64,000 bases of DNA from Albimonas donghaensis (lineage in GTDB: Bacteria; Pseudomonadota; Alphaproteobacteria; Rhodobacterales; Rhodobacteraceae), in NCBI RefSeq assembly GCF_900106695.1, contig NZ_FNMZ01000005.1, positions 62,001-126,000 of the forward strand, written 5' to 3'. Of this stretch, positions 1-64,000 are shown piece by piece (position 1 is the stretch's first letter; each line of letters begins with the position of its first letter). The translations under genes and the position numbers were made by a program. The notes below the pieces were generated by a model that was given only the letters and a program-made list of their open reading frames with translations, did no database searches and was not told the origin of the DNA.

Positions 1-75
1 CCGGCGTCCGCGCCGGGTGTCAACGCATGCGCGGCCTGCGCGCAGCAACGACACTCGTCCCCGGGAGGACCCAGA

Positions 76-1233
76 ATGATCGCTCGCAGCCTGTACGAGC
101 CGGACCACGAGATGTTCCGCGACTCGGTGAGGAAATGGATCGCCGCCGAAGTCACCCCCAACGTGGAGCGGTGGCGCGAGGACGGCATGGTCGACCGCCG
201 GGTCTGGGAATCCGCTGGCGAGCAGGGCTTCCTGTGCATGTATGCCGACGAGAAGCACGGCGGCGTCGCGCTGGACGATTTCCGCTATGACATGATCCTG
301 ATCGAGGAGCTGGGGCCGACCGGCTCCGGGCTCGCCGTGTCGCTGCACAACCGCGTCGTGGGTCCCTATATCCACAAGTTCGGCACGCCCGAGCAGCGCG
401 ACCGCTACATGCCCGGCTGCGTGTCGGGCAAGACCATCCTCGCCATCGCCATGACCGAGCCCGGCGCGGGCTCCGACGTCGCGGGCATCCAGACCCGGGC
501 CGAGGACAAGGGCGATCACTGGCTGATCAACGGCTCCAAGACCTATATCTCCAACGGTCAGCTGGCCGACCTGGTGGTGGTCGCGGCCAAGACCGACCCC
601 AGCCGCTCCCACGCCGTCGGCCTGTTCCTGGTGGAACGCGGGACGCCGGGGTTCGAGCGGGGCCGCAACCTCAAGAAAATGGGCCAGCCGGCGCAGGACA
701 CCTCGGAGCTGTTCTTCCACGACGTGAAGATCCCCAAGGAGAACGTGCTGGGCGCGCCCGACGGCGGCTTCAAGGTGATGATGGGCAACCTGGCCGAGGA
801 GCGGATCGTGAACTCGGTCGGCAACCTGACCATGGCCGAGCGCGCCTTCCAGGTGACGCTGGACTTCATCAAGGACCGCCGCGCCTTCGGCCGTCCGATC
901 GGCACCTTCCAGAATTCGCGCTTCGTGATGGCCGACATCCGCGCCCGGCTCGACGCCGCCTGGGCGCTGCTCGATCATTGCGCGAAGGCCCATATCAAGG
1001 GCGAGCTGTCGAGCGAGCTGGCCGCCTCGATCAAGCTGGTCTCCTCCGAGCTGGTCTGCGAGGTCGCGGACAGCGGCGTGCAGCTGCATGGCGGCGCCGG
1101 CTACATGGACGAATACGAGATCTCGCGGATCTACCGCGACACCCGCATCGCCCGGATCTACGCCGGGTCCTCGGAAATCATGAAGGAGATCATCGGCCGC
1201 GGCCTTGGTCTCGACGACAGGAAGCGCAACTGA
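76..1233 (+). CDS. Acyl-CoA dehydrogenase
   Basis: Flavoprotein of 385 residues that should make an alpha,beta-trans enoyl-CoA and pass electrons to ETF. The FAD/substrate motif AMTEPGAGSD lies near residue 128, followed by YISNG. The C-terminal signature LHGGAGYMDEYEISR leads into IYAGSSEIM. The glutamate of medium-chain enzymes (YEGT) is alanine here. The family alternative is the base on the earlier helix, as in long-chain and isovaleryl-CoA enzymes, and LAEERIV offers a glutamate there (inference). GGGAGGA precedes the ATG. The stop overlaps the racemase start as TGATG, so the two are co-translated. Chain length of the substrate is not evident. Confidence 0.93.
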   Translation: MIARSLYEPDHEMFRDSVRKWIAAEVTPNVERWREDGMVDRRVWESAGEQGFLCMYADEKHGGVALDDFRYDMILIEELGPTGSGLAVSLHNRVVGPYIHKFGTPEQRDRYMPGCVSGKTILAIAMTEPGAGSDVAGIQTRAEDKGDHWLINGSKTYISNGQLADLVVVAAKTDPSRSHAVGLFLVERGTPGFERGRNLKKMGQPAQDTSELFFHDVKIPKENVLGAPDGGFKVMMGNLAEERIVNSVGNLTMAERAFQVTLDFIKDRRAFGRPIGTFQNSRFVMADIRARLDAAWALLDHCAKAHIKGELSSELAASIKLVSSELVCEVADSGVQLHGGAGYMDEYEISRIYRDTRIARIYAGSSEIMKEIIGRGLGLDDRKRN

Positions 1234-2360
1234 TGGCCGGACCGCTCGAAGGACTGAAACTGATCGAAATGGCCGGCATCGGCCCCTGCCCGCTGGCCGG
1301 GCAGCTGATGGCGGACCTGGGCGCGGAGGTGATCGTCATCGACCGCGCCTCCGGCGGCGAACGCCCGAACGACGTGGCCAACCGCGGCAAGCGGTCGGTG
1401 GCGCTGAACCTCAAGACCCCGGGCGGGGTCGAGGCGGCGCTGAAGCTGATCGAGGGCGCCGACGCGCTGATCGAGGGCTTCCGCCCCGGCGTGATGGAAA
1501 AGCTGGGCCTGGGCCCGGAGACCTGCCACGCCCGCAATCCCGGTCTCGTCTACGGACGCATGACCGGCTGGGGCCAGGAAGGGCCGTGGAGCCAGATGGC
1601 CGGCCATGACCTCAACTACCTGTCGCTGACCGGCGCGCTGGGCATGATGGGCCGCAAGGACCAGCCGCCCACGCCGCCGCTCAACCTCGTGGCCGACTAC
1701 GGCGGCGGCACCATGTTCCTGATCTTCGGCGTGCTCTCGGCGCTGTGGGAGCGGGGCCGCTCGGGCAAGGGCCAGGTGATCGACAGCGCCATGATCGACG
1801 GCGTGTCGGCGATGACCGGCATCTTCCGCAACCTGATGAACGCCGGCGCCTGGGTGGAGGAACGCGAGTCCAACATGCTCGACGGCGGCGCTTCGTATTA
1901 TCGCTGCTACGAGACGTCGGACGGCGAATACGTCTCCGTCGGCTGCCTGGAGCCCCAGTTCTTCGCCATCATGGTGGAGAAATGCGGCTTCCCGGAGGAT
2001 CACCGCAAGGATCAGACCTCCAAGGCGACCTGGGCGGCGCGGGCGGAGGAATACGCGAAGGTCTTCAAGTCGAAGACGCGGGACCAGTGGATGGAGATCT
2101 TCGAGGGCACGGATGCCTGCATCGCGCCGGTGCTGACGCCGTCGGAGGCCGAGGCCCATCCCCACAACGTCGCCCGCGGGGCCTATCTGGACATCGCCGG
2201 CAAGGCGCAGCCGGCCCCCGCCCCGCGCTTCGACCGCACGCCCTGGACGGCGCCCGCGCCGGCCACCCCGATGGGCGCCGACACCGACGCGGCGCTGGCC
2301 GAGGCCGGGCTGTCGGCGGCCGAGATCGCGTCGCTGCGCGAGGCCGGCGCGCTGAACTGA
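1233..2360 (+). CDS. Alpha-methylacyl-CoA racemase (family III CoA-transferase fold)
   Basis: 375 residues. It belongs to the CaiB/BaiF fold, but the active-site block is that of alpha-methylacyl-CoA racemases: MAGHD with H125 and NLVADYGGG with D155, matching the proton-shuttling His and Asp of mycobacterial MCR. It should epimerise (2R)- and (2S)-methylacyl-CoA so that branched acyl chains can enter beta-oxidation. The start is the ATG overlapping the dehydrogenase stop; an upstream extension would only be frame read-through. Together with the adjacent dehydrogenase it suggests oxidation of 2-methyl-branched acyl-CoA. A true CoA-transferase is the alternative but is less likely. Confidence 0.87.
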   Translation: MAGPLEGLKLIEMAGIGPCPLAGQLMADLGAEVIVIDRASGGERPNDVANRGKRSVALNLKTPGGVEAALKLIEGADALIEGFRPGVMEKLGLGPETCHARNPGLVYGRMTGWGQEGPWSQMAGHDLNYLSLTGALGMMGRKDQPPTPPLNLVADYGGGTMFLIFGVLSALWERGRSGKGQVIDSAMIDGVSAMTGIFRNLMNAGAWVEERESNMLDGGASYYRCYETSDGEYVSVGCLEPQFFAIMVEKCGFPEDHRKDQTSKATWAARAEEYAKVFKSKTRDQWMEIFEGTDACIAPVLTPSEAEAHPHNVARGAYLDIAGKAQPAPAPRFDRTPWTAPAPATPMGADTDAALAEAGLSAAEIASLREAGALN

Positions 2361-2747
2361 TCCGCCCGCGCCGCCGCTCGCCCTGCTCGGCGGGCGGCGG
2401 CGCGGAGCGGTGCGACGGGGCCGGGCGTTCGCCGCGCCCGACCCGTTTTCCCGCGGCCCCGCTTTCCCTGCCGGGGTCACGGCCTGTCGGCCGCGCGCGC
2501 GCCGTTCCCGGTTCGCGCGCGGCCGACAGGCCCGGCGCGCCGTGCGGCCCGGACCCTCCATCCCGGCCGCACGGCGCCTTCGCCGGACCGATCCCCCCAG
2601 AGGATCGTCCGAGTCGCCCCGCTATAGTAGCCATTTAAAACTTTTACGCCATACCCGCCGGACGCCTTGCGCGCCCCCGCCGCACCCGCCGCGCCGGCCG
2701 CACAGGATGCGGGGCGCGCACGCGGCGATTGGCTCAGACGGGGCGGC
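2361..2747. other. Tail-to-tail intergenic region with two strong inverted repeats
   Basis: This gap separates two converging operons. A 12-bp stem (2366-2377 with 2394-2405) directly follows the racemase stop. A longer 19-bp perfect inverted repeat follows at 2481-2499 and 2514-2532. Neither has a T run. Bases 2619-2650 are strikingly AT-rich for this genome (TATAGT, TTTAAAA), but no convincing -35 box or coding sequence goes with them. I see no gene here. Confidence 0.6.
2481..2532. repeat. 19-bp perfect inverted repeat (hairpin)
   Basis: The left arm GGCCTGTCGGCCGCGCGCG (2481-2499) is perfectly complementary to 2514-2532, with a 14-nt loop. It lies between convergent genes and could act as a bidirectional, U-tract-less terminator or mRNA 3' end stabiliser. 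No second copy was noticed in the window. Confidence 0.7.
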
Positions 2748-3635
2748 TCAGAAGGGGCGGTAGCGGAACCCGAAGGCGTCGCCCTCGGCGGTCACCCAGC
2801 CGACGGTGGGGGGCGGGAAATGCGCGGGAAGCACCAGGCGCCCGGTCTCGGCCAGGCTCTCGAACAGGGCCCGGCGGGTCGTCGCCGCCTGCGCGGGATC
2901 GTCGTCCGAGAAGAACCGCCATTCGGGGAACCGGCATTGCAGGGGCGAATGGAAAGCGTCGCCGGTCAGCACCGCCTCCTCCCCGTTCGAGCGCAGGCGC
3001 ACCGACACATGGCCCGGCGTGTGGCCCGGCGTCGGCTCCAGCCAGACCTCGTCGTCCAGCGCGAAATCCGTGTCCACCAGCCGCGCCTGCCCGGCCTCGA
3101 TGACCGGCGAGACGCTCTCCGCCCAGGTGGCGGGGCGGGCGGCCTTCACATAGGTCTCGTCGACCGAAGTCATCAGGTAGGTGGCGTTCGGGAAGGTCGG
3201 AACCCAGCGCCCGTCGAGCAGCTGCGTGTTCCAGCCCACATGGTCGCCGTGCAGATGGGTGCAGAGCACGTAGTCCACGCTCTCGGGCGCCACCCCCGCC
3301 GCCGCCATCCGCGCCAGCCAGGAGCGGTTGGTGCGCATGTGCCAGCCGGGGATCGAGGGATAGGTCTTGTCGCAGCCCACGCAGGTGTCGACCACAATGG
3401 TGCGCTTCGCGGTCTTCAGCACATAGGTCTGGATGGCGAGGATGATCATGCCGGTCTCGGGGTCGATCAGCCCGCCCAGGTCGTCGCCCATTTCGGCGAT
3501 GGCGCGGGTCGCGGCCTCGGCGTCCTCGGGCCAGGTGTCCTCGGGCGCGCGGAAGGGGGCGAGGATCTCGATGACGCGGATCACCTCCACGTTTCCGACG
3601 CGGAACACCGGCGGCAGCAGCGGATCGGCGGTCAT
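2748..3635 (-). CDS. MBL-fold metallo-hydrolase
   Basis: 295 residues with the full metallo-beta-lactamase metal set: THLHGDHVGW (HxHxDH) near residue 127, PTPGHTPGH, TGDAFHSP and LPAHFPPP. It should be a di-metal hydrolase of the AHL-lactonase/quorum-quenching-like subgroup, cytoplasmic, with no signal peptide. It is last in a minus-strand operon of acyl-CoA genes, so a thioester or lactone substrate linked to that pathway is possible. The family does not fix the substrate. Confidence 0.85.
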   Translation of the reverse strand: MTADPLLPPVFRVGNVEVIRVIEILAPFRAPEDTWPEDAEAATRAIAEMGDDLGGLIDPETGMIILAIQTYVLKTAKRTIVVDTCVGCDKTYPSIPGWHMRTNRSWLARMAAAGVAPESVDYVLCTHLHGDHVGWNTQLLDGRWVPTFPNATYLMTSVDETYVKAARPATWAESVSPVIEAGQARLVDTDFALDDEVWLEPTPGHTPGHVSVRLRSNGEEAVLTGDAFHSPLQCRFPEWRFFSDDDPAQAATTRRALFESLAETGRLVLPAHFPPPTVGWVTAEGDAFGFRYRPF

Positions 3636-3658
3636 GTTCGGGCTCCCCTTCGCGTGAG

Positions 3659-3680
3659 GGGGCGGCGCGGACGCCGCCCC
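3659..3680. terminator. Hairpin between crotonase and MBL genes
   Basis: A 9-bp stem GGGGCGGCG with its complement and a 4-nt loop, followed on the + side by ATTTT. It sits inside the minus-strand operon, so it may partially attenuate or stabilise the MBL transcript rather than end it. Confidence 0.4.
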
Positions 3681-3723
3681 GATTTTCGCGTCGCGGCTCG
3701 CGCCGCGCGCTTCGCCCGACGGC

Positions 3724-4536
3724 TCAGCCCCGGATGAAGTTGGGGATCTCGCGCGCGGAGGTGGCGCGCACGCCCTCCTTGAAGTCGGCGGTCTTGCGCA
3801 GGCGCACCTGCTCGGCCAGCTCGTGATCCGTCGCGGCCTTCACCGCCTCGGCCAGGCCCTGGCGCAGCGTGGCGCGGGTGGATTCGGTGCCCAGCGGCGA
3901 GTTGATGGCGATTTCCCGCGCCAGGTCCCAGGCGGCCTGGCGGACCTCTCCGGCCGGGGCCAGCACGTCGGCCAGACCCATCTTCACGGCCTCTTCGCCG
4001 TTGAAGCGGCGCGAGGTCATGAAGATCAGCTTGGCGTTCTGCATCCCCACGATCAGCGGCAGGGTGTGGGTCAGGCCGAAGCCCGGGTGGAAGCCCAGAC
4101 GGGTGAAGTTGGCCGCGAAGCGCGCCTCGGGGGAGGCGACGCGGAAGTCGGCGGAGATCGCCAGCCCCAGCCCGCCGCCGATGGCCGCGCCGTGCACGCA
4201 GGCCACCGTCGGCTTCTTGCAGTGGAAGATGCGCGTCGCCTCGACGTAGAGGCTCTGCACGCCCTCGTCGTCGACCTTCGACTTGCCGGCGTTGTCGTCC
4301 TCCATCTGCGCGTCGGTGCGGTTCGAGAAGTCGGCGCCGGCGCAGAACGCCTTGCCGTCGGCGCACAGCATGATGGAGCGCACGTCGTCCCGCTCATCCA
4401 GCGCCTCGTAGACGTCGGCGATCTCGCGGATCAGCTCGAAGTCGAAGAAGTTCAGCGGCGGGCGGCGGATCTCGACGGTGGCGACATAGTCCTTGATGTC
4501 GACGCCGAGCTCGGAGGCGGAAAAGTCCTTGGGCAT
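3724..4536 (-). CDS. Enoyl-CoA hydratase/isomerase family protein lacking both hydratase glutamates
   Basis: 270 residues with a crotonase fold. The oxyanion-hole segments are visible: GKAFCAGADF near residue 66 and HGAAIGGGLG near 118. Where canonical hydratases have GGGCELA and QPE, this protein reads GGGLGLA and AANF, so both general acid/base glutamates are replaced. It may be an isomerase, thioesterase, hydrolase or lyase of the superfamily instead. It lies 26 nt downstream of the acyl-CoA synthetase and is co-transcribed with the dehydrogenase pair. Confidence 0.85.
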   Translation of the reverse strand: MPKDFSASELGVDIKDYVATVEIRRPPLNFFDFELIREIADVYEALDERDDVRSIMLCADGKAFCAGADFSNRTDAQMEDDNAGKSKVDDEGVQSLYVEATRIFHCKKPTVACVHGAAIGGGLGLAISADFRVASPEARFAANFTRLGFHPGFGLTHTLPLIVGMQNAKLIFMTSRRFNGEEAVKMGLADVLAPAGEVRQAAWDLAREIAINSPLGTESTRATLRQGLAEAVKAATDHELAEQVRLRKTADFKEGVRATSAREIPNFIRG

Positions 4537-4562
4537 GGGGTGTCCTCCCTTCGGGGTTCTTG

Positions 4563-6731
4563 TCAGCCGGCGCGGCGCAGGACGAGCGCATCGAGGACCG
4601 AAACCCCCTGCCCCATCTCATGCGCCACCACCGGATTGAGATCGATGTCTTCTATACGCGCGGCATTGTCGGACACAAACCGGCAAAGCGCCAGCATCAG
4701 CGTGACCAGCGCCGGAACGTCGGCCTTGGCCTGCCCCCGCGCGCCGTCGAGCAGCGGCCAGGTCTTGAGCCCCTGCAACAGGCGCAGGGCCGCGGCCTCG
4801 TCGTCCAGCAGGGGCGAGAGCGCGACGTCGTCCAGCACCTCGGCGTAGATCCCCCCGGCGCCGACCAGCAGCATGGGCCCGAATAGCGGATCGCGGGTGA
4901 TCCCCAGCAGCATCTGGGCGCCGGCGGGGGCCATGGGTTCGACCAGCACGCCCTCGATCGCCGCGTCGGGGGCGCGGGATTTCACGCGGGCCAGCATCGC
5001 GTCGAATTCGGCGGCGGCGGCCTCGGGGCCCACGCCCAGCGCCACGCCGCCGGCCTCGGTCTTGTGGGGGATGTCGGGCGACTGGATCTTCAGCGCCGCG
5101 GGCCGGCCCAGGGCCGCGGCCAGCGTCGCGGCCTCCCCGGCCGAGGTCGCGAGCCCCCCGGGCGCGCCGCCCACGCCGGAGCCGTGCAGCCAGGCCTTGG
5201 CCTCGCGCTCGGTCATCGTCTCGATCTCGCCCGGCGCGGGGGGCGCGTCAGCGGGAAGCGGCGGGCGGAAGCGTTCCTTCGCCTCGGCATAGGCGCACAT
5301 GGCGGCCATGGCGCGGGTGGAATGGCGCAGGTTGGTCGACAGCGCCCAGCCGGATTTCGCGAACAGCGCGTAGGTCTCGCGGCTGGGGCGGGTGTAGGAC
5401 CAGTAGCAGATCGGCTTCTCCAGCCCGAGCCCGACCCTGGGGAAATTCTCCCCCTCCTTCAGGAAGGCGGCGGCGTTGATGGCGCTGGTCACGCCGACGA
5501 TGCCGTGGACCCGCTCCGACAGGGCGGTCAGGCGGGTGAGCTCGGAATTGCCGATCAGGCCGATGGCCTGCGCCGTGCCGTCCACCGGATTGATCGAGGA
5601 CCCGTAGGGCGGCAGGAACTTGTCGATCCGCGCGCGGGCCTCGGGCTCCAGCTCCGGCACTTCCAGCCCCGCCGCGGCGCAGCCGTCCGCGGTCCAGCCC
5701 CCGGCCCCGCCGGAGGAGGTCGGAATGCCGATCCCCCGCCCTTTGGGAAGCCGGTGGCGGTTGACCATGAAGGCGGCGGCGACGTCGATCAGCTCCTCAT
5801 GGCTTTCCACCAGGGTCACGCCATAGGCGTCGAACATCGCCTTGTTGGCCCGCCACGATCCCGCCAGCGCCCCGGTATGCGAGGCCGCCGAGCGTTCGGC
5901 CGCGGCCGACATGCCGACCTTGGCCACCACCAGCGGCTTGCCCGCCCGCAAGGCCCGCTCGGCCACTTCGCGGAAGCGGGCGGCGTCGCGGATGCCTTCG
6001 AGGAACATGACGAAGACCTGCGTTCCGCCCTCGTCCAGCAGGTGATCCACCACGTCGAAGGCCGAGACCCCGGCCTCGTTGCCCGTGGTCACCACGAAGC
6101 GGTAGGGCAGTTCCTTCAGCCGTCCGGTGTCGTAGAGCGAAAAGCCCAGCGCCCCGGACTGCGCGACGACCGAGATCCGCCCCCCGTCCTCGCACCATTC
6201 CGGGATCAGCGGATCGGTGGCGAGCCGCACGGCGGGCGAGAAGGTGCAGCACAGCGCGCGGGCGAAATTGGCGTAGCCCTGCGCGTTCGGGCCGAGAACC
6301 GCGAGCCCGTGGCGGGCGATGATCTCGACCACGCGGGCCTGGAGGGCGGCGCCCTCCTCCCCCTGCTCCTCGGCGAAACCGGAGGTGATGATGATCGCGG
6401 CCCGCACGCCGACCTGGGCGCAGGATTCCAGCATGTCGGGCACGGCCCGGGCGGGGATCACGATGATCGCCAGCTCCGGCGCGGCCCCCATCGCCTGCGC
6501 GGCGGCCTCCACCGTCGGGTAGGCCTTGAGGCCCTGCACCTCCTCCAGCTTGGGATGCACCGGGCAGACCGGCACGTCGACGCCATGCTTGAGCAGGCTT
6601 TCCAGCGTCATGCCGGGGATCTTGGTCGTGTCGTTGGAGGCGCCGATCACCGCGATGGATTTCGGGTCGAACAGGGCCCGGAGATCGGGTTTCGGCGCGG
6701 GGGTCATCTGGTTCATGTCTACCGGGTGCAT
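4563..6731 (-). CDS. Acetate--CoA ligase family protein (NDP-forming acyl-CoA synthetase)
   Basis: 722 residues in the fused alpha-beta order: a CoA-binding Rossmann domain (IAVIGASN near residue 27), succinyl-CoA-ligase-like domains with the phosphohistidine segment SHTGALAGS, then a C-terminal ATP-grasp domain from about residue 490 (ALKIQSPDIPHKTEAGGV). It should form acyl-CoA from acid, CoA and ATP with ADP release. Three closely spaced ATGs could serve as starts, the first at 6731; none has a clear ribosome site. It is the middle gene of the 9045-to-2748 operon and probably activates the acid that the dehydrogenases then oxidise. Confidence 0.9.
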   Translation of the reverse strand: MHPVDMNQMTPAPKPDLRALFDPKSIAVIGASNDTTKIPGMTLESLLKHGVDVPVCPVHPKLEEVQGLKAYPTVEAAAQAMGAAPELAIIVIPARAVPDMLESCAQVGVRAAIIITSGFAEEQGEEGAALQARVVEIIARHGLAVLGPNAQGYANFARALCCTFSPAVRLATDPLIPEWCEDGGRISVVAQSGALGFSLYDTGRLKELPYRFVVTTGNEAGVSAFDVVDHLLDEGGTQVFVMFLEGIRDAARFREVAERALRAGKPLVVAKVGMSAAAERSAASHTGALAGSWRANKAMFDAYGVTLVESHEELIDVAAAFMVNRHRLPKGRGIGIPTSSGGAGGWTADGCAAAGLEVPELEPEARARIDKFLPPYGSSINPVDGTAQAIGLIGNSELTRLTALSERVHGIVGVTSAINAAAFLKEGENFPRVGLGLEKPICYWSYTRPSRETYALFAKSGWALSTNLRHSTRAMAAMCAYAEAKERFRPPLPADAPPAPGEIETMTEREAKAWLHGSGVGGAPGGLATSAGEAATLAAALGRPAALKIQSPDIPHKTEAGGVALGVGPEAAAAEFDAMLARVKSRAPDAAIEGVLVEPMAPAGAQMLLGITRDPLFGPMLLVGAGGIYAEVLDDVALSPLLDDEAAALRLLQGLKTWPLLDGARGQAKADVPALVTLMLALCRFVSDNAARIEDIDLNPVVAHEMGQGVSVLDALVLRRAG

Positions 6732-6781
6732 GGGTCACGTCAGGCGCCCGGCCGGCCCCGAGGGCCGCCGGGCGTGTAGGG

Positions 6782-7951
6782 TCAGCGCAGGCCGAGGCCG
6801 CGGGCGATGATGCCGCGCAGGATCTCGGTGGTGCCGCCCTGGATGGTCAGCTTGGGGGCCACGAGCGTGGCGTAGTCGAGCACGTCCTCGAAGCTCGGCG
6901 CATTGGCGCCCAGCGGCGCGGAGCCGTCATGGAAGGCGGCGATGTCGCGCGCGCGGCCGGGCAGCGCCTGCTCCCACACCGTGCCGAGATCCTTGACGAT
7001 CGAGGCCTCCAGCACCGGCTCCTTGCCCTGCTCCAGCATCCCGGCCACGGAGACCGACATGCGCCGCATGGTGTGAAGCTGCGCCACCAGCCGCCCGAGG
7101 CTCTCGGCCGTGCGGGGGTCGGGGTTCTCGCCCAGCACCTTCATCATCGCGGTGAGCACGAAATAGGTGTCGAGGAACCGCTCGGGTCCCGACCGCTCAT
7201 AGGCCAGTTCCGCCGTGGCCTGCTTCCAGGCGTCGTCGACTTCGCCCAGCACCATGGTCTCGGGCACGAACATGTCGGTGAAATGCACCTCGTTGAACTC
7301 GGAGCCGCCGGCCATGTTCCGGATCGGGCTGCACTTGATGCCGGGGGTCTTCATGTCCACCAGGAACTGGGTCAGCCCGTGGCGGCGGTTCTCCCTGGTC
7401 GGCGCGGAGGTGCGGAACAGCGCGATCATGTAGTCGGCGCGATGGGCGTTCGAGGTCCAGATCTTGGTGCCGTTCACCCTGAAGCCGCCCTCGACCCGCT
7501 CCGCCTTGGTGGCGGCCGCGAAGAGGTCGGAACCCGAGCCCGGCTCGGACATGCCGATGCAGAAACAGGCGTCGCCGGCGATGATTTTCGGGAGGACCTC
7601 TTCCTTCACCTCCTCGCGGGCGTAGCGGATGATCACCGGGCCGGACTGGCGGTCGGCGACGAAATGGCAGCCGACCGGGGCGCAGGCGGCGGTGAATTCC
7701 TCGGACACCACGTAGCGGTCGAGAAAGCTGCGCTCCTGCCCGCCGTATTTCTTCGGCCAGGTCAGGCCGATCCAGCCCTTCTCGGCGACGCGATGCGAGA
7801 ATCCCCGGTCGAAGCCGCGGGCCTTGTAGGCGCGGGCGGGGTCGAAGGTTCCGGCGGCGGCTTCCTCGCGCAGGAATTCGCGGACCTCCTCGCGCAGGGC
7901 GCGGGTGCGGGGGGGAAGGCGTTCGGGGTCGAAGCGGATGGCGGTCTGCAT
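6782..7951 (-). CDS. Acyl-CoA dehydrogenase, one subunit of a probable heteromer
   Basis: 389 residues. The FAD motif CIGMSEPGSGSDLF and KIWTSNAHRADYM are present, while the C-terminal block reads TIQGGTTEILRG with glycine where medium-chain enzymes carry the catalytic glutamate. The start is the ATG at 7951; the longer frame upstream overlaps the next gene and is not used. Its neighbour 17 nt upstream is a shorter dehydrogenase paralogue. Paired FadE/ChsE-type genes for steroid or branched side chains form alpha2beta2 enzymes in which only one subunit supplies the base. Confidence 0.9.
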   Translation of the reverse strand: MQTAIRFDPERLPPRTRALREEVREFLREEAAAGTFDPARAYKARGFDRGFSHRVAEKGWIGLTWPKKYGGQERSFLDRYVVSEEFTAACAPVGCHFVADRQSGPVIIRYAREEVKEEVLPKIIAGDACFCIGMSEPGSGSDLFAAATKAERVEGGFRVNGTKIWTSNAHRADYMIALFRTSAPTRENRRHGLTQFLVDMKTPGIKCSPIRNMAGGSEFNEVHFTDMFVPETMVLGEVDDAWKQATAELAYERSGPERFLDTYFVLTAMMKVLGENPDPRTAESLGRLVAQLHTMRRMSVSVAGMLEQGKEPVLEASIVKDLGTVWEQALPGRARDIAAFHDGSAPLGANAPSFEDVLDYATLVAPKLTIQGGTTEILRGIIARGLGLR

Positions 7952-7968
7952 GGCTCGGTCTCCTTCCC

Positions 7969-9045
7969 TCAGCGGCGGGTCAGCGCGGGCCAGAGCGCGT
8001 CGGCGCCCCGGGCGGCCATGGCGTTCCCGAGGTTCAGCGCCCAGCGCGCCTCGCCCCCGAAATCGTCGCGCCAGCCGAACAGGGTGCGGGTGAAGCGCTG
8101 GAGGACGTATTCGTTGGTGAAGCCGATGGCGCCATGGGCCTGATGCGCGATGGCGGCGCCCTCGTTGGCGGCTTCGCCGGCGCGGATCTTGGCGGCGGCG
8201 CATTCCAGGAACAGGTCCTCGGGCGTGATGTCGGCGTCGCCCTCGGTCCAGCGCGCCAGCGTGTCGGCGGAGGAGGACGCGGCGGTCAGGGCGGCGGCGA
8301 CTTCGCCGGCCAGCCGCGCGAGGTTCTGCTGCACGGCCTGGAACTTGCCGATGGGCTTGCCGAAAGCCACGCGCTCCTGGACATAGCGGGTGCAGAGATC
8401 GAGCGCGGTCTCCAGCCCCCCGGCCATCTGCTGAACCCGGATCACGGCGCCGAGCCGCCGGAAGTCCTCCGCGCCGAAATCCGCCGGGGCGGGGGCGAGG
8501 GCGGCGGGGACGGCCCCGTCGAAATGCAGGTCGGCGCGGGCGGCGCCGAGATCGGCGTCGCGCGCCGTGGCGGCGGCCTCGCCCAGCGGGATCAGGGCGA
8601 CATGGGCGACGCCGGACGCATCCTCGACCATGGCCGCCAGATGCGCGGCCTCGGCGGCGAAGGGCACGGCGCGGGCGCGGCCGGTGATCTTGCCGTCCGC
8701 CAGGCGCAGCACGTCGCCGTCGCGGATCGGACCGACGGTCATCGCGCCTTCGGGCAGCGCGATGCCGGCGCGGGCCAGGGTCAGGGCGGCCAGCAGGGTC
8801 TCGGCGATGGGCGCGGGGGCGGCGTACTGGCCGGAAATGCGGAGGACGTCGAAGCCGTCCGCCATCTCGGCGCCGGCGCCGCCGGCCGCCTCGGGGACCC
8901 AGGCCAGGGTCAGGCCGGCCGCTTCCAGCGCGGACCACAGCCCGGCCTTCCAGGCGTCGTCCGTGGCGGAGGTCAGGGTCTGCGGGTCGGCCAGATCGGC
9001 GAAGATCCGGCGGGTGGTTTCCACAACGATGCTGTCGTCGGACAC
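7969..9045 (-). CDS. Acyl-CoA dehydrogenase, partner subunit
   Basis: 358 residues with a GTG start (9043-9045) preceded by GGGAGGAGA at somewhat long spacing. The C-terminal part contains QAHGAIGFTNEYVLQRF and LFGWRDDFGG, the arrangement of the smaller subunit in heteromeric dehydrogenases such as ChsE2-type proteins. The N-terminal half is poorly conserved and alanine-rich. It heads the five-gene minus operon. The pairing with 6782-7951 is inferred from adjacency and motif complementarity. Confidence 0.87.
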   Translation of the reverse strand: MSDDSIVVETTRRIFADLADPQTLTSATDDAWKAGLWSALEAAGLTLAWVPEAAGGAGAEMADGFDVLRISGQYAAPAPIAETLLAALTLARAGIALPEGAMTVGPIRDGDVLRLADGKITGRARAVPFAAEAAHLAAMVEDASGVAHVALIPLGEAAATARDADLGAARADLHFDGAVPAALAPAPADFGAEDFRRLGAVIRVQQMAGGLETALDLCTRYVQERVAFGKPIGKFQAVQQNLARLAGEVAAALTAASSSADTLARWTEGDADITPEDLFLECAAAKIRAGEAANEGAAIAHQAHGAIGFTNEYVLQRFTRTLFGWRDDFGGEARWALNLGNAMAARGADALWPALTRR

Positions 9046-9381
9046 GGGGCTTCGGTCTCCTCCCAGGCGGTCCCGCCTTTGCGGCGGTTGTCAGGCGACC
9101 TTACGGAGGGGCGAGGCTCCACGCCAGATGACGGAAGCGACCGGGCGCGAAAATCGCGGATGCGATGGCGCGGGGGGCCGGGACAGGCGTCCGAGAAGCG
9201 CCCCACCCGGGCGCGAAGAGACCCGGGCCAGAGGCGCCGCGCGTCGGGCGCGCCGGTGGCGAGCGTGCGCCCGCGGCGCGACCGAGCCGAGGCGCACGCG
9301 GCCGGGGGCCGCCCTTGATCCGTGGAAGGGAAGGGACGGCCCCGGAAGCCCGGCCCCGTCCCGTCCAGCCTCCCCCCCCGG
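9046..9381. other. Intergenic region, operon leader plus 3' hairpin
   Basis: About 336 bp between the head of the acyl-CoA operon and the tail of the peptidase gene. It holds the GGGAGGAGA ribosome site of the dehydrogenase near 9055-9063 and a small dyad nearby (CCGCC/GGCGG on the minus strand). At 9333-9362 an imperfect hairpin (7-bp outer stem, 2x2 internal mismatch, 4-bp inner stem) lies just beyond the peptidase stop. Long arginine/proline-rich frames crossing it look like GC artefacts. I see no gene. Confidence 0.5.
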
Positions 9382-11619
9382 TCAGTCGTTCAGCGCGCCC
9401 ATGCCGGAGACGCGCAGGGTGGCGAGCCGCCCCGCGCCGCCTCGCCGGGAGGAGGGCGCGGGGCCGGGCCAGCCCGCCGCGGCCTCGTCCGCCGCGGCGA
9501 GCGACCGGGCGAGGCCCCGGGCGCCGCCCGGCGCGCGCATCCCCGCGGCCAGCGCCGCCGCCAGCCGCTGCGCCGCCTGCGGCGCCGCCACCGAGGCGCC
9601 CGAGACCGGGAACCGCGCCGCCGACCCGAAGCCCGCCCCGATCACGCCCGCCCGGATCACTGAGCGGTCGGAGGGCGCCAGCAGATCCGGCCCCTCCCGG
9701 CCCTGCGTCCTCACCGGCCCGCCCGCGGAATACCAGGACGGCGCCCCGGTCGCGGCCGCGCAGGCGCCCGCCACCACCACATGCCGCCCGGTCGCGAAAG
9801 CGTTCAGCGTCGCGTCCAGCCGCACCGTCGCATCCCCCTGCGCAGGATCGGCGAGACGCCGGTCCTCCAGCCAGACCTCCTGCTCCGCCGCCGAGGGGAA
9901 CGGGAAATAGGGCTGCCGGCCCGAGGGCGGGAAGCCGGACAGGCTGTCGTCGCGCTGGGCGCGGAGCAGGACCTCGACCACCTCCCCCGCCGCCAGCCCC
10001 GGCGCGCTCAGCTCCAGCCTCCAGGCCCCCGCCGGCGCGCAGCTCCGCGCCTCGGGCGGGAACAAGGGCCGCGCGGGGCGCATCGCCTCCGAGGGGCGGA
10101 CCGACAGCGTCAGCGCCCGTCCGCCTCCGTCGCCGCGCGGCTCGACCGAGGCGAGCTCGGCCGTCACCGAACCGCCCCCCCGAAGCCACAGCCTCTGCGC
10201 GCGCCCGAGGCGCAGCGGCGGGCTTTGCGGCCCCCCCGGCGGCGTCACCCGCAGGGTCAGATCCGCCGCCTCCAGCGCCTCCGAGCCCCAGATCTGCAGG
10301 AAGCTCGGCGTGCGGTCGTCGGGCTGGATGCGCCAGGTCAGCGAGGCCGCGGGCGCCTCCGCCGACAGCGCCGCGCGCGCCACCGCCTGATCCAGGCGCC
10401 CGTTGCCCGAGGGCAGGACGATGGCGACCCGGCCGTCCTCCGCCTCCAGGATCGCGTCGAGCGCGCGTTCCAGCGTCGATTCCCCGTCCATGGCCCCCGC
10501 GAAAACCCCGTAGGAAATGCAGATCACCAGCTTCACGTCCCGGCGCCCCGCCGCCCGGCGCGCCGCCGCCAGCGCATAGCGGACCCCGGCGATCAGCAGC
10601 GGCTTGACCTCCGCCCCCGTGGTGTCCTGCACGCTGGAACGCGGCAGGCGCACCGCGATCAGCGGGCGTTTGTCGGGGTCCGCCCCCGGCTCCAGCTCCG
10701 CGGCGAGGTCGAGCACGACGGTCCCGTGCGAGACCGCGCCCGGAAGCCCCCCCGCCCGATGCGGGAAGAAGGGCGCGAGCGCGGGGTCCGCGTAGAACGC
10801 CGCCTCGTCCGTCGCGGCCGGGGCGAGGGCGGACGAGGCGAGGGCGGACGGGGCGAGCGCGCCCGAGGGCCCGCCAGCACGGGCCAGCGCCGCGTCGATA
10901 TCCGCGCCGCGCAGCTCCCGCCCGAAGGGCAGCGCCGAGAGCGGGCCCTCATGGTCCGCCTCCTGGTCCCAATACGCCGCGATGCGCGAGCCGCCGCCGG
11001 GCTTGCGGAAACTGGCATGCGCCAGCGCGAAACCGTCGTCGATCACCGCCACGAACACCGCGTCGCCGGGGATGTGGCCGGGGGCGACCGCCGGCGTCAG
11101 GTCGGGGCCGGGGGCGTCGTCGTCCTCCGCCTCCGCCGGTCCGTCCGACGCCAGCGCCCGCAGCCGCAGCGGCGGGCCGAGCAGCAGGCGCTTGCCGGCC
11201 TCGCGGAACGGCCGGGCCTGGGCGTGATCGCCGGCGAGCCAGAGGAGGAAACGCAGCTCCGCCGTCACCGTGGCGGCGCGGTCGGCCAGCAGTTCCGCCG
11301 CATCGCCGGGGAAGAGCCCGCCGGGGGGCCGCCGTCCCTGTTCGCGCGCATAGCCGCGCAAGGCCCGGCGCAGGGCGCGCAGCACCGCGCCGCCCTGCCC
11401 CGCATCGGGCGAGACCGAGAACACCACCTGCGCCAGGTCCTTGCCCCCGGCGATCAGCGGGGCGAGCGCCGCGCGCCCGCCGGGCTCGGCCCCCTGCCCC
11501 TCCAGGAAATCGCCCAGATAATCGTCGATCCCGCCGGGGCCGAGAAGCCAGCCCGCCGCCGGATCCATGCCGCGGATGCCCGAGAAATCGGGGCCCCCGG
11601 CGCTGTCTGTCCACTGCAT
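9382..11619 (-). CDS. S8 (subtilisin-family) serine peptidase, large, intact triad
   Basis: 745 residues from the ATG at 11619, chosen because GGGAG stands 9 nt ahead and the start then follows the haloperoxidase stop by 14 nt; an upstream in-frame ATG at 11652 would overlap that gene. The triad is readable: D194 in VAVIDDGF, H298 in SHGTVV and S676 in SGASVAAP, with oxyanion N406 in PSGNGR. The first 180 residues are a family-unknown domain, and a 270-residue insert separates N406 from S676. There is no signal peptide, so a cytoplasmic or non-classically handled protease is likely. Its partner gene is the upstream haloperoxidase; substrates are unknown. Confidence 0.82.
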   Translation of the reverse strand: MQWTDSAGGPDFSGIRGMDPAAGWLLGPGGIDDYLGDFLEGQGAEPGGRAALAPLIAGGKDLAQVVFSVSPDAGQGGAVLRALRRALRGYAREQGRRPPGGLFPGDAAELLADRAATVTAELRFLLWLAGDHAQARPFREAGKRLLLGPPLRLRALASDGPAEAEDDDAPGPDLTPAVAPGHIPGDAVFVAVIDDGFALAHASFRKPGGGSRIAAYWDQEADHEGPLSALPFGRELRGADIDAALARAGGPSGALAPSALASSALAPAATDEAAFYADPALAPFFPHRAGGLPGAVSHGTVVLDLAAELEPGADPDKRPLIAVRLPRSSVQDTTGAEVKPLLIAGVRYALAAARRAAGRRDVKLVICISYGVFAGAMDGESTLERALDAILEAEDGRVAIVLPSGNGRLDQAVARAALSAEAPAASLTWRIQPDDRTPSFLQIWGSEALEAADLTLRVTPPGGPQSPPLRLGRAQRLWLRGGGSVTAELASVEPRGDGGGRALTLSVRPSEAMRPARPLFPPEARSCAPAGAWRLELSAPGLAAGEVVEVLLRAQRDDSLSGFPPSGRQPYFPFPSAAEQEVWLEDRRLADPAQGDATVRLDATLNAFATGRHVVVAGACAAATGAPSWYSAGGPVRTQGREGPDLLAPSDRSVIRAGVIGAGFGSAARFPVSGASVAAPQAAQRLAAALAAGMRAPGGARGLARSLAAADEAAAGWPGPAPSSRRGGAGRLATLRVSGMGALND

Positions 11620-11633
11620 CACAGGCTCCCGGC

Positions 11634-12827
11634 TCAGGCCACGTGGGCCCATTCGGCGCAGGCGCGCTCATACAGCGCGCGCAGCACGGTCACGCCTTCG
11701 GTCCCCACGGCGGGGCCGCCGGAGACCCCGACCTGCCAGGCGCCCTGCCCGTGATCGGCGTCGACAAGGCCGAAGGTCATCCCCGAGAGGTCCGCGTCCA
11801 CCTGCGTCCCGATCCGAAAATCCTGCGTCCCGTCGTAGTTGCGCCCGTCGAAGAGCCAGCCGCCGGCCTCGCCCTCCAGCGCCCCGACGCGGGCCAGCAC
11901 CATGCGCCCCACGGCGATCCCCAGCATCGCCCCGCAGGCGCTGTCGATCGGGTAGTGCACGCCCGCGACGGTCCGGTTGACCGAGATGCGCGAGGCCACC
12001 CGCAGAAGCTGCGGGGCCAGCGTGTCGGCGAAATGGGTCGGGCCGGTCCCCCAGCCCGTCCCCGCCCGGATCAGCCCCAGCAGGATCGTGGCGACGGCAT
12101 GCGCCTCGGTCGCGTGGCCCGAGGGCAGCGAGCCATGGGCCGGGGTCGCGATGAAGGGCTGCACATGCGCCGACAGGGTCGAGGGCCGGCGCACCGCCAT
12201 CGCCGGCTTCACCCGATGCGCGAGCTGCGCCGCCAGCCGGTGTCCGGCGGAGACGAATTCCCAGGTCCAGGTCCGCGCGCTCTCATGCATGTCGGCGATG
12301 ACGGCGAAGAAAGGGGCCATGGTCTCGGTCTGGACCAGGGTCTCGTTCATCCGCTCGGAACGCAGGTCGGCATAGGCCTCCACCAGGTCGAGCTGCCGCG
12401 CGAAGACCTCCGGCGCCGGGCGCACGAAGCTGGCGATCTCGGCGGGGACCGGGGCGGGGGTCCCGGTGGTCCCGGTCTCGGTCCGCCAGAGGGTGTATTG
12501 CGTGGCGCCCCCGGCGCCCGGCGCCGGACGCGAGGTGAAGGCGAGGCCCTGCGACAGCTCGAAATCCGCGATGCGCGCGCGCACCTCCGGGGCCCAGAGC
12601 GTCAGGTTGTCGGCGCTGTCCTCGGGGTAGTGGCGAAAGCTCGGCGGCGGCGGCGCATAGGGGCCCGCGATGGCGTCGCGGGTGACCAGCACCGCCGAGG
12701 CGGCCGACCCCGAGGCGACCTTGTCCGACGACCCGTGCGAGGTGTGAGACGTGTGCGAGGTATGGGAGGTGTGGGACGTATGCGACGTGTGCGAGGTATG
12801 CGACGTGTGCGAGGTCGAACGGGGCAT
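11634..12827 (-). CDS. Vanadium-dependent haloperoxidase / PAP2-superfamily protein with Ser-His-Thr repeat
   Basis: 397 residues. The N-terminus is MPRST followed by eight SHT triplets and one SHG (residues 6-32). The rest is a PAP2/haloperoxidase core with all phosphate/vanadate-pocket motifs: K207 and R214-P215 (KPAMAVRRP), S236-G237-H238 (LPSGH), and R285, H291, D295 (NRTVAGVHYPID). H291 matches the vanadate-binding histidine. No signal peptide or clear membrane span is seen, which favours the soluble haloperoxidase branch over membrane phosphatases. The enzyme would oxidise halides with peroxide; acid phosphatase activity is the alternative. It precedes the S8 peptidase in the same operon. 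Confidence 0.85.
   Translation of the reverse strand: MPRSTSHTSHTSHTSHTSHTSHTSHTSHTSHGSSDKVASGSAASAVLVTRDAIAGPYAPPPPSFRHYPEDSADNLTLWAPEVRARIADFELSQGLAFTSRPAPGAGGATQYTLWRTETGTTGTPAPVPAEIASFVRPAPEVFARQLDLVEAYADLRSERMNETLVQTETMAPFFAVIADMHESARTWTWEFVSAGHRLAAQLAHRVKPAMAVRRPSTLSAHVQPFIATPAHGSLPSGHATEAHAVATILLGLIRAGTGWGTGPTHFADTLAPQLLRVASRISVNRTVAGVHYPIDSACGAMLGIAVGRMVLARVGALEGEAGGWLFDGRNYDGTQDFRIGTQVDADLSGMTFGLVDADHGQGAWQVGVSGGPAVGTEGVTVLRALYERACAEWAHVA
12732..12812 (-). repeat. 9-bp in-frame tandem repeat coding Ser-His-Thr
   Basis: Nine contiguous 9-bp units (TCGCACACG and close variants such as TCGCATACC, TCCCATACC), eight coding SHT and the last SHG. Units differ mostly at third positions, so the peptide is held more constant than the DNA. 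The copy number can vary by slippage without frameshift. A histidine every third residue could bind Zn, Cu or Ni (inference). Confidence 0.9.
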
Positions 12828-12900
12828 CGAGGGAAATCCTTTAGGCGGCCGGACGCTGCGGGTCCGTGACTGATCCTATCACGCGTTAACCATGATGAAG

Positions 12901-12914
12901 GTGACGTGACGCAC
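12901..12914. promoter_or_regulatory. Candidate Crp-like box upstream of haloperoxidase
   Basis: GTGACGTGACGCAC has the form GTGA-N6-GCAC, the same core as the box at 15850-15865, and lies about 75 bp ahead of the haloperoxidase start. It fits the Crp half-site spacing (consensus TGTGA-N6-TCACA) with outer bases not conserved. A chance match is possible. Confidence 0.35.
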
Positions 12915-13051
12915 CCTCGCGCGGGCGCGGCGCCGTTTCTTGCGCGCTTCGCATCCTGCGCGCTTGCGGGACGATTCCGTAAGGCCGGGTCCGAAATACG
13001 GGCTCCGAAATACGGGGCCCGAAACACGGGGTCCGAACGCGCGGGGGCGCG

Positions 13052-14932
13052 TCAGGCCGGCAACCCGGCCTGCCCGAGAATGCGCGCGACCTCGCGGCCG
13101 ATGCGGAACTCCGTGTTGGGGGCGGAGGCGAGATAGCGCGACACCGTGGCCCCCGGCGACAGCTCCAGCAGCCGGGCGATGGAGCGGCGGGCGTCGTCCT
13201 CCCGGTCCAGCCGCCATTCCGCCACCGCCTTCACCCGCAGGGTGGAGATGTGCTGGGAATTGGCGCGCAGGGAGGCGTTGGCATAGGCCAGCGCCTGGGC
13301 GTCGTCGCCCGCGGTCAGCGCCGCGCCCGCCGCGATCGCCTGGAACAGGTAGCGATGCGGGTCGACGGGCGAGAGCGAGATCGCCTGCCCCGCGTCATGC
13401 ACCGCCCCGGCCCCGTCATCGGTGAAGCTGCGCTGGGCGCCCGAGAGCAGCCAGGCCATCGGCTCGGACGGATTGGCCTTCTGGGCGGCGTCGTAATAGT
13501 CGCGCCCCAGGTCCGGACGCTGGCGCAGCACGGTGTCGGCCAGCCCGCGCATGCACAGCGCCAGCGCGCAGTCCGGGTCGCTGTCCAGCGCCTGGTCGAC
13601 CAGCGAGAACGCCATGGCCGCGTCCCGCGATTCGTCGGGCGACCAGCCCTGAAGGATCCGCATGATGTGCCACTTGGCCAGCCAGGCCCGCGGGGTCGGC
13701 TGGCGGGTGGCGCGCTCGACCAGCGCCGCCAGCGGGCGCTCGGCCTCCTGGAAATGCTCGCGCGAGAGGGAATGCAGCTGCGACACCCCGGCGAGCAGGA
13801 GCGTGTAGCTCTGCTGCCCCGGCAGGTAGGGCGCGCGATAGCGGTCAAGCTCGATGCGCAGGGCCGCGGCGACGGCGCGCGAGGCGATCTCGAAGGCCAG
13901 CTCCCGCCCGCCGGCCATGACCTCGGCCGTGTCGCCCTCCAGCCGCTCGGACCAGAGCACGTCGCCGAAGGCGGTCTCCGACAACTCGGCGGTGACCACC
14001 AGCCGCGCGCCGTCGCGCCGGAACCGGCCGGACAGAAGGTAGTCGGCATGAAGATGGTTGCGCGCGGCGAAGCCCGGATCCTCCCCCGCGAAAGGCGCCG
14101 GAGACGCGGAGGGCGAGAGCAGCGCGCCCCCCGCGCCCCCCCCGAAGCCGCCGCCCGGCCCGCTGCGGGCCGCCAACCGGCTGGTGGACAGCCGCGACAC
14201 GCAGCGCAGATGGGCCGAGCGCGACATCTCCACGATCACCGCGTCGGCCAGCGCCTCTCCGGTCATGCCGGGGCGGCCGCCCTCGTCGGGGCGGAAAGGG
14301 GCGACGGCGACCTTGGGCTTCAGCGTCTCGTCGGTCATCAGGGGGGGGAGCGGACTGGGCGGCGCCCCGATGTCGATGGCATGCGCCCGCACCGGATCGG
14401 CGACGTTGCGCACGAAACAGGGGCCGCGATCCTCGGCCCGCGCCTCCAGATCCGGCGGCAGGGCCCGGCGCACGTCGTCGGCCATGACGATTTCGCCGGG
14501 CCGGGCGAGGTCCGACAGCCGCGCCGCCAGGTTCGCCGCGTGGCCGTAGACGTCATGGCGGGTGCGGCGCAGGGGGCCGGCGGCGACCCCGATGCGCAGG
14601 CGCAGGGGCATTCCGGCCTCGCCCTGCATGGCGGCGGCCATCTCCAGCGCGCCGATGGCGAGATCGACGGCCTGCGCCTCGGTCGGGGTGGCGACAAGGA
14701 ACCCGTCGCCCCGGCTCTTGACGAATTCCGCGTCATGGGCGGGGCCGAGCCGGTCCACCAGCCAATCCATGAAGCCGGTCCAGCGACGCACCGCGTCGTC
14801 GGCGTCCGCCTCGAAAAAGCGCATGGATTCCGAGATGTCGGCCGCCACCACCGCGCGGCGACGCAACGGCTCCTCGGTCGAGGACACGGCGGAGGACATG
14901 GCGGAGGGCACGGCGGATGGCGCGGCGATCAT
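13052..14932 (-). CDS. Class III adenylate/guanylate cyclase with TolB-like and TPR-like regions
   Basis: 626 residues from the ATG at 14932, which has GAGGGG before it; a longer frame begins at 14989. The cyclase homology domain (about 23-195) has both metal aspartates, D32 (AADISES) and D76 (KSRGDGFLV), base-recognition K72, and the transition-state N134 and R138 in ANLAAR. This supports an active cyclase, probably using ATP. After a linker comes a TolB-like segment (VAVAPFRPD, then DYLLSGRFRRD) and a helical TPR-like C-terminus. No membrane helices are seen. It lies 126 nt downstream of the crp-family gene, making a signal-and-receptor pair. Confidence 0.88.
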   Translation of the reverse strand: MIAAPSAVPSAMSSAVSSTEEPLRRRAVVAADISESMRFFEADADDAVRRWTGFMDWLVDRLGPAHDAEFVKSRGDGFLVATPTEAQAVDLAIGALEMAAAMQGEAGMPLRLRIGVAAGPLRRTRHDVYGHAANLAARLSDLARPGEIVMADDVRRALPPDLEARAEDRGPCFVRNVADPVRAHAIDIGAPPSPLPPLMTDETLKPKVAVAPFRPDEGGRPGMTGEALADAVIVEMSRSAHLRCVSRLSTSRLAARSGPGGGFGGGAGGALLSPSASPAPFAGEDPGFAARNHLHADYLLSGRFRRDGARLVVTAELSETAFGDVLWSERLEGDTAEVMAGGRELAFEIASRAVAAALRIELDRYRAPYLPGQQSYTLLLAGVSQLHSLSREHFQEAERPLAALVERATRQPTPRAWLAKWHIMRILQGWSPDESRDAAMAFSLVDQALDSDPDCALALCMRGLADTVLRQRPDLGRDYYDAAQKANPSEPMAWLLSGAQRSFTDDGAGAVHDAGQAISLSPVDPHRYLFQAIAAGAALTAGDDAQALAYANASLRANSQHISTLRVKAVAEWRLDREDDARRSIARLLELSPGATVSRYLASAPNTEFRIGREVARILGQAGLPA

Positions 14933-15058
14933 CGGGGGCCCCTCGGGAAACGTGACGCGAATGCTATGCCGCGACGTTCGGCGCGGCAACCGCCCTGCGG
15001 AACCTGGTCCCGCCGAACCGCGGCCTGCGCCGGATCACGCGCCTGACCGTCGGGCGGG

Positions 15059-15766
15059 TCACTCCCCCAGCAGCGACGCGTATTCCCGTTCCAGCCGCGC
15101 GATGGACGGCACCTGGATCGCCGAGCGGGACCAGCTCAGCAGGTTCTTGCCCTTGAGGCGCGCGACCTCGCGGGTCACCGTCTCGCGGTTGGTGAAGACG
15201 ATCCGCGACAGCTCGGCCTGGGTCACCGGATGGGGCACCTGGGCCGCGTCGGGGCCGGAGCGGTGGCGCTTGGCCATGGCCAGCAGCTCTCCGCAGATGC
15301 GCTGCGGGCCGGTGAGGGCGGCGTATTCGGTGAGCTGCCGGGTGACCCGGCGCAGCTTGCCCGACAGAAGCTGGAGCATGGCGAGGCTGAACGCCTGGTC
15401 CTCGCGCAGCAGCGCGTGGAACTCGCGTGAGCCCAGCCGGGCCACGGTCAGCGTCTCCAGCGCCACGACATTGGCGGACCGGGGCGCGCCGTCGATGGCC
15501 GCGAGCTCTCCGAAACAGTCGCCGCGCGGCACGTCCACGAAGATCAGCTCGCGCCCGTTCGCGGTATAGACCGCGGCCCGTGCGGCCCCGCCCAGGACCA
15601 GGAAGAAATCGTCGGAGCTTTCCTCCGACCCGATCACCAGCCCGCCCTTGGCGACGGTCGACACGCGCCATCGCGCCGAAAGCGCGGCCACGCTCGGCTC
15701 GGGCAACGCGCCCAGCAATGTGCCCGAGGGGAACCCGAGATCAGGTTCCTTTCCGACCGACGCCAT
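15059..15766 (-). CDS. Crp/Fnr-family regulator with cyclic-nucleotide pocket
   Basis: 235 residues from the ATG at 15766, preceded by AGGGG; the frame is open further upstream but starts there lack ribosome sites. The phosphate-binding cassette is FGELAAIDGAPRSANV with E87, R96 and S97, the residues that hold cAMP ribose and phosphate in Crp. The C-terminal winged helix reads VTQAELSRIVFTNRETVTRE. There are no Fnr-type cysteines. With the neighbouring cyclase it forms a likely cAMP sensor, and a Crp-type box lies 84 bp upstream, between it and the divergent peptidase gene, so it may regulate both. Confidence 0.9.
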   Translation of the reverse strand: MASVGKEPDLGFPSGTLLGALPEPSVAALSARWRVSTVAKGGLVIGSEESSDDFFLVLGGAARAAVYTANGRELIFVDVPRGDCFGELAAIDGAPRSANVVALETLTVARLGSREFHALLREDQAFSLAMLQLLSGKLRRVTRQLTEYAALTGPQRICGELLAMAKRHRSGPDAAQVPHPVTQAELSRIVFTNRETVTREVARLKGKNLLSWSRSAIQVPSIARLEREYASLLGE

Positions 15767-15849
15767 GTTGAACCCCTGCTCCGCCGCCAACGCGGCGTCC
15801 GGGGGTGACGATAGCCGCGGGGCGAGGCGCCTGTCGAGACGCTGCGGAA

Positions 15850-15865
15850 TGTGACAAAGCGCACA
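15850..15865. promoter_or_regulatory. Crp-type operator between crp-family gene and S8 peptidase
   Basis: TGTGACAAAGCGCACA matches TGTGA-N6-TCACA at nine of ten half-site positions. Its centre (15857.5) is 61.5 bp ahead of the start point predicted from the -10-like TTATCT at 15907-15912, which is the classic class I activator position. The placement between the two divergent genes supports a role for the adjacent Crp protein. Confidence 0.6.
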
Positions 15866-16033
15866 GCGCCGTCGCAGGTCGGCCCAACCGATTAACAACG
15901 CTTAACTTATCTGAACGCCAGATGTGCGCTTCCCCGCAGCCGGTCCCGGCCCGGCGCGCGAGGATGGTCGCCCAACGTCCCCCGCCGGCGCGGCGCCCCC
16001 GCCCGCGTCGCGCCCCAACGGGAAAGGCGCTCC

Positions 16034-17764
16034 ATGGCCGGCCAGATCACTCTTCGCATGCATCGCGACGCCGTGACCTTCCGCAAGAGCACGGAGGTCG
16101 CGGCCCTGCGCGCCGCGCCCGGCGCCGCCCTGGCGCTGGCCGCGCGGCTGGCGGACGAGGCCGCCGCAGGGCGCCTGCGCCGGCTGGGTCAGCTCGGGCG
16201 GTTCGAACTGGTGGCGCCCGTGGCCTCCCCCGCCGCCCCCGCCCCCGCCCCCGCGGAGACGGAGACGGAGACGGATCGTCTCGACACCTGGCTGGACGCG
16301 GCCCGCACGGCGCGCGACGTGGCCGCCGGCAGCCATGTGTGGACCACCTCGGACGATGGCGTGCCGTTCCTGCCCACCGGCGAAATCCACCTGGTCTTCG
16401 ACCCCACGCTTTCCGACGCCGCGATGAACGCGATCATCGCCCGCCATGGCCTTCTGCTGGGGGAATGCCGCGGACGCGGGGCCTTCGTGGCGCAGACCGG
16501 CCCGCGCGCGCCCAACCCGATGCGGGTCGCGGCCGCGCTGGCCGCGGAGGCGGGCGTGTTCCTGGCCGAGCCCGACCTCGCCAGCCCCATGGTCCGCCAC
16601 CGCGCCCCCGGCGGCGCCGAAAGCGCCGCGGGCGATCCCTGGCACCTGGAGAACACCGGCTTTCACAACGGCGCCGGCGTCGGCTTCCGCGCCGGGGCGG
16701 ATGCCCGCGTGGTCCGCGCCTGGGAGGCGCTGGACCGCGACGGGCGCGGGCGCGGGCGCGACGACATCCGCATCGCGATGATCGACGACGGCTTCGACCT
16801 CGCCCATCCCGACATGGCCGGGCGCTGCGTCGCGAGCCATGATTTCACACGGCGCGGCGCGGATGTCTCGCCGGACTGGGGCGACTGGCACGGCGCCGCC
16901 TGCGCCGGGCTCGCCCTGGCGGGGGGCGTGTCGGGCCGCACCATCGGGGCGGCGCCGGACGCGCGCCTGGTGGCGCTGCGCTGGGGACGCGACCTGTCGG
17001 ACCGCGAGGTCGAGGCCTGGTTCGCCCATGCCGGGCGCTGCGAGGCCGCGATCCTCTCCGCCGCCTGGGGGCCGGCGGCGCGGATCTACCCGCTCTCGAC
17101 CCGCAAGGCCGAGGCGATCCGCCGGCTGGCGCGCGAGGGGCGCGGGGGCCGCGGCTGCGTGGTGGTGGTCTCCGCCGGCGCCCAGGGCTGGGATTTCGAC
17201 GCGCCCGAGGACGCGCCGGACCGCGCGCTGAACGGCTTCGCCGCGCATCCCGACGTGGTGGCGGTGACCGCGACGACCTCGATGGACACCCTGGCCGAGG
17301 GCGCCAATCGCGGCGCCTGCATCTGGCTCGCGGCGCCGGCGGGGGGCGTGGGCGGCTGGGGCGTTCCGACCACCGACGTCTCGGGTTTCGTGACCCTGCC
17401 CGACGGCGGCGTGCTGCATCGGGGCGAGGGGCCTGGGGACCGGATGGTCATGCCCGGCGGCCCGTCGGCGGCCTGCGCCCTGACCGCGGGCATCTGCGCG
17501 CTGGTGCTGAGCGCCAATCCCACGCTGACCGCGCGCGACGTCCGCGCCCTGCTGGCCGAAACCACCCGCCCCCTGCCCGACCAGCGCGCCCCCGAGGGGA
17601 TCGCGGAAGGGTCGGCCGGCGCCCGGCGCGATCCGCGCTACGGCCATGGCTGCGTGGACGCCTACGCCGCCGTGCTCGCCGCCAGCCAGATGCCCGGCGC
17701 CCGCGCCCTGGCCATCCTGCGCGATGAGACCGGCTGCGACCACATTCCCGCCCCGGCCCCCTGA
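16034..17764 (+). CDS. S8 (subtilisin-family) serine peptidase with altered oxyanion residue
   Basis: 576 residues. The segment PWHLENTG near 202 and the core GADARVVRAWE are typical of S8 proteins with kexin-like entry. Triad: D251 (IAMIDDGFD), H286 (DWHGAAC) and S478 (GGPSAAC). The usual oxyanion asparagine (SAGN) is A383 in SAGAQGWD, so catalysis may be weak or the protein may act as a binder. A Pro/Ala linker with ETETET lies at 65-80. There is no signal peptide. GGGAAAGG precedes the ATG. It is transcribed away from the crp-family gene across a Crp-type box and is only distantly like the 745-residue peptidase. Confidence 0.83.
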   Translation: MAGQITLRMHRDAVTFRKSTEVAALRAAPGAALALAARLADEAAAGRLRRLGQLGRFELVAPVASPAAPAPAPAETETETDRLDTWLDAARTARDVAAGSHVWTTSDDGVPFLPTGEIHLVFDPTLSDAAMNAIIARHGLLLGECRGRGAFVAQTGPRAPNPMRVAAALAAEAGVFLAEPDLASPMVRHRAPGGAESAAGDPWHLENTGFHNGAGVGFRAGADARVVRAWEALDRDGRGRGRDDIRIAMIDDGFDLAHPDMAGRCVASHDFTRRGADVSPDWGDWHGAACAGLALAGGVSGRTIGAAPDARLVALRWGRDLSDREVEAWFAHAGRCEAAILSAAWGPAARIYPLSTRKAEAIRRLAREGRGGRGCVVVVSAGAQGWDFDAPEDAPDRALNGFAAHPDVVAVTATTSMDTLAEGANRGACIWLAAPAGGVGGWGVPTTDVSGFVTLPDGGVLHRGEGPGDRMVMPGGPSAACALTAGICALVLSANPTLTARDVRALLAETTRPLPDQRAPEGIAEGSAGARRDPRYGHGCVDAYAAVLAASQMPGARALAILRDETGCDHIPAPAP

Positions 17765-17792
17765 CCCGGCTGGTCGGCGCGGGAACCCGCCC

Positions 17793-17814
17793 CGGGCGCC
17801 CGTCGCGGCGCCCG
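17793..17814 (+). terminator. Hairpin after S8 peptidase gene
   Basis: An 8-bp stem CGGGCGCC with its complement and a 6-nt loop, 28 nt after the stop, with no T run. It is a probable rho-assisted or stabilising 3' end. Confidence 0.4.
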
Positions 17815-17945
17815 CGGGCGGGGGCGGCGAAGCGCGCCCCGAACGCTTCGCCGCCGCTTTGGCCTTTTCGGTCCGGACCGGCCCGGCCGGAACGGAGCGC
17901 GGCCCGAGCCGCCGCCGCGGGAACGCCCCCCGGCGGCGCCCCGGA

Positions 17946-18254
17946 TCACCCTCCGAGAACGGATTCGAACCCCTCGAAATTCGGATGCCCGAGATAGAGC
18001 GGCGCGTTGGAGCCCGCGTTCTTGTGAGAATCCCGGAACTGCTGGGACTTCGTCCAGGCGGTGAAGGCCTCGCGGCTCTCCCAGATGGTGTGGGAGGCGT
18101 AGAGGGTGTGGTCCTCCGCCTCCGCCCCGCGCATCAGGTGGAAGGACTTGAAGCCGTCGAGCTCGTGCAGGCGGCTGTCGCGGCCGCGCCAGACGGCCTC
18201 GAACTCGGCCTCCTTGCCCTTGACGACCTTGAAGCGGTTCATGGCGACGAACAT
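17946..18254 (-). CDS. Antibiotic biosynthesis monooxygenase-domain protein, heme-degrading (IsdG/HmuQ-like)
   Basis: 102 residues with a ferredoxin-like ABM fold. N6, W67 and H77 fall at the spacing of the Asn-Trp-His triad of IsdG-type heme oxygenases, which supports heme cleavage and iron release over a quinol monooxygenase role. A dimer is expected for the family. No heme-uptake genes lie beside it in this window, so the assignment rests on the residues. The start could also be M5. Confidence 0.75.
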   Translation of the reverse strand: MFVAMNRFKVVKGKEAEFEAVWRGRDSRLHELDGFKSFHLMRGAEAEDHTLYASHTIWESREAFTAWTKSQQFRDSHKNAGSNAPLYLGHPNFEGFESVLGG

Positions 18255-18306
18255 GGGCGGATCTCCTCGTGTGCGCCGGCGCGGACGCCCGCCCCACGGC
18301 CGAGGG

Positions 18307-19113
18307 TCAGCCGATCAGGCGCAGCGCCTCCTTGCGGGCGAAGGCTTTCATGCGGGGACCGTGGGCGTCGACAAAGGCGCGAACCCGGTCCGGATCGTGC
18401 TTGGATAGCGACCGCAACCACCAGGCGACGGCTTTCTGGATGAACCATTCCGGGTCATCCGCATAGCCCTCCGCCCAGCCGAGAATGCGCTCGCGCCTGG
18501 CATGGTCCTCGGGCGAAAGATGCCGCCCCTTGGACCAGCCCAAGGTGAACACCAGCGCGGCCCGCTTTGTCCAGAGGTGGGAGGAGGTCGTCCAGGTCTC
18601 GACCTCGTCCAGCCGGGCGGGGTCGGCGGCGAGCCGGCGCTTGCCGACATCCGCGACATGGTCGGAGATCGCCCAGCCGTCGCAGTCGGGAACCCAGGAC
18701 ACGACGAGATCCCAGACCGGTCCGTCCCCCTTGATGCGGGCCTGCACCAGCAGCTTGGCGGCGGCGATGCGGGCTTCGAACACGCCCGTCTCCCACAGGC
18801 CGGAGGCGAGCGCGACGCGCCCCGGAACCGAAGGGTCGAGCGCGCGCCAGTCCCGCGCCAGCCCGTCGATGACGGGGACGGGGACGCCCAGCACCTCGCG
18901 GTCGGTCTTGTGGTAGCGGGCGCTTTCGGCGGCCCGGTCCGGATCGCCGAGCGCGCGCAGCTGCGCCAGCGCCTCGCCGGGATCGGGCGCCCGCCCCCTC
19001 GGTTCGGGCGCAAGCTCGCCCGCCGCGCCGGGCCGGATCGGGTCCGAGGGCCGGGCGGGGTCGTCGCCGGGCGCCGCCGCCGCGCCGGGCGCGGAAGCGG
19101 CGCCGGAGCTCAT
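18307..19113 (-). CDS. DNA alkylation repair protein, AlkD-like HEAT-repeat
   Basis: 268 residues from the ATG at 19113, which overlaps the stop of the upstream lipoprotein gene as ATGA. After an Ala/Pro-rich N-terminus of about 45 residues the protein is all-helical with AlkD-type features: YHKTDREVLGV near the N-terminal side, WVPDCDGWAISDHV, LWTKRAALVFTLGW and WFIQKAVAWWLRSLSKHD. The aromatic and acidic residues in these segments form the lesion-facing surface in AlkD. It should excise or process N-alkylated purines. A close non-catalytic HEAT-repeat relative is the alternative. Confidence 0.85.
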   Translation of the reverse strand: MSSGAASAPGAAAAPGDDPARPSDPIRPGAAGELAPEPRGRAPDPGEALAQLRALGDPDRAAESARYHKTDREVLGVPVPVIDGLARDWRALDPSVPGRVALASGLWETGVFEARIAAAKLLVQARIKGDGPVWDLVVSWVPDCDGWAISDHVADVGKRRLAADPARLDEVETWTTSSHLWTKRAALVFTLGWSKGRHLSPEDHARRERILGWAEGYADDPEWFIQKAVAWWLRSLSKHDPDRVRAFVDAHGPRMKAFARKEALRLIG

Positions 19114-19715
19114 GACTTTTTCCGCATCATGATGCGATGCAGCTGCTGCCCGCTCAGACGCTCGCCGTAGAGCACGCCGTCCTCGATCCAGTAGGTGACC
19201 ATGGCGCCGCCCTTGCGGACGCGGATGCGGCCGTCGGGCGTGATCTCGCCGCGGCGCAGGAAGCCGGTGGCGTCCTGGCGGTAGCCGGGACCGTGGGCGT
19301 CGAACATCAGCACCTTGCCGTCGGCGCTGACCTCCATCACCCACAGGTCATGGCAGACCCGCCCGTCCCAGGCGCCGCCGCCCCACTGGCCCAGATAGGC
19401 CGCGGCGTTGCCCGGCGCGCCCGGCGCGGGCTTGGCGATGCGGATCGGCTTGTAGGGGTCGACCGTGTAGCAGTCCGCGATCATCAGCGCGTCGCGATCG
19501 AAGCTCGCCGAAGCGACCCGCGTGGACCGGTGGCCGGCGACGGCCGACGCCTCGGACTTGGAGGTCGGCGCCGACACCGTCACCTGCCTTGCGGGGGTCT
19601 GCATGCCGAACGGGTTCGCAATATCGGGAATCGGCACCTCGATACCGCCCAGGCATGCCGAAAGACCCGACGCGGCGAGCGCCAAAAATGCGCCGCGCAT
19701 CCACGAATGTCTCAT
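19110..19715 (-). CDS. Lipoprotein of unknown function
   Basis: 201 residues. A short basic N-terminus, a hydrophobic stretch and the lipobox LSAC put the lipidated cysteine at residue 21. The mature part has four further regions: a low-complexity Ser/Ala linker, DCYTVDPYKPIRIAKP, the tryptophan/glycine stretch YLGQWGGGAWDG, and a beta-rich end (WVMEVSADGKVLMFDAHG). I do not recognise the family. It is translationally coupled to the alkylation-repair gene. Confidence 0.75.
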   Translation of the reverse strand: MRHSWMRGAFLALAASGLSACLGGIEVPIPDIANPFGMQTPARQVTVSAPTSKSEASAVAGHRSTRVASASFDRDALMIADCYTVDPYKPIRIAKPAPGAPGNAAAYLGQWGGGAWDGRVCHDLWVMEVSADGKVLMFDAHGPGYRQDATGFLRRGEITPDGRIRVRKGGAMVTYWIEDGVLYGERLSGQQLHRIMMRKKS

Positions 19716-19906
19716 TGTCTCGCTCCAGTCCGCCGGTCACGCCCGCTGCGAATAAAGCGTGGCTCGGCACCTCTGCTCAACCTCATCGGCGACCCGCCCG
19801 TTCCAGCCCCGCGTGCCCGGCGCGCCATCCGCCGGTCCGCGGCGCATGGGTCTCGCGCCGTCGCCCCCCTCACCTTCCGTTCAATATTCTAACGCAATTT
19901 CGCCGA

Positions 19907-21733
19907 TTACTCCACCGTCACCGACTTGGCGAGATTCCGGGGCTGATCCACGTCCTTGCCCAGGAAAGCGGCGGCGTAATAGGCCAGCAGCTGCGCCGGC
20001 GCCGCGTAGACGATGGGCGCGATGAAAGGGTCGCAATCGGGCATCACCACCACCCGGGCCGCGCCCTCGGCGGCGGCCTCGGCCCCGGCCGCGTCGGTGA
20101 ACAGAACGATGCGTCCGCCCCGCGCCATCACCTCCTGCATGTTGGAGATGGTCTTTTCGAACAGCCCGTCCCGAGGGGCCAGCACCACCACCGGGACCGA
20201 GCTGTCGACCAGCGCGATGGGACCGTGCTTGAGCTCCCCCGACGCGTAGCCCTCGGCGTGGATATAGCTGATTTCCTTGAGCTTCAGCGCGCCTTCCATG
20301 GCCAGCGGGAACAGCGGTCCGCGGCCGAGGTAAAGCACGTCGCGGGCCTCGGCGAGCGTGATGGCCGCGGCCTCGATTTCGGGCGCGCAGGCGATGGCCT
20401 CGGACAGCTTGCGGGGGGCCTCGGACAGGATGCGGACCAGCCGGCGCTCCTCATCCTCGTCGATGGCGCCGCGCTGGCGGGCGGCGAGGATGGCGAGCGC
20501 GCCCAGCGTCACCAGCTGCGAGGTGAAGGCCTTGGTCGAGGCGACCCCGATCTCCGGCCCCGCGAGGATCGGCAGCACGATCTGCGACTCCCGCGCGATG
20601 GAGGATTCGGCGACGTTCACCACCGAAAGAACATGGCCCACATGCGGCGCCGCATAGCGCAGCGCGGCCAGCGTGTCGGCCGTCTCCCCGGACTGGGAGA
20701 CGAAGACCGCCGCGTCCCGGCCCGAAAGCGGCGGCTCGCGATAGCGGAATTCCGAGGCGATGTCGCATTCCACCGGCAGGCGGGCGATCCGTTCGAACCA
20801 GTATTTGGCGATGGCGCAGGCGTAATGCCCGGTGCCGCAGGCCACCAGCACCAGCCGGTCGACCTGCGCGAAATCCACGGCCTCGGCCTCGGACCGGATC
20901 AGGCCGGTGGCGGCGTCCACGTAATGCGCCAGCGCATAGGTCGAGACCGTGGGCTGCTCGTGGATCTCCTTGGCCATGAAGTGCCGATGGCCGGCCTTGT
21001 CGATCTGCACCGAGGACGGCGACACCACCTGCACGGGCCGGTTGGCGATGCGCCCGGCCTCGTCATGGATCTCGGCGCCGGCGCGGGTGACGACGGCCCA
21101 GTCGCCTTCCTCCAGGTAGGTGATGCGGGTGGTCATCGGGGCCAGCGCCAGCGCGTCGGACCCTACGAACATCTCCCCCTCCCCCCAGCCGATGGCGAGC
21201 GGAGAGCCCCGGCGGGCGGCGACGATCAGGTCGTCCTCGCCCTCGAACAGGAAGGCCAGCGCGAAGGCGCCCTCAAGCTGGCGCAGCGTCTCGGAGGCCG
21301 CCTCCACCGGGCCCAGCCCCCGGTCCATCATGTCCTGGCACAGGTGGACGATGGTTTCGGTGTCGGTCTGGGTGACGAAGCTGTGGCCCTCGGAGGCGAG
21401 GCGGGCGCGCAGTTCGCGGAAATTCTCGATGATGCCGTTATGCACGACCGCGACGCGGGAGGCGGCGTGGGGATGCGCGTTGGTCATCGTCGCCGCGCCA
21501 TGGGTGGCCCAGCGGGTGTGCCCGATGCCGGACGGCCCGCTCAGCGGCGCCGCCTCCAGCTCCGCGGCCAGCGCGGTCAGCTTGCCGGGCGCCCGGCGGC
21601 GATCCAGCCGGCCATGGTCCACGGTGGCGATGCCGGCGCTGTCATAGCCCCGGTATTCGAGCCGCTTGAGCGCGTCCAGCAGCACCGGCGCGGCCTCGCG
21701 CCCGGTTCCCAGAATCCCGACGATGCCGCACAT
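19907..21733 (-). CDS. glmS: Glutamine--fructose-6-phosphate aminotransferase (isomerizing)
   Basis: 608 residues, the normal family length. The N-terminal glutaminase domain starts MCGIVGILG with catalytic C2 after Met removal. Two SIS sugar-isomerase domains follow (VSQSGETADT near 350), and the conserved tail DVDQPRNLAKSVTVE closes the active site. It makes glucosamine-6-phosphate for peptidoglycan and LPS. It lies 72 nt downstream of glmU on the same strand. I saw no glmS-ribozyme-like leader between them. Confidence 0.98.
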   Translation of the reverse strand: MCGIVGILGTGREAAPVLLDALKRLEYRGYDSAGIATVDHGRLDRRRAPGKLTALAAELEAAPLSGPSGIGHTRWATHGAATMTNAHPHAASRVAVVHNGIIENFRELRARLASEGHSFVTQTDTETIVHLCQDMMDRGLGPVEAASETLRQLEGAFALAFLFEGEDDLIVAARRGSPLAIGWGEGEMFVGSDALALAPMTTRITYLEEGDWAVVTRAGAEIHDEAGRIANRPVQVVSPSSVQIDKAGHRHFMAKEIHEQPTVSTYALAHYVDAATGLIRSEAEAVDFAQVDRLVLVACGTGHYACAIAKYWFERIARLPVECDIASEFRYREPPLSGRDAAVFVSQSGETADTLAALRYAAPHVGHVLSVVNVAESSIARESQIVLPILAGPEIGVASTKAFTSQLVTLGALAILAARQRGAIDEDEERRLVRILSEAPRKLSEAIACAPEIEAAAITLAEARDVLYLGRGPLFPLAMEGALKLKEISYIHAEGYASGELKHGPIALVDSSVPVVVLAPRDGLFEKTISNMQEVMARGGRIVLFTDAAGAEAAAEGAARVVVMPDCDPFIAPIVYAAPAQLLAYYAAAFLGKDVDQPRNLAKSVTVE

Positions 21734-21805
21734 CCGCGACGCTCCTTCTGTTGCGGCCTGCTCGGCCCAGCCTCTGGGATCGGCGCCCCGTCTCTGACGG
21801 AGGGG

Positions 21806-23197
21806 TCAGCCCTGTTTCGCGGCCTTGGCGGCCGCCAGCTTGTCGCGCAGCCGGGCGCCGCCGCCCGGCCTGGTGTCCTGGGCGCCGCGGGCGACGGCCA
21901 GCGCCGCCTCCGGCACGTCCGAGACGATGACCGATCCGGCCCCCACCGTCGCCCCCGCCCCGACCGAGACCGGCGCCACCAGCGCCGAGTTCGAGCCGAT
22001 GAAGGCGCCCGCCCCGATTTCGGTGCGGTGCTTGAGGAAGCCGTCGTAATTGCAGGTGATGGTCCCGGCCCCGATATTGGCGCCCGCCCCGATGGTGGCG
22101 TCGCCCAGATAGGTCAGGTGGTTGGCCTTGGCGCCTTCGCCCAGCACCGCGTTCTTCAGCTCGACGAAGTTGCCGACATGGGCGTCGGCGCCGATCTCCG
22201 CCCCCGGCCGCAGGCGGGCGAAGGGGCCGATGATCGCGCCGGGGCCGACATGGGCGCCCTCGATATGGGAGAAGGCGCGGATCTCCGCCCCCGTCTCGAT
22301 CACCGCGCCGGGGCCGAAGACCACATTGGGGCCGACGGTCACATCGGGCGCGATGCGGGTGTCGAGCGCGAAGAACACGGTGTCCGGCGCGGTCAGCGTC
22401 ACGCCGGCCTCCAGCGCCGCGGCGCGGGCGCGGGCCTGGAAGGCGGCCTCCGCCTGGGCGAGCTGGGCGCGGGAATTCACCCCCAGCGTCTCCGCCTCCG
22501 GACAGGCCACCGCCGCCGCGTCCCGGCCATGGGCGCGGGCGATGGCGACGAGATCGGTCAGGTAGAACTCGCCCTTGGCGTTGTCGTCCGAGACCTCGGC
22601 CAGCCAGTCCCACATGGCGGGGGACTCGGCGCAGATCACCCCGGAATTGGAGAAGGTCACGGCGCGCTCGGCCTCGGTCGCCTCCTTCTCCTCGACGATG
22701 CGGGTCAGCGCCCCGTCTTCGAGGATCAGGCGGCCGTAGCCGGTCGGGTCCGCGGCCTCGAAGCCCAGCGCCACCAGGCCGGCGCCCTGCGCCCGCGCCC
22801 CGGCCATGGCGGCCAGCGTTTCCGGGCGCACCAGCGGCGTGTCGGCGTAAAGCACGAAGACGTCGCCCTCGAACCCCGCCAGCGCCTCGCGCGCCTGGGC
22901 GGCGGCGTGGGCGGTGCCGCGCTGCTCTTGCTGCAACGCGATCTCCACGTCGGGGCGGATGGCGCGGGCGGCGGCGGTCACCGCCGCGGCCCCGTGGCCG
23001 GCGACGACCACGACGCGGGCCGGCGACAGCGCCTCGGCCGCCGCCATGACATGGGCGAGCATCGGCGCCGACCCCACCGGGTGCAGCGCCTTGGGCAGGC
23101 CCGAGCGCATGCGGGTCCCGGCGCCGGCCGCGAGGATCACGGCGGCGCAGGGGCGGGGGGCTCCGGGGCGGGGCGTTGAGTCGTCTGGACGTTCCAT
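21806..23197 (-). CDS. glmU: Bifunctional UDP-N-acetylglucosamine pyrophosphorylase / glucosamine-1-phosphate acetyltransferase
   Basis: 463 residues. The uridyltransferase domain carries LAAGAGTRMRSGLPKALHPV near residue 22. The C-terminal half is a left-handed beta-helix of hexapeptide repeats with ELKNAVLGEGAKANHLTYLGDA and NYDGFLKHRT. It gives UDP-GlcNAc from glucosamine-1-phosphate in two steps. It is first in a glmU-glmS operon that diverges from the HAD phosphatase gene over 76-97 bp. Confidence 0.98.
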   Translation of the reverse strand: MERPDDSTPRPGAPRPCAAVILAAGAGTRMRSGLPKALHPVGSAPMLAHVMAAAEALSPARVVVVAGHGAAAVTAAARAIRPDVEIALQQEQRGTAHAAAQAREALAGFEGDVFVLYADTPLVRPETLAAMAGARAQGAGLVALGFEAADPTGYGRLILEDGALTRIVEEKEATEAERAVTFSNSGVICAESPAMWDWLAEVSDDNAKGEFYLTDLVAIARAHGRDAAAVACPEAETLGVNSRAQLAQAEAAFQARARAAALEAGVTLTAPDTVFFALDTRIAPDVTVGPNVVFGPGAVIETGAEIRAFSHIEGAHVGPGAIIGPFARLRPGAEIGADAHVGNFVELKNAVLGEGAKANHLTYLGDATIGAGANIGAGTITCNYDGFLKHRTEIGAGAFIGSNSALVAPVSVGAGATVGAGSVIVSDVPEAALAVARGAQDTRPGGGARLRDKLAAAKAAKQG

Positions 23198-23273
23198 GGA
23201 GCGAGCCTTAACACCACGCCAAGCGCAAACGGAATGTTAAGGACGGTCATATGTTGTTGCAGAGCGTTTCGGA

Positions 23274-24035
23274 ATGGCGCGAAGGCCCCGCGGCATGAGC
23301 GCCACCCCGCCCCCGGCCCCGCGCCCGTTCCCGCGCCCGTCCCCGTTCCCACGCTGCGCGATCTTCGACCTCGACGGCACCCTGGCCGACACCTCCGCCG
23401 ACCTGATCGGCGGCGCCAACGCGGCGCTGGAGAGCATGGGCGTCGCCGCAAGGCTCGACCCGGCGGCGGATGCCGGGATCTCGGGCCGCGGCGGCCGGGC
23501 CATGCTGCGCCTCGGCCTCGCGCGCGAAGGCTGGGCGGCCGAGCGCATCGAGCCCGCGGTGGAAGCGGTCGTGCCGTTCTTCCTCGCCGCCTACGAATCC
23601 CGCATCGCCGCCGAGAGCCGCCTGTTCCCCGGCGTCGTCGCCGCGCTGGACGCGCTGGAGGCCGCGGGCTGGCGGCGCGCGATCTGCACCAACAAGCCCG
23701 AGCGGCTGGCCCGGCTGCTGCTGGCCGAACTGGGCGTGCTGGACCGCTTCGGGTCGCTGATCGGCGCGGATTCGGTGGAGGCGCCCAAGCCCGACCCCCG
23801 CCCCGTGCAGGCGGCGGCGGAGCGGGCGGGCTCCGCGCTCGCGGTCTCGGTCATGGTCGGCGACACGGTGACCGACCGCTCGGCGGCGCGGGCGGCGGGG
23901 ATCCCCTGCGTGCTGATGGATTTCGGGCTCTCGGCGGATAACCTGGCGTCGCTTTCGCCCGAGGCGCTGATCGGCGATTACGCCGAACTGCCCGCCCTGC
24001 TGGAAACCTTGCGTCCGGCGTTCGAGCCCTCTTGA
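23274..24035 (+). CDS. gph: HAD-family phosphatase, phosphoglycolate-phosphatase-like
   Basis: 253 residues by the first ATG; an internal ATG at 23295 (MSATPPP) has an equally plausible AAGG site, so the first seven residues are uncertain. Motif I is FDLDGTLADT with nucleophile and acid aspartates, motif II CTNKP, motif III around APKPDPRP and motif IV VMVGDTVTDRSAARAAG. The cap sits between motifs I and II as in the Gph group. It removes phosphate from 2-phosphoglycolate or a similar small ester. It is transcribed divergently from glmU. Confidence 0.85.
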   Translation: MARRPRGMSATPPPAPRPFPRPSPFPRCAIFDLDGTLADTSADLIGGANAALESMGVAARLDPAADAGISGRGGRAMLRLGLAREGWAAERIEPAVEAVVPFFLAAYESRIAAESRLFPGVVAALDALEAAGWRRAICTNKPERLARLLLAELGVLDRFGSLIGADSVEAPKPDPRPVQAAAERAGSALAVSVMVGDTVTDRSAARAAGIPCVLMDFGLSADNLASLSPEALIGDYAELPALLETLRPAFEPS

Positions 24036-24070
24036 CCCCGCTCGGCGCGCCCCTTATGAGGCGCATCACC

Positions 24071-24146
24071 GGGCGGTTAGCTCAGTTGGTAGAGCACAGT
24101 GTTCACATCGCTGGGGTCACTGGTTCGAACCCAGTACCGCCCACCA
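24071..24146 (+). tRNA. tRNA-Val (anticodon CAC)
   Basis: A complete cloverleaf of 76 nt with encoded CCA. The acceptor stem GGGCGGT/ACCGCCC pairs perfectly; the D arm is GCTC...GAGC, the anticodon stem CAGTG/CGCTG with loop TTCACAT, and the T arm ACTGG-TTCGAAC-CCAGT. The anticodon CAC reads GTG valine codons. Confidence 0.97.
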
Positions 24147-24222
24147 CTTCCCCTTCTTTCGTGACGTCGGGCCCCTGTTCGGGGGCCAGTATCCAGAGGC
24201 GGGAAAGACCGGACACGACCAG

Positions 24223-24252
24223 GCCGCCGCGCATCCGCGCAGGCGGCTTTTT
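24223..24252 (+). terminator. Intrinsic terminator after tRNA-Val
   Basis: Stem GCCGCC-GCGC with matching GCGC-A-GGCGGC (one bulged A), 4-nt loop ATCC, followed by TTTTT. It is well placed 77 nt beyond the tRNA. Confidence 0.8.
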
Positions 24253-24301
24253 CGTTCGGCCCCGCCGGGTCGTCGCCGCCCCCCCGCGCCCCCGCGCTAG
24301 C

Positions 24302-25240
24302 CTAGAAACGCTGCGGCAGCTCATCCCGCCGGGGGATGTCGGCGCCGCGCCGCGTGCAGGTGATCGAAGCGACGGCGGAGGCGAATTCCAGCGCCGCGGT
24401 CAGCCGCGCCGCGTCCAGCCCGCGCACCCCTTCCCCGGTCAGCGCCCCGCCCTCGTCCAGCGCGCAGAGCAGGCCGGCGAGGAACGAATCCCCCGCCCCC
24501 ACCGTGTCCGCGACCTCGACCTGCGGCGCCTCGCAGGACACATGCAGCGTCTCGGTCCAGGCCTCGGCCCCGCCGCCGCCGCGGGTCAGCGCCACCAGCG
24601 AGGCGCCGAGCCCCAGCCAGCGCCGGGCGCCTTCCTCCGGCGACATGCCCGGGTTGAGCGCCTCGAAATCCTCCTCCGACACCTTCACGATGTCCGCGCA
24701 GGCGGCGAAGGCGTCGACGCGGGTGCGCCAGACGCCCATGTCCGGCTCCACGCTGGCGCGGATGTTGGGGTCGAGCGCCACCGGCAGCCCCGCCGCCCGC
24801 GCCCGGCTGGCGAGCGACAGGAAACTGTCGCCCGTGGGCCGGGTCAGCAACGAGAAACAGCCGAAGGCCAGCGCCCGCAGCCCGTCCAGCTCCGGCAGGT
24901 CGGCCCCGGTCACGGCGCGGTCGGCGGCGCCCTCCCCGTGAAACACGTAGTCGGCCGAGCCGCCCGCCTTCACCTCGACCATGGCCAGCGTCACCGGGTC
25001 GGGCTTGTCGACGAGATAGCGCGCGTCGACCCCCTCCGCCTCCAGCGCCCCGCGCAGCTTGCGGCCCATGACGCCGGCGCCGATGCCGGTCAGCAGCCCC
25101 GCCCCGCGCCCCAGCCGCGCCAGCCCGATGGCCAGGTTGAAGGCCGAGCCGCCGATGCGCGCGTCCAGCCGGAAGCCCAGCGGATGCTCCTGGTCCACGA
25201 ACACGTCGAACAGGGCCTCGCCGCAAACGAGTATGGTCAT
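24302..25240 (-). CDS. PfkB-family carbohydrate kinase, probable fructokinase
   Basis: 312 residues from the ATG at 25240, preceded by AAAGGA; an earlier in-frame ATG has no such site. It begins MTILVCGEALFDVF, has RIGGSAFNLAIGLARLG near residue 30 and the PfkB signature DTVGAGDSFLAGLL with the catalytic aspartate near residue 255. It should phosphorylate a sugar with ATP. Next to the mannitol genes, fructose released by mannitol dehydrogenase is the natural substrate (inference). It lies downstream of the ROK regulator on the same strand, 87 nt apart. Confidence 0.88.
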   Translation of the reverse strand: MTILVCGEALFDVFVDQEHPLGFRLDARIGGSAFNLAIGLARLGRGAGLLTGIGAGVMGRKLRGALEAEGVDARYLVDKPDPVTLAMVEVKAGGSADYVFHGEGAADRAVTGADLPELDGLRALAFGCFSLLTRPTGDSFLSLASRARAAGLPVALDPNIRASVEPDMGVWRTRVDAFAACADIVKVSEEDFEALNPGMSPEEGARRWLGLGASLVALTRGGGGAEAWTETLHVSCEAPQVEVADTVGAGDSFLAGLLCALDEGGALTGEGVRGLDAARLTAALEFASAVASITCTRRGADIPRRDELPQRF

Positions 25241-25327
25241 GTCCGGGTCCTTTCGTGATCGTGGTCCGCCGCGCGCCGCGCGCGCCGCTCCGCCCTGCAC
25301 GATCCGCGCCGGCGGGAAAAGAGCGCT

Positions 25328-26524
25328 TCAGGTCTCGGCCGGGTGGGCCAGATCGCGCACGAAGATCGCGGCCTGGGCGGAGAAGCGGCCGTGCAGGGGC
25401 AGAAAGGCCGCCCCCAGCACCCGCGCGCCCGGCCCGGTTTCCCCGGCCGCGAAGCGCAGCGGACTGAGCCCGGCGAGGTTCATCCCCGCCATCGCCTCCC
25501 GCGTCGCCGTCACGAGGCGATCCCGCCAGACCGGGTTCAGCACGCCGTCGATCACCGCCATCTCGAATTCCATCACCGAGCAGGCCGCCGCGCAGGCCCG
25601 CGCCAGCGCCGCGGCCGCGGTCTCCATCCAGGTCGCGAACATCGCGTCGCCGGCGTCCGAGCGCACGGTCCCGTGAATATGCGCGCGGCTGTCCAGCCCC
25701 GCCCGCAGCATCGCCCGTTCCAGCGTGATCAGCGAGGCGTCGTGGATCAGCTGCCGCGGCCGCCCGTCCACGTCCCGCCCCGCGACGGGAAGCGAGCCGA
25801 TGGCCCCGGCATTGCCGGTGGGCCCGTGCTGAAGCTGGCCGTCGATGACCACGCCGCCGCCCACGAAGGTGGCGATGTAGATGTAGAGCGTGTTGGCCGC
25901 CGAGATCGCGCCGCCCAGCGCCAGCTCCGCCGCGCAGGCCGCGGTGGCGTCGTTGCAGAAGACCGACTCGAGCCCGGTCTCCTCGGCCAGCGCCGCGGCG
26001 GGGTCGAGCTGCGACCAGGCGGCGAGCGAATTGGGCGGCAGGCCCAGCTCCTCCCACCACATGTCGAAATGTCCGGGCATGGCCACGCCCAGCCCGGCCA
26101 GCCGGTCCCGCGCGCCCTCCGGCGCCCCGTCCAGCACGGCGCGCACGCCGTCGCCGGCGGCGTCCATCACGATCTCCGGCAGGGGGGCGTCATGCTCGCG
26201 CTCCCACCGGCTGACGGGCGCGCCGAGAAAGTCGATGACCAGCGCCTCGACCGAGCGACGGCCGATCTTGACCCCGAGCGAATAGACGCCCTGCGGGTTG
26301 AGCGCGAGCGGGGTCTGCGGCTGGCCGATGCGTCCGCGGACCTTGGGCTCCTTGATCAGCAGCCCTTCCTCCAGCAACGCGTTGACGATGACCGCCGCCG
26401 CCTGCGCGGACAGGCCGGTTGCGCGCGCGATCTCCGCCTTCGACAGCGGGCCGAAGCTCCGGATCGCCTGAACGATCATCCGCTCATTGTAAGCACGCAG
26501 CTTGCGCGTGTCTCCGCCTCGCAC
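25328..26524 (-). CDS. ROK-family transcriptional regulator
   Basis: 398 residues using the GTG at 26524, which has GGGAGG 9 nt ahead; the frame stays open to an ATG at 26587 without a good ribosome site. An N-terminal winged helix (LSKAEIARATGLSAQAAAVIV) is followed by a ROK kinase-like sugar-binding domain (GGGVVIDGQLQHGPTGNAG). The zinc-cysteine cluster of classical ROK kinases is absent. It is divergent from smoE and probably controls the polyol operon by binding a sugar or polyol. A 15-bp palindrome in the shared promoter region is a candidate site. Confidence 0.88.
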   Translation of the reverse strand: MRGGDTRKLRAYNERMIVQAIRSFGPLSKAEIARATGLSAQAAAVIVNALLEEGLLIKEPKVRGRIGQPQTPLALNPQGVYSLGVKIGRRSVEALVIDFLGAPVSRWEREHDAPLPEIVMDAAGDGVRAVLDGAPEGARDRLAGLGVAMPGHFDMWWEELGLPPNSLAAWSQLDPAAALAEETGLESVFCNDATAACAAELALGGAISAANTLYIYIATFVGGGVVIDGQLQHGPTGNAGAIGSLPVAGRDVDGRPRQLIHDASLITLERAMLRAGLDSRAHIHGTVRSDAGDAMFATWMETAAAALARACAAACSVMEFEMAVIDGVLNPVWRDRLVTATREAMAGMNLAGLSPLRFAAGETGPGARVLGAAFLPLHGRFSAQAAIFVRDLAHPAET

Positions 26525-26580
26525 GGTTCGCCGCCTCCCATTGATCTGTTTGGAGATATGCGTAAGCGCGCCGGATAACA

Positions 26581-26595
26581 AAATCAACTTGATTT
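26581..26595. promoter_or_regulatory. Palindromic candidate operator between ROK regulator and smoE
   Basis: AAATCAA-C-TTGATTT, a perfect 7-1-7 inverted repeat in an AT-rich patch of the divergent promoter region. It stands out against the GC-rich background. Assignment to the ROK regulator is by position only. Confidence 0.5.
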
Positions 26596-26718
26596 AATAA
26601 TTGACCGACTCGCTTTCCCCCCCTATCAAACAGCGACGCCGGAAGAGCGCGGGAGGCGCGCTTCGACGCGGAAGGAACGACACGGAAAGAACAACGGGCT
26701 TCCAGGGAGGACTCCGAA

Positions 26719-28035
26719 ATGACGATCCGCATCAGGGGACTGGCGACCGGAGGGCTGCTCACGGGCGCGCTGCTGGCGACCACCTCGCTGGCCTCGGCCG
26801 AGACGCTGACCATCGCCACCGTCAACAACGGCGACATGATCCGCATGCAGAAGCTGACGGATGATTTCACCGCCAAGAATCCCGGCATCGAGCTGGAATG
26901 GGTGACGCTGGAAGAGAACGTGCTGCGCCAGCGCGTGACCACCGACATCGCCACCAAGGGCGGCCAGTACGACGTGATGACCATCGGCACCTACGAGGTT
27001 CCGATCTGGGCCAAGCTCGGCTGGCTGCATGAACTGTCGATGCCCGCCGACTACGACGTCGACGACCTGCTGCCCTCGATCCGCGACGGCCTGACCGCGG
27101 ACGGCAAGCTCTACGCCGCGCCGTTCTACGGCGAGAGCTCCATGGTCATGTACCGCACCGACCTGTTCGAGGCCGCCGGGCTGGACATGCCCGACGCCCC
27201 GACCTGGGACTTCGTCGCCGACGCCGCCCGCAAGCTGACCGACAAGGACAACGAGCTTTACGGCATCTGCCTGCGCGGCAAGGCCGGCTGGGGCGAGAAC
27301 ATGGCGTTCCTCTCCGCCGCCGCCAACAGCTTCGGCGCCAAGTGGTTCGACATGGACTGGAACGCCCAGTTCGACAGCCCCGAGTGGAACGAGACGCTGA
27401 CCTTCTACGTGAACCTGATGAACGACGCCGGCCCTCCGGGCGCGTCGTCCAATGGCTTCAACGAGAACCTGGCCCTGTTCCAGACCGGCAAATGCGCCAT
27501 GTGGATCGACGCCACCGTGGCGGCCTCCTTCGTGTCCAACCCCGATGACAGCCAGGTCGCGGACTCCGTCGGCTTCGCGCTGGCGCCGGACAACGGCCTG
27601 GGCAAGCGCGGCAACTGGCTCTGGGCCTGGACGCTCGGCATCCCCGCGTCGTCCGAGAAGGTCGAGGCGGCCGAGAAGTTCATCGCCTGGGCGACCTCCA
27701 AGGCCTACCTGGAGCTGGTGGCGGAGAACGAGGGCTGGGCGAACGTGCCCCCGGGCACCCGCACCTCGCTCTACGAGAACCCCAAGTACCAGGAGGCGGC
27801 GCCCTTCGCGGCGATGACGCTGAGCTCCATCCAGGCGGCGGATCCCAAGAACCCCACCGTCGACGAGGTGCCCTATGTCGGCGTGCAGTTCGTGGCGATC
27901 CCCGAATTCCAGGGCATCGGCACGGCGGTCGGCCAGCAGTTCTCCGCCGCGCTCGCCGGGCAGATCACCGTCGAGCAGGCGCTGGCCAACGCCCAGACCC
28001 TGACCGAGCGCGAGATGAAGCGCGCCGGTTACTGA
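26719..28035 (+). CDS. smoE: Polyol ABC transporter substrate-binding protein
   Basis: 438 residues. The signal peptide runs to about residue 28 (cleavage after ASA, mature start ETLTIATVNNGD). It is an extracellular-solute-binding family 1 protein resembling SmoE of Rhodobacter, which delivers sorbitol/mannitol to an ABC importer. GGGAGGA precedes the ATG. It leads the operon smoE-smoF-smoG-smoK-mtlK. A strong double hairpin separates it from smoF, a layout that usually gives more binding protein than membrane subunits. Confidence 0.9.
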   Translation: MTIRIRGLATGGLLTGALLATTSLASAETLTIATVNNGDMIRMQKLTDDFTAKNPGIELEWVTLEENVLRQRVTTDIATKGGQYDVMTIGTYEVPIWAKLGWLHELSMPADYDVDDLLPSIRDGLTADGKLYAAPFYGESSMVMYRTDLFEAAGLDMPDAPTWDFVADAARKLTDKDNELYGICLRGKAGWGENMAFLSAAANSFGAKWFDMDWNAQFDSPEWNETLTFYVNLMNDAGPPGASSNGFNENLALFQTGKCAMWIDATVAASFVSNPDDSQVADSVGFALAPDNGLGKRGNWLWAWTLGIPASSEKVEAAEKFIAWATSKAYLELVAENEGWANVPPGTRTSLYENPKYQEAAPFAAMTLSSIQAADPKNPTVDEVPYVGVQFVAIPEFQGIGTAVGQQFSAALAGQITVEQALANAQTLTEREMKRAGY

Positions 28036-28045
28036 GACGCGCGAG

Positions 28046-28139
28046 GGTCTCCGGGCGGCATGTCCTCGCTGCCCGACCCGGAGACCTGACGCGCGACCGC
28101 GCGGGCGGAGGGCCATGTCCCCCCATGGCCTCCGCCCGC
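28046..28139 (+). terminator. Double hairpin between smoE and smoF (attenuator/mRNA stabiliser)
   Basis: First stem GGTCTCCGGG (28046-28055) with CCCGGAGACC (28077-28086), containing an inner GGCA/TGCC pair. The second is GCGGGCGGAG...GCCATG (28101-28116) with its complement to 28139, with one bulged G. Neither is followed by a T run. Confidence 0.65.
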
Positions 28140-28180
28140 GCCACTTGATCCAGAAAAAACGCCCGGGGAGGGCCGGCCCG

Positions 28181-29053
28181 ATGGCCACGCTTCACACCAA
28201 GGCCGCCGCGCGCGCGATGATGTCGCCCGCCGTCATCCTGCTGCTGATCTGGATGGCCGTGCCGCTGGCCATGACGCTGTACTTCTCGTTCCTCCGCTAC
28301 AACCTGCTGATGCCGGGGATGGAGGAATACACCGGGTTCCTGAACTACGAATTCTTCCTCACCGATCCCGCCTTCCCCATCGCGCTCGCCAATACGCTGA
28401 TGCTGGTCGGGGGCGTGCTGCTGATCACGGTGGTGGGGGGCGTCTTCCTTGCGATCCTGCTGGACCAGCCGTTCTGGGGCCAGGGCATCGTGCGGCTGCT
28501 GGCCATCGCGCCCTTCTTCGTGATGCCCACCGTTTCGGCGCTGGTGTGGAAGAACATGCTGATGCATCCGGTGAACGGACTGTTCGCCTGGATCGCCCGA
28601 AGCTTCGGGGCCGAGCCGGTGGACTGGCTGTCCTCGATGCCGCTGTTCTCCATCATCATCATCGTGGCCTGGGCCTGGCTGCCCTTCGCGACGCTGATCA
28701 TCCTGACCGCGCTGCAGTCGCTCGACAGCGACCAGAAGGAGGCGGCGGAGATGGACGGCGCCGGCCCCGTCTCGATCTTCCTCCACATCACGCTGCCCCA
28801 CCTGGCGCGCGCGCTGACCGTGGTGATCCTGATCGAGACGATCTTCCTGCTGTCGGTCTTCGCGGAGATCCTGGTGACCACCTCGGGCGGTCCCGGCAAC
28901 GCCAGCACCAACATCGCCTACCTGATCTACACGCAGGCGCTGTTGCAGTTCGATGTGGGCACGGCCAGCGCCGGCGGCGTGGTGGCGGTGATCCTGGCCA
29001 ATATCGTGGCGATCTTCCTGATCCGGATGATCGGCAAGAACCTGGAGACCTGA
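28181..29053 (+). CDS. smoF: Polyol ABC transporter permease
   Basis: 290 residues from the ATG at 28181, preceded by GGGGAGGG; the frame is open 66 nt further upstream. It has six predicted membrane spans and the EAA loop EAAEMDGAGPVSIFLHITLP that contacts the ATPase. It is a MalF-like inner-membrane subunit for mannitol/sorbitol import. It ends 3 nt before smoG. Confidence 0.92.
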   Translation: MATLHTKAAARAMMSPAVILLLIWMAVPLAMTLYFSFLRYNLLMPGMEEYTGFLNYEFFLTDPAFPIALANTLMLVGGVLLITVVGGVFLAILLDQPFWGQGIVRLLAIAPFFVMPTVSALVWKNMLMHPVNGLFAWIARSFGAEPVDWLSSMPLFSIIIIVAWAWLPFATLIILTALQSLDSDQKEAAEMDGAGPVSIFLHITLPHLARALTVVILIETIFLLSVFAEILVTTSGGPGNASTNIAYLIYTQALLQFDVGTASAGGVVAVILANIVAIFLIRMIGKNLET

Positions 29054-29056
29054 GCC

Positions 29057-29887
29057 ATGTCGCGCACCGCAACTCCGCAGCGCAAGGCGCTGTTCACGCT
29101 GATCGGCTGGACCATCGGGCTCGTGCTGTTCTTCCCGATCCTGTGGACCATCCTCACCAGCTTCAAGACCGAGGTCGAGGCGGTCACCACCCCGCCCACC
29201 TTCTTCTTCTTCGACTGGACGTTCGAGAACTACCTCGCGGTGCAGGAGCGGTCGAACTACTTCCTGCACGCCATGAACTCGGTCATCATCTCGGTCGGCT
29301 CCACCGCGCTGGGCCTGCTGATCGCGGTGCCCGCCGCCTGGGCCATGGCGTTCTCGCCCACCAAGCGGACCAAGGACATCCTGATGTGGATGCTCTCCAC
29401 CAAGATGCTGCCGCCCGTGGGCGTGCTGGTCCCGATCTACCTGATCGCGCGGGACTGGGGGGTGCTCGACACCCGCATCGCGCTGGTGGTGGTGCTGATG
29501 ATGATCAACCTGCCGATCATCGTGTGGATGCTCTACACCTACTTCAAGGAGATCCCCGGCGACATCCTGGAGGCCGCCCGCATGGACGGCGCCAGCCTGC
29601 GCCAGGAAATCGTGTCCGTGCTCGCCCCAATGGCGGTGCCGGGCATCGCCTCCACCCTTCTGCTCAACATCATCCTGGCCTGGAACGAGGCGTTCTGGAC
29701 CCTGAACCTGACGGCCGCCAAGGCCGCGCCGCTGACGGCGTTCATCGCCTCCTATTCCAGCCCCGAGGGCCTGTTCTGGGCCAAGCTCTCGGCCGCCTCG
29801 ACCATGGCCATCGCGCCGATCCTGGTGATGGGCTGGTTCTCCCAGAAGCAGCTGGTGCGCGGGCTGACCTTCGGCGCCGTCAAATAA
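29057..29887 (+). CDS. smoG: Polyol ABC transporter permease
   Basis: 276 residues, a MalG-type permease with about six spans and the EAA loop EAARMDGASLRQEIVSVLAP. It forms the membrane pore with SmoF. The last residues FGAVK are typical of this subfamily. It sits between smoF and smoK with short spacers (3 and 25 nt). Confidence 0.93.
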   Translation: MSRTATPQRKALFTLIGWTIGLVLFFPILWTILTSFKTEVEAVTTPPTFFFFDWTFENYLAVQERSNYFLHAMNSVIISVGSTALGLLIAVPAAWAMAFSPTKRTKDILMWMLSTKMLPPVGVLVPIYLIARDWGVLDTRIALVVVLMMINLPIIVWMLYTYFKEIPGDILEAARMDGASLRQEIVSVLAPMAVPGIASTLLLNIILAWNEAFWTLNLTAAKAAPLTAFIASYSSPEGLFWAKLSAASTMAIAPILVMGWFSQKQLVRGLTFGAVK

Positions 29888-29912
29888 GAAACCCTGAAGG
29901 GGAGGAGACATC

Positions 29913-30911
<999 letters not shown>

Positions 30912-30944
30912 CGGACGCCGTGGCGGCGTCGGCCCGACCAGTCC

Positions 30945-30984
30945 GGCGAGGGCCCCGGCCCGGCTGAAGGCCGGGCGCCTCGCC
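30945..30984 (+). terminator. Hairpin between smoK and mtlK
   Basis: Outer stem GGCGAGG/CCTCGCC and inner stem GCCCGGC/GCCGGGC with an internal loop, and no T run. It probably modulates rather than ends the transcript, since mtlK follows with a good ribosome site. Confidence 0.45.
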
Positions 30985-31046
30985 CCGCAATGCTGCAATG
31001 AAGACGGCGGGCCGCGGACGTGCCGCCCCGTCGGGAGGAGCGGAAC

Positions 31047-32543
31047 ATGATCCGTCTGTCGCGCGAAACCCTGACCGCCCTGCCCGCCGGCGTGGCCGCC
31101 CCCGCCTATGATCGGGCGCGGGTGAGCCCCGGCATCCTGCATGTGGGGGTGGGCAACTTCCACCGCGCGCATCTGGCGATCTATCTCGACGACCTGTTCG
31201 CCATGGGCAAGTCGCTGGACTGGGGGATCCTGGGCGCCGGCGTGCGCGCCCCCGACGCCGACATGCGCGCCCGGCTGGAGGCGCAGGACTGGCTGTCCAC
31301 GGTGGTCGAGCTGGAGCCCGGCGCCCTGCGCGCGCGGGTCTGCGGGGCGATGACCGGCTTCGCCCCGGTCGCCCCCGACAACGCGCCCCTGATCCGGGCC
31401 ATGTGCGACCCCGCCATCCGCATCGTGTCGCTGACCGTGACCGAGGGCGGCTATTTCCTCGACAGCGCCACCGGGGATTTCGATGCGAACCATCCCCAGA
31501 TGCTGGCCGACGCCGCCAACCCGGACGCGCCCGGCTCGGTGTTCGGGGCCATGCTCGCGGCCCTGCGCCGGCGCCGGCAGGCCTCGATCCCGCCCTTCAC
31601 GGTGATGTCGTGCGACAACATCCCGGGCAACGGCCATGTGGCGATGGCGGCGCTGACCGGGCTCGCGCGTCTGCACGATCCGGCCTTCGCCGACTGGGTG
31701 GAAGACAACGTCGCCGCCCCCGACGGCATGGTCGACCGCATCGCCGTGGTCACCGACGACGCGCGCCGCGCCGTGATCCGCGACGATTTCGGGATCGACG
31801 ACGCCTCCCCGGTGTTCTGCGAGCCCTTCCGCCAATGGGTGCTGGAGGACCGTTTCCCCACCGGGCGCCCGGAATTCGAGGCGGTGGGCGTCACCTTCGC
31901 CGCCGACGTCTCGGCCTATGAGAAGATGAAGCTGCGGGTGCTGAACGGCGGCCATGCCTGCATCGCCTATCCCGGCGCGCTGCTGGACTGCCATTACGCC
32001 CATGACGCCATGGCGCATCCGCTGGTGGCGGGCTTTCTCGACAAGGTGGAGACCGAGGAGATCGTGCCCATGGTCCCGCCCCCGCCGGGCCAGGACCTGC
32101 GGGACTATCTCACGCTCATCAAGTCGCGCTTCGCCAATCCGGAGGTGAAGGACACCATCGCGCGGCTCTGCCTCGACGGGTCCAACCGGCAGCCGAAGTT
32201 CATCCTGCCCTCCACGAAGGACCGGGTGGCGCAGGGCGCGCCCGTGACCGGCCTGGCGCTGGAGAGCGCGCTGTGGTGCCGCTATCTCGCGGGCGGCTCG
32301 GAGACGGGACGCGAATATGCGCTGGAGGACGAGCAGGCCGACCGGCTCCGCGCCGCGGCGCTGACGGCGAAGGCGGAGCCCGCGGCCTTCCTCGGCCTGC
32401 GCGACATCTTCGGGGATCTGGGCGAGGCGCCGGCGTTCTCGACCGCCTTCGACGAGGCGCTGACGATGCTGTGGCGCGACGGGACGGCGGCGACGCTAGC
32501 GCGTTACCTCTCCCTGCCCGCCGGCGCGCCGCTGGGGCGATGA
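31047..32543 (+). CDS. mtlK: Mannitol 2-dehydrogenase (long-chain polyol dehydrogenase)
   Basis: 498 residues from the ATG at 31047, with GGGAGGAG before it. The NAD-binding N-terminal domain starts ILHVGVGNFHRAHLAIY. The catalytic block KLRVLNGGH gives Lys, Asn and His at the spacing known for K295/N300/H303 of Pseudomonas mannitol dehydrogenase. It oxidises mannitol to fructose and often D-arabitol to xylulose. The PfkB and XylB kinases in the same locus fit these two products. The smoS sorbitol dehydrogenase found beside mtlK in Rhodobacter is missing here. Confidence 0.94.
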   Translation: MIRLSRETLTALPAGVAAPAYDRARVSPGILHVGVGNFHRAHLAIYLDDLFAMGKSLDWGILGAGVRAPDADMRARLEAQDWLSTVVELEPGALRARVCGAMTGFAPVAPDNAPLIRAMCDPAIRIVSLTVTEGGYFLDSATGDFDANHPQMLADAANPDAPGSVFGAMLAALRRRRQASIPPFTVMSCDNIPGNGHVAMAALTGLARLHDPAFADWVEDNVAAPDGMVDRIAVVTDDARRAVIRDDFGIDDASPVFCEPFRQWVLEDRFPTGRPEFEAVGVTFAADVSAYEKMKLRVLNGGHACIAYPGALLDCHYAHDAMAHPLVAGFLDKVETEEIVPMVPPPPGQDLRDYLTLIKSRFANPEVKDTIARLCLDGSNRQPKFILPSTKDRVAQGAPVTGLALESALWCRYLAGGSETGREYALEDEQADRLRAAALTAKAEPAAFLGLRDIFGDLGEAPAFSTAFDEALTMLWRDGTAATLARYLSLPAGAPLGR

Positions 32544-32563
32544 AACCGGCCTCCGGACAGGCT

Positions 32564-32588
32564 TCGGGCCCGCGCATGGCGGGCCCGA
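32564..32588. terminator. Hairpin between mtlK and DUF1127 gene
   Basis: Perfect 10-bp stem TCGGGCCCGC/GCGGGCCCGA with loop GCATG, between converging genes. There is no T run, and it could serve both directions. Confidence 0.5.
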
Positions 32589-32623
32589 TCAGAGCGGTTC
32601 GCGATGATGATCCCGGCGAGGGA

Positions 32624-32839
32624 TCAGAAGTTCGCGCCGTAGGCGGCGCGGGCCGCGGCGGAGGGGATGTCGCCGCGCTCCAGGCCGATATCGGCCAGGG
32701 CGGCGTCCGACAGCCGCTCCAGCGACGCGCGGGTGCGAGCGAAGGACCGGCGACGGGCCAGGCCGTCCATCAGGTCGCGGAAAAAGCCGGTTCCGGCGGA
32801 GGAGCGGGCGGCGGTGTTGGCGAAAGCGATCGAGGTCAT
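32624..32839 (-). CDS. DUF1127 small protein
   Basis: 71 residues starting MTSIAFANTAA, with GGAGA ahead of the ATG at 32839. The C-terminal part LERLSDAALADIGLERGDIP is the conserved DUF1127 core seen in many small alphaproteobacterial proteins. Some members of this family act in RNA binding and phosphate or stress responses; the role here is unknown. It lies on the opposite strand between mtlK and xylB and breaks the polyol operon. Confidence 0.85.
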   Translation of the reverse strand: MTSIAFANTAARSSAGTGFFRDLMDGLARRRSFARTRASLERLSDAALADIGLERGDIPSAAARAAYGANF

Positions 32840-33111
32840 GTCGTGTCTCCAGAGCGTATCGGACGGCATCGCGAAAGGGGCCGGGGGCGTCCCGGCCGGG
32901 TTCGCGGCGCATCCGTGAGTGCGTTGCGGTTCAGGGGGCGCGCGGCGCCGGGTGGCGAGCCGCGCTTCGCAGCGCATTCGGCGCCACGGTCGAGACGGCA
33001 TGTAGACCGGCGCATACATCCCGGAAAGAGGGCGCGCGAGCAATCCCGTCATGCGGCGGACGCATGGCCTCTTTCCCGATGGTTTACGCAACGCGTGGAA
33101 GGGATCCGGGC

Positions 33112-34608
33112 ATGACCGGCGCCGTGGGCATGGCCGGCGCCCCTTCGGGCGGGCGTTATCTGGGGCTGGATCTGGGCACCTCGGGGCTCAAGGCGCTGCT
33201 GATCGACGGCGCGCAGCGGGTCGTGGCCTCGGCCGATGCGGGGCTGGAGGTCTCGCGCCCCCGTCCCGGCTGGTCCGAGCAATCGCCCGAGGCCTGGCTC
33301 GCCGCCGCCGACCGCGCGGTGGCCGCGCTGGCCGCCCAGGCGCCCGAGGACATGGGGCGCGTGCGCGGCATCGGGCTGTCGGGCCAGATGCATGGCGCGA
33401 CCCTGCTGGACGAGGCCGACCGGCCGCTGCGCCCCTGCATCCTGTGGGACGACGTGCGCTCGGCGGCCGAGGCGGCGCGGCTCGACGCCGATCCGCGGTT
33501 CCGCGCGATCTCGGGCAACATCGTGTTCCCCGGCTTCACCGCGCCGAAGCTCGCCTGGATGGCGACGCATGAGCCGGCGCTGTTCGCGCGCATTCGCAAA
33601 GTGCTGCTGCCCAAGGACTATCTGCGGCTGTGGCTGACCGGGGCGCATGTGTCGGATGTCTCCGACGCCGCCGGCACCGGCTGGCTGGACGTCGGCGCGC
33701 GGGCGTGGTCGCCCGACCTGCTCGCGGCCGGCGGCATGGAGCGCGGCCAGATGCCGGAGCTGGTGGAGGGGACCGAGGTCTCGGGAACCCTGCGCCCCGC
33801 CCTCGCCCGGCGCTGGGGGATGCCGGAGGGGGTCGTGGTGGCCGGCGGCGGCGGCGACAACGCGGCCTCCGCCATCGGGACCGGCGCCGTGCGGCCCGGC
33901 GCGGCCTTCGTGTCGCTGGGCACCTCCGGCGTGCTCTTCGCCGCGACCGGGCGCTGCCTGCCCGCGCCCGACAGCGCCGTGCACGCCTTCTGCCACGCGC
34001 TGCCCGGCATGTGGTGCCAGATGGGGGTGATCCTGTCCGCGGCCTCGGCGCTGGACTGGTTCGCGCGCATCGCCGGCCAGCCCGCCTCGGCGCTGGCGGC
34101 CGAGCTGGACGAGACCGCGCAGGCCCCCGGCCCCGTCGCCTTCCTGCCCTACCTGGCCGGCGAGCGGACGCCGCATAACGACGCCGCGGTGCGCGGCGGC
34201 TTTTTCGGCCTGTCCCACGCCGCCGACCGCCCCATGCTGACCCGCGCGGTGATGGACGGCGTCGCCTTTTGCCTGCGCGACTGCCTCGACGCCCTGCGCG
34301 CCGCCGGACAGGACGTGGAGCGCGCCACCGCGGTCGGCGGCGGCAGCCGGTCGCGGGTCTGGCTGATCTCGGTCGCCAACGCGCTGGGGGTTCCCATCGA
34401 CATCCCCGCTTCGGGCGAGTTCGGCGCCACGCTGGGCGCCGCGCGCCTGGCGCTGATCGCGGCCGAGGGCGCCGAGCCCATGGCGGTCTGCGCCCCGCCC
34501 GCCACCGAGTCCGAGATCCTGCCCGACCCCGCGCTCGCCGACGCCTACGCCGCGGCCCATGGCCGGCATCGCGGGCTCTATCCCGCGCTGGGCGCCGCGG
34601 GGGGCTAG
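33112..34608 (+). CDS. xylB: Xylulokinase
   Basis: 498 residues from the ATG at 33112, preceded by GGAAGGGAT; an upstream in-frame ATG at 33064 is possible. It is an FGGY kinase: GRYLGLDLGTSGLKALLID at the N-terminus, GLSGQMHGATLLD (the xylulokinase QMHG motif), ILWDD, GGGGDNAASAIG and FVSLGTSGVL. It phosphorylates D-xylulose made from D-arabitol or xylitol. A clear terminator follows. Confidence 0.94.
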   Translation: MTGAVGMAGAPSGGRYLGLDLGTSGLKALLIDGAQRVVASADAGLEVSRPRPGWSEQSPEAWLAAADRAVAALAAQAPEDMGRVRGIGLSGQMHGATLLDEADRPLRPCILWDDVRSAAEAARLDADPRFRAISGNIVFPGFTAPKLAWMATHEPALFARIRKVLLPKDYLRLWLTGAHVSDVSDAAGTGWLDVGARAWSPDLLAAGGMERGQMPELVEGTEVSGTLRPALARRWGMPEGVVVAGGGGDNAASAIGTGAVRPGAAFVSLGTSGVLFAATGRCLPAPDSAVHAFCHALPGMWCQMGVILSAASALDWFARIAGQPASALAAELDETAQAPGPVAFLPYLAGERTPHNDAAVRGGFFGLSHAADRPMLTRAVMDGVAFCLRDCLDALRAAGQDVERATAVGGGSRSRVWLISVANALGVPIDIPASGEFGATLGAARLALIAAEGAEPMAVCAPPATESEILPDPALADAYAAAHGRHRGLYPALGAAGG

Positions 34609-34669
34609 GGGCCGAACGGAATCGCATCAGGTCACGGCCGGTCTCCTCCCGAGCCCAGACCTGCAACCT

Positions 34670-34704
34670 GCGCCGCGTCGGTCCCTCCGATGCGGCGCTT
34701 TTTT
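34670..34704 (+). terminator. Intrinsic terminator of xylB
   Basis: A 12-bp stem GCGCCGCGTCGG with CCGATGCGGCGC (one G-U pair), loop TCCCT, then TTTTTT. Confidence 0.88.
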
Positions 34705-34903
34705 ACGCGCGGGCGGCAGCCCCCCTTTCCGTCGCGAATTGATATGGATTTTTTCCGCATCCATCGGACCAAATGTCCTATCCTGAAGGCGTCCGCCTCC
34801 TGATCCGCATATTCAACAGGCTCTTGAGCCCCCTCTGCCGCAAAAGCGGTCGTCCGCCCGTCTGCGCGCGCTTGACAAGTCCTGTCCGGACCTGAATGTT
34901 GAA

Positions 34904-34917
34904 TTTGTCCGGACAAA
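34904..34917. promoter_or_regulatory. Operator 1 of the TTGTCCGGACAA regulon
   Basis: TTTGTCCGGACAAA, a perfect palindrome 30 bp before the deacetylase-like start. A partial copy (TGTCCGGAC, 34883-34891) lies just upstream inside the -35/-10 spacer of a TTGACA promoter (34872). The form fits GntR-family sites (GT-N-AC dyads). Confidence 0.8.
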
Positions 34918-34946
34918 CCTGCGACCGGACCGCGACGGAGGACAAC

Positions 34947-35831
34947 ATGACGGGCGAACTCAGCTGGCCGGACGGCAAGACCCTGGCGCTTTCGGTGGTG
35001 GTGAATGTCGAGGAAGGCTCCGAGATGTCCATCGCCGACGGCGACAAGAAGCCGGAGCCGGTGGACGAGCTGGGCGTGGCGCTCGGCGCCCCCATCCGCA
35101 ACTACGCCAACGAATCCAACTATCAATACGGCATCCGCGCCGGCGGCCCGCGCATCTTCAAGCTGCTGGAGAAGCACGGCGTGACCACCTCCGTCACCGC
35201 CGCGGCGCTCAGCCTCGAACGCGCGCCCCATATCGCCGCGATGATCCGCGACGGCGGGCACGAGCCGACCTCGCACGGCTATCGCTGGATCCACCAGTTC
35301 TCCTACGACGAACCGCGCGAACGCGAGTTCATCGCCAAGGCCGCCGCCTCGATCGAGACCACCACCGGGACCCGCCCCAGGGGCTGGCTGTCGCGCTATC
35401 TCCACACGCCGCGCACCCGGCGGCTGCTGGTGGAGGAGGGCTACGACTATCACATGGACGACCTGTCCGACGACGTGCCGCGCTGGGAGCCGGTGGAGAT
35501 GGAGGACGGCTCGGTCAGGCCGCTCATCTGCATGCCCTACGCCATCGACACCAATGACATGAAGTTCTGGACCTCGCCCTCGCTGACCCCGCAGGCGTGG
35601 CTGGACTACGCGAAGAAGTCCTTCGACTGGCTGCTGGAGGAAAGCAGGACCGAGGGGCCGAAGATGCTGAACGTGGGTCTTCACCTGCGCATCATCGGCC
35701 GGCCCGGGCGGATCTGGGCGCTGGACGAGTTCCTGACCCATGTCACCGCGGCGCAGGACGAGGGGGTCTGGATCGCCCAGCGCGGCCAGATCGCCGAGCG
35801 CTTCCGCCAGTGCTGCCCCTGGCAGGGCTGA
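34947..35831 (+). CDS. PuuE-like polysaccharide deacetylase-fold hydrolase
   Basis: 294 residues from the ATG at 34947, with CGGAGGAC before it. It is a NodB-homology fold of the PuuE (allantoinase) type: VNVEEGSE at 19-26 replaces the metal-binding Asp-Asp of true deacetylases, and H105 and H110 lie in GGHEPTSHGYRW. PuuE proteins cleave C-N bonds in cyclic amides. No other ureide genes are present, so the substrate is probably different. First gene of a + operon led by operator 1. Confidence 0.8.
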   Translation: MTGELSWPDGKTLALSVVVNVEEGSEMSIADGDKKPEPVDELGVALGAPIRNYANESNYQYGIRAGGPRIFKLLEKHGVTTSVTAAALSLERAPHIAAMIRDGGHEPTSHGYRWIHQFSYDEPREREFIAKAAASIETTTGTRPRGWLSRYLHTPRTRRLLVEEGYDYHMDDLSDDVPRWEPVEMEDGSVRPLICMPYAIDTNDMKFWTSPSLTPQAWLDYAKKSFDWLLEESRTEGPKMLNVGLHLRIIGRPGRIWALDEFLTHVTAAQDEGVWIAQRGQIAERFRQCCPWQG

Positions 35832-35884
35832 GGGGGCGCGGCGGAGATGACCCGGGGCGAAGCCACCACCCGCAGGCGGATCCG

Positions 35885-36823
35885 ATGAGCGGCGCGCTGC
35901 GCCGGTTCGCGGCCTCGGCCCCGCTGATGATGCCGGCGGCGCTGGCCGTCGGGCTGGCGGCGCCGGACGCGACGGCCGCCCTGCGCCCCTGGGTGGCGCC
36001 GCTGTCGGTGGCGCTGGTGGTGCTGTCGATGCTGCGGGTGGAGCCCGCGCGCCTGCGCGCCGCCTTCGACCGGCCCGGCCATGTCGCCGCCGTCTGCGCG
36101 GCCATGCTGATCGCGGCGCCGGCGCTGGCCGCCGGCATCGCCTTCGCGCTGGGGGCGCCGTCCTGGCTGGCGGCGGGGCTGGCGCTTTGCGCGGCGGCGC
36201 CGCCGCTGTCGTCCTCGGCCGCCTTCGCCATCATCGTGCGCATCGACCCGGCCTATGTGACCGCGCTGTCGATCCCCGCCACCCTGATCGCGCCGGCGAC
36301 CGTCTGGGCGGTCACCGCGCTGTTGCCGGGGATGGAGCAGGGGGTGGACGTCACCGCCCTGTCGCTGCGGCTCGCCGGGCTGATCTTCGCGGCCTTCGGG
36401 CTGGCGCTGCTGGCGCGCCGGGTGCTGGGGGCGGCGCGGGTGAACCGCGCGGCCGCCCCGCTCGACGCCGCGGCGGTGGCGCTGATGGCGCTGATCGGCT
36501 TCGCGATCACCGAGGACATCCGCGCGCCGATCCTCTCCGACCTCTCGGGCTGGCTGGCGATCCTGGCCGCGACCTGGGCGCTGTCGGCGGGCGCCTGCCT
36601 CGGCGCCGCGCTTTTGTTCCGCGGCGCTGGGCGGGACCGGTCGGCGGCGGCGGGGCTGGCCTGCGCGGTGCGCAACATGGCGCTGATGGTGGCCGCGGTC
36701 ACCGGCGCGGTGGAGGACCGGATCGCCCTGGTGGTGGTCACCGCCCAGATCCCGATCTACGCGGCGCCGCTGCTGATGCGCCCGCTATTCGCCCGGCTTG
36801 GCCGGGAAAGGGGAACCGCATGA
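35885..36823 (+). CDS. BASS/SBF-like membrane transporter
   Basis: 312 residues, almost entirely hydrophobic, with about nine to ten membrane spans; resembles the bile acid:sodium symporter superfamily (CAAAPPLSSSAAFAIIVRID and a second half with RNMALMVAAVTG). It probably moves an organic anion. The ATG lies 53 nt after the deacetylase-like gene, and the stop overlaps dctQ as ATGA. Confidence 0.65.
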   Translation: MSGALRRFAASAPLMMPAALAVGLAAPDATAALRPWVAPLSVALVVLSMLRVEPARLRAAFDRPGHVAAVCAAMLIAAPALAAGIAFALGAPSWLAAGLALCAAAPPLSSSAAFAIIVRIDPAYVTALSIPATLIAPATVWAVTALLPGMEQGVDVTALSLRLAGLIFAAFGLALLARRVLGAARVNRAAAPLDAAAVALMALIGFAITEDIRAPILSDLSGWLAILAATWALSAGACLGAALLFRGAGRDRSAAAGLACAVRNMALMVAAVTGAVEDRIALVVVTAQIPIYAAPLLMRPLFARLGRERGTA

Positions 36824-37386
36824 GCCTGGAAGCGCAATTCGAGCGCGCGGTGCGCGCCGCCTCGCGCTGGTCGGCCCGGCTGGGCGGGCTGGTGGTGCTG
36901 GCCTGCGCGGTGCTGGTCACCGCCGAGGTGATCCTGCGCAACCTGCCCGGCGGGCTGGGCTCCGAGATCCGGCTGCACAGTTTCGAGCTGACCAATTTCG
37001 GCTTCGCCGCCGCCGTCGCCTTCGGCTTCGCCTATGCGCTGACCGAGCGCGCGCATATCCGCATCGACCTGCTCTACGCCCGCCTGCCCCTCGCCGCCCG
37101 CGCGGGGCTGGACGCGCTGGCGCTGCTGGCGCTGGCGGCCATGGCCTCGACCATGGCCTGGCATGGCTGGGGAGTGGCGATGCGCTCCGCCGCCATGGGG
37201 GCGATGCCCAATTCCACCCTGCGCCTGCCGCTGGTCATCCCCCAGTCGGTCTGGGCCGCGGGGCTCACCTGGTTCGCCGGCATCGCCGTGCTGCTCGCCG
37301 CGCAGGCGCTGCTGCGGCTGGCGCGCGGCCGTTTCGCCGAAGTCCACGCCGCCGCCGGCGTCATGCGCGAGGAGGACACCGCATGA
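36820..37386 (+). CDS. TRAP transporter small permease (DctQ type), system 1
   Basis: 188 residues with four hydrophobic helices and the family segment ERAHIRIDLLYARLP. It is the small membrane subunit that binds the large DctM subunit. It overlaps both neighbours by ATGA. System 1 has gene order Q-M-P. Confidence 0.88.
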   Translation: MSLEAQFERAVRAASRWSARLGGLVVLACAVLVTAEVILRNLPGGLGSEIRLHSFELTNFGFAAAVAFGFAYALTERAHIRIDLLYARLPLAARAGLDALALLALAAMASTMAWHGWGVAMRSAAMGAMPNSTLRLPLVIPQSVWAAGLTWFAGIAVLLAAQALLRLARGRFAEVHAAAGVMREEDTA

Positions 37387-38672
37387 TCGGCGTCGCCGCC
37401 CTGATCCTGGCCGCGCTGATCGCGCTGGCCCTGCCCGTGGCCGCCGCGCTCGGCATCCTCGCGGTATCGCTGTCGGAGATCTATTCCTTCTTCCCCCTCC
37501 TGCCCGCGCTGGGCGAGATCCTGTGGTCCGCCTCCACCGAGTTCGTGCTGGTCGCCGCCCCCATGTTCATCCTGATGGGCGAGATCCTGCTGCGCGCCGG
37601 CATCGCGCGCGACATGTATGAGGGCGTGGACGCCTGGGTGAACCGGGTGCCGGGCGGGCTGATGCACACCAACATCGCCTCCTGCACCCTGTTCGCGGCG
37701 ACCTCGGGGTCGTCGGTGGCCACGGCGGCGACCATCGGGACCGTGGCGATCCCCAACATGACGCGGCTGGGCTACAACCCCTCGCTCTATCTCGGGTCGA
37801 TCGCCGCCGGGGGGACGCTGGGCATCCTCATTCCGCCCTCGGTCAACATGATCCTCTACGGCGTGCTGGCGGAAGTGTCGGTGACCCGGCTCTACCTCGC
37901 CGCCCTGATCCCGGGGCTGATGCTGGCGCTGCTGTTCTCCGGCGTCATCGCCGCCATCTGCATCTTCCGCCCGGGGCTGGACGGCGGGCGGGGGAACGCC
38001 GACTGGGCGGCGCGCTGGCGCGGGCTGCGGGCGCTGGCGGCGCCGCTGGGGCTGTTCTGCGTGGTCGTCGGCTCGATCTACGCCGGTTTCGCGACCCCGA
38101 CCGAGGCCGCGGCGCTGGGCGTCGTCGCCTCGCTGGCGCTGGCCGCCGCGCGGGGGAAGCTGTCGCGCGCCTCGCTCTGGGCGGCGCTGGAGGGCGCGAT
38201 GCGCACCACCGCCATGGTCATGCTGATCGTGGTCGCGGCCTTCTTCCTCAACTTCGTGATGGTCTCCACCGGGCTGACCACGGCCATCACCGGCGCCATG
38301 ACCGCGCTCGAGGTCGCGCCGGTCACGGTCATTCTGATCATCGTCTGCGCCTATCTGGTGCTGGGCTGCTTCATGGAGACCCTGTCCCTGATGGTCGCCA
38401 CCACCCCGATCATCGCCCCCGTCGTCGCCGCGCTGGGCTTCGACCTGGTGTGGTTCGGGGTGCTGTTCATGATCCTCATCGAGGCGGCGCTGATCACGCC
38501 CCCGATCGGGGTCAACCTGTTCGTGGTGCAGGGGGTGCGCGGCGCCTCCTCCGGCCCGATCCGGCAGGTGATGCTCGGCGCCCTGCCCTTCCTCGCCATG
38601 ATGCTCGCCATGATCGGGCTGCTGATCCTCGCCCCCGACCTGGCCCTGTGGCTGCCAGGGATCGCCATGTGA
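37383..38672 (+). CDS. TRAP transporter large permease (DctM type), system 1
   Basis: 429 residues with about 11-12 spans. The conserved stretches PMFILMGEILLRAG, TLFAATSGSSVATAATIG, LGILIPPSVNMILYGVLAEVS and ITPPIGVNLFVVQGV identify the sodium-driven transport subunit. It works with the DctQ and DctP proteins encoded on either side. Confidence 0.94.
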   Translation: MIGVAALILAALIALALPVAAALGILAVSLSEIYSFFPLLPALGEILWSASTEFVLVAAPMFILMGEILLRAGIARDMYEGVDAWVNRVPGGLMHTNIASCTLFAATSGSSVATAATIGTVAIPNMTRLGYNPSLYLGSIAAGGTLGILIPPSVNMILYGVLAEVSVTRLYLAALIPGLMLALLFSGVIAAICIFRPGLDGGRGNADWAARWRGLRALAAPLGLFCVVVGSIYAGFATPTEAAALGVVASLALAAARGKLSRASLWAALEGAMRTTAMVMLIVVAAFFLNFVMVSTGLTTAITGAMTALEVAPVTVILIIVCAYLVLGCFMETLSLMVATTPIIAPVVAALGFDLVWFGVLFMILIEAALITPPIGVNLFVVQGVRGASSGPIRQVMLGALPFLAMMLAMIGLLILAPDLALWLPGIAM

Positions 38673-38740
38673 CCCGGCCCGGCGCCCGGCAGGCGATCGC
38701 AACGACCAACGTCACGACCAACAGAAGGAGGGACCACCCC

Positions 38741-39769
38741 ATGCGCATCAAGACCATCCTCGCCGGCGCCACGGCGCTGCTGGCCGCGGCCGGCGCCGCG
38801 CAGGCGCTGACCGTCAACGTCGTCGGCAATCTCGGCATCACCACCCAGTCCAAGACGCTCGAAGCGCCGTTCTGGAACGAGAAGCTGCCCGAGATCTCCG
38901 GCGGCGAAATCACCGCCAACTTCAAGCCGTGGAACGAGATGGGCCTGAAGGGGCCGGAGATCTACCGGCTGCTCGGCCAGGGCGTGATGAACGTGGCCAC
39001 CGGCCAGCTCGGCCATTCGGCGGGCGACGTGCCGATCAACGACGCCACCGACCTCGCCGGGCTCAACCCCACGATCGAGGAGTTCAAGGCGGTGACCGAG
39101 GCGTTCCGCCCGACGCTCTCGAAGTATTACGCCGAGGAGATGGGGCTGGAGATCCTGTCCCTGCATTCCTACCAGGCCCAGATCCTCTATTGCCGCGATG
39201 AGTTCTCCGGCCTGGCGGACCTGAAGGGCAGGAAGGTGCGGTCCTCCGGCGCCTCCCAGGCCGACTTCATCGAGTATTTCGGCGGCCAGGCCGTGGCCAT
39301 GGCCTTCGGCGAGGTCCAGCAGGGCCTCCAGCAGGGCGTCATCGACTGCGCCATCACCGGCACGCTGGGCGGCTATTCGGCCAAGTGGCACGAGGGCGCG
39401 GGCTATCTCTACACCCTGCCGATCAACTGGGGCTCGGGCGCGACCATGGCCAACAAGGCCTGGTGGGACGGTCTGCCCGAGGCGCAACAGACCCTGATGC
39501 GGACCGAGATCTCCAAGCTCGAAGCCGAGATGTGGGCGCTGAACGCCAAGGAGAACGAAATCGGCATCGCCTGCAATACCGCCGGCCCCTGCCCCGAGGG
39601 CGAGCCCGCCGGCATGGTCCGCGTCGACCCGACCCCCGAAGACGTGGAGCTGCGCCGCAAGGCCATGCTCGAAGCGGTTCTGCCCGGCTTCAAGGCCCGC
39701 TGCGGCGAGGCCTGCACCGGGATGTGGAACGCCGAGATCGGCCCGGTCGTCGGCCTGACCATCGACTGA
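38741..39769 (+). CDS. TRAP transporter substrate-binding protein (DctP type), system 1
   Basis: 342 residues with a signal peptide cleaved after AQA (about residue 21). The middle contains the DctP-family block DLKGRKVRSSGASQADFIEYFGGQAVAMAFGEV, with the arginine that pairs with a carboxylate ligand. Four cysteines in the C-terminal part (IACNTAGPCPEG, RCGEACTG) could form disulfides. A carboxylated ligand is likely. AGAAGGAGGG precedes the ATG. A 15-bp hairpin follows the stop. Confidence 0.92.
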   Translation: MRIKTILAGATALLAAAGAAQALTVNVVGNLGITTQSKTLEAPFWNEKLPEISGGEITANFKPWNEMGLKGPEIYRLLGQGVMNVATGQLGHSAGDVPINDATDLAGLNPTIEEFKAVTEAFRPTLSKYYAEEMGLEILSLHSYQAQILYCRDEFSGLADLKGRKVRSSGASQADFIEYFGGQAVAMAFGEVQQGLQQGVIDCAITGTLGGYSAKWHEGAGYLYTLPINWGSGATMANKAWWDGLPEAQQTLMRTEISKLEAEMWALNAKENEIGIACNTAGPCPEGEPAGMVRVDPTPEDVELRRKAMLEAVLPGFKARCGEACTGMWNAEIGPVVGLTID

Positions 39770-39777
39770 CCCGTCCT

Positions 39778-39812
39778 GCGGCGGCGCCGGCGCGCGACGC
39801 CGGCGCCGCCGC
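39778..39812 (+). terminator. 15-bp perfect hairpin after the system 1 binding protein
   Basis: A 15-bp stem beginning GCGGCGGCGCCGGCG with loop CGCGA, 9 nt after the stop and without a T run. It resembles the hairpins after the other binding-protein genes in this window. Confidence 0.6.
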
Positions 39813-39893
39813 CCGCCTTCCGCCCGGCGCGCCCCCTGTCGGGCCGGGCGGCCGGCCGTCCGGAGCGTGTTGGCTCGCCGGGCGGCTCTCCTT

Positions 39894-39934
39894 CCCGCGG
39901 CGGTCTTTGCCGGGCCGCTGCGGGAGGGCTTTTT
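39894..39934 (+). terminator. Terminator-like hairpin with T run before the GAF gene
   Basis: Stem CCCGCGGCGG with CCGCTGCGGG (one G-U pair), 11-nt loop, then AGGGC and TTTTT. It suggests that the GAF-MmgE pair may be a partly separate transcription unit. Confidence 0.5.
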
Positions 39935-40005
39935 CCCCGCCCGAGCCCGCCCTCGCGTTTCGTCGTCGCCCGACGGCCTCCCGCCTGTCTCTGGATCCGC
40001 GCCCG

Positions 40006-40611
40006 ATGCCTCGCCTGACCGACCCCGAATTCGACGCCCTGCTGCTGGACGCCGCCGCCGGCGCCGCCGCCGCCGAGGATCTGGAGCGCGCCTTCGCCGC
40101 GCTGACCGCCGCCGCCCGGGCCGGGCTCGGCGATCCCGACGCCGCCGCGGCCCCCGGCGGGCTGAAAGCGGGCGAGCGCGACTACCGCATCGGCGGCGTG
40201 TTCCTCGTCACCCCCGACCGGCGCTACAACATGCTGGTGGCCTCCGCCGGCTTCCCGCCCGAGCAGCGCCGCCTGTGCATCCCAATCGACTGGAACCATC
40301 CCGGCGTGGTGGTCGCCGACCGGCGCCCGGTGCTGGTGGCCAATACCGACGCGGACGCGGGCTTCCGCCAGTTCCTCAAGACCTCGCGCATGGGGTCGTC
40401 GATCTATCACCCGTTCTTCGCGGGCGGCCGGCTGGTCGGCCAGATCGTCGCCGCCTCGCAGGCGCGGCTGACCTATGACGCGACCGATCTCGCCCGGCTG
40501 GGCCGCCTCGCCTGGTCCGCCGCGCTGAGCTGGGCCTCGCGGAGCGGCGAGGCCTGGCTCGCCGCCGACTATCCCGCCCCCGACCTCTGGCGCGCGGAGG
40601 AGCACGCATGA
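40006..40611 (+). CDS. GAF-domain protein
   Basis: 201 residues from the ATG at 40006, which has only a weak ribosome site. One GAF domain fills most of the chain (YRIGGVFLVTPDRRYNMLV to VGQIVAASQARLTYDATD), with no output domain and no cysteine. It may be a small-molecule sensor or a structural partner. The stop overlaps the MmgE/PrpD start as ATGA, so the two proteins are probably made together. Confidence 0.75.
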   Translation: MPRLTDPEFDALLLDAAAGAAAAEDLERAFAALTAAARAGLGDPDAAAAPGGLKAGERDYRIGGVFLVTPDRRYNMLVASAGFPPEQRRLCIPIDWNHPGVVVADRRPVLVANTDADAGFRQFLKTSRMGSSIYHPFFAGGRLVGQIVAASQARLTYDATDLARLGRLAWSAALSWASRSGEAWLAADYPAPDLWRAEEHA

Positions 40612-42041
40612 CCCACACGACCGACACCCCCCCCGACGCCGCCGCCGACGCCCCGATCGTCGACGTCATCGTCGACCACGTTCTCGGCGCCCGCTACGAG
40701 GACCTGTCGGACCACGACCTGCACCGGGCCCGCACCTACCTGCTGGACACGTTGGGCGTGGCCATCGCGGGGTCGCGGGGCGCGGCCATCGACGCGCTGA
40801 TCGACACCGCCCGCGGCTGGGGCGACGGCGACGAGGCCACCGTCTGGGTGACCGGCGAACGCCTGCCCGCCACCCAGGCCGCGGTGGTCAACGCCTACCA
40901 GATCCACTGCCTGGAATACGACTGCGTGCACGAAGCCGCGGTGGTGCATCCCATGGCGACCGTGCTGTCGGCGCTGATGGCCTTTTGCGAGCGCCGCGCG
41001 GGGCGGGGACAGCCGGTCTCGGGCCGGGACTTCCTGCTGGCCATGTGCATCGGGATCGACGTGGCCACCCTGATGGGCGTCGCCGCCCACGGCCCGATCC
41101 GCTGGTTCCGCCCCGCCACCGCCGGCGGTTTCGGCGCCGTGGCCGCCATGGCCCGGCTGGAAGGACTGGACAAGACCGGAGTGAAGGACGCCTTCGGCGC
41201 CATGTATGGCCAGACCTCCGGAACCCTGCAGCCGCATGTCGAGGGCTCGCCGGTGCTGGGCCTCCAGATCGGTTTCAACGCCCGCGCCGCGATCTGCGCC
41301 ATCGACCTCGCCCGCGCTGGCTTCCGCGGCCCGCATGACGTGTTCGACGGGCCCTACGGCTACTTCCGGCTGCTGGAGGACGGGGCCTTCGATCTCGCCC
41401 CGATCCGGGAGACGTTGGGGCGCGAATGGCAGGTCTCACGCCTGTCGCACAAGCCCTTCCCCTCCGGCCGGCTCACCCACGGCGTCGTGGATGCGCTGAT
41501 GCGCCTGACCGCCGCCCATGGCTTCGCGCCGGAAGACGTGGCCTCGGTCAAGGGGACCGCCCCGCCGCTGGTCACCCGCCTGGTCGGGCGCCCGGACATC
41601 CCCAACCCCGAGCCCAACTACGCCAAGCTCTGCCTGCGTTTCGTGGCCGGCGCCTGGCTGGCGCGCGGCAAGGTCGACGTGCCCGAGTTCTCCGACCCCG
41701 AAGTGCTGGCCGATCCGCGGATCCACGACTTCGCCGCGCGGGTGGAGGTGGAGACCGACGACAACCCCTCGCAGAGCGCGCTGGCCCCGCAATGGTGGCA
41801 GGTGACGCTGACCGACGGGACGATCCACGAGATCGACCTCCCCCATGTCTACGGCCACCCGATGGCGGCGCTGACCGACGACGAGAACCTCGCCAAGTTC
41901 CGACGCTGCGTCGGCTGGGGCCGCGCCCCGATGGCCGGAGACGCGGCCGACGCCCTGATCGCCGCCGTCGCCGCCGCCGAGACGCTGGACGACGCCGGCG
42001 CGCTCGCCCGCATGACGGTGATCCCCGGCGCACGGGACTGA
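40608..42041 (+). CDS. MmgE/PrpD family protein 1
   Basis: 477 residues. The all-helical N-terminal domain has LLDTLGVAIAGSRGAA, then AYQIHCLEYDCVHEAAVVHP with the family histidine region and PATAGGFGAVAAMARLEG. The smaller C-terminal lid contains LSHKPFPSGRLTHGV. Members include 2-methylcitrate dehydratase and cis-aconitate decarboxylase, so a hydratase, decarboxylase or isomerase acting on a polycarboxylate is plausible. Co-translated with the GAF protein. Confidence 0.88.
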   Translation: MTHTTDTPPDAAADAPIVDVIVDHVLGARYEDLSDHDLHRARTYLLDTLGVAIAGSRGAAIDALIDTARGWGDGDEATVWVTGERLPATQAAVVNAYQIHCLEYDCVHEAAVVHPMATVLSALMAFCERRAGRGQPVSGRDFLLAMCIGIDVATLMGVAAHGPIRWFRPATAGGFGAVAAMARLEGLDKTGVKDAFGAMYGQTSGTLQPHVEGSPVLGLQIGFNARAAICAIDLARAGFRGPHDVFDGPYGYFRLLEDGAFDLAPIRETLGREWQVSRLSHKPFPSGRLTHGVVDALMRLTAAHGFAPEDVASVKGTAPPLVTRLVGRPDIPNPEPNYAKLCLRFVAGAWLARGKVDVPEFSDPEVLADPRIHDFAARVEVETDDNPSQSALAPQWWQVTLTDGTIHEIDLPHVYGHPMAALTDDENLAKFRRCVGWGRAPMAGDAADALIAAVAAAETLDDAGALARMTVIPGARD

Positions 42042-42057
42042 CCCGCAGGCCGCAAAT

Positions 42058-42069
42058 TTGTCCGGACAA
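42058..42069. promoter_or_regulatory. Operator 2 of the TTGTCCGGACAA regulon
   Basis: An exact copy of the palindrome, 4 bp upstream of a TTGACA box. A degenerate half (GTCCAGACAA, 42102-42111) lies at the expected transcription start, so a repressor could bridge the promoter. Confidence 0.8.
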
Positions 42070-42073
42070 CTCC

Positions 42074-42103
42074 TTGACAGAATCGCAGGGCAGAGCCGAT
42101 AGT
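42074..42103 (+). promoter_or_regulatory. Sigma70-type promoter of the MaoC operon
   Basis: TTGACA (42074-42079), an 18-bp spacer and GATAGT (42098-42103), 51 bp ahead of the MaoC start, flanked by operator 2 and its half copy. Confidence 0.6.
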
Positions 42104-42153
42104 CCAGACAAATGCGGCCCCCGCGCCGCGCCATAAAAAGGCGACCAGGACCC

Positions 42154-42672
42154 ATGGCCGGAACCATCGAGAAAGTCGGCGAGAACCGCTACCGGGAGCG
42201 CTTCGGGCGCTATTTCGAGGATTTCCAGCCGGGCGACATCTACGAGCATCGCCCCGGCCGGACCATCACCGAGACCGACAACACCTGGTTCACCCTGCTG
42301 ACGATGAACACCCATCCGATGCATTTCGACGAGGAATACGCCAGGCATTCCGAGTTCGGGAAAACCATCGTCTGCTCGCCGCTCACCGTGGCGCTGATGG
42401 TCGGCATGTCGGTGACCGACGTCTCCCAGAAGGCCATCGCCAACCTGGGCTGGACCGACATCAAGCTGACCTTCCCGCTCTTCGCCGGGGACACGCTGAC
42501 CGCCGAATCCGAGGTGCTCGACAAGCGCGAGAGCAAGTCCCGCCCGGGCGCCGGCCTCGTCACCGTCGCCACCCGCGGCTTCAACCAGAACGGCAAGGAG
42601 GTCTGCTCCTTCGTGCGCACCGTGCTCGTCGCCAAGCAGGGCTTCGAGAACGAAGAGAAGGCGGGCTACTGA
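42154..42672 (+). CDS. MaoC-family acyl-CoA hydratase
   Basis: 172 residues from the ATG at 42154 (AGGA ahead). It has a single hot-dog domain with the R-hydratase motif region FTLLTMNTHPMHFDEEYA, giving the Asp/His pair that adds water to an enoyl-CoA. The length and features resemble itaconyl-CoA and mesaconyl-CoA type hydratases. In the same island are CoA-transferases and a CitE-like lyase, the enzymes that bracket such a hydratase. Overlaps the dehydrogenase as TGATG. Confidence 0.85.
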   Translation: MAGTIEKVGENRYRERFGRYFEDFQPGDIYEHRPGRTITETDNTWFTLLTMNTHPMHFDEEYARHSEFGKTIVCSPLTVALMVGMSVTDVSQKAIANLGWTDIKLTFPLFAGDTLTAESEVLDKRESKSRPGAGLVTVATRGFNQNGKEVCSFVRTVLVAKQGFENEEKAGY

Positions 42673-43826
42673 TGGCCGCCGCGCTCTCCGACGACGACCG
42701 CATGATCCTGGAGGCGGTCGAGAAATGGCTGGAGCGGGACGTGCGCCCGCATGTGCTCAAGCTCGAACATGCCGACGAATGGCCCGAGGAGATGGTGGGC
42801 CAGATGGCCGAACTGGGCCTCTTCGGCGCCACCATCCCCGAGGAATACGGCGGGCTCGGCCTGTCGGCGACCACCTACGCGATGATCGTGGAGAAGATCG
42901 CCGAAACCTGGATGAGCCTGTCGGGCATCTTCAATTCCCACCTCATCATGGCGTCCTGCGTCACCCGCATGGGCACGCCGGAGCAGAAGGCCGAATGGCT
43001 GCCCCGCTTCGCCACCGGAGAACTCCGCGGCGGCCTGGCGCTGACCGAACCCGACGCGGGCACCGACCTTCAGGGCATCCGCACCCGCGCGCGCAGGGAC
43101 GGCAACGGCTACGTCATCGACGGGACCAAGACCTGGATCTCCAACGGCATCCACGGCTCGGTCTTCGCGCTGCTGGTCAAGACCGATCCGGAGGCGACGC
43201 CGCGCCACAAGGGCATGTCCATGTTCCTCGCCGAGAAGGGCGAGGGGTTCACCGTCTCCAGAAAGCTGGAGAAGCTGGGCTACAAGGGCATCGACTCGGC
43301 CGAGCTGGTCTTCGAGAACTTCCGCGTCGGCGGCGACCGCCTGATCGGCGGGGTCGAGGGCAAGGGATTCCAGACCGCCGTCGGCGGGCTGGAACTGGGC
43401 CGCATCAACGTCGCCGCGCGCGGCTGCGGGCTGGCCTCCGCCGCGCTCAAGGATTCCGTCCAGTACGCCCAGATCCGCAAGACCTTCGGCAAGAAGATCG
43501 GCGAGCATCAGGCCATCCAGCTCATGCTCGGGGAAATGGCCACCCGCGCCCGCGCCGCCACCCTGCTGACCTATGACGCCGCCGCCGCCTATGACCGGGG
43601 CGAGCGCTGCGACATGGAGGCGGGGATGGCGAAATACGCCGCCTCCGAAGCCGCGGTCGCCAACAGCCTCGACGCCATGCGGATCCATGGCGGCTACGGC
43701 TATTCCAAGGAACTGCACGTGGAGCGGTATTACCGCGACGCCCCGCTGATGTGCATCGGCGAGGGCACCAACGAAATGCAGCGCATCATCATCGCCCGGC
43801 AGCTGATGGAGCGGTCGCCGGCGTGA
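42672..43826 (+). CDS. Acyl-CoA dehydrogenase
   Basis: 384 residues with a canonical layout: LALTEPDAGTDLQG, KTWISNG, IHGGYGYSKELHVER and IGEGTNEMQ. The glutamate of GEGTNE is the catalytic base at the medium-chain-enzyme position, unlike the four other ACAD-like proteins' variants near 0-9 kb. Paired with the MaoC hydratase it would supply the enoyl-CoA to be hydrated. The product feeds ETF. Confidence 0.93.
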   Translation: MAAALSDDDRMILEAVEKWLERDVRPHVLKLEHADEWPEEMVGQMAELGLFGATIPEEYGGLGLSATTYAMIVEKIAETWMSLSGIFNSHLIMASCVTRMGTPEQKAEWLPRFATGELRGGLALTEPDAGTDLQGIRTRARRDGNGYVIDGTKTWISNGIHGSVFALLVKTDPEATPRHKGMSMFLAEKGEGFTVSRKLEKLGYKGIDSAELVFENFRVGGDRLIGGVEGKGFQTAVGGLELGRINVAARGCGLASAALKDSVQYAQIRKTFGKKIGEHQAIQLMLGEMATRARAATLLTYDAAAAYDRGERCDMEAGMAKYAASEAAVANSLDAMRIHGGYGYSKELHVERYYRDAPLMCIGEGTNEMQRIIIARQLMERSPA

Positions 43827-43952
43827 TCTCCGGGGGGGCGTCCCCGCCGGGGCGCCCTCCTGTCCGACCCGAGATCCCGGCGCAGAACCGGGTCCGGCCG
43901 CCCCGTTCAACAACGTCCAACAGCGTCCAACAGACCCCTGGAGGTTTCCCGC

Positions 43953-44930
43953 ATGACCCTGCGCCTCGCCGTGGCCGGCCTTTTCGCCGGCGCCCTCGCC
44001 CTTCCCGCCGCCGCGGCGGAATGGGACGTCGCCTTCCCCTGGGGGGCGACCGAATTCCACACCGTCAACGGCATGGCCTATGCCAGGGCCGTCGAAGAGG
44101 CGACCGGGGGCGAGGTCAAACTGACCATCCACCCCGGCGGCGCGCTGGGCGTGAAGGCCAATGAGAGCCTGCGCGCGGTGGAGGACGGCGCCGTCCCCAT
44201 GGCCGAATACGGCATGTTCCAGAATGTCGGCGACGTGCCGATCCTGGGCATCGAGGCGATCCCCTTCCTGGTGAAGGACTACGCGCAGCTGAAGGTCATG
44301 CATTCGCTGGTGCGCCCGATCTGGGAAGCCGAGCTGGAGAAGCGCAACCAGAAGCCGCTCTACATGGCGCCCTGGCCGTCGCAGAACTTCTTCACCAAGA
44401 AGGAGATCAACACCTTCGAGGACTTCGAAGGCATCAAGATGCGCACCTATGACGCCAACACCGCCACCATGGTCGCGCGGCTCGGCATGGCGGCGCTGCA
44501 GATGAACAACGCCGACATCGTGCCGGCGCTGGCCACCGGCAAGCTGGACGCGGTGATGACTTCGGGCTCGACCGCGGCGGCGCAGAAATACTGGGAATTC
44601 CTCGACCACGTCTACAACACCAACCACCTGTGGGCGACCAACGTGCTGGTGGTGAACCTCGACTACTGGAGCGAGCTGACCGAAGAGCAGCGCGGGATCA
44701 TGGAGAGCCTGGCCGAGAAGATGGAGCCGGAGTTCTGGGCGATCTCCGAGGCCGAGCACGCCAAGCGCATGGCCCAGTTGCAGGAGAACGGGATGACCGT
44801 TCAGGCCCCGTCGCCGGAGATCCTCGCCAAGATGCGCGAAGTGACCGCCGACATGGCCGACGATTTCGTCGCCCGCGTGCCCGAGGCCGGCCCGATCATC
44901 GAAGAATTCAAGGCCCGGACCGCCGAGTAA
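43953..44930 (+). CDS. TRAP transporter substrate-binding protein (DctP type), system 2
   Basis: 325 residues, with a signal peptide to about residue 22 (PAAAAEWDV). It has the DctP-family core TFEDFEGIKMRTYDANTATMVARLG with the ligand arginine, then LATGKLDAVMTSGST. A carboxylate ligand is likely. TGGAGG precedes the ATG. It begins system 2 with order P-Q-M and follows the MaoC-dehydrogenase pair by 126 nt. Confidence 0.92.
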   Translation: MTLRLAVAGLFAGALALPAAAAEWDVAFPWGATEFHTVNGMAYARAVEEATGGEVKLTIHPGGALGVKANESLRAVEDGAVPMAEYGMFQNVGDVPILGIEAIPFLVKDYAQLKVMHSLVRPIWEAELEKRNQKPLYMAPWPSQNFFTKKEINTFEDFEGIKMRTYDANTATMVARLGMAALQMNNADIVPALATGKLDAVMTSGSTAAAQKYWEFLDHVYNTNHLWATNVLVVNLDYWSELTEEQRGIMESLAEKMEPEFWAISEAEHAKRMAQLQENGMTVQAPSPEILAKMREVTADMADDFVARVPEAGPIIEEFKARTAE

Positions 44931-45379
44931 GCCGACCCCGCCGGGGTCCGGGCCGCGCGCCCGGACCCCGGTTTCGGTTTCGCTTTCGGTTTCGCCCCCG
45001 ATCGGCCGGGGGCGGGCGGGACCGGGGGGAGCGCCGCGGCGCGCTCGCCCCGCCCGAGACCTCGCCCCCGCCGGTCCGCGACGAAGACCGGGGCCGGCGA
45101 AGGCCTCTCTCCCCCCGCCTCTCCCAACCCGGAGTCGCTCACGATGCGCGCCCGTTCCTCGCCTCCCGCCCGTTCCGCAGCCCGACGCCCTCCGGTCCGA
45201 CGCCTGCCGGGCGGTCCGGCCGCCGCCTCCGCGCGCGACGCCACCGCTTGCGCCGGGAACGCCCGCGCCGGGAACGCCCGCGGCGAGGCCGGCTGACCCG
45301 CCCATCCCCCAACCGACCGGGACCCTCCGCGTCCCGGCCCGCCCCACCAGACCCCGCCCCACCAGACAGGGAGGCGCCC
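44931..45379. other. Long spacer inside TRAP system 2 with hairpin and low-complexity sequence
   Basis: 449 bp between the binding-protein and membrane-subunit genes. An 11-bp hairpin (44943-44969) follows the stop. Then comes a short TTTCGG/TTTCGC hexamer repeat (about 44971-44995) and Arg/Pro-coding GC-rich sequence with CGGGAACGCCCGCGC-type repeats near 45250-45290. No start with a ribosome site or recognisable protein is present. Long spacers in otherwise overlapping operons are uncommon here. Confidence 0.6.
44943..44969 (+). terminator. Hairpin after the system 2 binding-protein gene
   Basis: A perfect 11-bp stem GGGGTCCGGGC/GCCCGGACCCC with 5-nt loop, 12 nt after the stop; no T run. 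Confidence 0.6.
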
Positions 45380-45898
45380 ATGAAGATCCTTCTCAAGACG
45401 ATCGACGCGCTCTGCGTCGCGGGGGCGGTGGTGGCCGCGCTCTGCGCCGCGGCGCTGGCGGTCATCCTCATCATCGAGGTCGTGGCGACCTCCTTCTTCG
45501 CCTGGTCGCAGCCCTGGGCGGTGGAATATTCCGGCTACCTGCTGGCCGCGACGCTGTTCTGCGGCTCCGGCTGGACCCTGCGCGACGCGGGCCATGTGCG
45601 GGTGCAGGTGCTCACCAACCTGCTGCCGCCGGGCGCTCAGCGCGCGGCGGACATGCTGGGCGCCGCCTTCGCGCTGGGGGTGGCGTGCTTCGCGTCCTGG
45701 TCGATGGTCGAATACGCCGTGCGCTCGGCCGGCTTCGGCTCCACCTCGGTCTTTCCCACCCGCACGCCGCTGGTCTACCCGCAGGGCCTGCTGGCCGCGG
45801 GGCTGGTGGTGCTGACGCTCGGCCTGCTGGCCCGGCTGATCCGCCTGATCCGGGGCGAGGCGCCGGAGACCTCCGGCGCAGAGGAGACCCATATATGA
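45380..45898 (+). CDS. TRAP transporter small permease (DctQ type), system 2
   Basis: 172 residues from the ATG at 45380 with AGGGAGG ahead. Four spans, with LRDAGHVRVQVLTNLLPPG, the family segment between spans 2 and 3. The stop overlaps dctM as ATGA. Confidence 0.87.
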   Translation: MKILLKTIDALCVAGAVVAALCAAALAVILIIEVVATSFFAWSQPWAVEYSGYLLAATLFCGSGWTLRDAGHVRVQVLTNLLPPGAQRAADMLGAAFALGVACFASWSMVEYAVRSAGFGSTSVFPTRTPLVYPQGLLAAGLVVLTLGLLARLIRLIRGEAPETSGAEETHI

Positions 45899-47187
45899 CC
45901 GCCCCCCTCGGCTTCATGGCCGGCCTGCTGCTGCTGACGCTGGGCGGCGGGGTCTGGGTCGGCTTCTCGCTGCTCTCGGTCGGCATCCTGTCGCTGGAAG
46001 TCTTCAAGAACATGAAGGTGGACCGGTTCCTGGCCGGCGACCTGTGGTCCTCGACCACGGCGCTGGAGCTGGTGACGCTGCCGCTGTTCATCCTGATGGG
46101 CGAGATCCTGTTCCACACCCGCCTGAGCGAGAACCTCTTCGCCGGCCTCGCCCCCTTCGTGCGGCGCCTGCCGGGGCGGCTGACGCATATCACCGTGCTG
46201 GGCTGCACGATCTTCGCCGCGGTCTCGGGCTCGTCGGCCGCGACCACCGCCACGGTCGGGCGCATCACGCTCAAGGAGCTTGAGGCGCGCGGCTACGACC
46301 GGACCCTGTCCGCCGGCGCGCTGGCCGGCGCCGGGACCATGGGGCTGCTGATCCCGCCCTCGATCCCGCTGATCGTCTACGGGGTGCTGGCCGAGGTCTC
46401 GATCCTCGACCTGTTCATCGCCGGCGTGATCCCGGGGCTGATCCTCGCGGCCCTGTTCATGAGCTGGATCGGCCTCGCCGCCAGCTTCCGGACCGGCGCC
46501 CTGCCCCCGCGCGAACCCTCGACCAGCTGGGGTCACAAGGCGCGGGCGCTGGTCAAGCTGCTGCCGGTCTCGGTGCTGATCGTCTTCGTGCTGGGCTCGA
46601 TGTATGCGGGCTTCGCCTCGGTGACCGAGGCCGCGGCGGTGGGCGTGCTGGGCGGGCTGGTCCTGGCGGCGAGCGAGGGGCAGCTTTCGCTGACCATGCT
46701 GCGCAAGGCGCTGGGCTCGACGGTCCGGACCTGCTCGATGATCGGGCTGATCCTGTGCGGGGCGCTGTTCCTGTCCAAGGCCATGGCGCGGCTGGCGATC
46801 CCCACCGACGTGGCCGCGGCGATCCAGGCGCTGGAACTGTCGCCGACCCTGCTGATCCTGATCCTGATGGTGTTCTATCTCGGGCTCGGCTGTTTTCTCG
46901 ACGGGCTGTCGACCATCGTGATGACCCTGCCCGTCACCCTTCCCCTGGTGCTGGCCGCGGGTTTCGACCCGGTCTGGTTCGGCATCTTCCTGATCGTGAC
47001 GGTGGAGATGGCCCAGATCACCCCGCCGATCGGTTTCAACCTGTTCGTGATCCGGGGGCTGACCGGCATGCCGTTGGGACGCATCGCCTGGGCGGCGGCG
47101 CCGTTCTGCCTGCTGATGGTGGGGCTGGTGCTGCTGATGGTGGCCTTCCCGGGGATCGTGACCTGGCTGCCGGAGCGCCTGCGATGA
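45895..47187 (+). CDS. TRAP transporter large permease (DctM type), system 2
   Basis: 430 residues with about 12 spans. PLFILMGEILFHTRLSE, TIFAAVSGSSAATTATVG, GLLIPPSIPLIVYGVLAEVS and ITPPIGFNLFVIRGLTG are the DctM hallmarks. It overlaps the crotonase gene by ATGA, tying transport and metabolism in one transcript. Confidence 0.94.
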   Translation: MTAPLGFMAGLLLLTLGGGVWVGFSLLSVGILSLEVFKNMKVDRFLAGDLWSSTTALELVTLPLFILMGEILFHTRLSENLFAGLAPFVRRLPGRLTHITVLGCTIFAAVSGSSAATTATVGRITLKELEARGYDRTLSAGALAGAGTMGLLIPPSIPLIVYGVLAEVSILDLFIAGVIPGLILAALFMSWIGLAASFRTGALPPREPSTSWGHKARALVKLLPVSVLIVFVLGSMYAGFASVTEAAAVGVLGGLVLAASEGQLSLTMLRKALGSTVRTCSMIGLILCGALFLSKAMARLAIPTDVAAAIQALELSPTLLILILMVFYLGLGCFLDGLSTIVMTLPVTLPLVLAAGFDPVWFGIFLIVTVEMAQITPPIGFNLFVIRGLTGMPLGRIAWAAAPFCLLMVGLVLLMVAFPGIVTWLPERLR

Positions 47188-47981
47188 CCTTGCAAGACAC
47201 CTATGCCGACGGGGCGCTGACCCTCGTGGTCGAGGGACGGGTCGCCACCCTGACCCTGAACCGCGAGGCGCAGCGCAACGCCTTCAACCTCGCCATGTGG
47301 GAGGCCCTGCCCGGGATCGCCGCCGGGGTCGCCTCCGACGACCGGATCCGGGTCCTGCTGGTGCGCGGGGCGGGGGAGCGGGCGTTCTCGGGCGGCGCCG
47401 ACATCGCCGAGTTCCCGCAGGTCTATGAGACCGCCGCCACCGCGCGGGCCTACAATGACGCGGTGCGGGCGGGGCAAAGCGCCATGGCCCGCCTGCCCAA
47501 GCCGGTGATCGCGGTGGTGTTCGGGGCCTGCGTGGGCGGCGGCTGCGGGTTGTCGCTGGCCTGCGACCTGCGCTTCGCCGCCGCGGGGGCGCGTTTCGGC
47601 ATCCCGCCCGCGAAACTCGGCGCGGCCTATTCCTTCGGCGACGTGAAGCAGCTGATGCAGCTGGTCGGCCCCGCGCGGGCGAAGGACATCCTCTTTTCCG
47701 GCCGCCTGCTGGAGGCCGAGGAGGCCCTGCGCATCGGCCTCATCGACCGTGTCTTCGCCGCGGAGGCGCTGGCGGCCGAGGCGATGGCCTATGCGGAGGG
47801 TCTGGCGACGCTCTCCCCCGTGTCGCTGACGACCTCCAAGCAGATGGTCCAGGCGATCCGCGACGGGGCGGAGGAGGAGACGCCGGAGCTTCGCGCGCTG
47901 TTCGACGCCGCCTTCGCCTCCGACGATTTTCAGGAGGGCTACCGCGCCTTTCTCGAAAAGCGGGCGCCGGATTTCGGTTGA
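47184..47981 (+). CDS. Enoyl-CoA hydratase/isomerase family protein, altered active site
   Basis: 265 residues with a crotonase fold and oxyanion segments ERAFSGGADIAEF and FGACVGGGCGLSLACDLRF. At the two hydratase-glutamate positions it has glycine (GGGCGLS) and Pro-Ala (GIPPAKLG), so a classic hydratase reaction is doubtful. It may be a lyase, isomerase or hydrolase. Last gene of the operator 2 operon, with an intrinsic terminator shortly after. Confidence 0.87.
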   Translation: MTLQDTYADGALTLVVEGRVATLTLNREAQRNAFNLAMWEALPGIAAGVASDDRIRVLLVRGAGERAFSGGADIAEFPQVYETAATARAYNDAVRAGQSAMARLPKPVIAVVFGACVGGGCGLSLACDLRFAAAGARFGIPPAKLGAAYSFGDVKQLMQLVGPARAKDILFSGRLLEAEEALRIGLIDRVFAAEALAAEAMAYAEGLATLSPVSLTTSKQMVQAIRDGAEEETPELRALFDAAFASDDFQEGYRAFLEKRAPDFG

Positions 47982-48000
47982 GCCCGGCCCGGGCCCGGGC

Positions 48001-48036
48001 CAGCGACCGGGACAGCGACCGGGCCAGCGACCGGGA
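48001..48036 (+). repeat. 12-bp tandem repeat
   Basis: Three copies of CAGCGACCGGGA/C in a row just after the crotonase stop and before the terminator. Short, non-coding, and of unknown meaning. Confidence 0.7.
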
Positions 48037-48041
48037 CATGG

Positions 48042-48070
48042 AAAAGGGGGCCGCGCGAGGCCCCCTTTTT
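48042..48070. terminator. Bidirectional intrinsic terminator
   Basis: AAAAGGGGGCC, loop GCGCGA, GGCCCCCTTTTT. The A run on the left side makes it work on both strands, fitting the converging crotonase and amidase operons. Confidence 0.92.
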
Positions 48071-48080
48071 CATGCGACGC

Positions 48081-48173
48081 CGTAGGGCGGGTTCCTACCC
48101 GCCATCCCCGGCCTGCCCCTCCCGACGCTCCCGGCCTCTCCGGTCGCGACGGCGGGTTCGCACCCGCCCTACG
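48081..48173. repeat. REP-like paired element A
   Basis: Two 23-bp units in inverted orientation (48081-48103 and 48151-48173), each CGTAGGGCGGGT, 4 variable bases, ACCCGCC, which is itself a hairpin. The second unit supplies the TAG stop codon of the amidase gene (48169-48171). No transposase is near. Confidence 0.85.
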
Positions 48174-49500
48174 GGTTCAGCGCCAGGTCCAGCGCCTCCG
48201 CCCAGGCGGTCAGCCGGGCCTCCGACCAGGGCGCGCCGAGCAGCTGCACCGAGGCCGGCAGGGTCTCGCCCGCCAGCGGAACCGGGAGCGTCACCGCCGG
48301 CGCCCCGGCGAAATTGGCCAGCGCGGTGAAATCGGCCTGGTTGGCGGGCGCGGGCGTCCCGTGCGGAAAGGCCCGTTGCGGGGCGGTGGGCAGGATCAGC
48401 GCATCGCATTCCGCCAGCCCCCGCGCGCAGGCCGCCGCCGCCGCGCGGATGCGGGCGTAGGCGTCGACCATGCGCAGCGCGCCGGCATCCCGCCCATAGG
48501 CCAGCAGCGCCGCCAGGTGGTCCGAGATCGCGCCCTGCGTCTCCATCAGCGACGCCATCTCCACCGCGCCCTCGGCCTCGGAGATCAGCAGACCCCCGCG
48601 GCGCGCGCGCCCCGGGTCCCAGCCCTCCAGGTCCAGCGCCACCACCCGCGCGCCGAGCCGCTTCGCGACCTCCACCGCGCGGGCGAGCCCCTCGCGGACA
48701 GCGGGTTCGCAGTCCACCGTCTCGATCTGCTTCGGCAGGCCCAGCCGCACCCCGCGCAGGGAGATGTCGGGCCGCGCCGACCAGCCGCCGCGGGCCGGGC
48801 GGGCGTCCGGGTCCTCCGGATCGACGCCGGCCAGCGCCTCCAGCGCCGGCCACAGATCCGCGGCGCGGCGGGTCAGCGGCCCCACGGTGTCGAGCGTGGG
48901 CGCGAGATAGGCGAGCCCGGCGCGCCCGATCAGCCCCGCGGTGGGCTTGGCGCCGCAGATCCCGCAATAGGCGGCCGGAATGCGGACCGAGCCCATGGTG
49001 TCGGTGCCCAGCGCCAGGTCCGCCAGCCCCGCCGCCACCGCCGCCCCCGACCCGCCGGACGACCCGCCCGGCGTCAGGGCGTTCCCCTGCGCATCGGGGC
49101 CCAGCGGGTTCATGCAGCGCCCGAAGGCGTCGTTGTCGGTGGTCGCGCCCAGCGCCCCCTCATGCAGGTTCACCCCGCCGAGGATCACCGCCCCCGCCGC
49201 CCGCAGCCGCGCGACCGCGGTCGCATCCGCCGCCGCCACCCGGTCCCGCCAGCCGGCGATGCCCGCCGTCCAGGGCCGGCCCGCCATGGCGAGGTTGTCC
49301 TTCACCGCGACCAGCGCGCCGTCCAGCGGCCCCCGCGCCCGGCCGAGACCGGCGCGCGCGTCGGCCTCCGCCGCCGCCGCGACCGCGCCCGCACTGTCGA
49401 CGGAAAGGAAGATCGCCTCTCCGCCCGCCATGCTCGCCTCGATGCGGGCCAGCGTCTCGCGGGTCCGGGTCTCGACCGCTCCCGGCGCGGGGGCGCCCAT
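48169..49500 (-). CDS. Amidase-signature family amidase
   Basis: 443 residues from the ATG at 49500, which overlaps the ligase stop as TGATG; a GTG one codon earlier is possible. The Ser-cisSer-Lys triad is intact: Lys in VAVKDN near 67, and the two serines in TPGGSSGGSG and MGSVRIPA. It hydrolyses an amide to acid and ammonia in the cytoplasm. Last gene of the minus operon MmgE2-ligase-amidase. Its stop codon lies in a REP-like element, so the C-terminus may have been set by repeat insertion. Confidence 0.9.
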   Translation of the reverse strand: MGAPAPGAVETRTRETLARIEASMAGGEAIFLSVDSAGAVAAAAEADARAGLGRARGPLDGALVAVKDNLAMAGRPWTAGIAGWRDRVAAADATAVARLRAAGAVILGGVNLHEGALGATTDNDAFGRCMNPLGPDAQGNALTPGGSSGGSGAAVAAGLADLALGTDTMGSVRIPAAYCGICGAKPTAGLIGRAGLAYLAPTLDTVGPLTRRAADLWPALEALAGVDPEDPDARPARGGWSARPDISLRGVRLGLPKQIETVDCEPAVREGLARAVEVAKRLGARVVALDLEGWDPGRARRGGLLISEAEGAVEMASLMETQGAISDHLAALLAYGRDAGALRMVDAYARIRAAAAACARGLAECDALILPTAPQRAFPHGTPAPANQADFTALANFAGAPAVTLPVPLAGETLPASVQLLGAPWSEARLTAWAEALDLALNP

Positions 49501-50891
49501 CACGACGCCTTTCGCGCGTCGATCAGGCGGAGCGGCTTCTGCCGGCTCTCGATCTGGGTCAGGGGCGCGGTCTCGCCGGGCGCGGCCAGCTCGACCCCGA
49601 TCTGCACGCCGAGGCGGGTCTTCAGGGCGGCCTCCATGGCCGCGCCCAGGCCCTCGGGGCGGTCCGAGACCTCGGCGATCACCACCATCTCGTCGCGGCC
49701 CTCGCGCTTTTCGACCCGGCAGATGTATTCGGCGGCCATCTGCGGGAACTGCGCCGACAGCAGCGCGCCGATGCCCTGCGGATAGATGTTGATGCCGCGC
49801 AGCTTCACCATGTTGTCGGACCGGCCCATGAAGCCGCGGATCCGCCCGAAGGGCAGGTCGAGCGGGTTGGCGCCGGGCAGCGCCTCGGTCACGTCATGGG
49901 TGTTGAAGCGGATGATCGGGTAAAGGTCGTCCTTGAACAGGCAGGTGCATACCATGTCCCCGATCCCCCCCGGCGCGACCGGGGTCCCGTCCTCCACATC
50001 GAGGATTTCGAGGAACTGGGCGTCCTCCATCACATGCATCCCCTCCCGGTCCGGCCCCTGCCCGGCGATGGTCCCGGTGTCGCCGACGCCGTACCAGTCA
50101 TAGACCGCGGCGCCGCCCCAGGCCTGGGACATGGACTCGGCGCTGTCGGCCCCGATATGGCCGGAAATCATGCGGATGCGAATATCCTCGCCGGGGATCA
50201 GCCCTTCCTCGCGCGCCACCTCGGCGAGCCGCTTCACGTAGTCCCCGAAGCCGACGATCGTCGTGGCCCCGAAATCCTTCATCAGGCGCACCTGCTGGGC
50301 GGAGCGCATGTCGGCCCCGGTGCCCGCGGTCAGCATCGGCGCCCCGATCCAGTGGTTGATCGCCTCGCGCACATAGTGCCCGCCATTGACCATGCCGAAG
50401 CCGTAGACGCAGTGCACCACGTCGTCCGGCGTCATGCCCTGAAGCCGGTAGGTGCGGGCCAGCAGCATGTTCTGCACCTCGCGGCTTCTGGCGCCGTAGA
50501 TCAGCGGCTGCGGCTTGCCGGTGGTGCCCGAGGTGGTCTGCATGATCATCGGCGGGCGCGGGGCGGCGCCGTGGGAGTCGCGCCCGTGAAAGTCGCCGAT
50601 GGGCGGGCAGGCCTCGACCGAGGCCATCAGGTCCGACTTGGAATAGGTCGGCAGCTTCGTGATGTCGTCGAGGCTTCGCACATCGCCCGGCTCCACCCCC
50701 GCCGCGCCCCAGTGGCGGGCGTAGAAGGGCACCTTCCAGGCGAAATCCATCACCGCGAGGAAACGGGCGTTCTGCTTCGCGCGCAACTCGTCGCGGCTCA
50801 TGCCGGCATAGGCGCCCAGCAGGTCCACGGGATAGTCGCGGGCCAGGGCGGCGGGGTCGAGCGCGTCGAAATAGCTGGGATAGGCGGTCAC
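49500..50891 (-). CDS. Phenylacetate-CoA-ligase-like AMP-forming acyl-CoA ligase
   Basis: 463 residues, GTG start at 50891 overlapping the MmgE stop as GTGA and preceded by GAGGA. It is a PaaK-type adenylating enzyme: TTSGTTGKPQPLIYG (ATP-binding loop), YDWYGVGDTG, FNTHDV, RGFMGRSDNMVKLRGINIYP. It makes acyl-AMP and then acyl-CoA. PaaK relatives take phenylacetate and other aromatic or heteroaromatic acids; no ring-opening genes are near, so a non-aromatic acid is also possible. Confidence 0.87.
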   Translation of the reverse strand: MTAYPSYFDALDPAALARDYPVDLLGAYAGMSRDELRAKQNARFLAVMDFAWKVPFYARHWGAAGVEPGDVRSLDDITKLPTYSKSDLMASVEACPPIGDFHGRDSHGAAPRPPMIMQTTSGTTGKPQPLIYGARSREVQNMLLARTYRLQGMTPDDVVHCVYGFGMVNGGHYVREAINHWIGAPMLTAGTGADMRSAQQVRLMKDFGATTIVGFGDYVKRLAEVAREEGLIPGEDIRIRMISGHIGADSAESMSQAWGGAAVYDWYGVGDTGTIAGQGPDREGMHVMEDAQFLEILDVEDGTPVAPGGIGDMVCTCLFKDDLYPIIRFNTHDVTEALPGANPLDLPFGRIRGFMGRSDNMVKLRGINIYPQGIGALLSAQFPQMAAEYICRVEKREGRDEMVVIAEVSDRPEGLGAAMEAALKTRLGVQIGVELAAPGETAPLTQIESRQKPLRLIDARKAS

Positions 50892-52306
50892 GTGTGCATG
50901 TCCTCGGGCGTGTATGCGGGCGCTTCGGCGAGCGCCGAGGCGAAGGCGGCGAGGGGCGCGGGGCCCGGGTCGTCGGGAAGGGCGAGGGCGGCGGCGATCA
51001 GGCGCTCGGCCTGGTCGGGAGAGCGGCCGCCCGCGGCGCAAAGCGCCCGGGCCTTGGCGATGAGGCGGGCCTCGTCCACCGGGTTCTCGGGGTCGCCGAG
51101 CGCGTCGGGGGCCTCCGCCCGCAGGGTCTCGCCGGTGGCGAGGTCGATCTCCACCGCGGCGCCGTAGCGCCGGGGGAAGGCGGCGGTGAAGGCGGGGGTC
51201 GCGGCGACGGCGGTCAGGCCGCGCAGGCGGGTGAGGTCGGGGCGGGCGATGGCGTCGGGCTCGAACGCCGCCAGCGGCGGCGGGCCGTCGGCGAGGCAGG
51301 CGGCGACGGCGTGCTGCAGGCTGAACTTGGCCTCATGCGTGGTGGTCGGCGCCGGGCGGTCGCAGAAGGTGACGGCCTCGGCATAGGTCTCGATGCGGAT
51401 GGCGCGGATAGCGGCGGGGGCGGCGCCCCGGGCGCGCAGGTCGAGGGCGGCGTCGATGGCCGGATGCGCATGGCGGCAGGCGGGCCAGGGCTTGAAGCTG
51501 ACGTCCCAGATCATCCACGGCCCGTCCAGGCGGGCGATGACCGCGGCGGGGTCCGGGTCGGGGCAGAAGGCGTCGTAGAAGCCCTGGGCGCCCTCCAGCA
51601 TCGCCTCCGGCCCGGTGAAGCCCAGCGCGGCAAGCTCCGCCGCCTGAAGTCCGGACATGGCGGCGCGGGCGGTATGGAGTTGCTTGGTCATCACCGGCTC
51701 ATGCCGGCAACGCCAGGGCCCCGCGGCCTGCGATCCGGCATTGCCGAGCGCCCAGACCATGGCGTCCTCCGACAGGCCCAGCAGCGCGCCGGCGGCGGCC
51801 GCCGCCCCGAACGGCCCGCAGGTCGAGGTGTTGTGCCAGCGCTGGTAATGCCCCGGCCCGACCGAGGCGCCGACGCGGATCATCGCCTCATAGCCGATCA
51901 CCAGCGCGTCGAGGAACGCCGCCGCGCCCGCCCCCGTCGCCTGCGCGGCCGCCAACGCCGCCGGGATCGCCACCGGCCCCGGATGCAGGATCGAGGTGCG
52001 GTGAACGTCGTCCATTTCCAGCACGTTGCCGAGCCCGCCATTGACCAGCGCCGCCGCCGCCGGGGACAGGCCCGCGGCCCCCATTCCGACGCCGACGCAA
52101 GCCCCGGCGCCGGTGGCCGCGGCCCCCTGCGCCAGCCGCGCGCCCGCAGGCGAAACCGCGCCCGCCGCGGCGCAGCCGGCCCAGTCCAGCGCGTGCAGCG
52201 CGGCGCGGGCCCGATCCTCCGCCCCCGGACGCACGGCGAGACGGCCGGCCAGGCGGCGCAGCAGGGTCGGCGCCATGTCGGGATTCGGGGCGTGAGTCGC
52301 GGGCAT
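50888..52306 (-). CDS. MmgE/PrpD family protein 2
   Basis: 472 residues. The helical domain includes NGGLGNVLEMDDVHRTSILHPG with the family Asp/His cluster, then RWHNTSTCGPFGAAAAAG and FKPWPACRHAHPAIDAALDL. It differs clearly from MmgE/PrpD protein 1, so the two are not recent duplicates. It heads the minus operon with the CoA ligase and amidase, 32 bp from operator 3. A dehydratase, decarboxylase or isomerase role is expected. Confidence 0.88.
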   Translation of the reverse strand: MPATHAPNPDMAPTLLRRLAGRLAVRPGAEDRARAALHALDWAGCAAAGAVSPAGARLAQGAAATGAGACVGVGMGAAGLSPAAAALVNGGLGNVLEMDDVHRTSILHPGPVAIPAALAAAQATGAGAAAFLDALVIGYEAMIRVGASVGPGHYQRWHNTSTCGPFGAAAAAGALLGLSEDAMVWALGNAGSQAAGPWRCRHEPVMTKQLHTARAAMSGLQAAELAALGFTGPEAMLEGAQGFYDAFCPDPDPAAVIARLDGPWMIWDVSFKPWPACRHAHPAIDAALDLRARGAAPAAIRAIRIETYAEAVTFCDRPAPTTTHEAKFSLQHAVAACLADGPPPLAAFEPDAIARPDLTRLRGLTAVAATPAFTAAFPRRYGAAVEIDLATGETLRAEAPDALGDPENPVDEARLIAKARALCAAGGRSPDQAERLIAAALALPDDPGPAPLAAFASALAEAPAYTPEDMHT

Positions 52307-52337
52307 TGGCTGAATTTTCCGGATGGACTCGGCAAAG

Positions 52338-52349
52338 TTGTCCGGACAT
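52338..52349. promoter_or_regulatory. Operator 3 of the TTGTCCGGACAA regulon
   Basis: TTGTCCGGACAT, one mismatch from the perfect palindrome, lying directly downstream of the -10 box of the MmgE2 promoter and about 90-100 bp upstream of the regulator gene. This is a typical repressor position, allowing autocontrol. Confidence 0.75.
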
Positions 52350-52377
52350 ATTCTAACGGCGGTTTCGCGCGGCGCAA
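52350..52377 (-). promoter_or_regulatory. Promoter of the MmgE2-ligase-amidase operon
   Basis: On the minus strand: TTGCGC, 16-bp spacer and TAGAAT (5 of 6 to consensus), followed immediately by operator 3. Confidence 0.55.
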
Positions 52378-52424
52378 TCCCCGTCGCATACTGGCCGCCC
52401 CGAATGATCCGGAAGGACCGCCGC

Positions 52425-52442
52425 ATGGCCCGCGCCGCATGA
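52425..52442 (+). CDS. Possible 5-codon leader ORF of the GntR gene
   Basis: ATG-GCC-CGC-GCC-GCA-TGA, with GGAAGGA 7 nt ahead. Its stop overlaps the regulator ATG (ATGA). The regulator start itself has no separate ribosome site, so its translation may depend on termination of this minigene. It could be coincidence. Confidence 0.4.
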   Translation: MARAA

Positions 52443-53209
52443 CCGCCCCATCCTCCGCGTCCTCCCCGCCCTCGCCCGCAGCCGGCCCCCGATACCGGCG
52501 CATGGCCAGGACGTTGCAGGCCCGCATCGCCGAAGGTCTGTGGAAAATCGGAGAGGCGCTGCCCACCGAGCAGGAGCTCTGCGCCGAATTCGGCGTCTCC
52601 CGCCACACGACGCGCGAGGCGCTGCGGGTGCTGGCGGAGGCCGGGCTGGTGCGCCGCCGGCAAGGCTCGGGCACCGAGGTCATCGCCGACACGCCCCCCG
52701 CCCTCTACCGCCACCAGATGCGCTCCCTCAGCGAGCTGCTGGACTACGCCGCCGACACGCGGCTGGAGCTGGTCCCCGCCGAAGGCGATCCGCTGGAACT
52801 GGCGCCCGAGGGCCTGACGCTCGCCCCCGGCCCCGGGCCGTGGCTGGCGGTGGAGGGCGTGCGCCGCACCCTCGCCGGCGGGGCGATCAACTTCACCCGG
52901 ATCTGGTTGCCCGCGGCCTACGCCTCCATCCTGCCGGAGTTCGAGGGCGGCGCCCGCTCGGTCTACGACCTGATCGAGCGGCGCTTCCGCGTGCGGGTGG
53001 CGGAGGTGGCGCAGGAGATGACGGGGGCGACGCTCTGCCCCCGCTCCGCCAGGGCGCTGGGGCGGGACGCGGCGGACCCCGCGATCCTGCTGCTGCGCAG
53101 CTACCTGGACGCCGAGGCCCGGCCGGTCCTGGTTTCGGCGAGCTGGCACCCCGCCGACACGTTCTCTTATTCCATGCGGCTCCAACGCGACGATACGGCG
53201 GGGATGTGA
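52439..53209 (+). CDS. GntR-family regulator (HutC/UTRA type)
   Basis: 256 residues from the ATG at 52439. The winged helix reads PTEQELCAEFGVSRHTTREALRVLAEAGLVRRRQGSGT near residues 40-80, and a UTRA ligand-binding domain follows (VEGVRRTLAGGAINFTRIWLPA, RVAEVAQEMTGATL). GntR proteins bind GT-N-AC dyads, which TTGTCCGGACAA is. It is the only GntR gene in the window and lies amid four such sites, so it is the likely regulator of the 34.9-59.8 kb island. Confidence 0.9.
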   Translation: MTAPSSASSPPSPAAGPRYRRMARTLQARIAEGLWKIGEALPTEQELCAEFGVSRHTTREALRVLAEAGLVRRRQGSGTEVIADTPPALYRHQMRSLSELLDYAADTRLELVPAEGDPLELAPEGLTLAPGPGPWLAVEGVRRTLAGGAINFTRIWLPAAYASILPEFEGGARSVYDLIERRFRVRVAEVAQEMTGATLCPRSARALGRDAADPAILLLRSYLDAEARPVLVSASWHPADTFSYSMRLQRDDTAGM

Positions 53210-53227
53210 TCCCGCCGGCCGGGCGAA

Positions 53228-53313
53228 GGCAGGTTCGCACCCGCCCTACGCGCGTCGCGCCGGGGTCGCTGGGCGGGTGTGCGCCGAGGTCGTAGGGCGG
53301 GTTTCAACCCGCC
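53228..53313. repeat. REP-like paired element B
   Basis: Units at 53228-53250 (reverse) and 53291-53313 (forward) of the same 23-bp hairpin repeat as element A, here in tail-in orientation, between the converging GntR and CoA-transferase genes. Shorter AACCCGCCGCGCC copies follow to 53338. Confidence 0.82.
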
Positions 53314-53338
53314 GCGCCTCAACCCGCCGCGCCGCGCC

Positions 53339-54499
53339 TTAACCCGGAACCCGCGCGAGGCAGGCCGCCACGACCTCCTCCGGCAGGCCGGCGTCGCGCA
53401 GGGTGACCTCGGTATGCTCGCCCAGCCCCGGCAGGGTCGGATCCAGCCGCCCGGGCTCGTCCCGGTAGCGGATCGGCAGACCGATATGCAGGGCGCCGGC
53501 GGCGTCGCGCACCTTCATCTCCCGCGCCGCGACCTGGGGGCTGTCGAAGGCCTCTTTCAGGTCCAGCACCGGGGCGAAGCAGACGTCGCGGCCGGCGAAC
53601 CACGTCTCCCACTCGTCGCGGGTTCTGGTGGCGAAGATCTCGCGCAGGAAGGCCTTCACCGGCGCCTGCCCTTCGCCTGGCGGGCCGTTGGCGATCTCGA
53701 TCAGGTCGGGACGCTCCAGCGCGGTCAGGAGGGTGGCGACGAACTTGTGCTCCACGCCCCCGAGCACGACATGGCGGTCGTCAGCGGTCCGGTAGATGGA
53801 GAAGAAGGCGTAGCCGCCGAAGGAACGCTCGGACTTCACCCGCGGCGCGCGATCCTCCGCGAAAACCGGGCCGACCACGTTGGGCAGCCAGGCCATGCAG
53901 GCGTCCTGCATCGACATGTCGATGACATCGCCGCGCCCGGTCTCGTGGCGCCGATAGAGCGCCATCATGATCGCCCCGAAGGTCATCAGCGACGACGCCA
54001 CGTCGGCTACCGGCATATGCGGATTGGTCGGCTCGCCATCCGCCCCGAGGTTCAGCGAGACCAGCCCCGACAGCGCCTCGATGGCCAGGTCATGCCCCGG
54101 CCGCGCCACTTCCGGCCCGGTCTGCCCGAAGGCGGCGATGGAGGCGTAGACGATCCGCGGATTGCGCGCCGTCACCGCGTCCGGGCCGACGCCCAGCCGG
54201 TCGACGACACCGGGGCGGAAGGCCTCGATGAACACGTCCGCGGTCTCGGCCAGGCGCAGCAGCGCCTCGCGCCCGGCTTCGGTCTTGAGGTCCAGCACCA
54301 CGGATTTCTTGCCGCGATGGGTGTTGCGGAACCAGACCGAGACGTCGGTGTGGTCGCGGTAGCCGACCCCGCGCACCGGCTCGCCCGAGGGCGGCTCGAC
54401 CTTGATCACCTCGGCCCCGTGATCGGCCATCATCATGGTCAGATGCGGGCCGGGCAGGAACATCGACAGGTCGAGCACGCGCAGGCCTTCCAGCTTCAT
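53339..54499 (-). CDS. Family III CoA-transferase (CaiB/BaiF), copy A
   Basis: 386 residues from the ATG at 54499, overlapping the previous stop as TGATG. MKLEGLRVLDLSMFLPGPHLTMMMADHGAEVIKVE is the family N-terminus (residues 1-35), and the catalytic aspartate is in MPVADVASSLM. It should move CoA from a donor such as succinyl-CoA to an organic acid. Last of three genes with the CitE-like lyase. Differs from copy B throughout, suggesting different acids or a heteromer. Confidence 0.9.
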   Translation of the reverse strand: MKLEGLRVLDLSMFLPGPHLTMMMADHGAEVIKVEPPSGEPVRGVGYRDHTDVSVWFRNTHRGKKSVVLDLKTEAGREALLRLAETADVFIEAFRPGVVDRLGVGPDAVTARNPRIVYASIAAFGQTGPEVARPGHDLAIEALSGLVSLNLGADGEPTNPHMPVADVASSLMTFGAIMMALYRRHETGRGDVIDMSMQDACMAWLPNVVGPVFAEDRAPRVKSERSFGGYAFFSIYRTADDRHVVLGGVEHKFVATLLTALERPDLIEIANGPPGEGQAPVKAFLREIFATRTRDEWETWFAGRDVCFAPVLDLKEAFDSPQVAAREMKVRDAAGALHIGLPIRYRDEPGRLDPTLPGLGEHTEVTLRDAGLPEEVVAACLARVPG

Positions 54500-55692
54500 C
54501 AGACCGCCCCCGCCGCGCGCAGGGCGGCGATTTCGTCGGCGCCGAAGCCGGCCTCGGACAGCACCGCGTCGGTGTCCGCGCCCAGCGCCGGGGCGGGGCG
54601 GGAGGGGGCCTCGGCCTCGCCCACGCGGATGGGGGAGGCGACCATGCCGAAATCCGGGCGCATCGGGTGATCCACCGCCCGCACCCCGCCGCGGTCCCGG
54701 AAGAAGGGATTCTCCAGCGCCTGGTCGAGGGTCAGGACCGGGGCGGCGGGGACGCGGCCGCCGAATTCGGCCATCCACTCGGCGGTGGTCTTCCGGCGCG
54801 CCAGCGGGTCGAAGATCTCCATCAGCGCGTCGCGGTTGTCGAAGCGGGCGCGCGGGGTGGCGAAGCGGGGGTCGGTCGGCAGGTCGGGCGCGCCCAGCGC
54901 CACGGCCAGCGCCTCCCAGAATTTCGGAAGGACGCACATCACGAAGATCCAGCCATCCTTCGTGGGCAGCGTCTCGCAGGGCACGACCGAGGGATGGCCC
55001 GAACGCGGCCGACGCCCGGTGACGTCGCCCTCGTTCAGATACCACGTCGCGGGGTAGGAGAGCTGGTGCATGGCCACATCGTAGAGCGACACGTCCATGT
55101 CCCGGCCCTTGCCGGTGCGCGCCGCGCCCAGCAGGGCCGAAACCAGGCCCAGCGCCGCGACCACGCCGGTCATGTAGTCCACGATGGACAGGCCCATGCG
55201 GGCGGGGGGGCCTTCGGGATCGCCGGTCAGGTGGAACCACCCGGCCTCGGCCTGCATCAGGTAGTCGTAGCCCGGCCACGCGGCCCGCGGCCCGGTGCGC
55301 CCATAGGCCGAGAGATGGGCGCAGACGATCTCCGGCTTCACCGGGCCCAGCGCGTCATAGGTCAGGCCCAGCTTGTCGGGGATGTCGCCGCGCAGGTTGT
55401 TGAGCACCGCGTCGAAGCCCGGCAGCAGGCGGCGCAGGGCCGCCTGCCCCTCGGGTTTCTTCAGGTCGAGGGTCAGGGAGCGCTTGTTGCGGTTGAAGGT
55501 CTGGAAGAAGTGGCTGTCGCCCTCGCCCAGAAAATGCGGCCCCGACGCGCGCGAGCTGTCGCCCGAGCCCGGCGCCTCGATCTTCACCACCTCCGCGCCC
55601 ATGTCGGCGAGGTAGAGCGAGCCGAAGGGCCCCGCGCCGTATTGCTCGACAGAGAGGATGCGGACGCCTTCGAGCGGAAGCGGCTGGGTCAT
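54499..55692 (-). CDS. Family III CoA-transferase (CaiB/BaiF), copy B
   Basis: 397 residues from the ATG at 55692, overlapping the lyase stop by ATGA. It starts LPLEGVRILSVEQYGAGPF, has NRNKRSLTLDLKKPEG and the aspartate in GLSIVDYMTGVVAALG. In itaconate/citramalate-type pathways a family III transferase activates the acid whose CoA ester is later cut by a CitE-like lyase; the tight coupling here fits that logic, but the acid is not identified. Confidence 0.9.
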   Translation of the reverse strand: MTQPLPLEGVRILSVEQYGAGPFGSLYLADMGAEVVKIEAPGSGDSSRASGPHFLGEGDSHFFQTFNRNKRSLTLDLKKPEGQAALRRLLPGFDAVLNNLRGDIPDKLGLTYDALGPVKPEIVCAHLSAYGRTGPRAAWPGYDYLMQAEAGWFHLTGDPEGPPARMGLSIVDYMTGVVAALGLVSALLGAARTGKGRDMDVSLYDVAMHQLSYPATWYLNEGDVTGRRPRSGHPSVVPCETLPTKDGWIFVMCVLPKFWEALAVALGAPDLPTDPRFATPRARFDNRDALMEIFDPLARRKTTAEWMAEFGGRVPAAPVLTLDQALENPFFRDRGGVRAVDHPMRPDFGMVASPIRVGEAEAPSRPAPALGADTDAVLSEAGFGADEIAALRAAGAV

Positions 55693-56561
55693 TCGCCCGC
55701 CTCCGCCTGATTCGGGGCCACGCCCGCGGCCTCGGCGGCCTCCATCCGGGCGCGCATGGCGCGGATGACGGGGGCCTCGATCAGCTTGCCGTCGATCACC
55801 ACCAGCCCGGTCTCGGAGGCTTCGTAGGCCGCGATGACCTTGCGGGCCTGGGCCACCTGCTCGGGGGTCGGCGTGAACACGCCGTTGACCGCGCCGACAT
55901 TGGTCGGGTGGATGGCGGCCTTGCCGGAATAGCCCATGGCGCGGGCGGCCTCGGCCTCGGCCGCCACGGCGTCGAGATCGCGGAAGTTCAGCGACGGCAC
56001 GTCCATCGCCGGCACGCCCGCGCGGCGGGCGGCGTGGACGACGCGGGCGCGGGCGTAGGCCAGCGGGCCGGGGGCGTTGTCGCATCCCAGCTCCGCCGAC
56101 AGGTCCACCGCGCCGAACATGGCGAGCTTCACGCGGGACGAGGCCGCGACGATCTCCTGCACGTTCTCCAGCCCGTCGACGCTCTCGATCAGCACCACGA
56201 GCCCGGCGTCGGAACCGGCCTCGGTCAGGGCGGCGTCGACGATGCGCACTTCCGCGGCCTCGTCGACCTTGGGCATGACCACCAGCCCCGCGGCGGGGGC
56301 GGCGTCGGCCACGGCGGCGAGATCGCGCAGCCCGGCCACGGTCTTGAGCCCGTTGATGCGCAGGGCGCGGGTGCAGGCGTCGCCCGCCGCGGCGCCGGCC
56401 AGCCAGGCCACGCCGTCGGGCCGGGCCGCGTCCTTGCCCGAGGGCGGCACCGCGTCCTCCAGGTCCACGCAGACGATATCGGCGCCCGAGCCCATGGCCT
56501 TCTCGAAAATGGCGGGACGGGCCCCGGGGACGAAGAGCAGCGAACGGGTGGCGCCTGGCAT
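55689..56561 (-). CDS. CitE-like HpcH/HpaI aldolase-family CoA lyase
   Basis: 290 residues with a TIM-barrel fold: RSLLFVPGARPAIFEKA, DIVCVDLEDAVPP, LRINGL (substrate arginine), VVLIESVDG and the metal Asp in AVDLSAELG, then GYSGKAAIHPTNV. These match malyl-, methylmalyl- and citramalyl-CoA lyases, which cleave a beta-hydroxyacyl-CoA to an acyl-CoA and glyoxylate or pyruvate. It heads the operon with two CoA-transferases, with operator 4 53 bp upstream. Confidence 0.88.
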   Translation of the reverse strand: MPGATRSLLFVPGARPAIFEKAMGSGADIVCVDLEDAVPPSGKDAARPDGVAWLAGAAAGDACTRALRINGLKTVAGLRDLAAVADAAPAAGLVVMPKVDEAAEVRIVDAALTEAGSDAGLVVLIESVDGLENVQEIVAASSRVKLAMFGAVDLSAELGCDNAPGPLAYARARVVHAARRAGVPAMDVPSLNFRDLDAVAAEAEAARAMGYSGKAAIHPTNVGAVNGVFTPTPEQVAQARKVIAAYEASETGLVVIDGKLIEAPVIRAMRARMEAAEAAGVAPNQAEAGE

Positions 56562-56614
56562 GGGGTCGGGTCTCCTCCGGTATCGGCGCGTCGGGGGACA
56601 GGGCCGCGCGCCAC

Positions 56615-56626
56615 TTGTCCGGACAA
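56615..56626. promoter_or_regulatory. Operator 4 of the TTGTCCGGACAA regulon
   Basis: An exact palindrome between the divergent lyase and TAXI genes. On the minus strand a TTGACA box (56647-56652) is 20 bp upstream of it, so the site covers the -10 region of the lyase promoter. It may also act on the TAXI gene, 132 bp away. Confidence 0.8.
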
Positions 56627-56757
56627 ATCCTCCGGATCGGACGGCCTGTCAAGTCGCCATGGCGCCCCGGTCAACCTGAACATGTGTTGACCCGGGCCGG
56701 CGGGGACGCGAAACAGACGCGTGGCAAGACCCATAAACTTCGGGAGGAGGACGCTCC

Positions 56758-57729
56758 ATGGCGTTTCCAAGCAAATTCGTCGCGGCCGGCGCCCTGCTCG
56801 CCGCCTCCGTCTTCGCCGTCGCCGGCTCCGCCGCCCAGGCCGAGACCCGCGTGACCTTCAAGGCGGCCAAGACCGGCTCGTCCTACTACCAGATGTCGGT
56901 GCAGGTGGCCGAGGCGGTGAAGGCCGCCACCGACGGCGGCATCATCGTCACGGTGGAGGAGAGCCAGGGCTCGGTCCAGAACGTGATGGAGGCCGGCGTG
57001 CGTCCGGGCGCCTATGTCTTCACCTCGCCGCCCGCCCTGATCGGGGCCGCGCAGGGCGCGAAGGGGCCGTTCAAGGACAAGGGCAACCCGAAGTTCGACG
57101 AGATCCGGGCGCTGTTCCCGATCCCCTCGCTGACCATGCATTTCGTGGTGAACGCCGAGGCGGGCGTGACCGACATCACCGGGCTGGCCGGCAAGACCGT
57201 GCTGCTGGGCAAGGGCAGCTTCGGCGCGCGCGAGGGTGAGAAGTATCTGGGCCTGTTCGGCATCGCCGACAGCGTGAAGATCGCGGAGGCCGAGCTTTCC
57301 AACGCCGTCGCGGCGCTGAAGAACGGCCAGATCGACGCCTTCGTCACCGCGGGCTCCTGGCCGGCGCCCAACGTGATGGAGGCCGCCGCGGGGACCGGCG
57401 TCACCGTGCTGTCGCTGACCGATGCGCAGGTGGCCGAGACCGGGCGCACCCGGCTGGTGATCCCGGCGGGGACCTATGCCGGCCAGGACGCGGATATCGT
57501 CACCACCGCCCTGCCGGTCGTGGCCTACGCCACCACCGGCATGGACGACGACGCCGCCTACGCCTTCGTGAAGGCGTTCTGGGAGCAGAAGGCGAAGATG
57601 GAGGCCGACGCCGCCTGGTGGCGCGGTGTGACGCCCGAGGCGCTCGACACCATCGCCGGCAAGATCCACCCGGGCGCGCTGCGCTACTACAAGGAGATGG
57701 GCGCGCCGATCGCCGATCGGCACATGTGA
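56758..57729 (+). CDS. TAXI-family TRAP transporter solute-binding protein
   Basis: 323 residues with a signal peptide cleaved near residue 28 (SAAQAETRV). TAXI features: KTGSSYYQMSVQVAEAVK, VEESQGSVQNV, LAGKTVLLGKGSFGAREGEKYL and IDAFVTAGSWPAPNV. TAXI proteins deliver organic acids such as glutamate or related compounds to fused TRAP permeases, and the next gene is one. GGGAGGA precedes the ATG. Confidence 0.92.
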   Translation: MAFPSKFVAAGALLAASVFAVAGSAAQAETRVTFKAAKTGSSYYQMSVQVAEAVKAATDGGIIVTVEESQGSVQNVMEAGVRPGAYVFTSPPALIGAAQGAKGPFKDKGNPKFDEIRALFPIPSLTMHFVVNAEAGVTDITGLAGKTVLLGKGSFGAREGEKYLGLFGIADSVKIAEAELSNAVAALKNGQIDAFVTAGSWPAPNVMEAAAGTGVTVLSLTDAQVAETGRTRLVIPAGTYAGQDADIVTTALPVVAYATTGMDDDAAYAFVKAFWEQKAKMEADAAWWRGVTPEALDTIAGKIHPGALRYYKEMGAPIADRHM

Positions 57730-57762
57730 GCCCCGCTCGCTGAACCGACCCGCTGAAACGCC

Positions 57763-57789
57763 CCGCGCCGCCCCTTCCGGGCGGCGCGG
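57763..57789 (+). terminator. Hairpin after the TAXI gene
   Basis: A perfect 11-bp stem CCGCGCCGCCC/GGGCGGCGCGG with 5-nt loop, 33 nt after the stop, followed by about 215 bp of GC-rich non-coding sequence before the permease gene. No T run. Confidence 0.6.
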
Positions 57790-58004
57790 TCGCGTCAGGG
57801 CCCCTGTTTCCGCGCGCCGCGATACGGCGAGGGCGGGAGCGCCGCGTTCCCCCGGGCGCCCGGCGGCGCGGCCCCGCCCGCGGCGCGGTCGGGCGTCGGC
57901 GCGGGCTTGACCGACGCCCGACTTCCCCCTAGCGCCCCTGTGCAGATCGCCGACGCCTTCCCCCCACGTGCGCCCCGCCGGGCGCCGAGCCCCGGACCCA
58001 CGCC

Positions 58005-59837
58005 GTGACCGCGACCCCTTCCAGCCCGTCCGACGCGCCGCTGCGCGCCCCCTCCGCCCCGGCATCGGAGCGCCCTTTCGGACCGGCGCGGATGGCGCTG
58101 GCGGGGCTGGGGCTGGTCTCGGTCGCGTTTCACCTTTGGCTGATCTTCTCGGGCCTGATCCCCAACCTGGTCAGCCGGCCGCTGCACATGGCGCTGGCCC
58201 TGCCCTGGGTGCTGATCTTCGCGGCGCGCACGAAGGGGGGCCGGATCTCGGGCGCGGTCATCGCCGCGGTGGGCGTGGGCTGCTGCGCCTGGATCGCCGC
58301 CAACGCCGACGCGCTGTCGGACCAGTACGGGTTCCTGCAGGAGGGCTTCCAGACCTGGATGGCCGCCGCCCTGCTGCTGGTGACGCTGGAGACCGCGCGC
58401 CGCGCCGTGGGCTGGCCCTTGCCGCTGGTCGCCGCAATCGCGCTCGCCTACGGGCTGTGGGGGCAGCATATTCCCGGCGAGTTCGGCCATCCCGGCACGC
58501 CGCTCTCGTCCTTCCTGGGCACGCTGACCATCGCCGAGGGCGGGCTCTGGGGCTCGCTCGCCGGGGTCTCGGCTACGGTGGTGGCGATCTTCGTGATCTT
58601 CGGCGCGGCGTTGAACGCGGGCGAGGCCGGACAGGGCTTCATGAACGTCGCCGCGGCGGCCGCGGGGCGGCTGCGGGGGGGCGCGGCCAAGGTCTCGGTG
58701 CTGTCCTCGGCGCTGTTCGGCTCCATTTCGGGCTCGGCCTCCGCCAATGTCGCCTCCACCGGGGCGGTGACGCTGCCGGCCATGACCCGGCTGGGCTACC
58801 CAAGGGCGCTGGCCGGCGCGACCGAGGCGGTGGCCTCCTCGGGCGGGCAGATCATGCCGCCGCTGATGGGCGCGGGCGCCTTCGTGATGGTCGAGCTGAC
58901 GGGGACGCCCTATGCCTCGATCATCGCCGCGGCGCTGCCCCCCGCCATCCTGTTCTTCTGGGCGGTGTGGATCGGCATCGACGCCTACGCCCTGCGCTAC
59001 ACCCTGGGCGCCCTGCCCGAGGGCGAGCGCCCCGACCGTCGGCTGACCGCGATCACCTCGGGCTTTTTCCTGATCCCCTTCGCCTGCCTGATGTGGGGGA
59101 TGTTCTGGATCGGCTGGACGCCCCAATACGCGGCGAGCCTCGCCATCCTCGCCGCCGCCTGCCTGCTGCCCTTCGGCGCCGACCTGCGCTTCGACGCGCG
59201 GCGCGGCGCGGACCGGCTGGCCGAGGCCGCGATCTCCTCCGGCCGCCAGATCGGGACCATCGCCTCGATCATCCTGTGCGCCTCGATCATCGTGGGCGTG
59301 CTGTCGATCACCGGGCTGGGGGTGAAGATCACCTCGCTGATCCTGTCGGGCTCGGGCCAGTCGCTGTGGGCGGCGGCGCTGCTGACGGCGCTGGCCTGCC
59401 TGATCCTGGGGATGGAGGTGCCGACCACCGCCGCCTACGTGATCTGCGTGTCGGTGGCGGGCCCGGCGCTGACCCAGCTGGGGCTGGCGCCGCTGCAGGC
59501 GCATCTCTTCGTGTTCTGGTTCGCGCTGCTCTCGACCATCACGCCGCCGGTCTGCGGCGCGGTGTTCATCGCCGCCGGCATGGTGGGGGAGAACTGGCTG
59601 AAGGTCGCGGGCGCCGCCATGGCGCTGGGGCTCGGGCTCTACATCATCCCGCTGGGGATGATCGCGGATCCGGCCCTGCTGGCGCTGGAGACCGACCCCT
59701 GGGCGGCCGTCATCGCCACGGTCCGGGTCGGGGCGGGGCTGGCGCTGATCTCCTTCGGGGTGATCGCGCCGGGGCCGGCCTGGCGGCGGGTCGCGATGGG
59801 CGGCTTCGGGCTGGCGCTGACGCTGGTCGCGGCCTGA
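58005..59837 (+). CDS. TRAP transporter fused permease (4TM-12TM)
   Basis: 610 residues, GTG start, with a weak ribosome site. The N-terminal four spans correspond to the small subunit and the rest to the large one. LFGSISGSASANVASTGAVTLP, SSGGQIMPPLMGAGAFVM and GMEVPTTAAYVICV identify the fused TAXI-type permease. It works with the TAXI protein upstream as a third TRAP system. Confidence 0.92.
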   Translation: MTATPSSPSDAPLRAPSAPASERPFGPARMALAGLGLVSVAFHLWLIFSGLIPNLVSRPLHMALALPWVLIFAARTKGGRISGAVIAAVGVGCCAWIAANADALSDQYGFLQEGFQTWMAAALLLVTLETARRAVGWPLPLVAAIALAYGLWGQHIPGEFGHPGTPLSSFLGTLTIAEGGLWGSLAGVSATVVAIFVIFGAALNAGEAGQGFMNVAAAAAGRLRGGAAKVSVLSSALFGSISGSASANVASTGAVTLPAMTRLGYPRALAGATEAVASSGGQIMPPLMGAGAFVMVELTGTPYASIIAAALPPAILFFWAVWIGIDAYALRYTLGALPEGERPDRRLTAITSGFFLIPFACLMWGMFWIGWTPQYAASLAILAAACLLPFGADLRFDARRGADRLAEAAISSGRQIGTIASIILCASIIVGVLSITGLGVKITSLILSGSGQSLWAAALLTALACLILGMEVPTTAAYVICVSVAGPALTQLGLAPLQAHLFVFWFALLSTITPPVCGAVFIAAGMVGENWLKVAGAAMALGLGLYIIPLGMIADPALLALETDPWAAVIATVRVGAGLALISFGVIAPGPAWRRVAMGGFGLALTLVAA

Positions 59838-59949
59838 AGCGGCGCCGCCCCCGTTCCGACGCAAGCGCCCCGGCATCCGATGGCGCAGGCTGGCGCGGAC
59901 GGACAACCGACGCCCCGCATGCGGGCCGCGCTGGGGAGGCGCGACGACC

Positions 59950-61095
59950 ATGACCCTGACGATGAAAGCCGCGGTGCTGCGCGACGTGGCCAGGCCCAAG
60001 CCCTATGTCGATTCGACCCCGCTGGTGATCGAGGACGTGACCCTCGATCCGCCCCAGCCGCTGGAACTGCTGGTCAGGATCGGCGGCGCCGGGCTGTGCC
60101 ATTCGGACCTGTCGGTGATCAACGGCTCGCTGGGCCGCGGCGTGCCGCTGGTGCTGGGTCACGAGGGCGCGGGCGAGGTCGTCGAGGTCGGCTCCGCCAT
60201 CACCGATCTCAAGCCCGGCGATCCGGTGATCTTCCAGTTCTCGCCCTCCTGCGGGCGCTGCCGGATGTGCCTCTCGGGCCGGCCCCAGATCTGCGAGGAA
60301 GTGCTCGCCACCCGCGTCGACGGCGGCCTGATCTCCGGCGGCACCCGCCTGAAGGACGCCGACGGCAAGCCCCTGCGCCACCATGCGGGCCTGTCCTGCA
60401 TGGCGGAATACGCGGTGGTGAACCGGGGCTCGGTGGTCAAGATCGACTCGGACGTGCCGATGGACAAGGCCGCGCTGTTCGGCTGCGCGGTGATGACCGG
60501 CGTCGGCGCCGTGATCAACACCGCCCAGGTCAAGCCGGGGCAGAGCGTCGCCATCTTCGGGCTCGGCGGCGTGGGGCTGTGCGGGATCATGGGCGCCCGG
60601 GTCGCGGGCGCCGAGACCATCATCGCGGTGGACTTCGAGGAGCACAAGCTCGCCAAGGCCATGGAGCTGGGCGCCACCCACGCCTTCAACGCCAAGGACC
60701 CCGACCTGACCGAGAAGATCATGGACCTGACCCATGGCGGGGTGGAGTTCGGGCTGGACCTCGCCGGCGCCATCCCGGCGCTGAAATCCGCCTATGCGGC
60801 CACCGCGCGGGGCGGCAAGGTGATCACCGCCGGGATCTCGCCCATCGGGTCCGAGTTCTCCTTCCCCCAGCCCGACCTGGTGCTGAACGAGAAGTCGGTC
60901 TGCGGCTCCTTCATGGGCTCCTGCGCGCCGGTGCGCGACATCCCGCGCTATCTCGCGCTGTGGAAGGCGGGCCTGCTGCCGGTGGACAAGCTGGTGGACC
61001 GGGTGATCCCCTTCGAGTCGCTCAACGAAGGTTTCGACCGGCTCGACGACGGGTCGGCCCTGCGCCAGGTGCTCGATCCGCACATGGCGGCCTGA
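59950..61095 (+). CDS. Zinc-dependent alcohol dehydrogenase
   Basis: 381 residues. Catalytic-zinc ligands in GLCHSDLS and GHEGAGEVVEVG, structural zinc cysteines in SCGRCRMCLSGRPQIC, and the NAD-binding GLGGVGL. The family is class III-like/medium-chain, and it may act on an alcohol or a hydroxy acid, possibly S-hydroxymethyl-thiol adducts. It lies 112 bp after the permease, and whether it belongs to the island is unclear. Confidence 0.92.
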   Translation: MTLTMKAAVLRDVARPKPYVDSTPLVIEDVTLDPPQPLELLVRIGGAGLCHSDLSVINGSLGRGVPLVLGHEGAGEVVEVGSAITDLKPGDPVIFQFSPSCGRCRMCLSGRPQICEEVLATRVDGGLISGGTRLKDADGKPLRHHAGLSCMAEYAVVNRGSVVKIDSDVPMDKAALFGCAVMTGVGAVINTAQVKPGQSVAIFGLGGVGLCGIMGARVAGAETIIAVDFEEHKLAKAMELGATHAFNAKDPDLTEKIMDLTHGGVEFGLDLAGAIPALKSAYAATARGGKVITAGISPIGSEFSFPQPDLVLNEKSVCGSFMGSCAPVRDIPRYLALWKAGLLPVDKLVDRVIPFESLNEGFDRLDDGSALRQVLDPHMAA

Positions 61096-61151
61096 CCCGA
61101 TCGCGGCGCGCGGGGGCTCGCCCCGCGCGCCGCTCTGCGCTATCGACGCGC

Positions 61152-62270
61152 ATGACCGAGCCCCTTGAGATCTTCCTCGCCGCCCCCCCGGGGCTGGAGC
61201 CGACGCTGGCCGCCGAGGCCATCGCCGCCGGCTTCGCCGACGCGGCCCCCCAGCCCGGCGGCGTGGCGCTTTCCGGCGACTGGGCCACCGTGCGCCGCGC
61301 CAACCTGCTGCTGCGCGGGGCCGGGCGGGTGCTGGTGCGGATCGGCGGGTTCCGGGCCTTCCACCTCGCCCAGCTCGACAAGCGGTCCCGCAAGTTCCCC
61401 TGGGGGGATTTCCTGCGCCCCGACGTGCCGGTGCGGGTGGAGGCGACCTGCAAGGGCTCGCGCATCTACCACGCCCGGGCCGCCGCCCAGCGGGTGGAGA
61501 CGGCGCTGCGCGAGAGCCTCGGCGTGGAGATCGCCGCCGACGCCCCCATCCGCCTGATGGTCCGGATCGACGACGATTTCTGCGGGTTCAGCCTGGACGC
61601 CTCCGGCGAGCCCCTGCACAAGCGCGGCCACAAGGAGGCCGTGGGCAAGGCCCCGATGCGCGAGACGCTGGCCGCCCTGTTCCTGCGCGCCTGCGGCCAT
61701 GACGGGACCGAGCCGCTGCTCGACCCCATGTGCGGCTCCGGCACCTTCCCGATCGAGGCGGCGGAGATGGCGGCGGGTCTCCCCCCCGGACGCACCCGCC
61801 CCTTCGCCTTCGAGCTTTTCGCCGGCCACGACCCCAGGGCCTGGGCGGCGGAGAAGGCGGCCGCCCTGCCCGCCTCCGCTCCCGTATCTCCGCCCCGCTT
61901 CATCGGCTCGGACCGCGACCAGGGGGTGATCGGCATGGCGAAGGCCAATGCCGAACGCGCCGGCGTCGCCGCGTCCTGCCTGTTCATCCGGCGCCCGATC
62001 TCGGAACTGGTCCGCCCCGACGGCCCCCCCGGCCTGGTCATCGTCAACCCGCCCTACGGCGCCCGGATCGGCGAGGTCGCCAAGCTGCGCCCGCTCTACG
62101 GCACGCTGGGCGAGGCGCTGAAGGCCGGCTTCTCCGGCTGGCGGGTGGGGCTGATCACCACCGAGACGCCGCTGGCCCGCGCCACCGGCCTGCCCTTCCT
62201 CCCCCCCGGCCCGCCGGTCGCGCATGGGGGGCTGAAAGTGAAGCTGTTCCGCACCGAACCGCTGGCGTAA
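61152..62270 (+). CDS. THUMP-containing class I SAM RNA methyltransferase (RlmL-like)
   Basis: 372 residues from the ATG at 61152. An N-terminal THUMP-like RNA-binding part precedes a methyltransferase domain with the SAM motif DPMCGSGTFPIEAAEMA and the catalytic NPPYG. NPPY marks exocyclic-amine (m2G) methylation, as in RlmL acting on 23S rRNA. Housekeeping in type, probably unrelated to the island. Confidence 0.9.
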   Translation: MTEPLEIFLAAPPGLEPTLAAEAIAAGFADAAPQPGGVALSGDWATVRRANLLLRGAGRVLVRIGGFRAFHLAQLDKRSRKFPWGDFLRPDVPVRVEATCKGSRIYHARAAAQRVETALRESLGVEIAADAPIRLMVRIDDDFCGFSLDASGEPLHKRGHKEAVGKAPMRETLAALFLRACGHDGTEPLLDPMCGSGTFPIEAAEMAAGLPPGRTRPFAFELFAGHDPRAWAAEKAAALPASAPVSPPRFIGSDRDQGVIGMAKANAERAGVAASCLFIRRPISELVRPDGPPGLVIVNPPYGARIGEVAKLRPLYGTLGEALKAGFSGWRVGLITTETPLARATGLPFLPPGPPVAHGGLKVKLFRTEPLA

Positions 62271-62285
62271 GCGGCGACGGACGGC

Positions 62286-62347
62286 GGCGGGTCGGCGCCC
62301 GCCCTACGCCAACGGCGCCGCGCGCGTAGGGCGGGTCTCGACCCGCC
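62286..62347. repeat. REP-like paired element C
   Basis: Units at 62286-62308 (reverse) and 62325-62347 (forward), same 23-bp hairpin repeat and orientation as element B, between the converging methyltransferase and hydrolase genes. Confidence 0.82.
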
Positions 62348-62371
62348 TCCCCCCGGGCTCGCCCCCCCGGC

Positions 62372-63217
62372 TCAGCCCTCGCGGATCGTCCGCAGGACCG
62401 GGCGCAGATAGTCCAGGAACCGCTCCGGGTTCTCGGACATGGGGAAATGGCCCATCCCCTCCATCTCGGTCATCTCCACCCCCAGCCGCCGGGCGAGGTC
62501 CCGCGTGTCGTCGGGCGTGCAGGAATAGTCATAGGACCCGGTCAGCAGGTGGATCGGGCATTTCGCGACGTCGATCTCCGCCACCTGGCCCGAGATGTCG
62601 CCGTCCACCTTGTAGAACCACAGATCCCCCCGGAAGACCCCCGGCCCGCCCTGCATGTAGTGCCAGCGGGTCTCGTCCCGCTCGGCCTCGGGGCTCTGGG
62701 GGGCCATCAGCCCGTAGGCGACGGCGCCGCAGACCTCTCCGCCATGCACGTCGGGGCGGTGCAGCCAGGCCGTGTCGTAATAGGGCGCCACATGGTCCGA
62801 GCTCTGCAACCCAATCAGCGCCCGGAACCGCTCCGGATGGCGATGCGCCAGATGCAGCACGATGCGCCCGCCGATGGAGCAGCCCATGACCACCGGGCGG
62901 TCCAGTTCCAGCGCGTCGCAGACCGCGAGGATCTGGGCCGCGTAGGCGTCCGAGGTCAGGGCGTAGGCGTCATCCACCGTTCCCGGCGCGGGCGAGGATT
63001 TGCCGTGGCGGGGCATGTCGAAGACGATGACCCGGTGATGCGCCGTCACCTCCGGGTCGTTGAGCACGGCGCGATACTGGCGCCCGTCCGCCCCGGCGGT
63101 GTGCAGGCAGACCAGGGGGACGCCCTCGCCGGCCTCCTCCCAGTAGACGCGATGGGTCCGGCCCTCGATCTCCATGTGACCGTAGCGTCCGATGATGGGT
63201 TCGACGCGCATCGTCAT
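62372..63217 (-). CDS. Alpha/beta-fold hydrolase
   Basis: 281 residues. Nucleophile elbow GCSIGG, oxyanion region LVCLHTAGADG, acid in LLTGSYDYSCTPDDT and histidine in MEGMGHFPMSENP make a complete triad. No lid specific to a known class was recognised, so an esterase or C-C hydrolase is possible. The start overlaps the stop of the SCP2-like gene by ATGA. Confidence 0.87.
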   Translation of the reverse strand: MTMRVEPIIGRYGHMEIEGRTHRVYWEEAGEGVPLVCLHTAGADGRQYRAVLNDPEVTAHHRVIVFDMPRHGKSSPAPGTVDDAYALTSDAYAAQILAVCDALELDRPVVMGCSIGGRIVLHLAHRHPERFRALIGLQSSDHVAPYYDTAWLHRPDVHGGEVCGAVAYGLMAPQSPEAERDETRWHYMQGGPGVFRGDLWFYKVDGDISGQVAEIDVAKCPIHLLTGSYDYSCTPDDTRDLARRLGVEMTEMEGMGHFPMSENPERFLDYLRPVLRTIREG

Positions 63218-63609
63218 GCCGTGGCCTCCGGCGCGGTTTCCGGCTGGGGCCGCAGGCTGGCCAGCAGCAGCTTGAAATAGAGCAGGTTGGACATCAGCGG
63301 ATGCAGGTTCCCCTCGAACCGCATCGCGCCGCGTTTCAGCAGCGCCATCAGGTCATGCGAGCCCGGCGGCGGAACCGCGCGCAGGAACAGCGCCCAGTCC
63401 TCCTCCGCCGCCGAAATCGCGAAATCCCATGACGGCATGACCAGCGGCCCGTCCTCCACCAGGATCACCGCCCCGGCGCGGATCGTGACCAGCGTCTCCG
63501 AGCCGGACCCGCCTGCCCCGGCCCGCAGCATCATCCGCGCGTCCAGCGCCCGTCCCCGCAGCGCGAGCGGCGTGCCCGGCCCCCCGGTCTCGGCCAATCC
63601 AGCGAACAT
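63214..63609 (-). CDS. SCP2-like sterol-carrier-domain protein
   Basis: 131 residues. A hydrophobic-pocket pattern with W-D-F-A-I-S-A-A near 62-70, ALFLRAVPPPGSHDLMALLKRG and MRFEGNLHPLMSN suggests an SCP2-type lipid-binding domain. It may present a lipid-like or CoA substrate to the hydrolase made from the overlapping gene. Match is by pattern, moderately sure. Confidence 0.6.
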   Translation of the reverse strand: MFAGLAETGGPGTPLALRGRALDARMMLRAGAGGSGSETLVTIRAGAVILVEDGPLVMPSWDFAISAAEEDWALFLRAVPPPGSHDLMALLKRGAMRFEGNLHPLMSNLLYFKLLLASLRPQPETAPEATA

Positions 63610-63730
63610 GCGGCCTCCCTTCGGCTGGGGACATCCGGCGCGGTCCCCTTCGCGCCGAGCCTAGCCCGACGGTCCCGCCCCGGCCAAGCGACGCCCGCGC
63701 AGGCGACCCCGACCGGAGGTCAGGCAGCGC

Positions 63731-64000
63731 CTAGTCCGTCACCTGTTCGGACGGCATCTCGGCGGCCGCGCCCCGGCGGAAGAACTCCGGCGACTCGCCC
63801 GAAGCGTCCAGCAGCCAGTCGACGAAGCGCCGGGTCTGGGCCCCGGCCGAGGTCATCGTCGGCCACACCACCCAGAACGCCGCCCCGGTCCGCCAGGGCC
63901 GGTCGAAGGGGCGGATCAGGGCGCCGGACTCCAGCTCCTCGGTCAGCAGGTCGAGCTGGCCCACCGCCAGCCCGAACCCCTGCCGCGCGGCGGAATAGGT
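63731..64000 (-). CDS. LysR-family regulator, 3' end only
   Basis: The last 89 residues are visible; the gene continues past the window edge. AARQGFGLAVGQLDLLTEELESGALIRPF is the GcvA-like C-terminal end of a LysR effector domain. It lies upstream of the SCP2-hydrolase pair on the same strand, so a role in their control is possible but not shown. Confidence 0.78.
   Translation of the reverse strand, partial: TYSAARQGFGLAVGQLDLLTEELESGALIRPFDRPWRTGAAFWVVWPTMTSAGAQTRRFVDWLLDASGESPEFFRRGAAAEMPSEQVTD

Follow-up and report, generated by a model that had tools for sequence, protein, structure and literature searches.

A palindrome shared by four operons and a GntR/UTRA regulator gene in Albimonas donghaensis: a predicted HutC-type regulon

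In the window, that is, the whole 64-kb stretch of DNA analysed here, the palindromic 12-mer TTGTCCGGACAA is very probably bound by one local regulator, the GntR/UTRA protein encoded at 52439–53209 on the plus strand. Judged from sequence, this protein is in all likelihood a HutC-type repressor of four operons and of its own gene, about 20 genes altogether. The binding, repression, and induction that we infer would proceed as follows. A GntR dimer would bind TTGTCCGGACAA-type palindromes over or beside the promoters of operons A to D and its own divergent promoter, and would thereby block RNA polymerase. The dimer would leave the DNA once its UTRA domain had bound a ligand, probably either the acid that is taken up or an intermediate of the pathway. 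We infer autoregulation from the operator common to the divergent MmgE2 and GntR promoters. The controlled genes would form one catabolic unit, with uptake systems, a PuuE-like hydrolase, an amidase, a CoA ligase, CoA-transferases, an acyl-CoA dehydrogenase, hydratases, and a citramalyl-CoA-lyase-like enzyme.

The proposed repressor, assigned on domain and motif evidence, combines an N-terminal GntR winged helix (PF00392, 73.5 bits for a cut-off of 27, 1.1e-20) with a C-terminal UTRA domain (PF07702, 47.8 bits for a cut-off of 23.8, 1.7e-12). None of the NCBIfam HutC-type equivalogs (PhnF, HutC, TreR, Rv0792c) is matched above its curated cut-off, the best being PhnF with 76.9 bits (cut-off 156.8 bits). 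In profile comparisons, the solved structures that match the regulator best are 2ra5, YvoA/NagR (4u0v, 2wv0), and DasR (9i0v, 4zs8). The genome yields 26 GntR-domain and 6 UTRA matches; just one of each, 52439–53209, falls in the window, in agreement with the preliminary description, which had called it the sole GntR/UTRA gene there.

Operon A (predicted extent 34947–42041, plus strand) begins with a PuuE-allantoinase-like hydrolase of the polysaccharide deacetylase family (34947–35831; PF01522), which scores 217.5 bits against TIGR03212, under the cut-off of 424.6. Its nearest solved structures (1z7a, 3s6o, 3cl6) are allantoinase and unnamed or deacetylase entries; they give no direct support to an imidase function, and no literature on a PuuE-like imidase pathway was found by title. 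Next come a membrane protein (35885–36823), bile-acid:Na symporter-like by eye only, which matches no Pfam family at E 0.001 and has a 55% identical counterpart in locus L050, and a TRAP transporter delimited by its ORFs (36820–39769; DctQ at 36820, DctM at 37383, PF06808, and DctP at 38741, NF037995). A GAF-domain protein (40006–40611; PF13185/PF01590) and MmgE/PrpD family protein 1, or MmgE1 (40608–42041; PF03972, PF19305), complete the operon. Operon B (predicted extent 42154–47981, plus strand) encodes a RipB/Ich-like MaoC-type hydratase (42154–42672; PF19315, PF01575) that scores 239.1 bits against RipB NF038241, below the cut-off of 340. It also encodes an acyl-CoA dehydrogenase (42672–43826; PF00441, PF02770, PF02771), 78–80% identical in loci L049, L051, and L053, a second TRAP transporter (43953–47187; DctP at 43953, DctQ at 45380, DctM at 45895; PF03480, PF06808), and an enoyl-CoA hydratase/isomerase (47184–47981; PF00378). 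On the minus strand, operon C (predicted extent 52306–48169) consists of MmgE/PrpD family protein 2, or MmgE2 (50888–52306; PF03972, PF19305), a PaaK-like CoA ligase (49500–50909; structure match 4r1l; 152.5 bits against TIGR02155, under the cut-off of 646.3), and an amidase (48169–49503; PF01425). Operon D, likewise on the minus strand (predicted extent 56561–53339), encodes CitE, a RipC/Ccl-like HpcH/HpaI lyase (55689–56561; PF03328) with 242.7 bits against RipC NF038242, below the cut-off of 375, followed by CaiB-type CoA-transferases 2 (54499–55692; PF02515) and 1 (53339–54499; PF02515).

The palindrome is found at the four places reported earlier, three times exactly and once with a single change, and, as also proposed, each copy lies close to an operon head and a promoter element. 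The exact operator 1 (34905–34916, within a 14-bp palindrome at 34904–34917) stands 30 bp before the start codon of the PuuE-like gene, downstream of a −35 box TTGACA (34872–34877, plus strand) and a candidate −10 box AATGTT (34895–34900), both recognized by a scan of sequence and spacing. Counting along the printed sequence places an additional imperfect palindrome, CTGTCCGGACCT, at 34882–34893. An in-frame ATG at 34896 would put operator 1 in coding sequence; the 34947 start is preferred. The exact operator 2a (42058–42069), 84 bp from the MaoC start, lies directly upstream of a TTGACA (42074–42079), and a weaker fifth site, the two-change copy TAGTCCAGACAA (operator 2b, 42100–42111), overlaps the −10 box GATAGT (42098–42103). 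Operator 3, the one-change copy TTGTCCGGACAT (52338–52349), sits between the divergent MmgE2 and GntR genes, at 31 and 89 bp, respectively, and abuts a minus-strand −10 box TAGAAT (52350–52355). The exact operator 4 (56615–56626), between the divergent CitE and TAXI genes (53 and 131 bp), overlaps the −10 region of the CitE promoter, whose −35 TTGACA is at 56647–56652 on the minus strand. All four named sites contain GTCCGGAC, with GT and AC 4 nt apart.

We lean slightly against, but consider a real possibility, an extension of the regulon to a TAXI-type TRAP transporter (56758–57729 and 58005–59837, plus strand; TIGR02122, PF06808) and a zinc alcohol dehydrogenase (59950–61095, plus strand; PF00107), which would bring it to three TRAP systems and ~23 genes. 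These genes share the divergent intergenic region with CitE, and in genome G080 a one-change operator precedes a TAXI-type gene (L115:17864) by 73 bp, in −10 geometry. However, the single copy at 56615 fits the opposite, minus-strand CitE–CaiB promoter, and the promoter scan revealed no comparable plus-strand promoter overlapping it, so that it is uncertain whether the TAXI-TRAP operon belongs under this control. The preliminary description had proposed one autoregulated regulon of about 20 genes with three TRAP systems. Its core is supported, as the motif is tied to the GntR clade by 79 loci, whole genomes, and target genes (see below), while control of the TAXI-TRAP genes is plausible rather than shown.

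The position of the operators also bears on the sign of regulation. Fifteen of 55 sites have an exact TTGACA at the distance of a −35 box (0.12 expected), which places the operator over the −10/+1 region, a geometry typical of repressors. GntR could instead be an activator or dual regulator, its operators just upstream of the −35 box, as at 42058, helping polymerase to bind; in five of the 55 sites a TTGACA indeed lies just downstream of the operator. We regard this as improbable. The overlapping arrangement is threefold more frequent and comes with an exact consensus −35 box, and promoters with such boxes as a rule need no activator.

The 5.01-Mb genome holds four exact copies of TTGTCCGGACAA, three of them in the window, whereas a first-order model predicts 0.077 and 0.001, respectively, and the reversed control is absent from the genome. 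The 12-mer is thus not dense elsewhere; a high density had been named in advance as counting against the regulon. Allowing one change, there are eight copies versus two for the control, and the core TGTCYRGACA occurs eight times, four of them inside the window (control 0; binomial P 1.8e-6). Shuffling the window alone with up to two mismatches, where five matches were reached in 2 of 100 shuffles, is too weak a test to decide, and we therefore relied on whole-genome and comparative counts. Outside the window, the fourth exact copy (C12:704788) adjoins another UTRA gene, and an FMN-oxidoreductase gene begins 30 bp downstream of it. One-change copies precede a fused hydantoinase A/B gene by 25 bp (C9:419879) and the called ORF start of DctP by 151 bp (C16:642041). 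A further one-change copy, after a T-rich stretch (C16:1399875), has no called gene start within 400 bp, and a core-only copy (C11:6947) is inside a called ORF. We treat all five as unproven members of the regulon.

The pairing of this regulator clade with the operator and the target genes is conserved across genera. We analyzed 79 loci, the best of 582, retrieved with the GntR protein alone and picked through their recognition-helix pattern. De novo, TTGTCCGGACAA was the most over-represented palindromic 12-mer around them (40 copies, 0.05 expected, reversed words 0). The loci contain 47 exact sites and 115 within one change, the reversed words giving 0 and 0. At least one site is present in 53 of the 79 loci, the base rate, and 26 have none within one change. 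Against this base rate, each target family falls disproportionately in site-bearing loci (hypergeometric P 0.0007 to 0.005): MmgE2 (16/16), CoA ligase (16/16), PuuE-like (13/13), acetyl-CoA-hydrolase-type CoA-transferase (13/13), MmgE1 (12/12), and amidase (18/19). In G080 the operator marks the heads of MaoC, MmgE2, CitE, and DctP2 genes, and in G101 one-change copies precede PuuE-like and MmgE1 genes. In Kaistia terrae DSM 21341, the locus combines the regulator with 11 of the linked gene families. Among the homologue entries, 26 of 47 have no site within one change, eight of these with an SR[HFY]T helix. The regulator's relatives are mainly Alphaproteobacteria, with some Beta- and Gammaproteobacteria. 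At least three TTGTCYRGACAA sites were counted in 5 of 22 genomes having a GntR relative of at least 85 bits and in 0 of 368 others (Fisher P 3.6e-7), a split tallied by hand with a cut-off chosen after the scores were seen. Single copies mean little: one or more TTGTCYRGACAA were also counted in 92 of the 368 genomes that lack a close relative.

The sites might belong to a paralogous UTRA regulator, either the second clade member at C12:687088 or the neighbor of C12:704788, given the six UTRA proteins of the genome and the exact copy between the latter gene and the FMN oxidoreductase. This is quite unlikely, since relatives of the window GntR have the motif next to the target genes found here. 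Homologues of the C12:704788-neighbor type, with an SRVT helix, lack a site in five of seven cases, and two of seven have one one-change copy within a coding ORF. The C12:687 sub-clade has variant words (ATGTCCAGACAT in L044, TGGTCTGGACAA in L056) or none (L054). Two genomes of the same genus contain no exact site and encode only a counterpart of the C12 paralogue, sharing 71 and 77% identity with that paralogue and 36% with the window GntR. The window GntR remains the preferred regulator; the two C12 proteins could share its sites or compete for them. Palindromes arising by chance, or a repeat element without regulatory role, for which one might cite the weak shuffle and the many genomes with single copies, are contradicted by the three exact copies in 64 kb and by the recurrence of the motif next to orthologues in other genera, and can be dismissed.

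Of 86 symmetric sites in the 79 loci, 74 have a CG center and none TA. The center appears to covary with recognition-helix residue 56 (by our own offset, position 39 of the HTH in the published analysis) in 54 loci: Phe goes with CA/TG in 11 and CG in 2, His/Tyr with CA/TG in 6 and CG in 32, with 3 ties (P 1.5e-5), although just five pairs are independent, three for, none against, and two ties. This count leaves out seven loci that each contain two GntR genes, L136 as a duplicate from the genome of L049, one Asn-type locus, and loci with a GntR below 80 bits, no SR-x-T helix, or no countable site. A speculative joint reading, which as a whole we think doubtful, is that a widespread, unnamed HutC-type repressor clade moved to CG-centered operators, residue 56 (His/Tyr versus Phe) picking a CG or CA/TG center, and that its members control several as yet undescribed pathways for dicarboxylic acids with branches or substituents. 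Here, the PuuE-like hydrolase and the amidase might open an imide or amide of a methyl-branched C5 acid, perhaps with the distant hydantoinase-type enzyme whose start lies 25 bp after a one-change operator, and cleavage of the acid by way of CoA thioesters might yield pyruvate and acetyl-CoA. With a dependable operator, the regulons of this uncharacterized regulator clade become predictable genome by genome, and some 20 genes with loose annotations come together in one pathway open to testing. The clade also lends itself to tests of which residue in the recognition helix reads the operator center.

Multi-operon HutC regulons are of an ordinary kind: NagR and DasR each control several operons as single repressors. 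A breadth of ~20 genes, first thought unusual for a local GntR protein, is therefore unremarkable where a HutC-type regulator has several operators. Like NagR/YvoA and DasR, the window regulator has a GntR HTH, a UTRA domain, and a GT-N4-AC palindrome; unlike theirs, which concern amino sugars, its genes point to CoA-dependent acid catabolism. The Ich- and Ccl-like enzymes suggest a branched dicarboxylate as substrate, a family resemblance below curated cut-offs. In Pseudomonas aeruginosa, the itaconate operon ict-ich-ccl is accompanied by the IctPQM TRAP transporter (PMC12599236). The window set resembles it by family in its CoA-transferase, Ich-like hydratase, Ccl-like lyase, and TRAP uptake, and differs in its acyl-CoA dehydrogenase, MmgE/PrpD pair, amidase, CoA ligase, PuuE-like hydrolase, and GntR/UTRA regulator, and in Ich/Ccl matches under the equivalog cut-offs. 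In the portion of the open-licence PMC papers covered, we found no description of this cluster or regulator system, and no title among those containing the operator words names a bacterial regulator. The published HutC operator consensus, as given by Suvorova et al. 2015 (PMC4494728), is NyGTMTAKACNy, and exceptions to its TA center are listed there. The operator described here shares with it GT and AC 4 nt apart and C and G at the M and K positions. It differs in its center, which is CG or CA/TG in this clade and TA in the consensus; the regulator clade, its CG-centered operator, and the regulon are new.

Exact TTGTCCGGACAA words lie at 34905-34916 (operator 1), 42058-42069 (operator 2a) and 56615-56626 (operator 4), and TTGTCCGGACAT at 52338-52349 (operator 3), as in the preliminary description; TAGTCCAGACAA at 42100-42111 forms operator 2b. 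The genome-wide scan that had been proposed as a check (5.01 Mb, 30 contigs) returned four exact TTGTCCGGACAA copies, three of them inside the window, and no reversed control word. With up to one change from TTGTCCGGACAA, eight copies were found versus two for the reversed control, and four of the eight occurrences of the core TGTCYRGACA fall inside the window (control, 0). A first-order model predicts 0.001 exact copies per 64 kb, and exact TTGTCCGGACAA is present in 4 of 60 relatives. The sole exact copy of this genome outside the window (C12:704788; L045:6789-6800) lies 30 bp ahead of an FMN-oxidoreductase gene and adjoins the gene of another UTRA regulator, one with an SRVT-type helix.

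Domain searches confirmed that 52439-53209 is the sole GntR-domain and sole UTRA-domain gene within the window. Taking operon extents from gene order alone, operon A (34947 to 42041) encodes a PuuE-like hydrolase, a membrane protein, TRAP DctQMP, a GAF protein and MmgE/PrpD 1 (MmgE1), and operon B (42154-47981) a MaoC hydratase, an acyl-CoA dehydrogenase, TRAP DctPQM and an enoyl-CoA hydratase. On the minus strand, operon C comprises MmgE/PrpD 2 (MmgE2), a PaaK-like ligase and an amidase, and operon D a CitE/Ccl-like lyase and two CaiB CoA-transferases. The DctP-DctQ gap of operon B, about 450 bases (44931-45379), contains a short tandem repeat reading FRFRFRFR in one frame and may hide an internal promoter or an overlooked start.

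Promoter-like elements accompany the operators. TTGACA-N17-AATGTT lies upstream of operator 1, operators 2a and 2b flank TTGACA-N18-GATAGT, and operator 3 adjoins a minus-strand TAGAAT. Among 55 distinct sites from the window and the fetched loci, an exact TTGACA begins 33 to 24 bases ahead of the operator in 15 (expected, 0.12), a geometry typical of repressor sites, and directly downstream of it in five. Operator 4 shares bases with the -10 of a TTGACA promoter directed at CitE on the minus strand, which makes operon D a better assignment for it than the divergent TAXI-TRAP genes. Of the single regulon with three TRAP systems proposed initially, the local multi-operon arrangement has comparative support; the inclusion of the TAXI-TRAP genes through operator 4 is plausible but fits less well.

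GntR relatives were detected in 75 of 390 genomes of the order (E up to 1e-15). Among 47 homologue rows, drawn from about half of the places found and including two that share one locus, 21 have a site with up to one change within the fetched stretch, as does one for the reversed control. Site-bearing rows number 17 of 26 at 95 bits or more versus 4 of 21 below. All 19 rows marked motif-bearing in the tree have the recognition helix SR[HFY]T, followed in 16 by [VTI]RE. Within the fetched stretches, eight further SR[HFY]T rows and five of seven SRVT-type rows lack a site with up to one change; the other two SRVT-type rows (L107 and L125) each have a one-change copy within a coding ORF. In a tally made by hand, with an 85-bit cut-off picked after the scores were known, at least three TTGTCYRGACAA sites occur in 5 of 22 genomes with a relative of at least 85 bits (G000, the window's own genome, G077, G080, G181 and G198) versus 0 of 368 others, at least two in 9 of 22 versus 18 of 368, and at least one in 13 of 22 versus 92 of 368. 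By these 390-genome counts, single copies are common background and clusters are not. The genome also encodes a second member of the GntR clade (L044:9062-9868, C12; 36% identical), with a PuuE-like gene (33%) nearby and a variant word, ATGTCCAGACAT, at L044:3859-3870 ahead of a FAD-monooxygenase-type gene. Two same-genus genomes possess only the counterpart of this C12 paralogue (71 and 77% identical to it) and no exact site.

A separate collection was obtained by a recognition-helix-driven profile search of species genomes. The best 79 of 582 matches (L136 being the same stretch as L049) contain 47 exact sites in 25 loci and 115 sites with up to one change in 53, with no reversed word in either case; 26 loci lack a site. 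Without motif input, the most over-represented palindromic 12-mer of these 79 loci is TTGTCCGGACAA (40 versus 0.05 expected) and the top 10-mer TGTCCGGACA (73 versus 1.29). Azospirillum loci L174, L175, L185 and L190 have TTGTACGGACAA and TTGTACGTACAA words, with the CG centre kept and the adjacent base changed; each contains two GntR genes.

Against this base rate of 53/79, MmgE2 (16/16), CoA ligase (16/16), PuuE-like (13/13), acetyl-CoA-hydrolase-type CoA-transferase (13/13) and MmgE1 (12/12) genes were found solely in site-bearing loci, and the amidase in 18 of 19 cases (P 0.0007 to 0.005 for these six). Acyl-CoA dehydrogenase (26/32), CaiB2 (25/31), MaoC (19/24) and CitE (18/22) follow. 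Genome G080 has seven TTGTCYRGACAA sites on one contig; such sites precede MaoC, CitE, a BASS-like gene and DctP2, and one-change copies precede its MmgE2. Genome G101, without an exact site, has one-change copies ahead of PuuE-like, MmgE1 and DctQ1. On plasmid pTM2 of Tistrella mobilis, a CoA-transferase-GntR pair is divergently oriented to MmgE/PrpD, AMP-binding and amidase genes, and TTGTCCGGACAT lies in the gap between them; in the window, the GntR gene itself faces MmgE2, and this CoA-transferase is lacking. On a Methylobacterium currus plasmid (L225:11956-19435), a further member of the clade has two operator-like sites and neighbors HMG-CoA lyase, isocitrate-lyase/PEP-mutase-family, LeuCD-like and ABC transporter genes.

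A HutC-type dimer would repress operons A-D and its own gene until released by a metabolite. A methyl-branched C5 dicarboxylate is the putative substrate suggested by the Ich-like hydratase and Ccl-like lyase together with the CoA-transferases and the acyl-CoA dehydrogenase, and its pathway would presumably end in pyruvate and acetyl-CoA. As the hydratase and lyase fall below the itaconate cut-offs, the itaconate link is one of resemblance only. A possible distant regulon member is a fused hydantoinase A/B (oxoprolinase-type) gene (L046:9917-13561), which has the one-change copy TAGTCCGGACAA 25 bp ahead of its ATG (C9:419879; L046:9880-9891); conjecturally, a cyclic amide or imide would be a fitting substrate for its product together with the PuuE-like hydrolase and the amidase. 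Genome G198 has, close to operator copies, genes for an arylmalonate-decarboxylase-family protein and for an isochorismatase-family hydrolase (L050:16053-16799 and 19207-19848), possibly a sign of maleate or maleamate chemistry.

The initial interpretation was largely right: comparison across genomes supports well a local, multi-operon HutC-type regulon of predicted operators, and one correction concerns operator 4, best assigned to operon D. Neither operator nor regulon was found described in open-licence PMC papers. Published HutC operators have the consensus NyGTMTAKACNy, in which 4 nt separate GT from AC (PMC4494728). The sites described here keep this spacing but, unlike the TA-centred consensus, 74 of 86 symmetric sites have a CG centre and none of the 86 TA. 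The same paper ties HTH position 39, residue 56 here by our own offset, to the central bases of the operator (PMC4494728). Phe at residue 56 accompanies CA/TG centres at 11 loci and CG at two; His or Tyr accompanies CA/TG at six and CG at 32. Five independent pairs gave three for, none against and two ties. These data are suggestive of a correspondence between residue 56 and the operator centre, Phe going with CA/TG and His or Tyr with CG.
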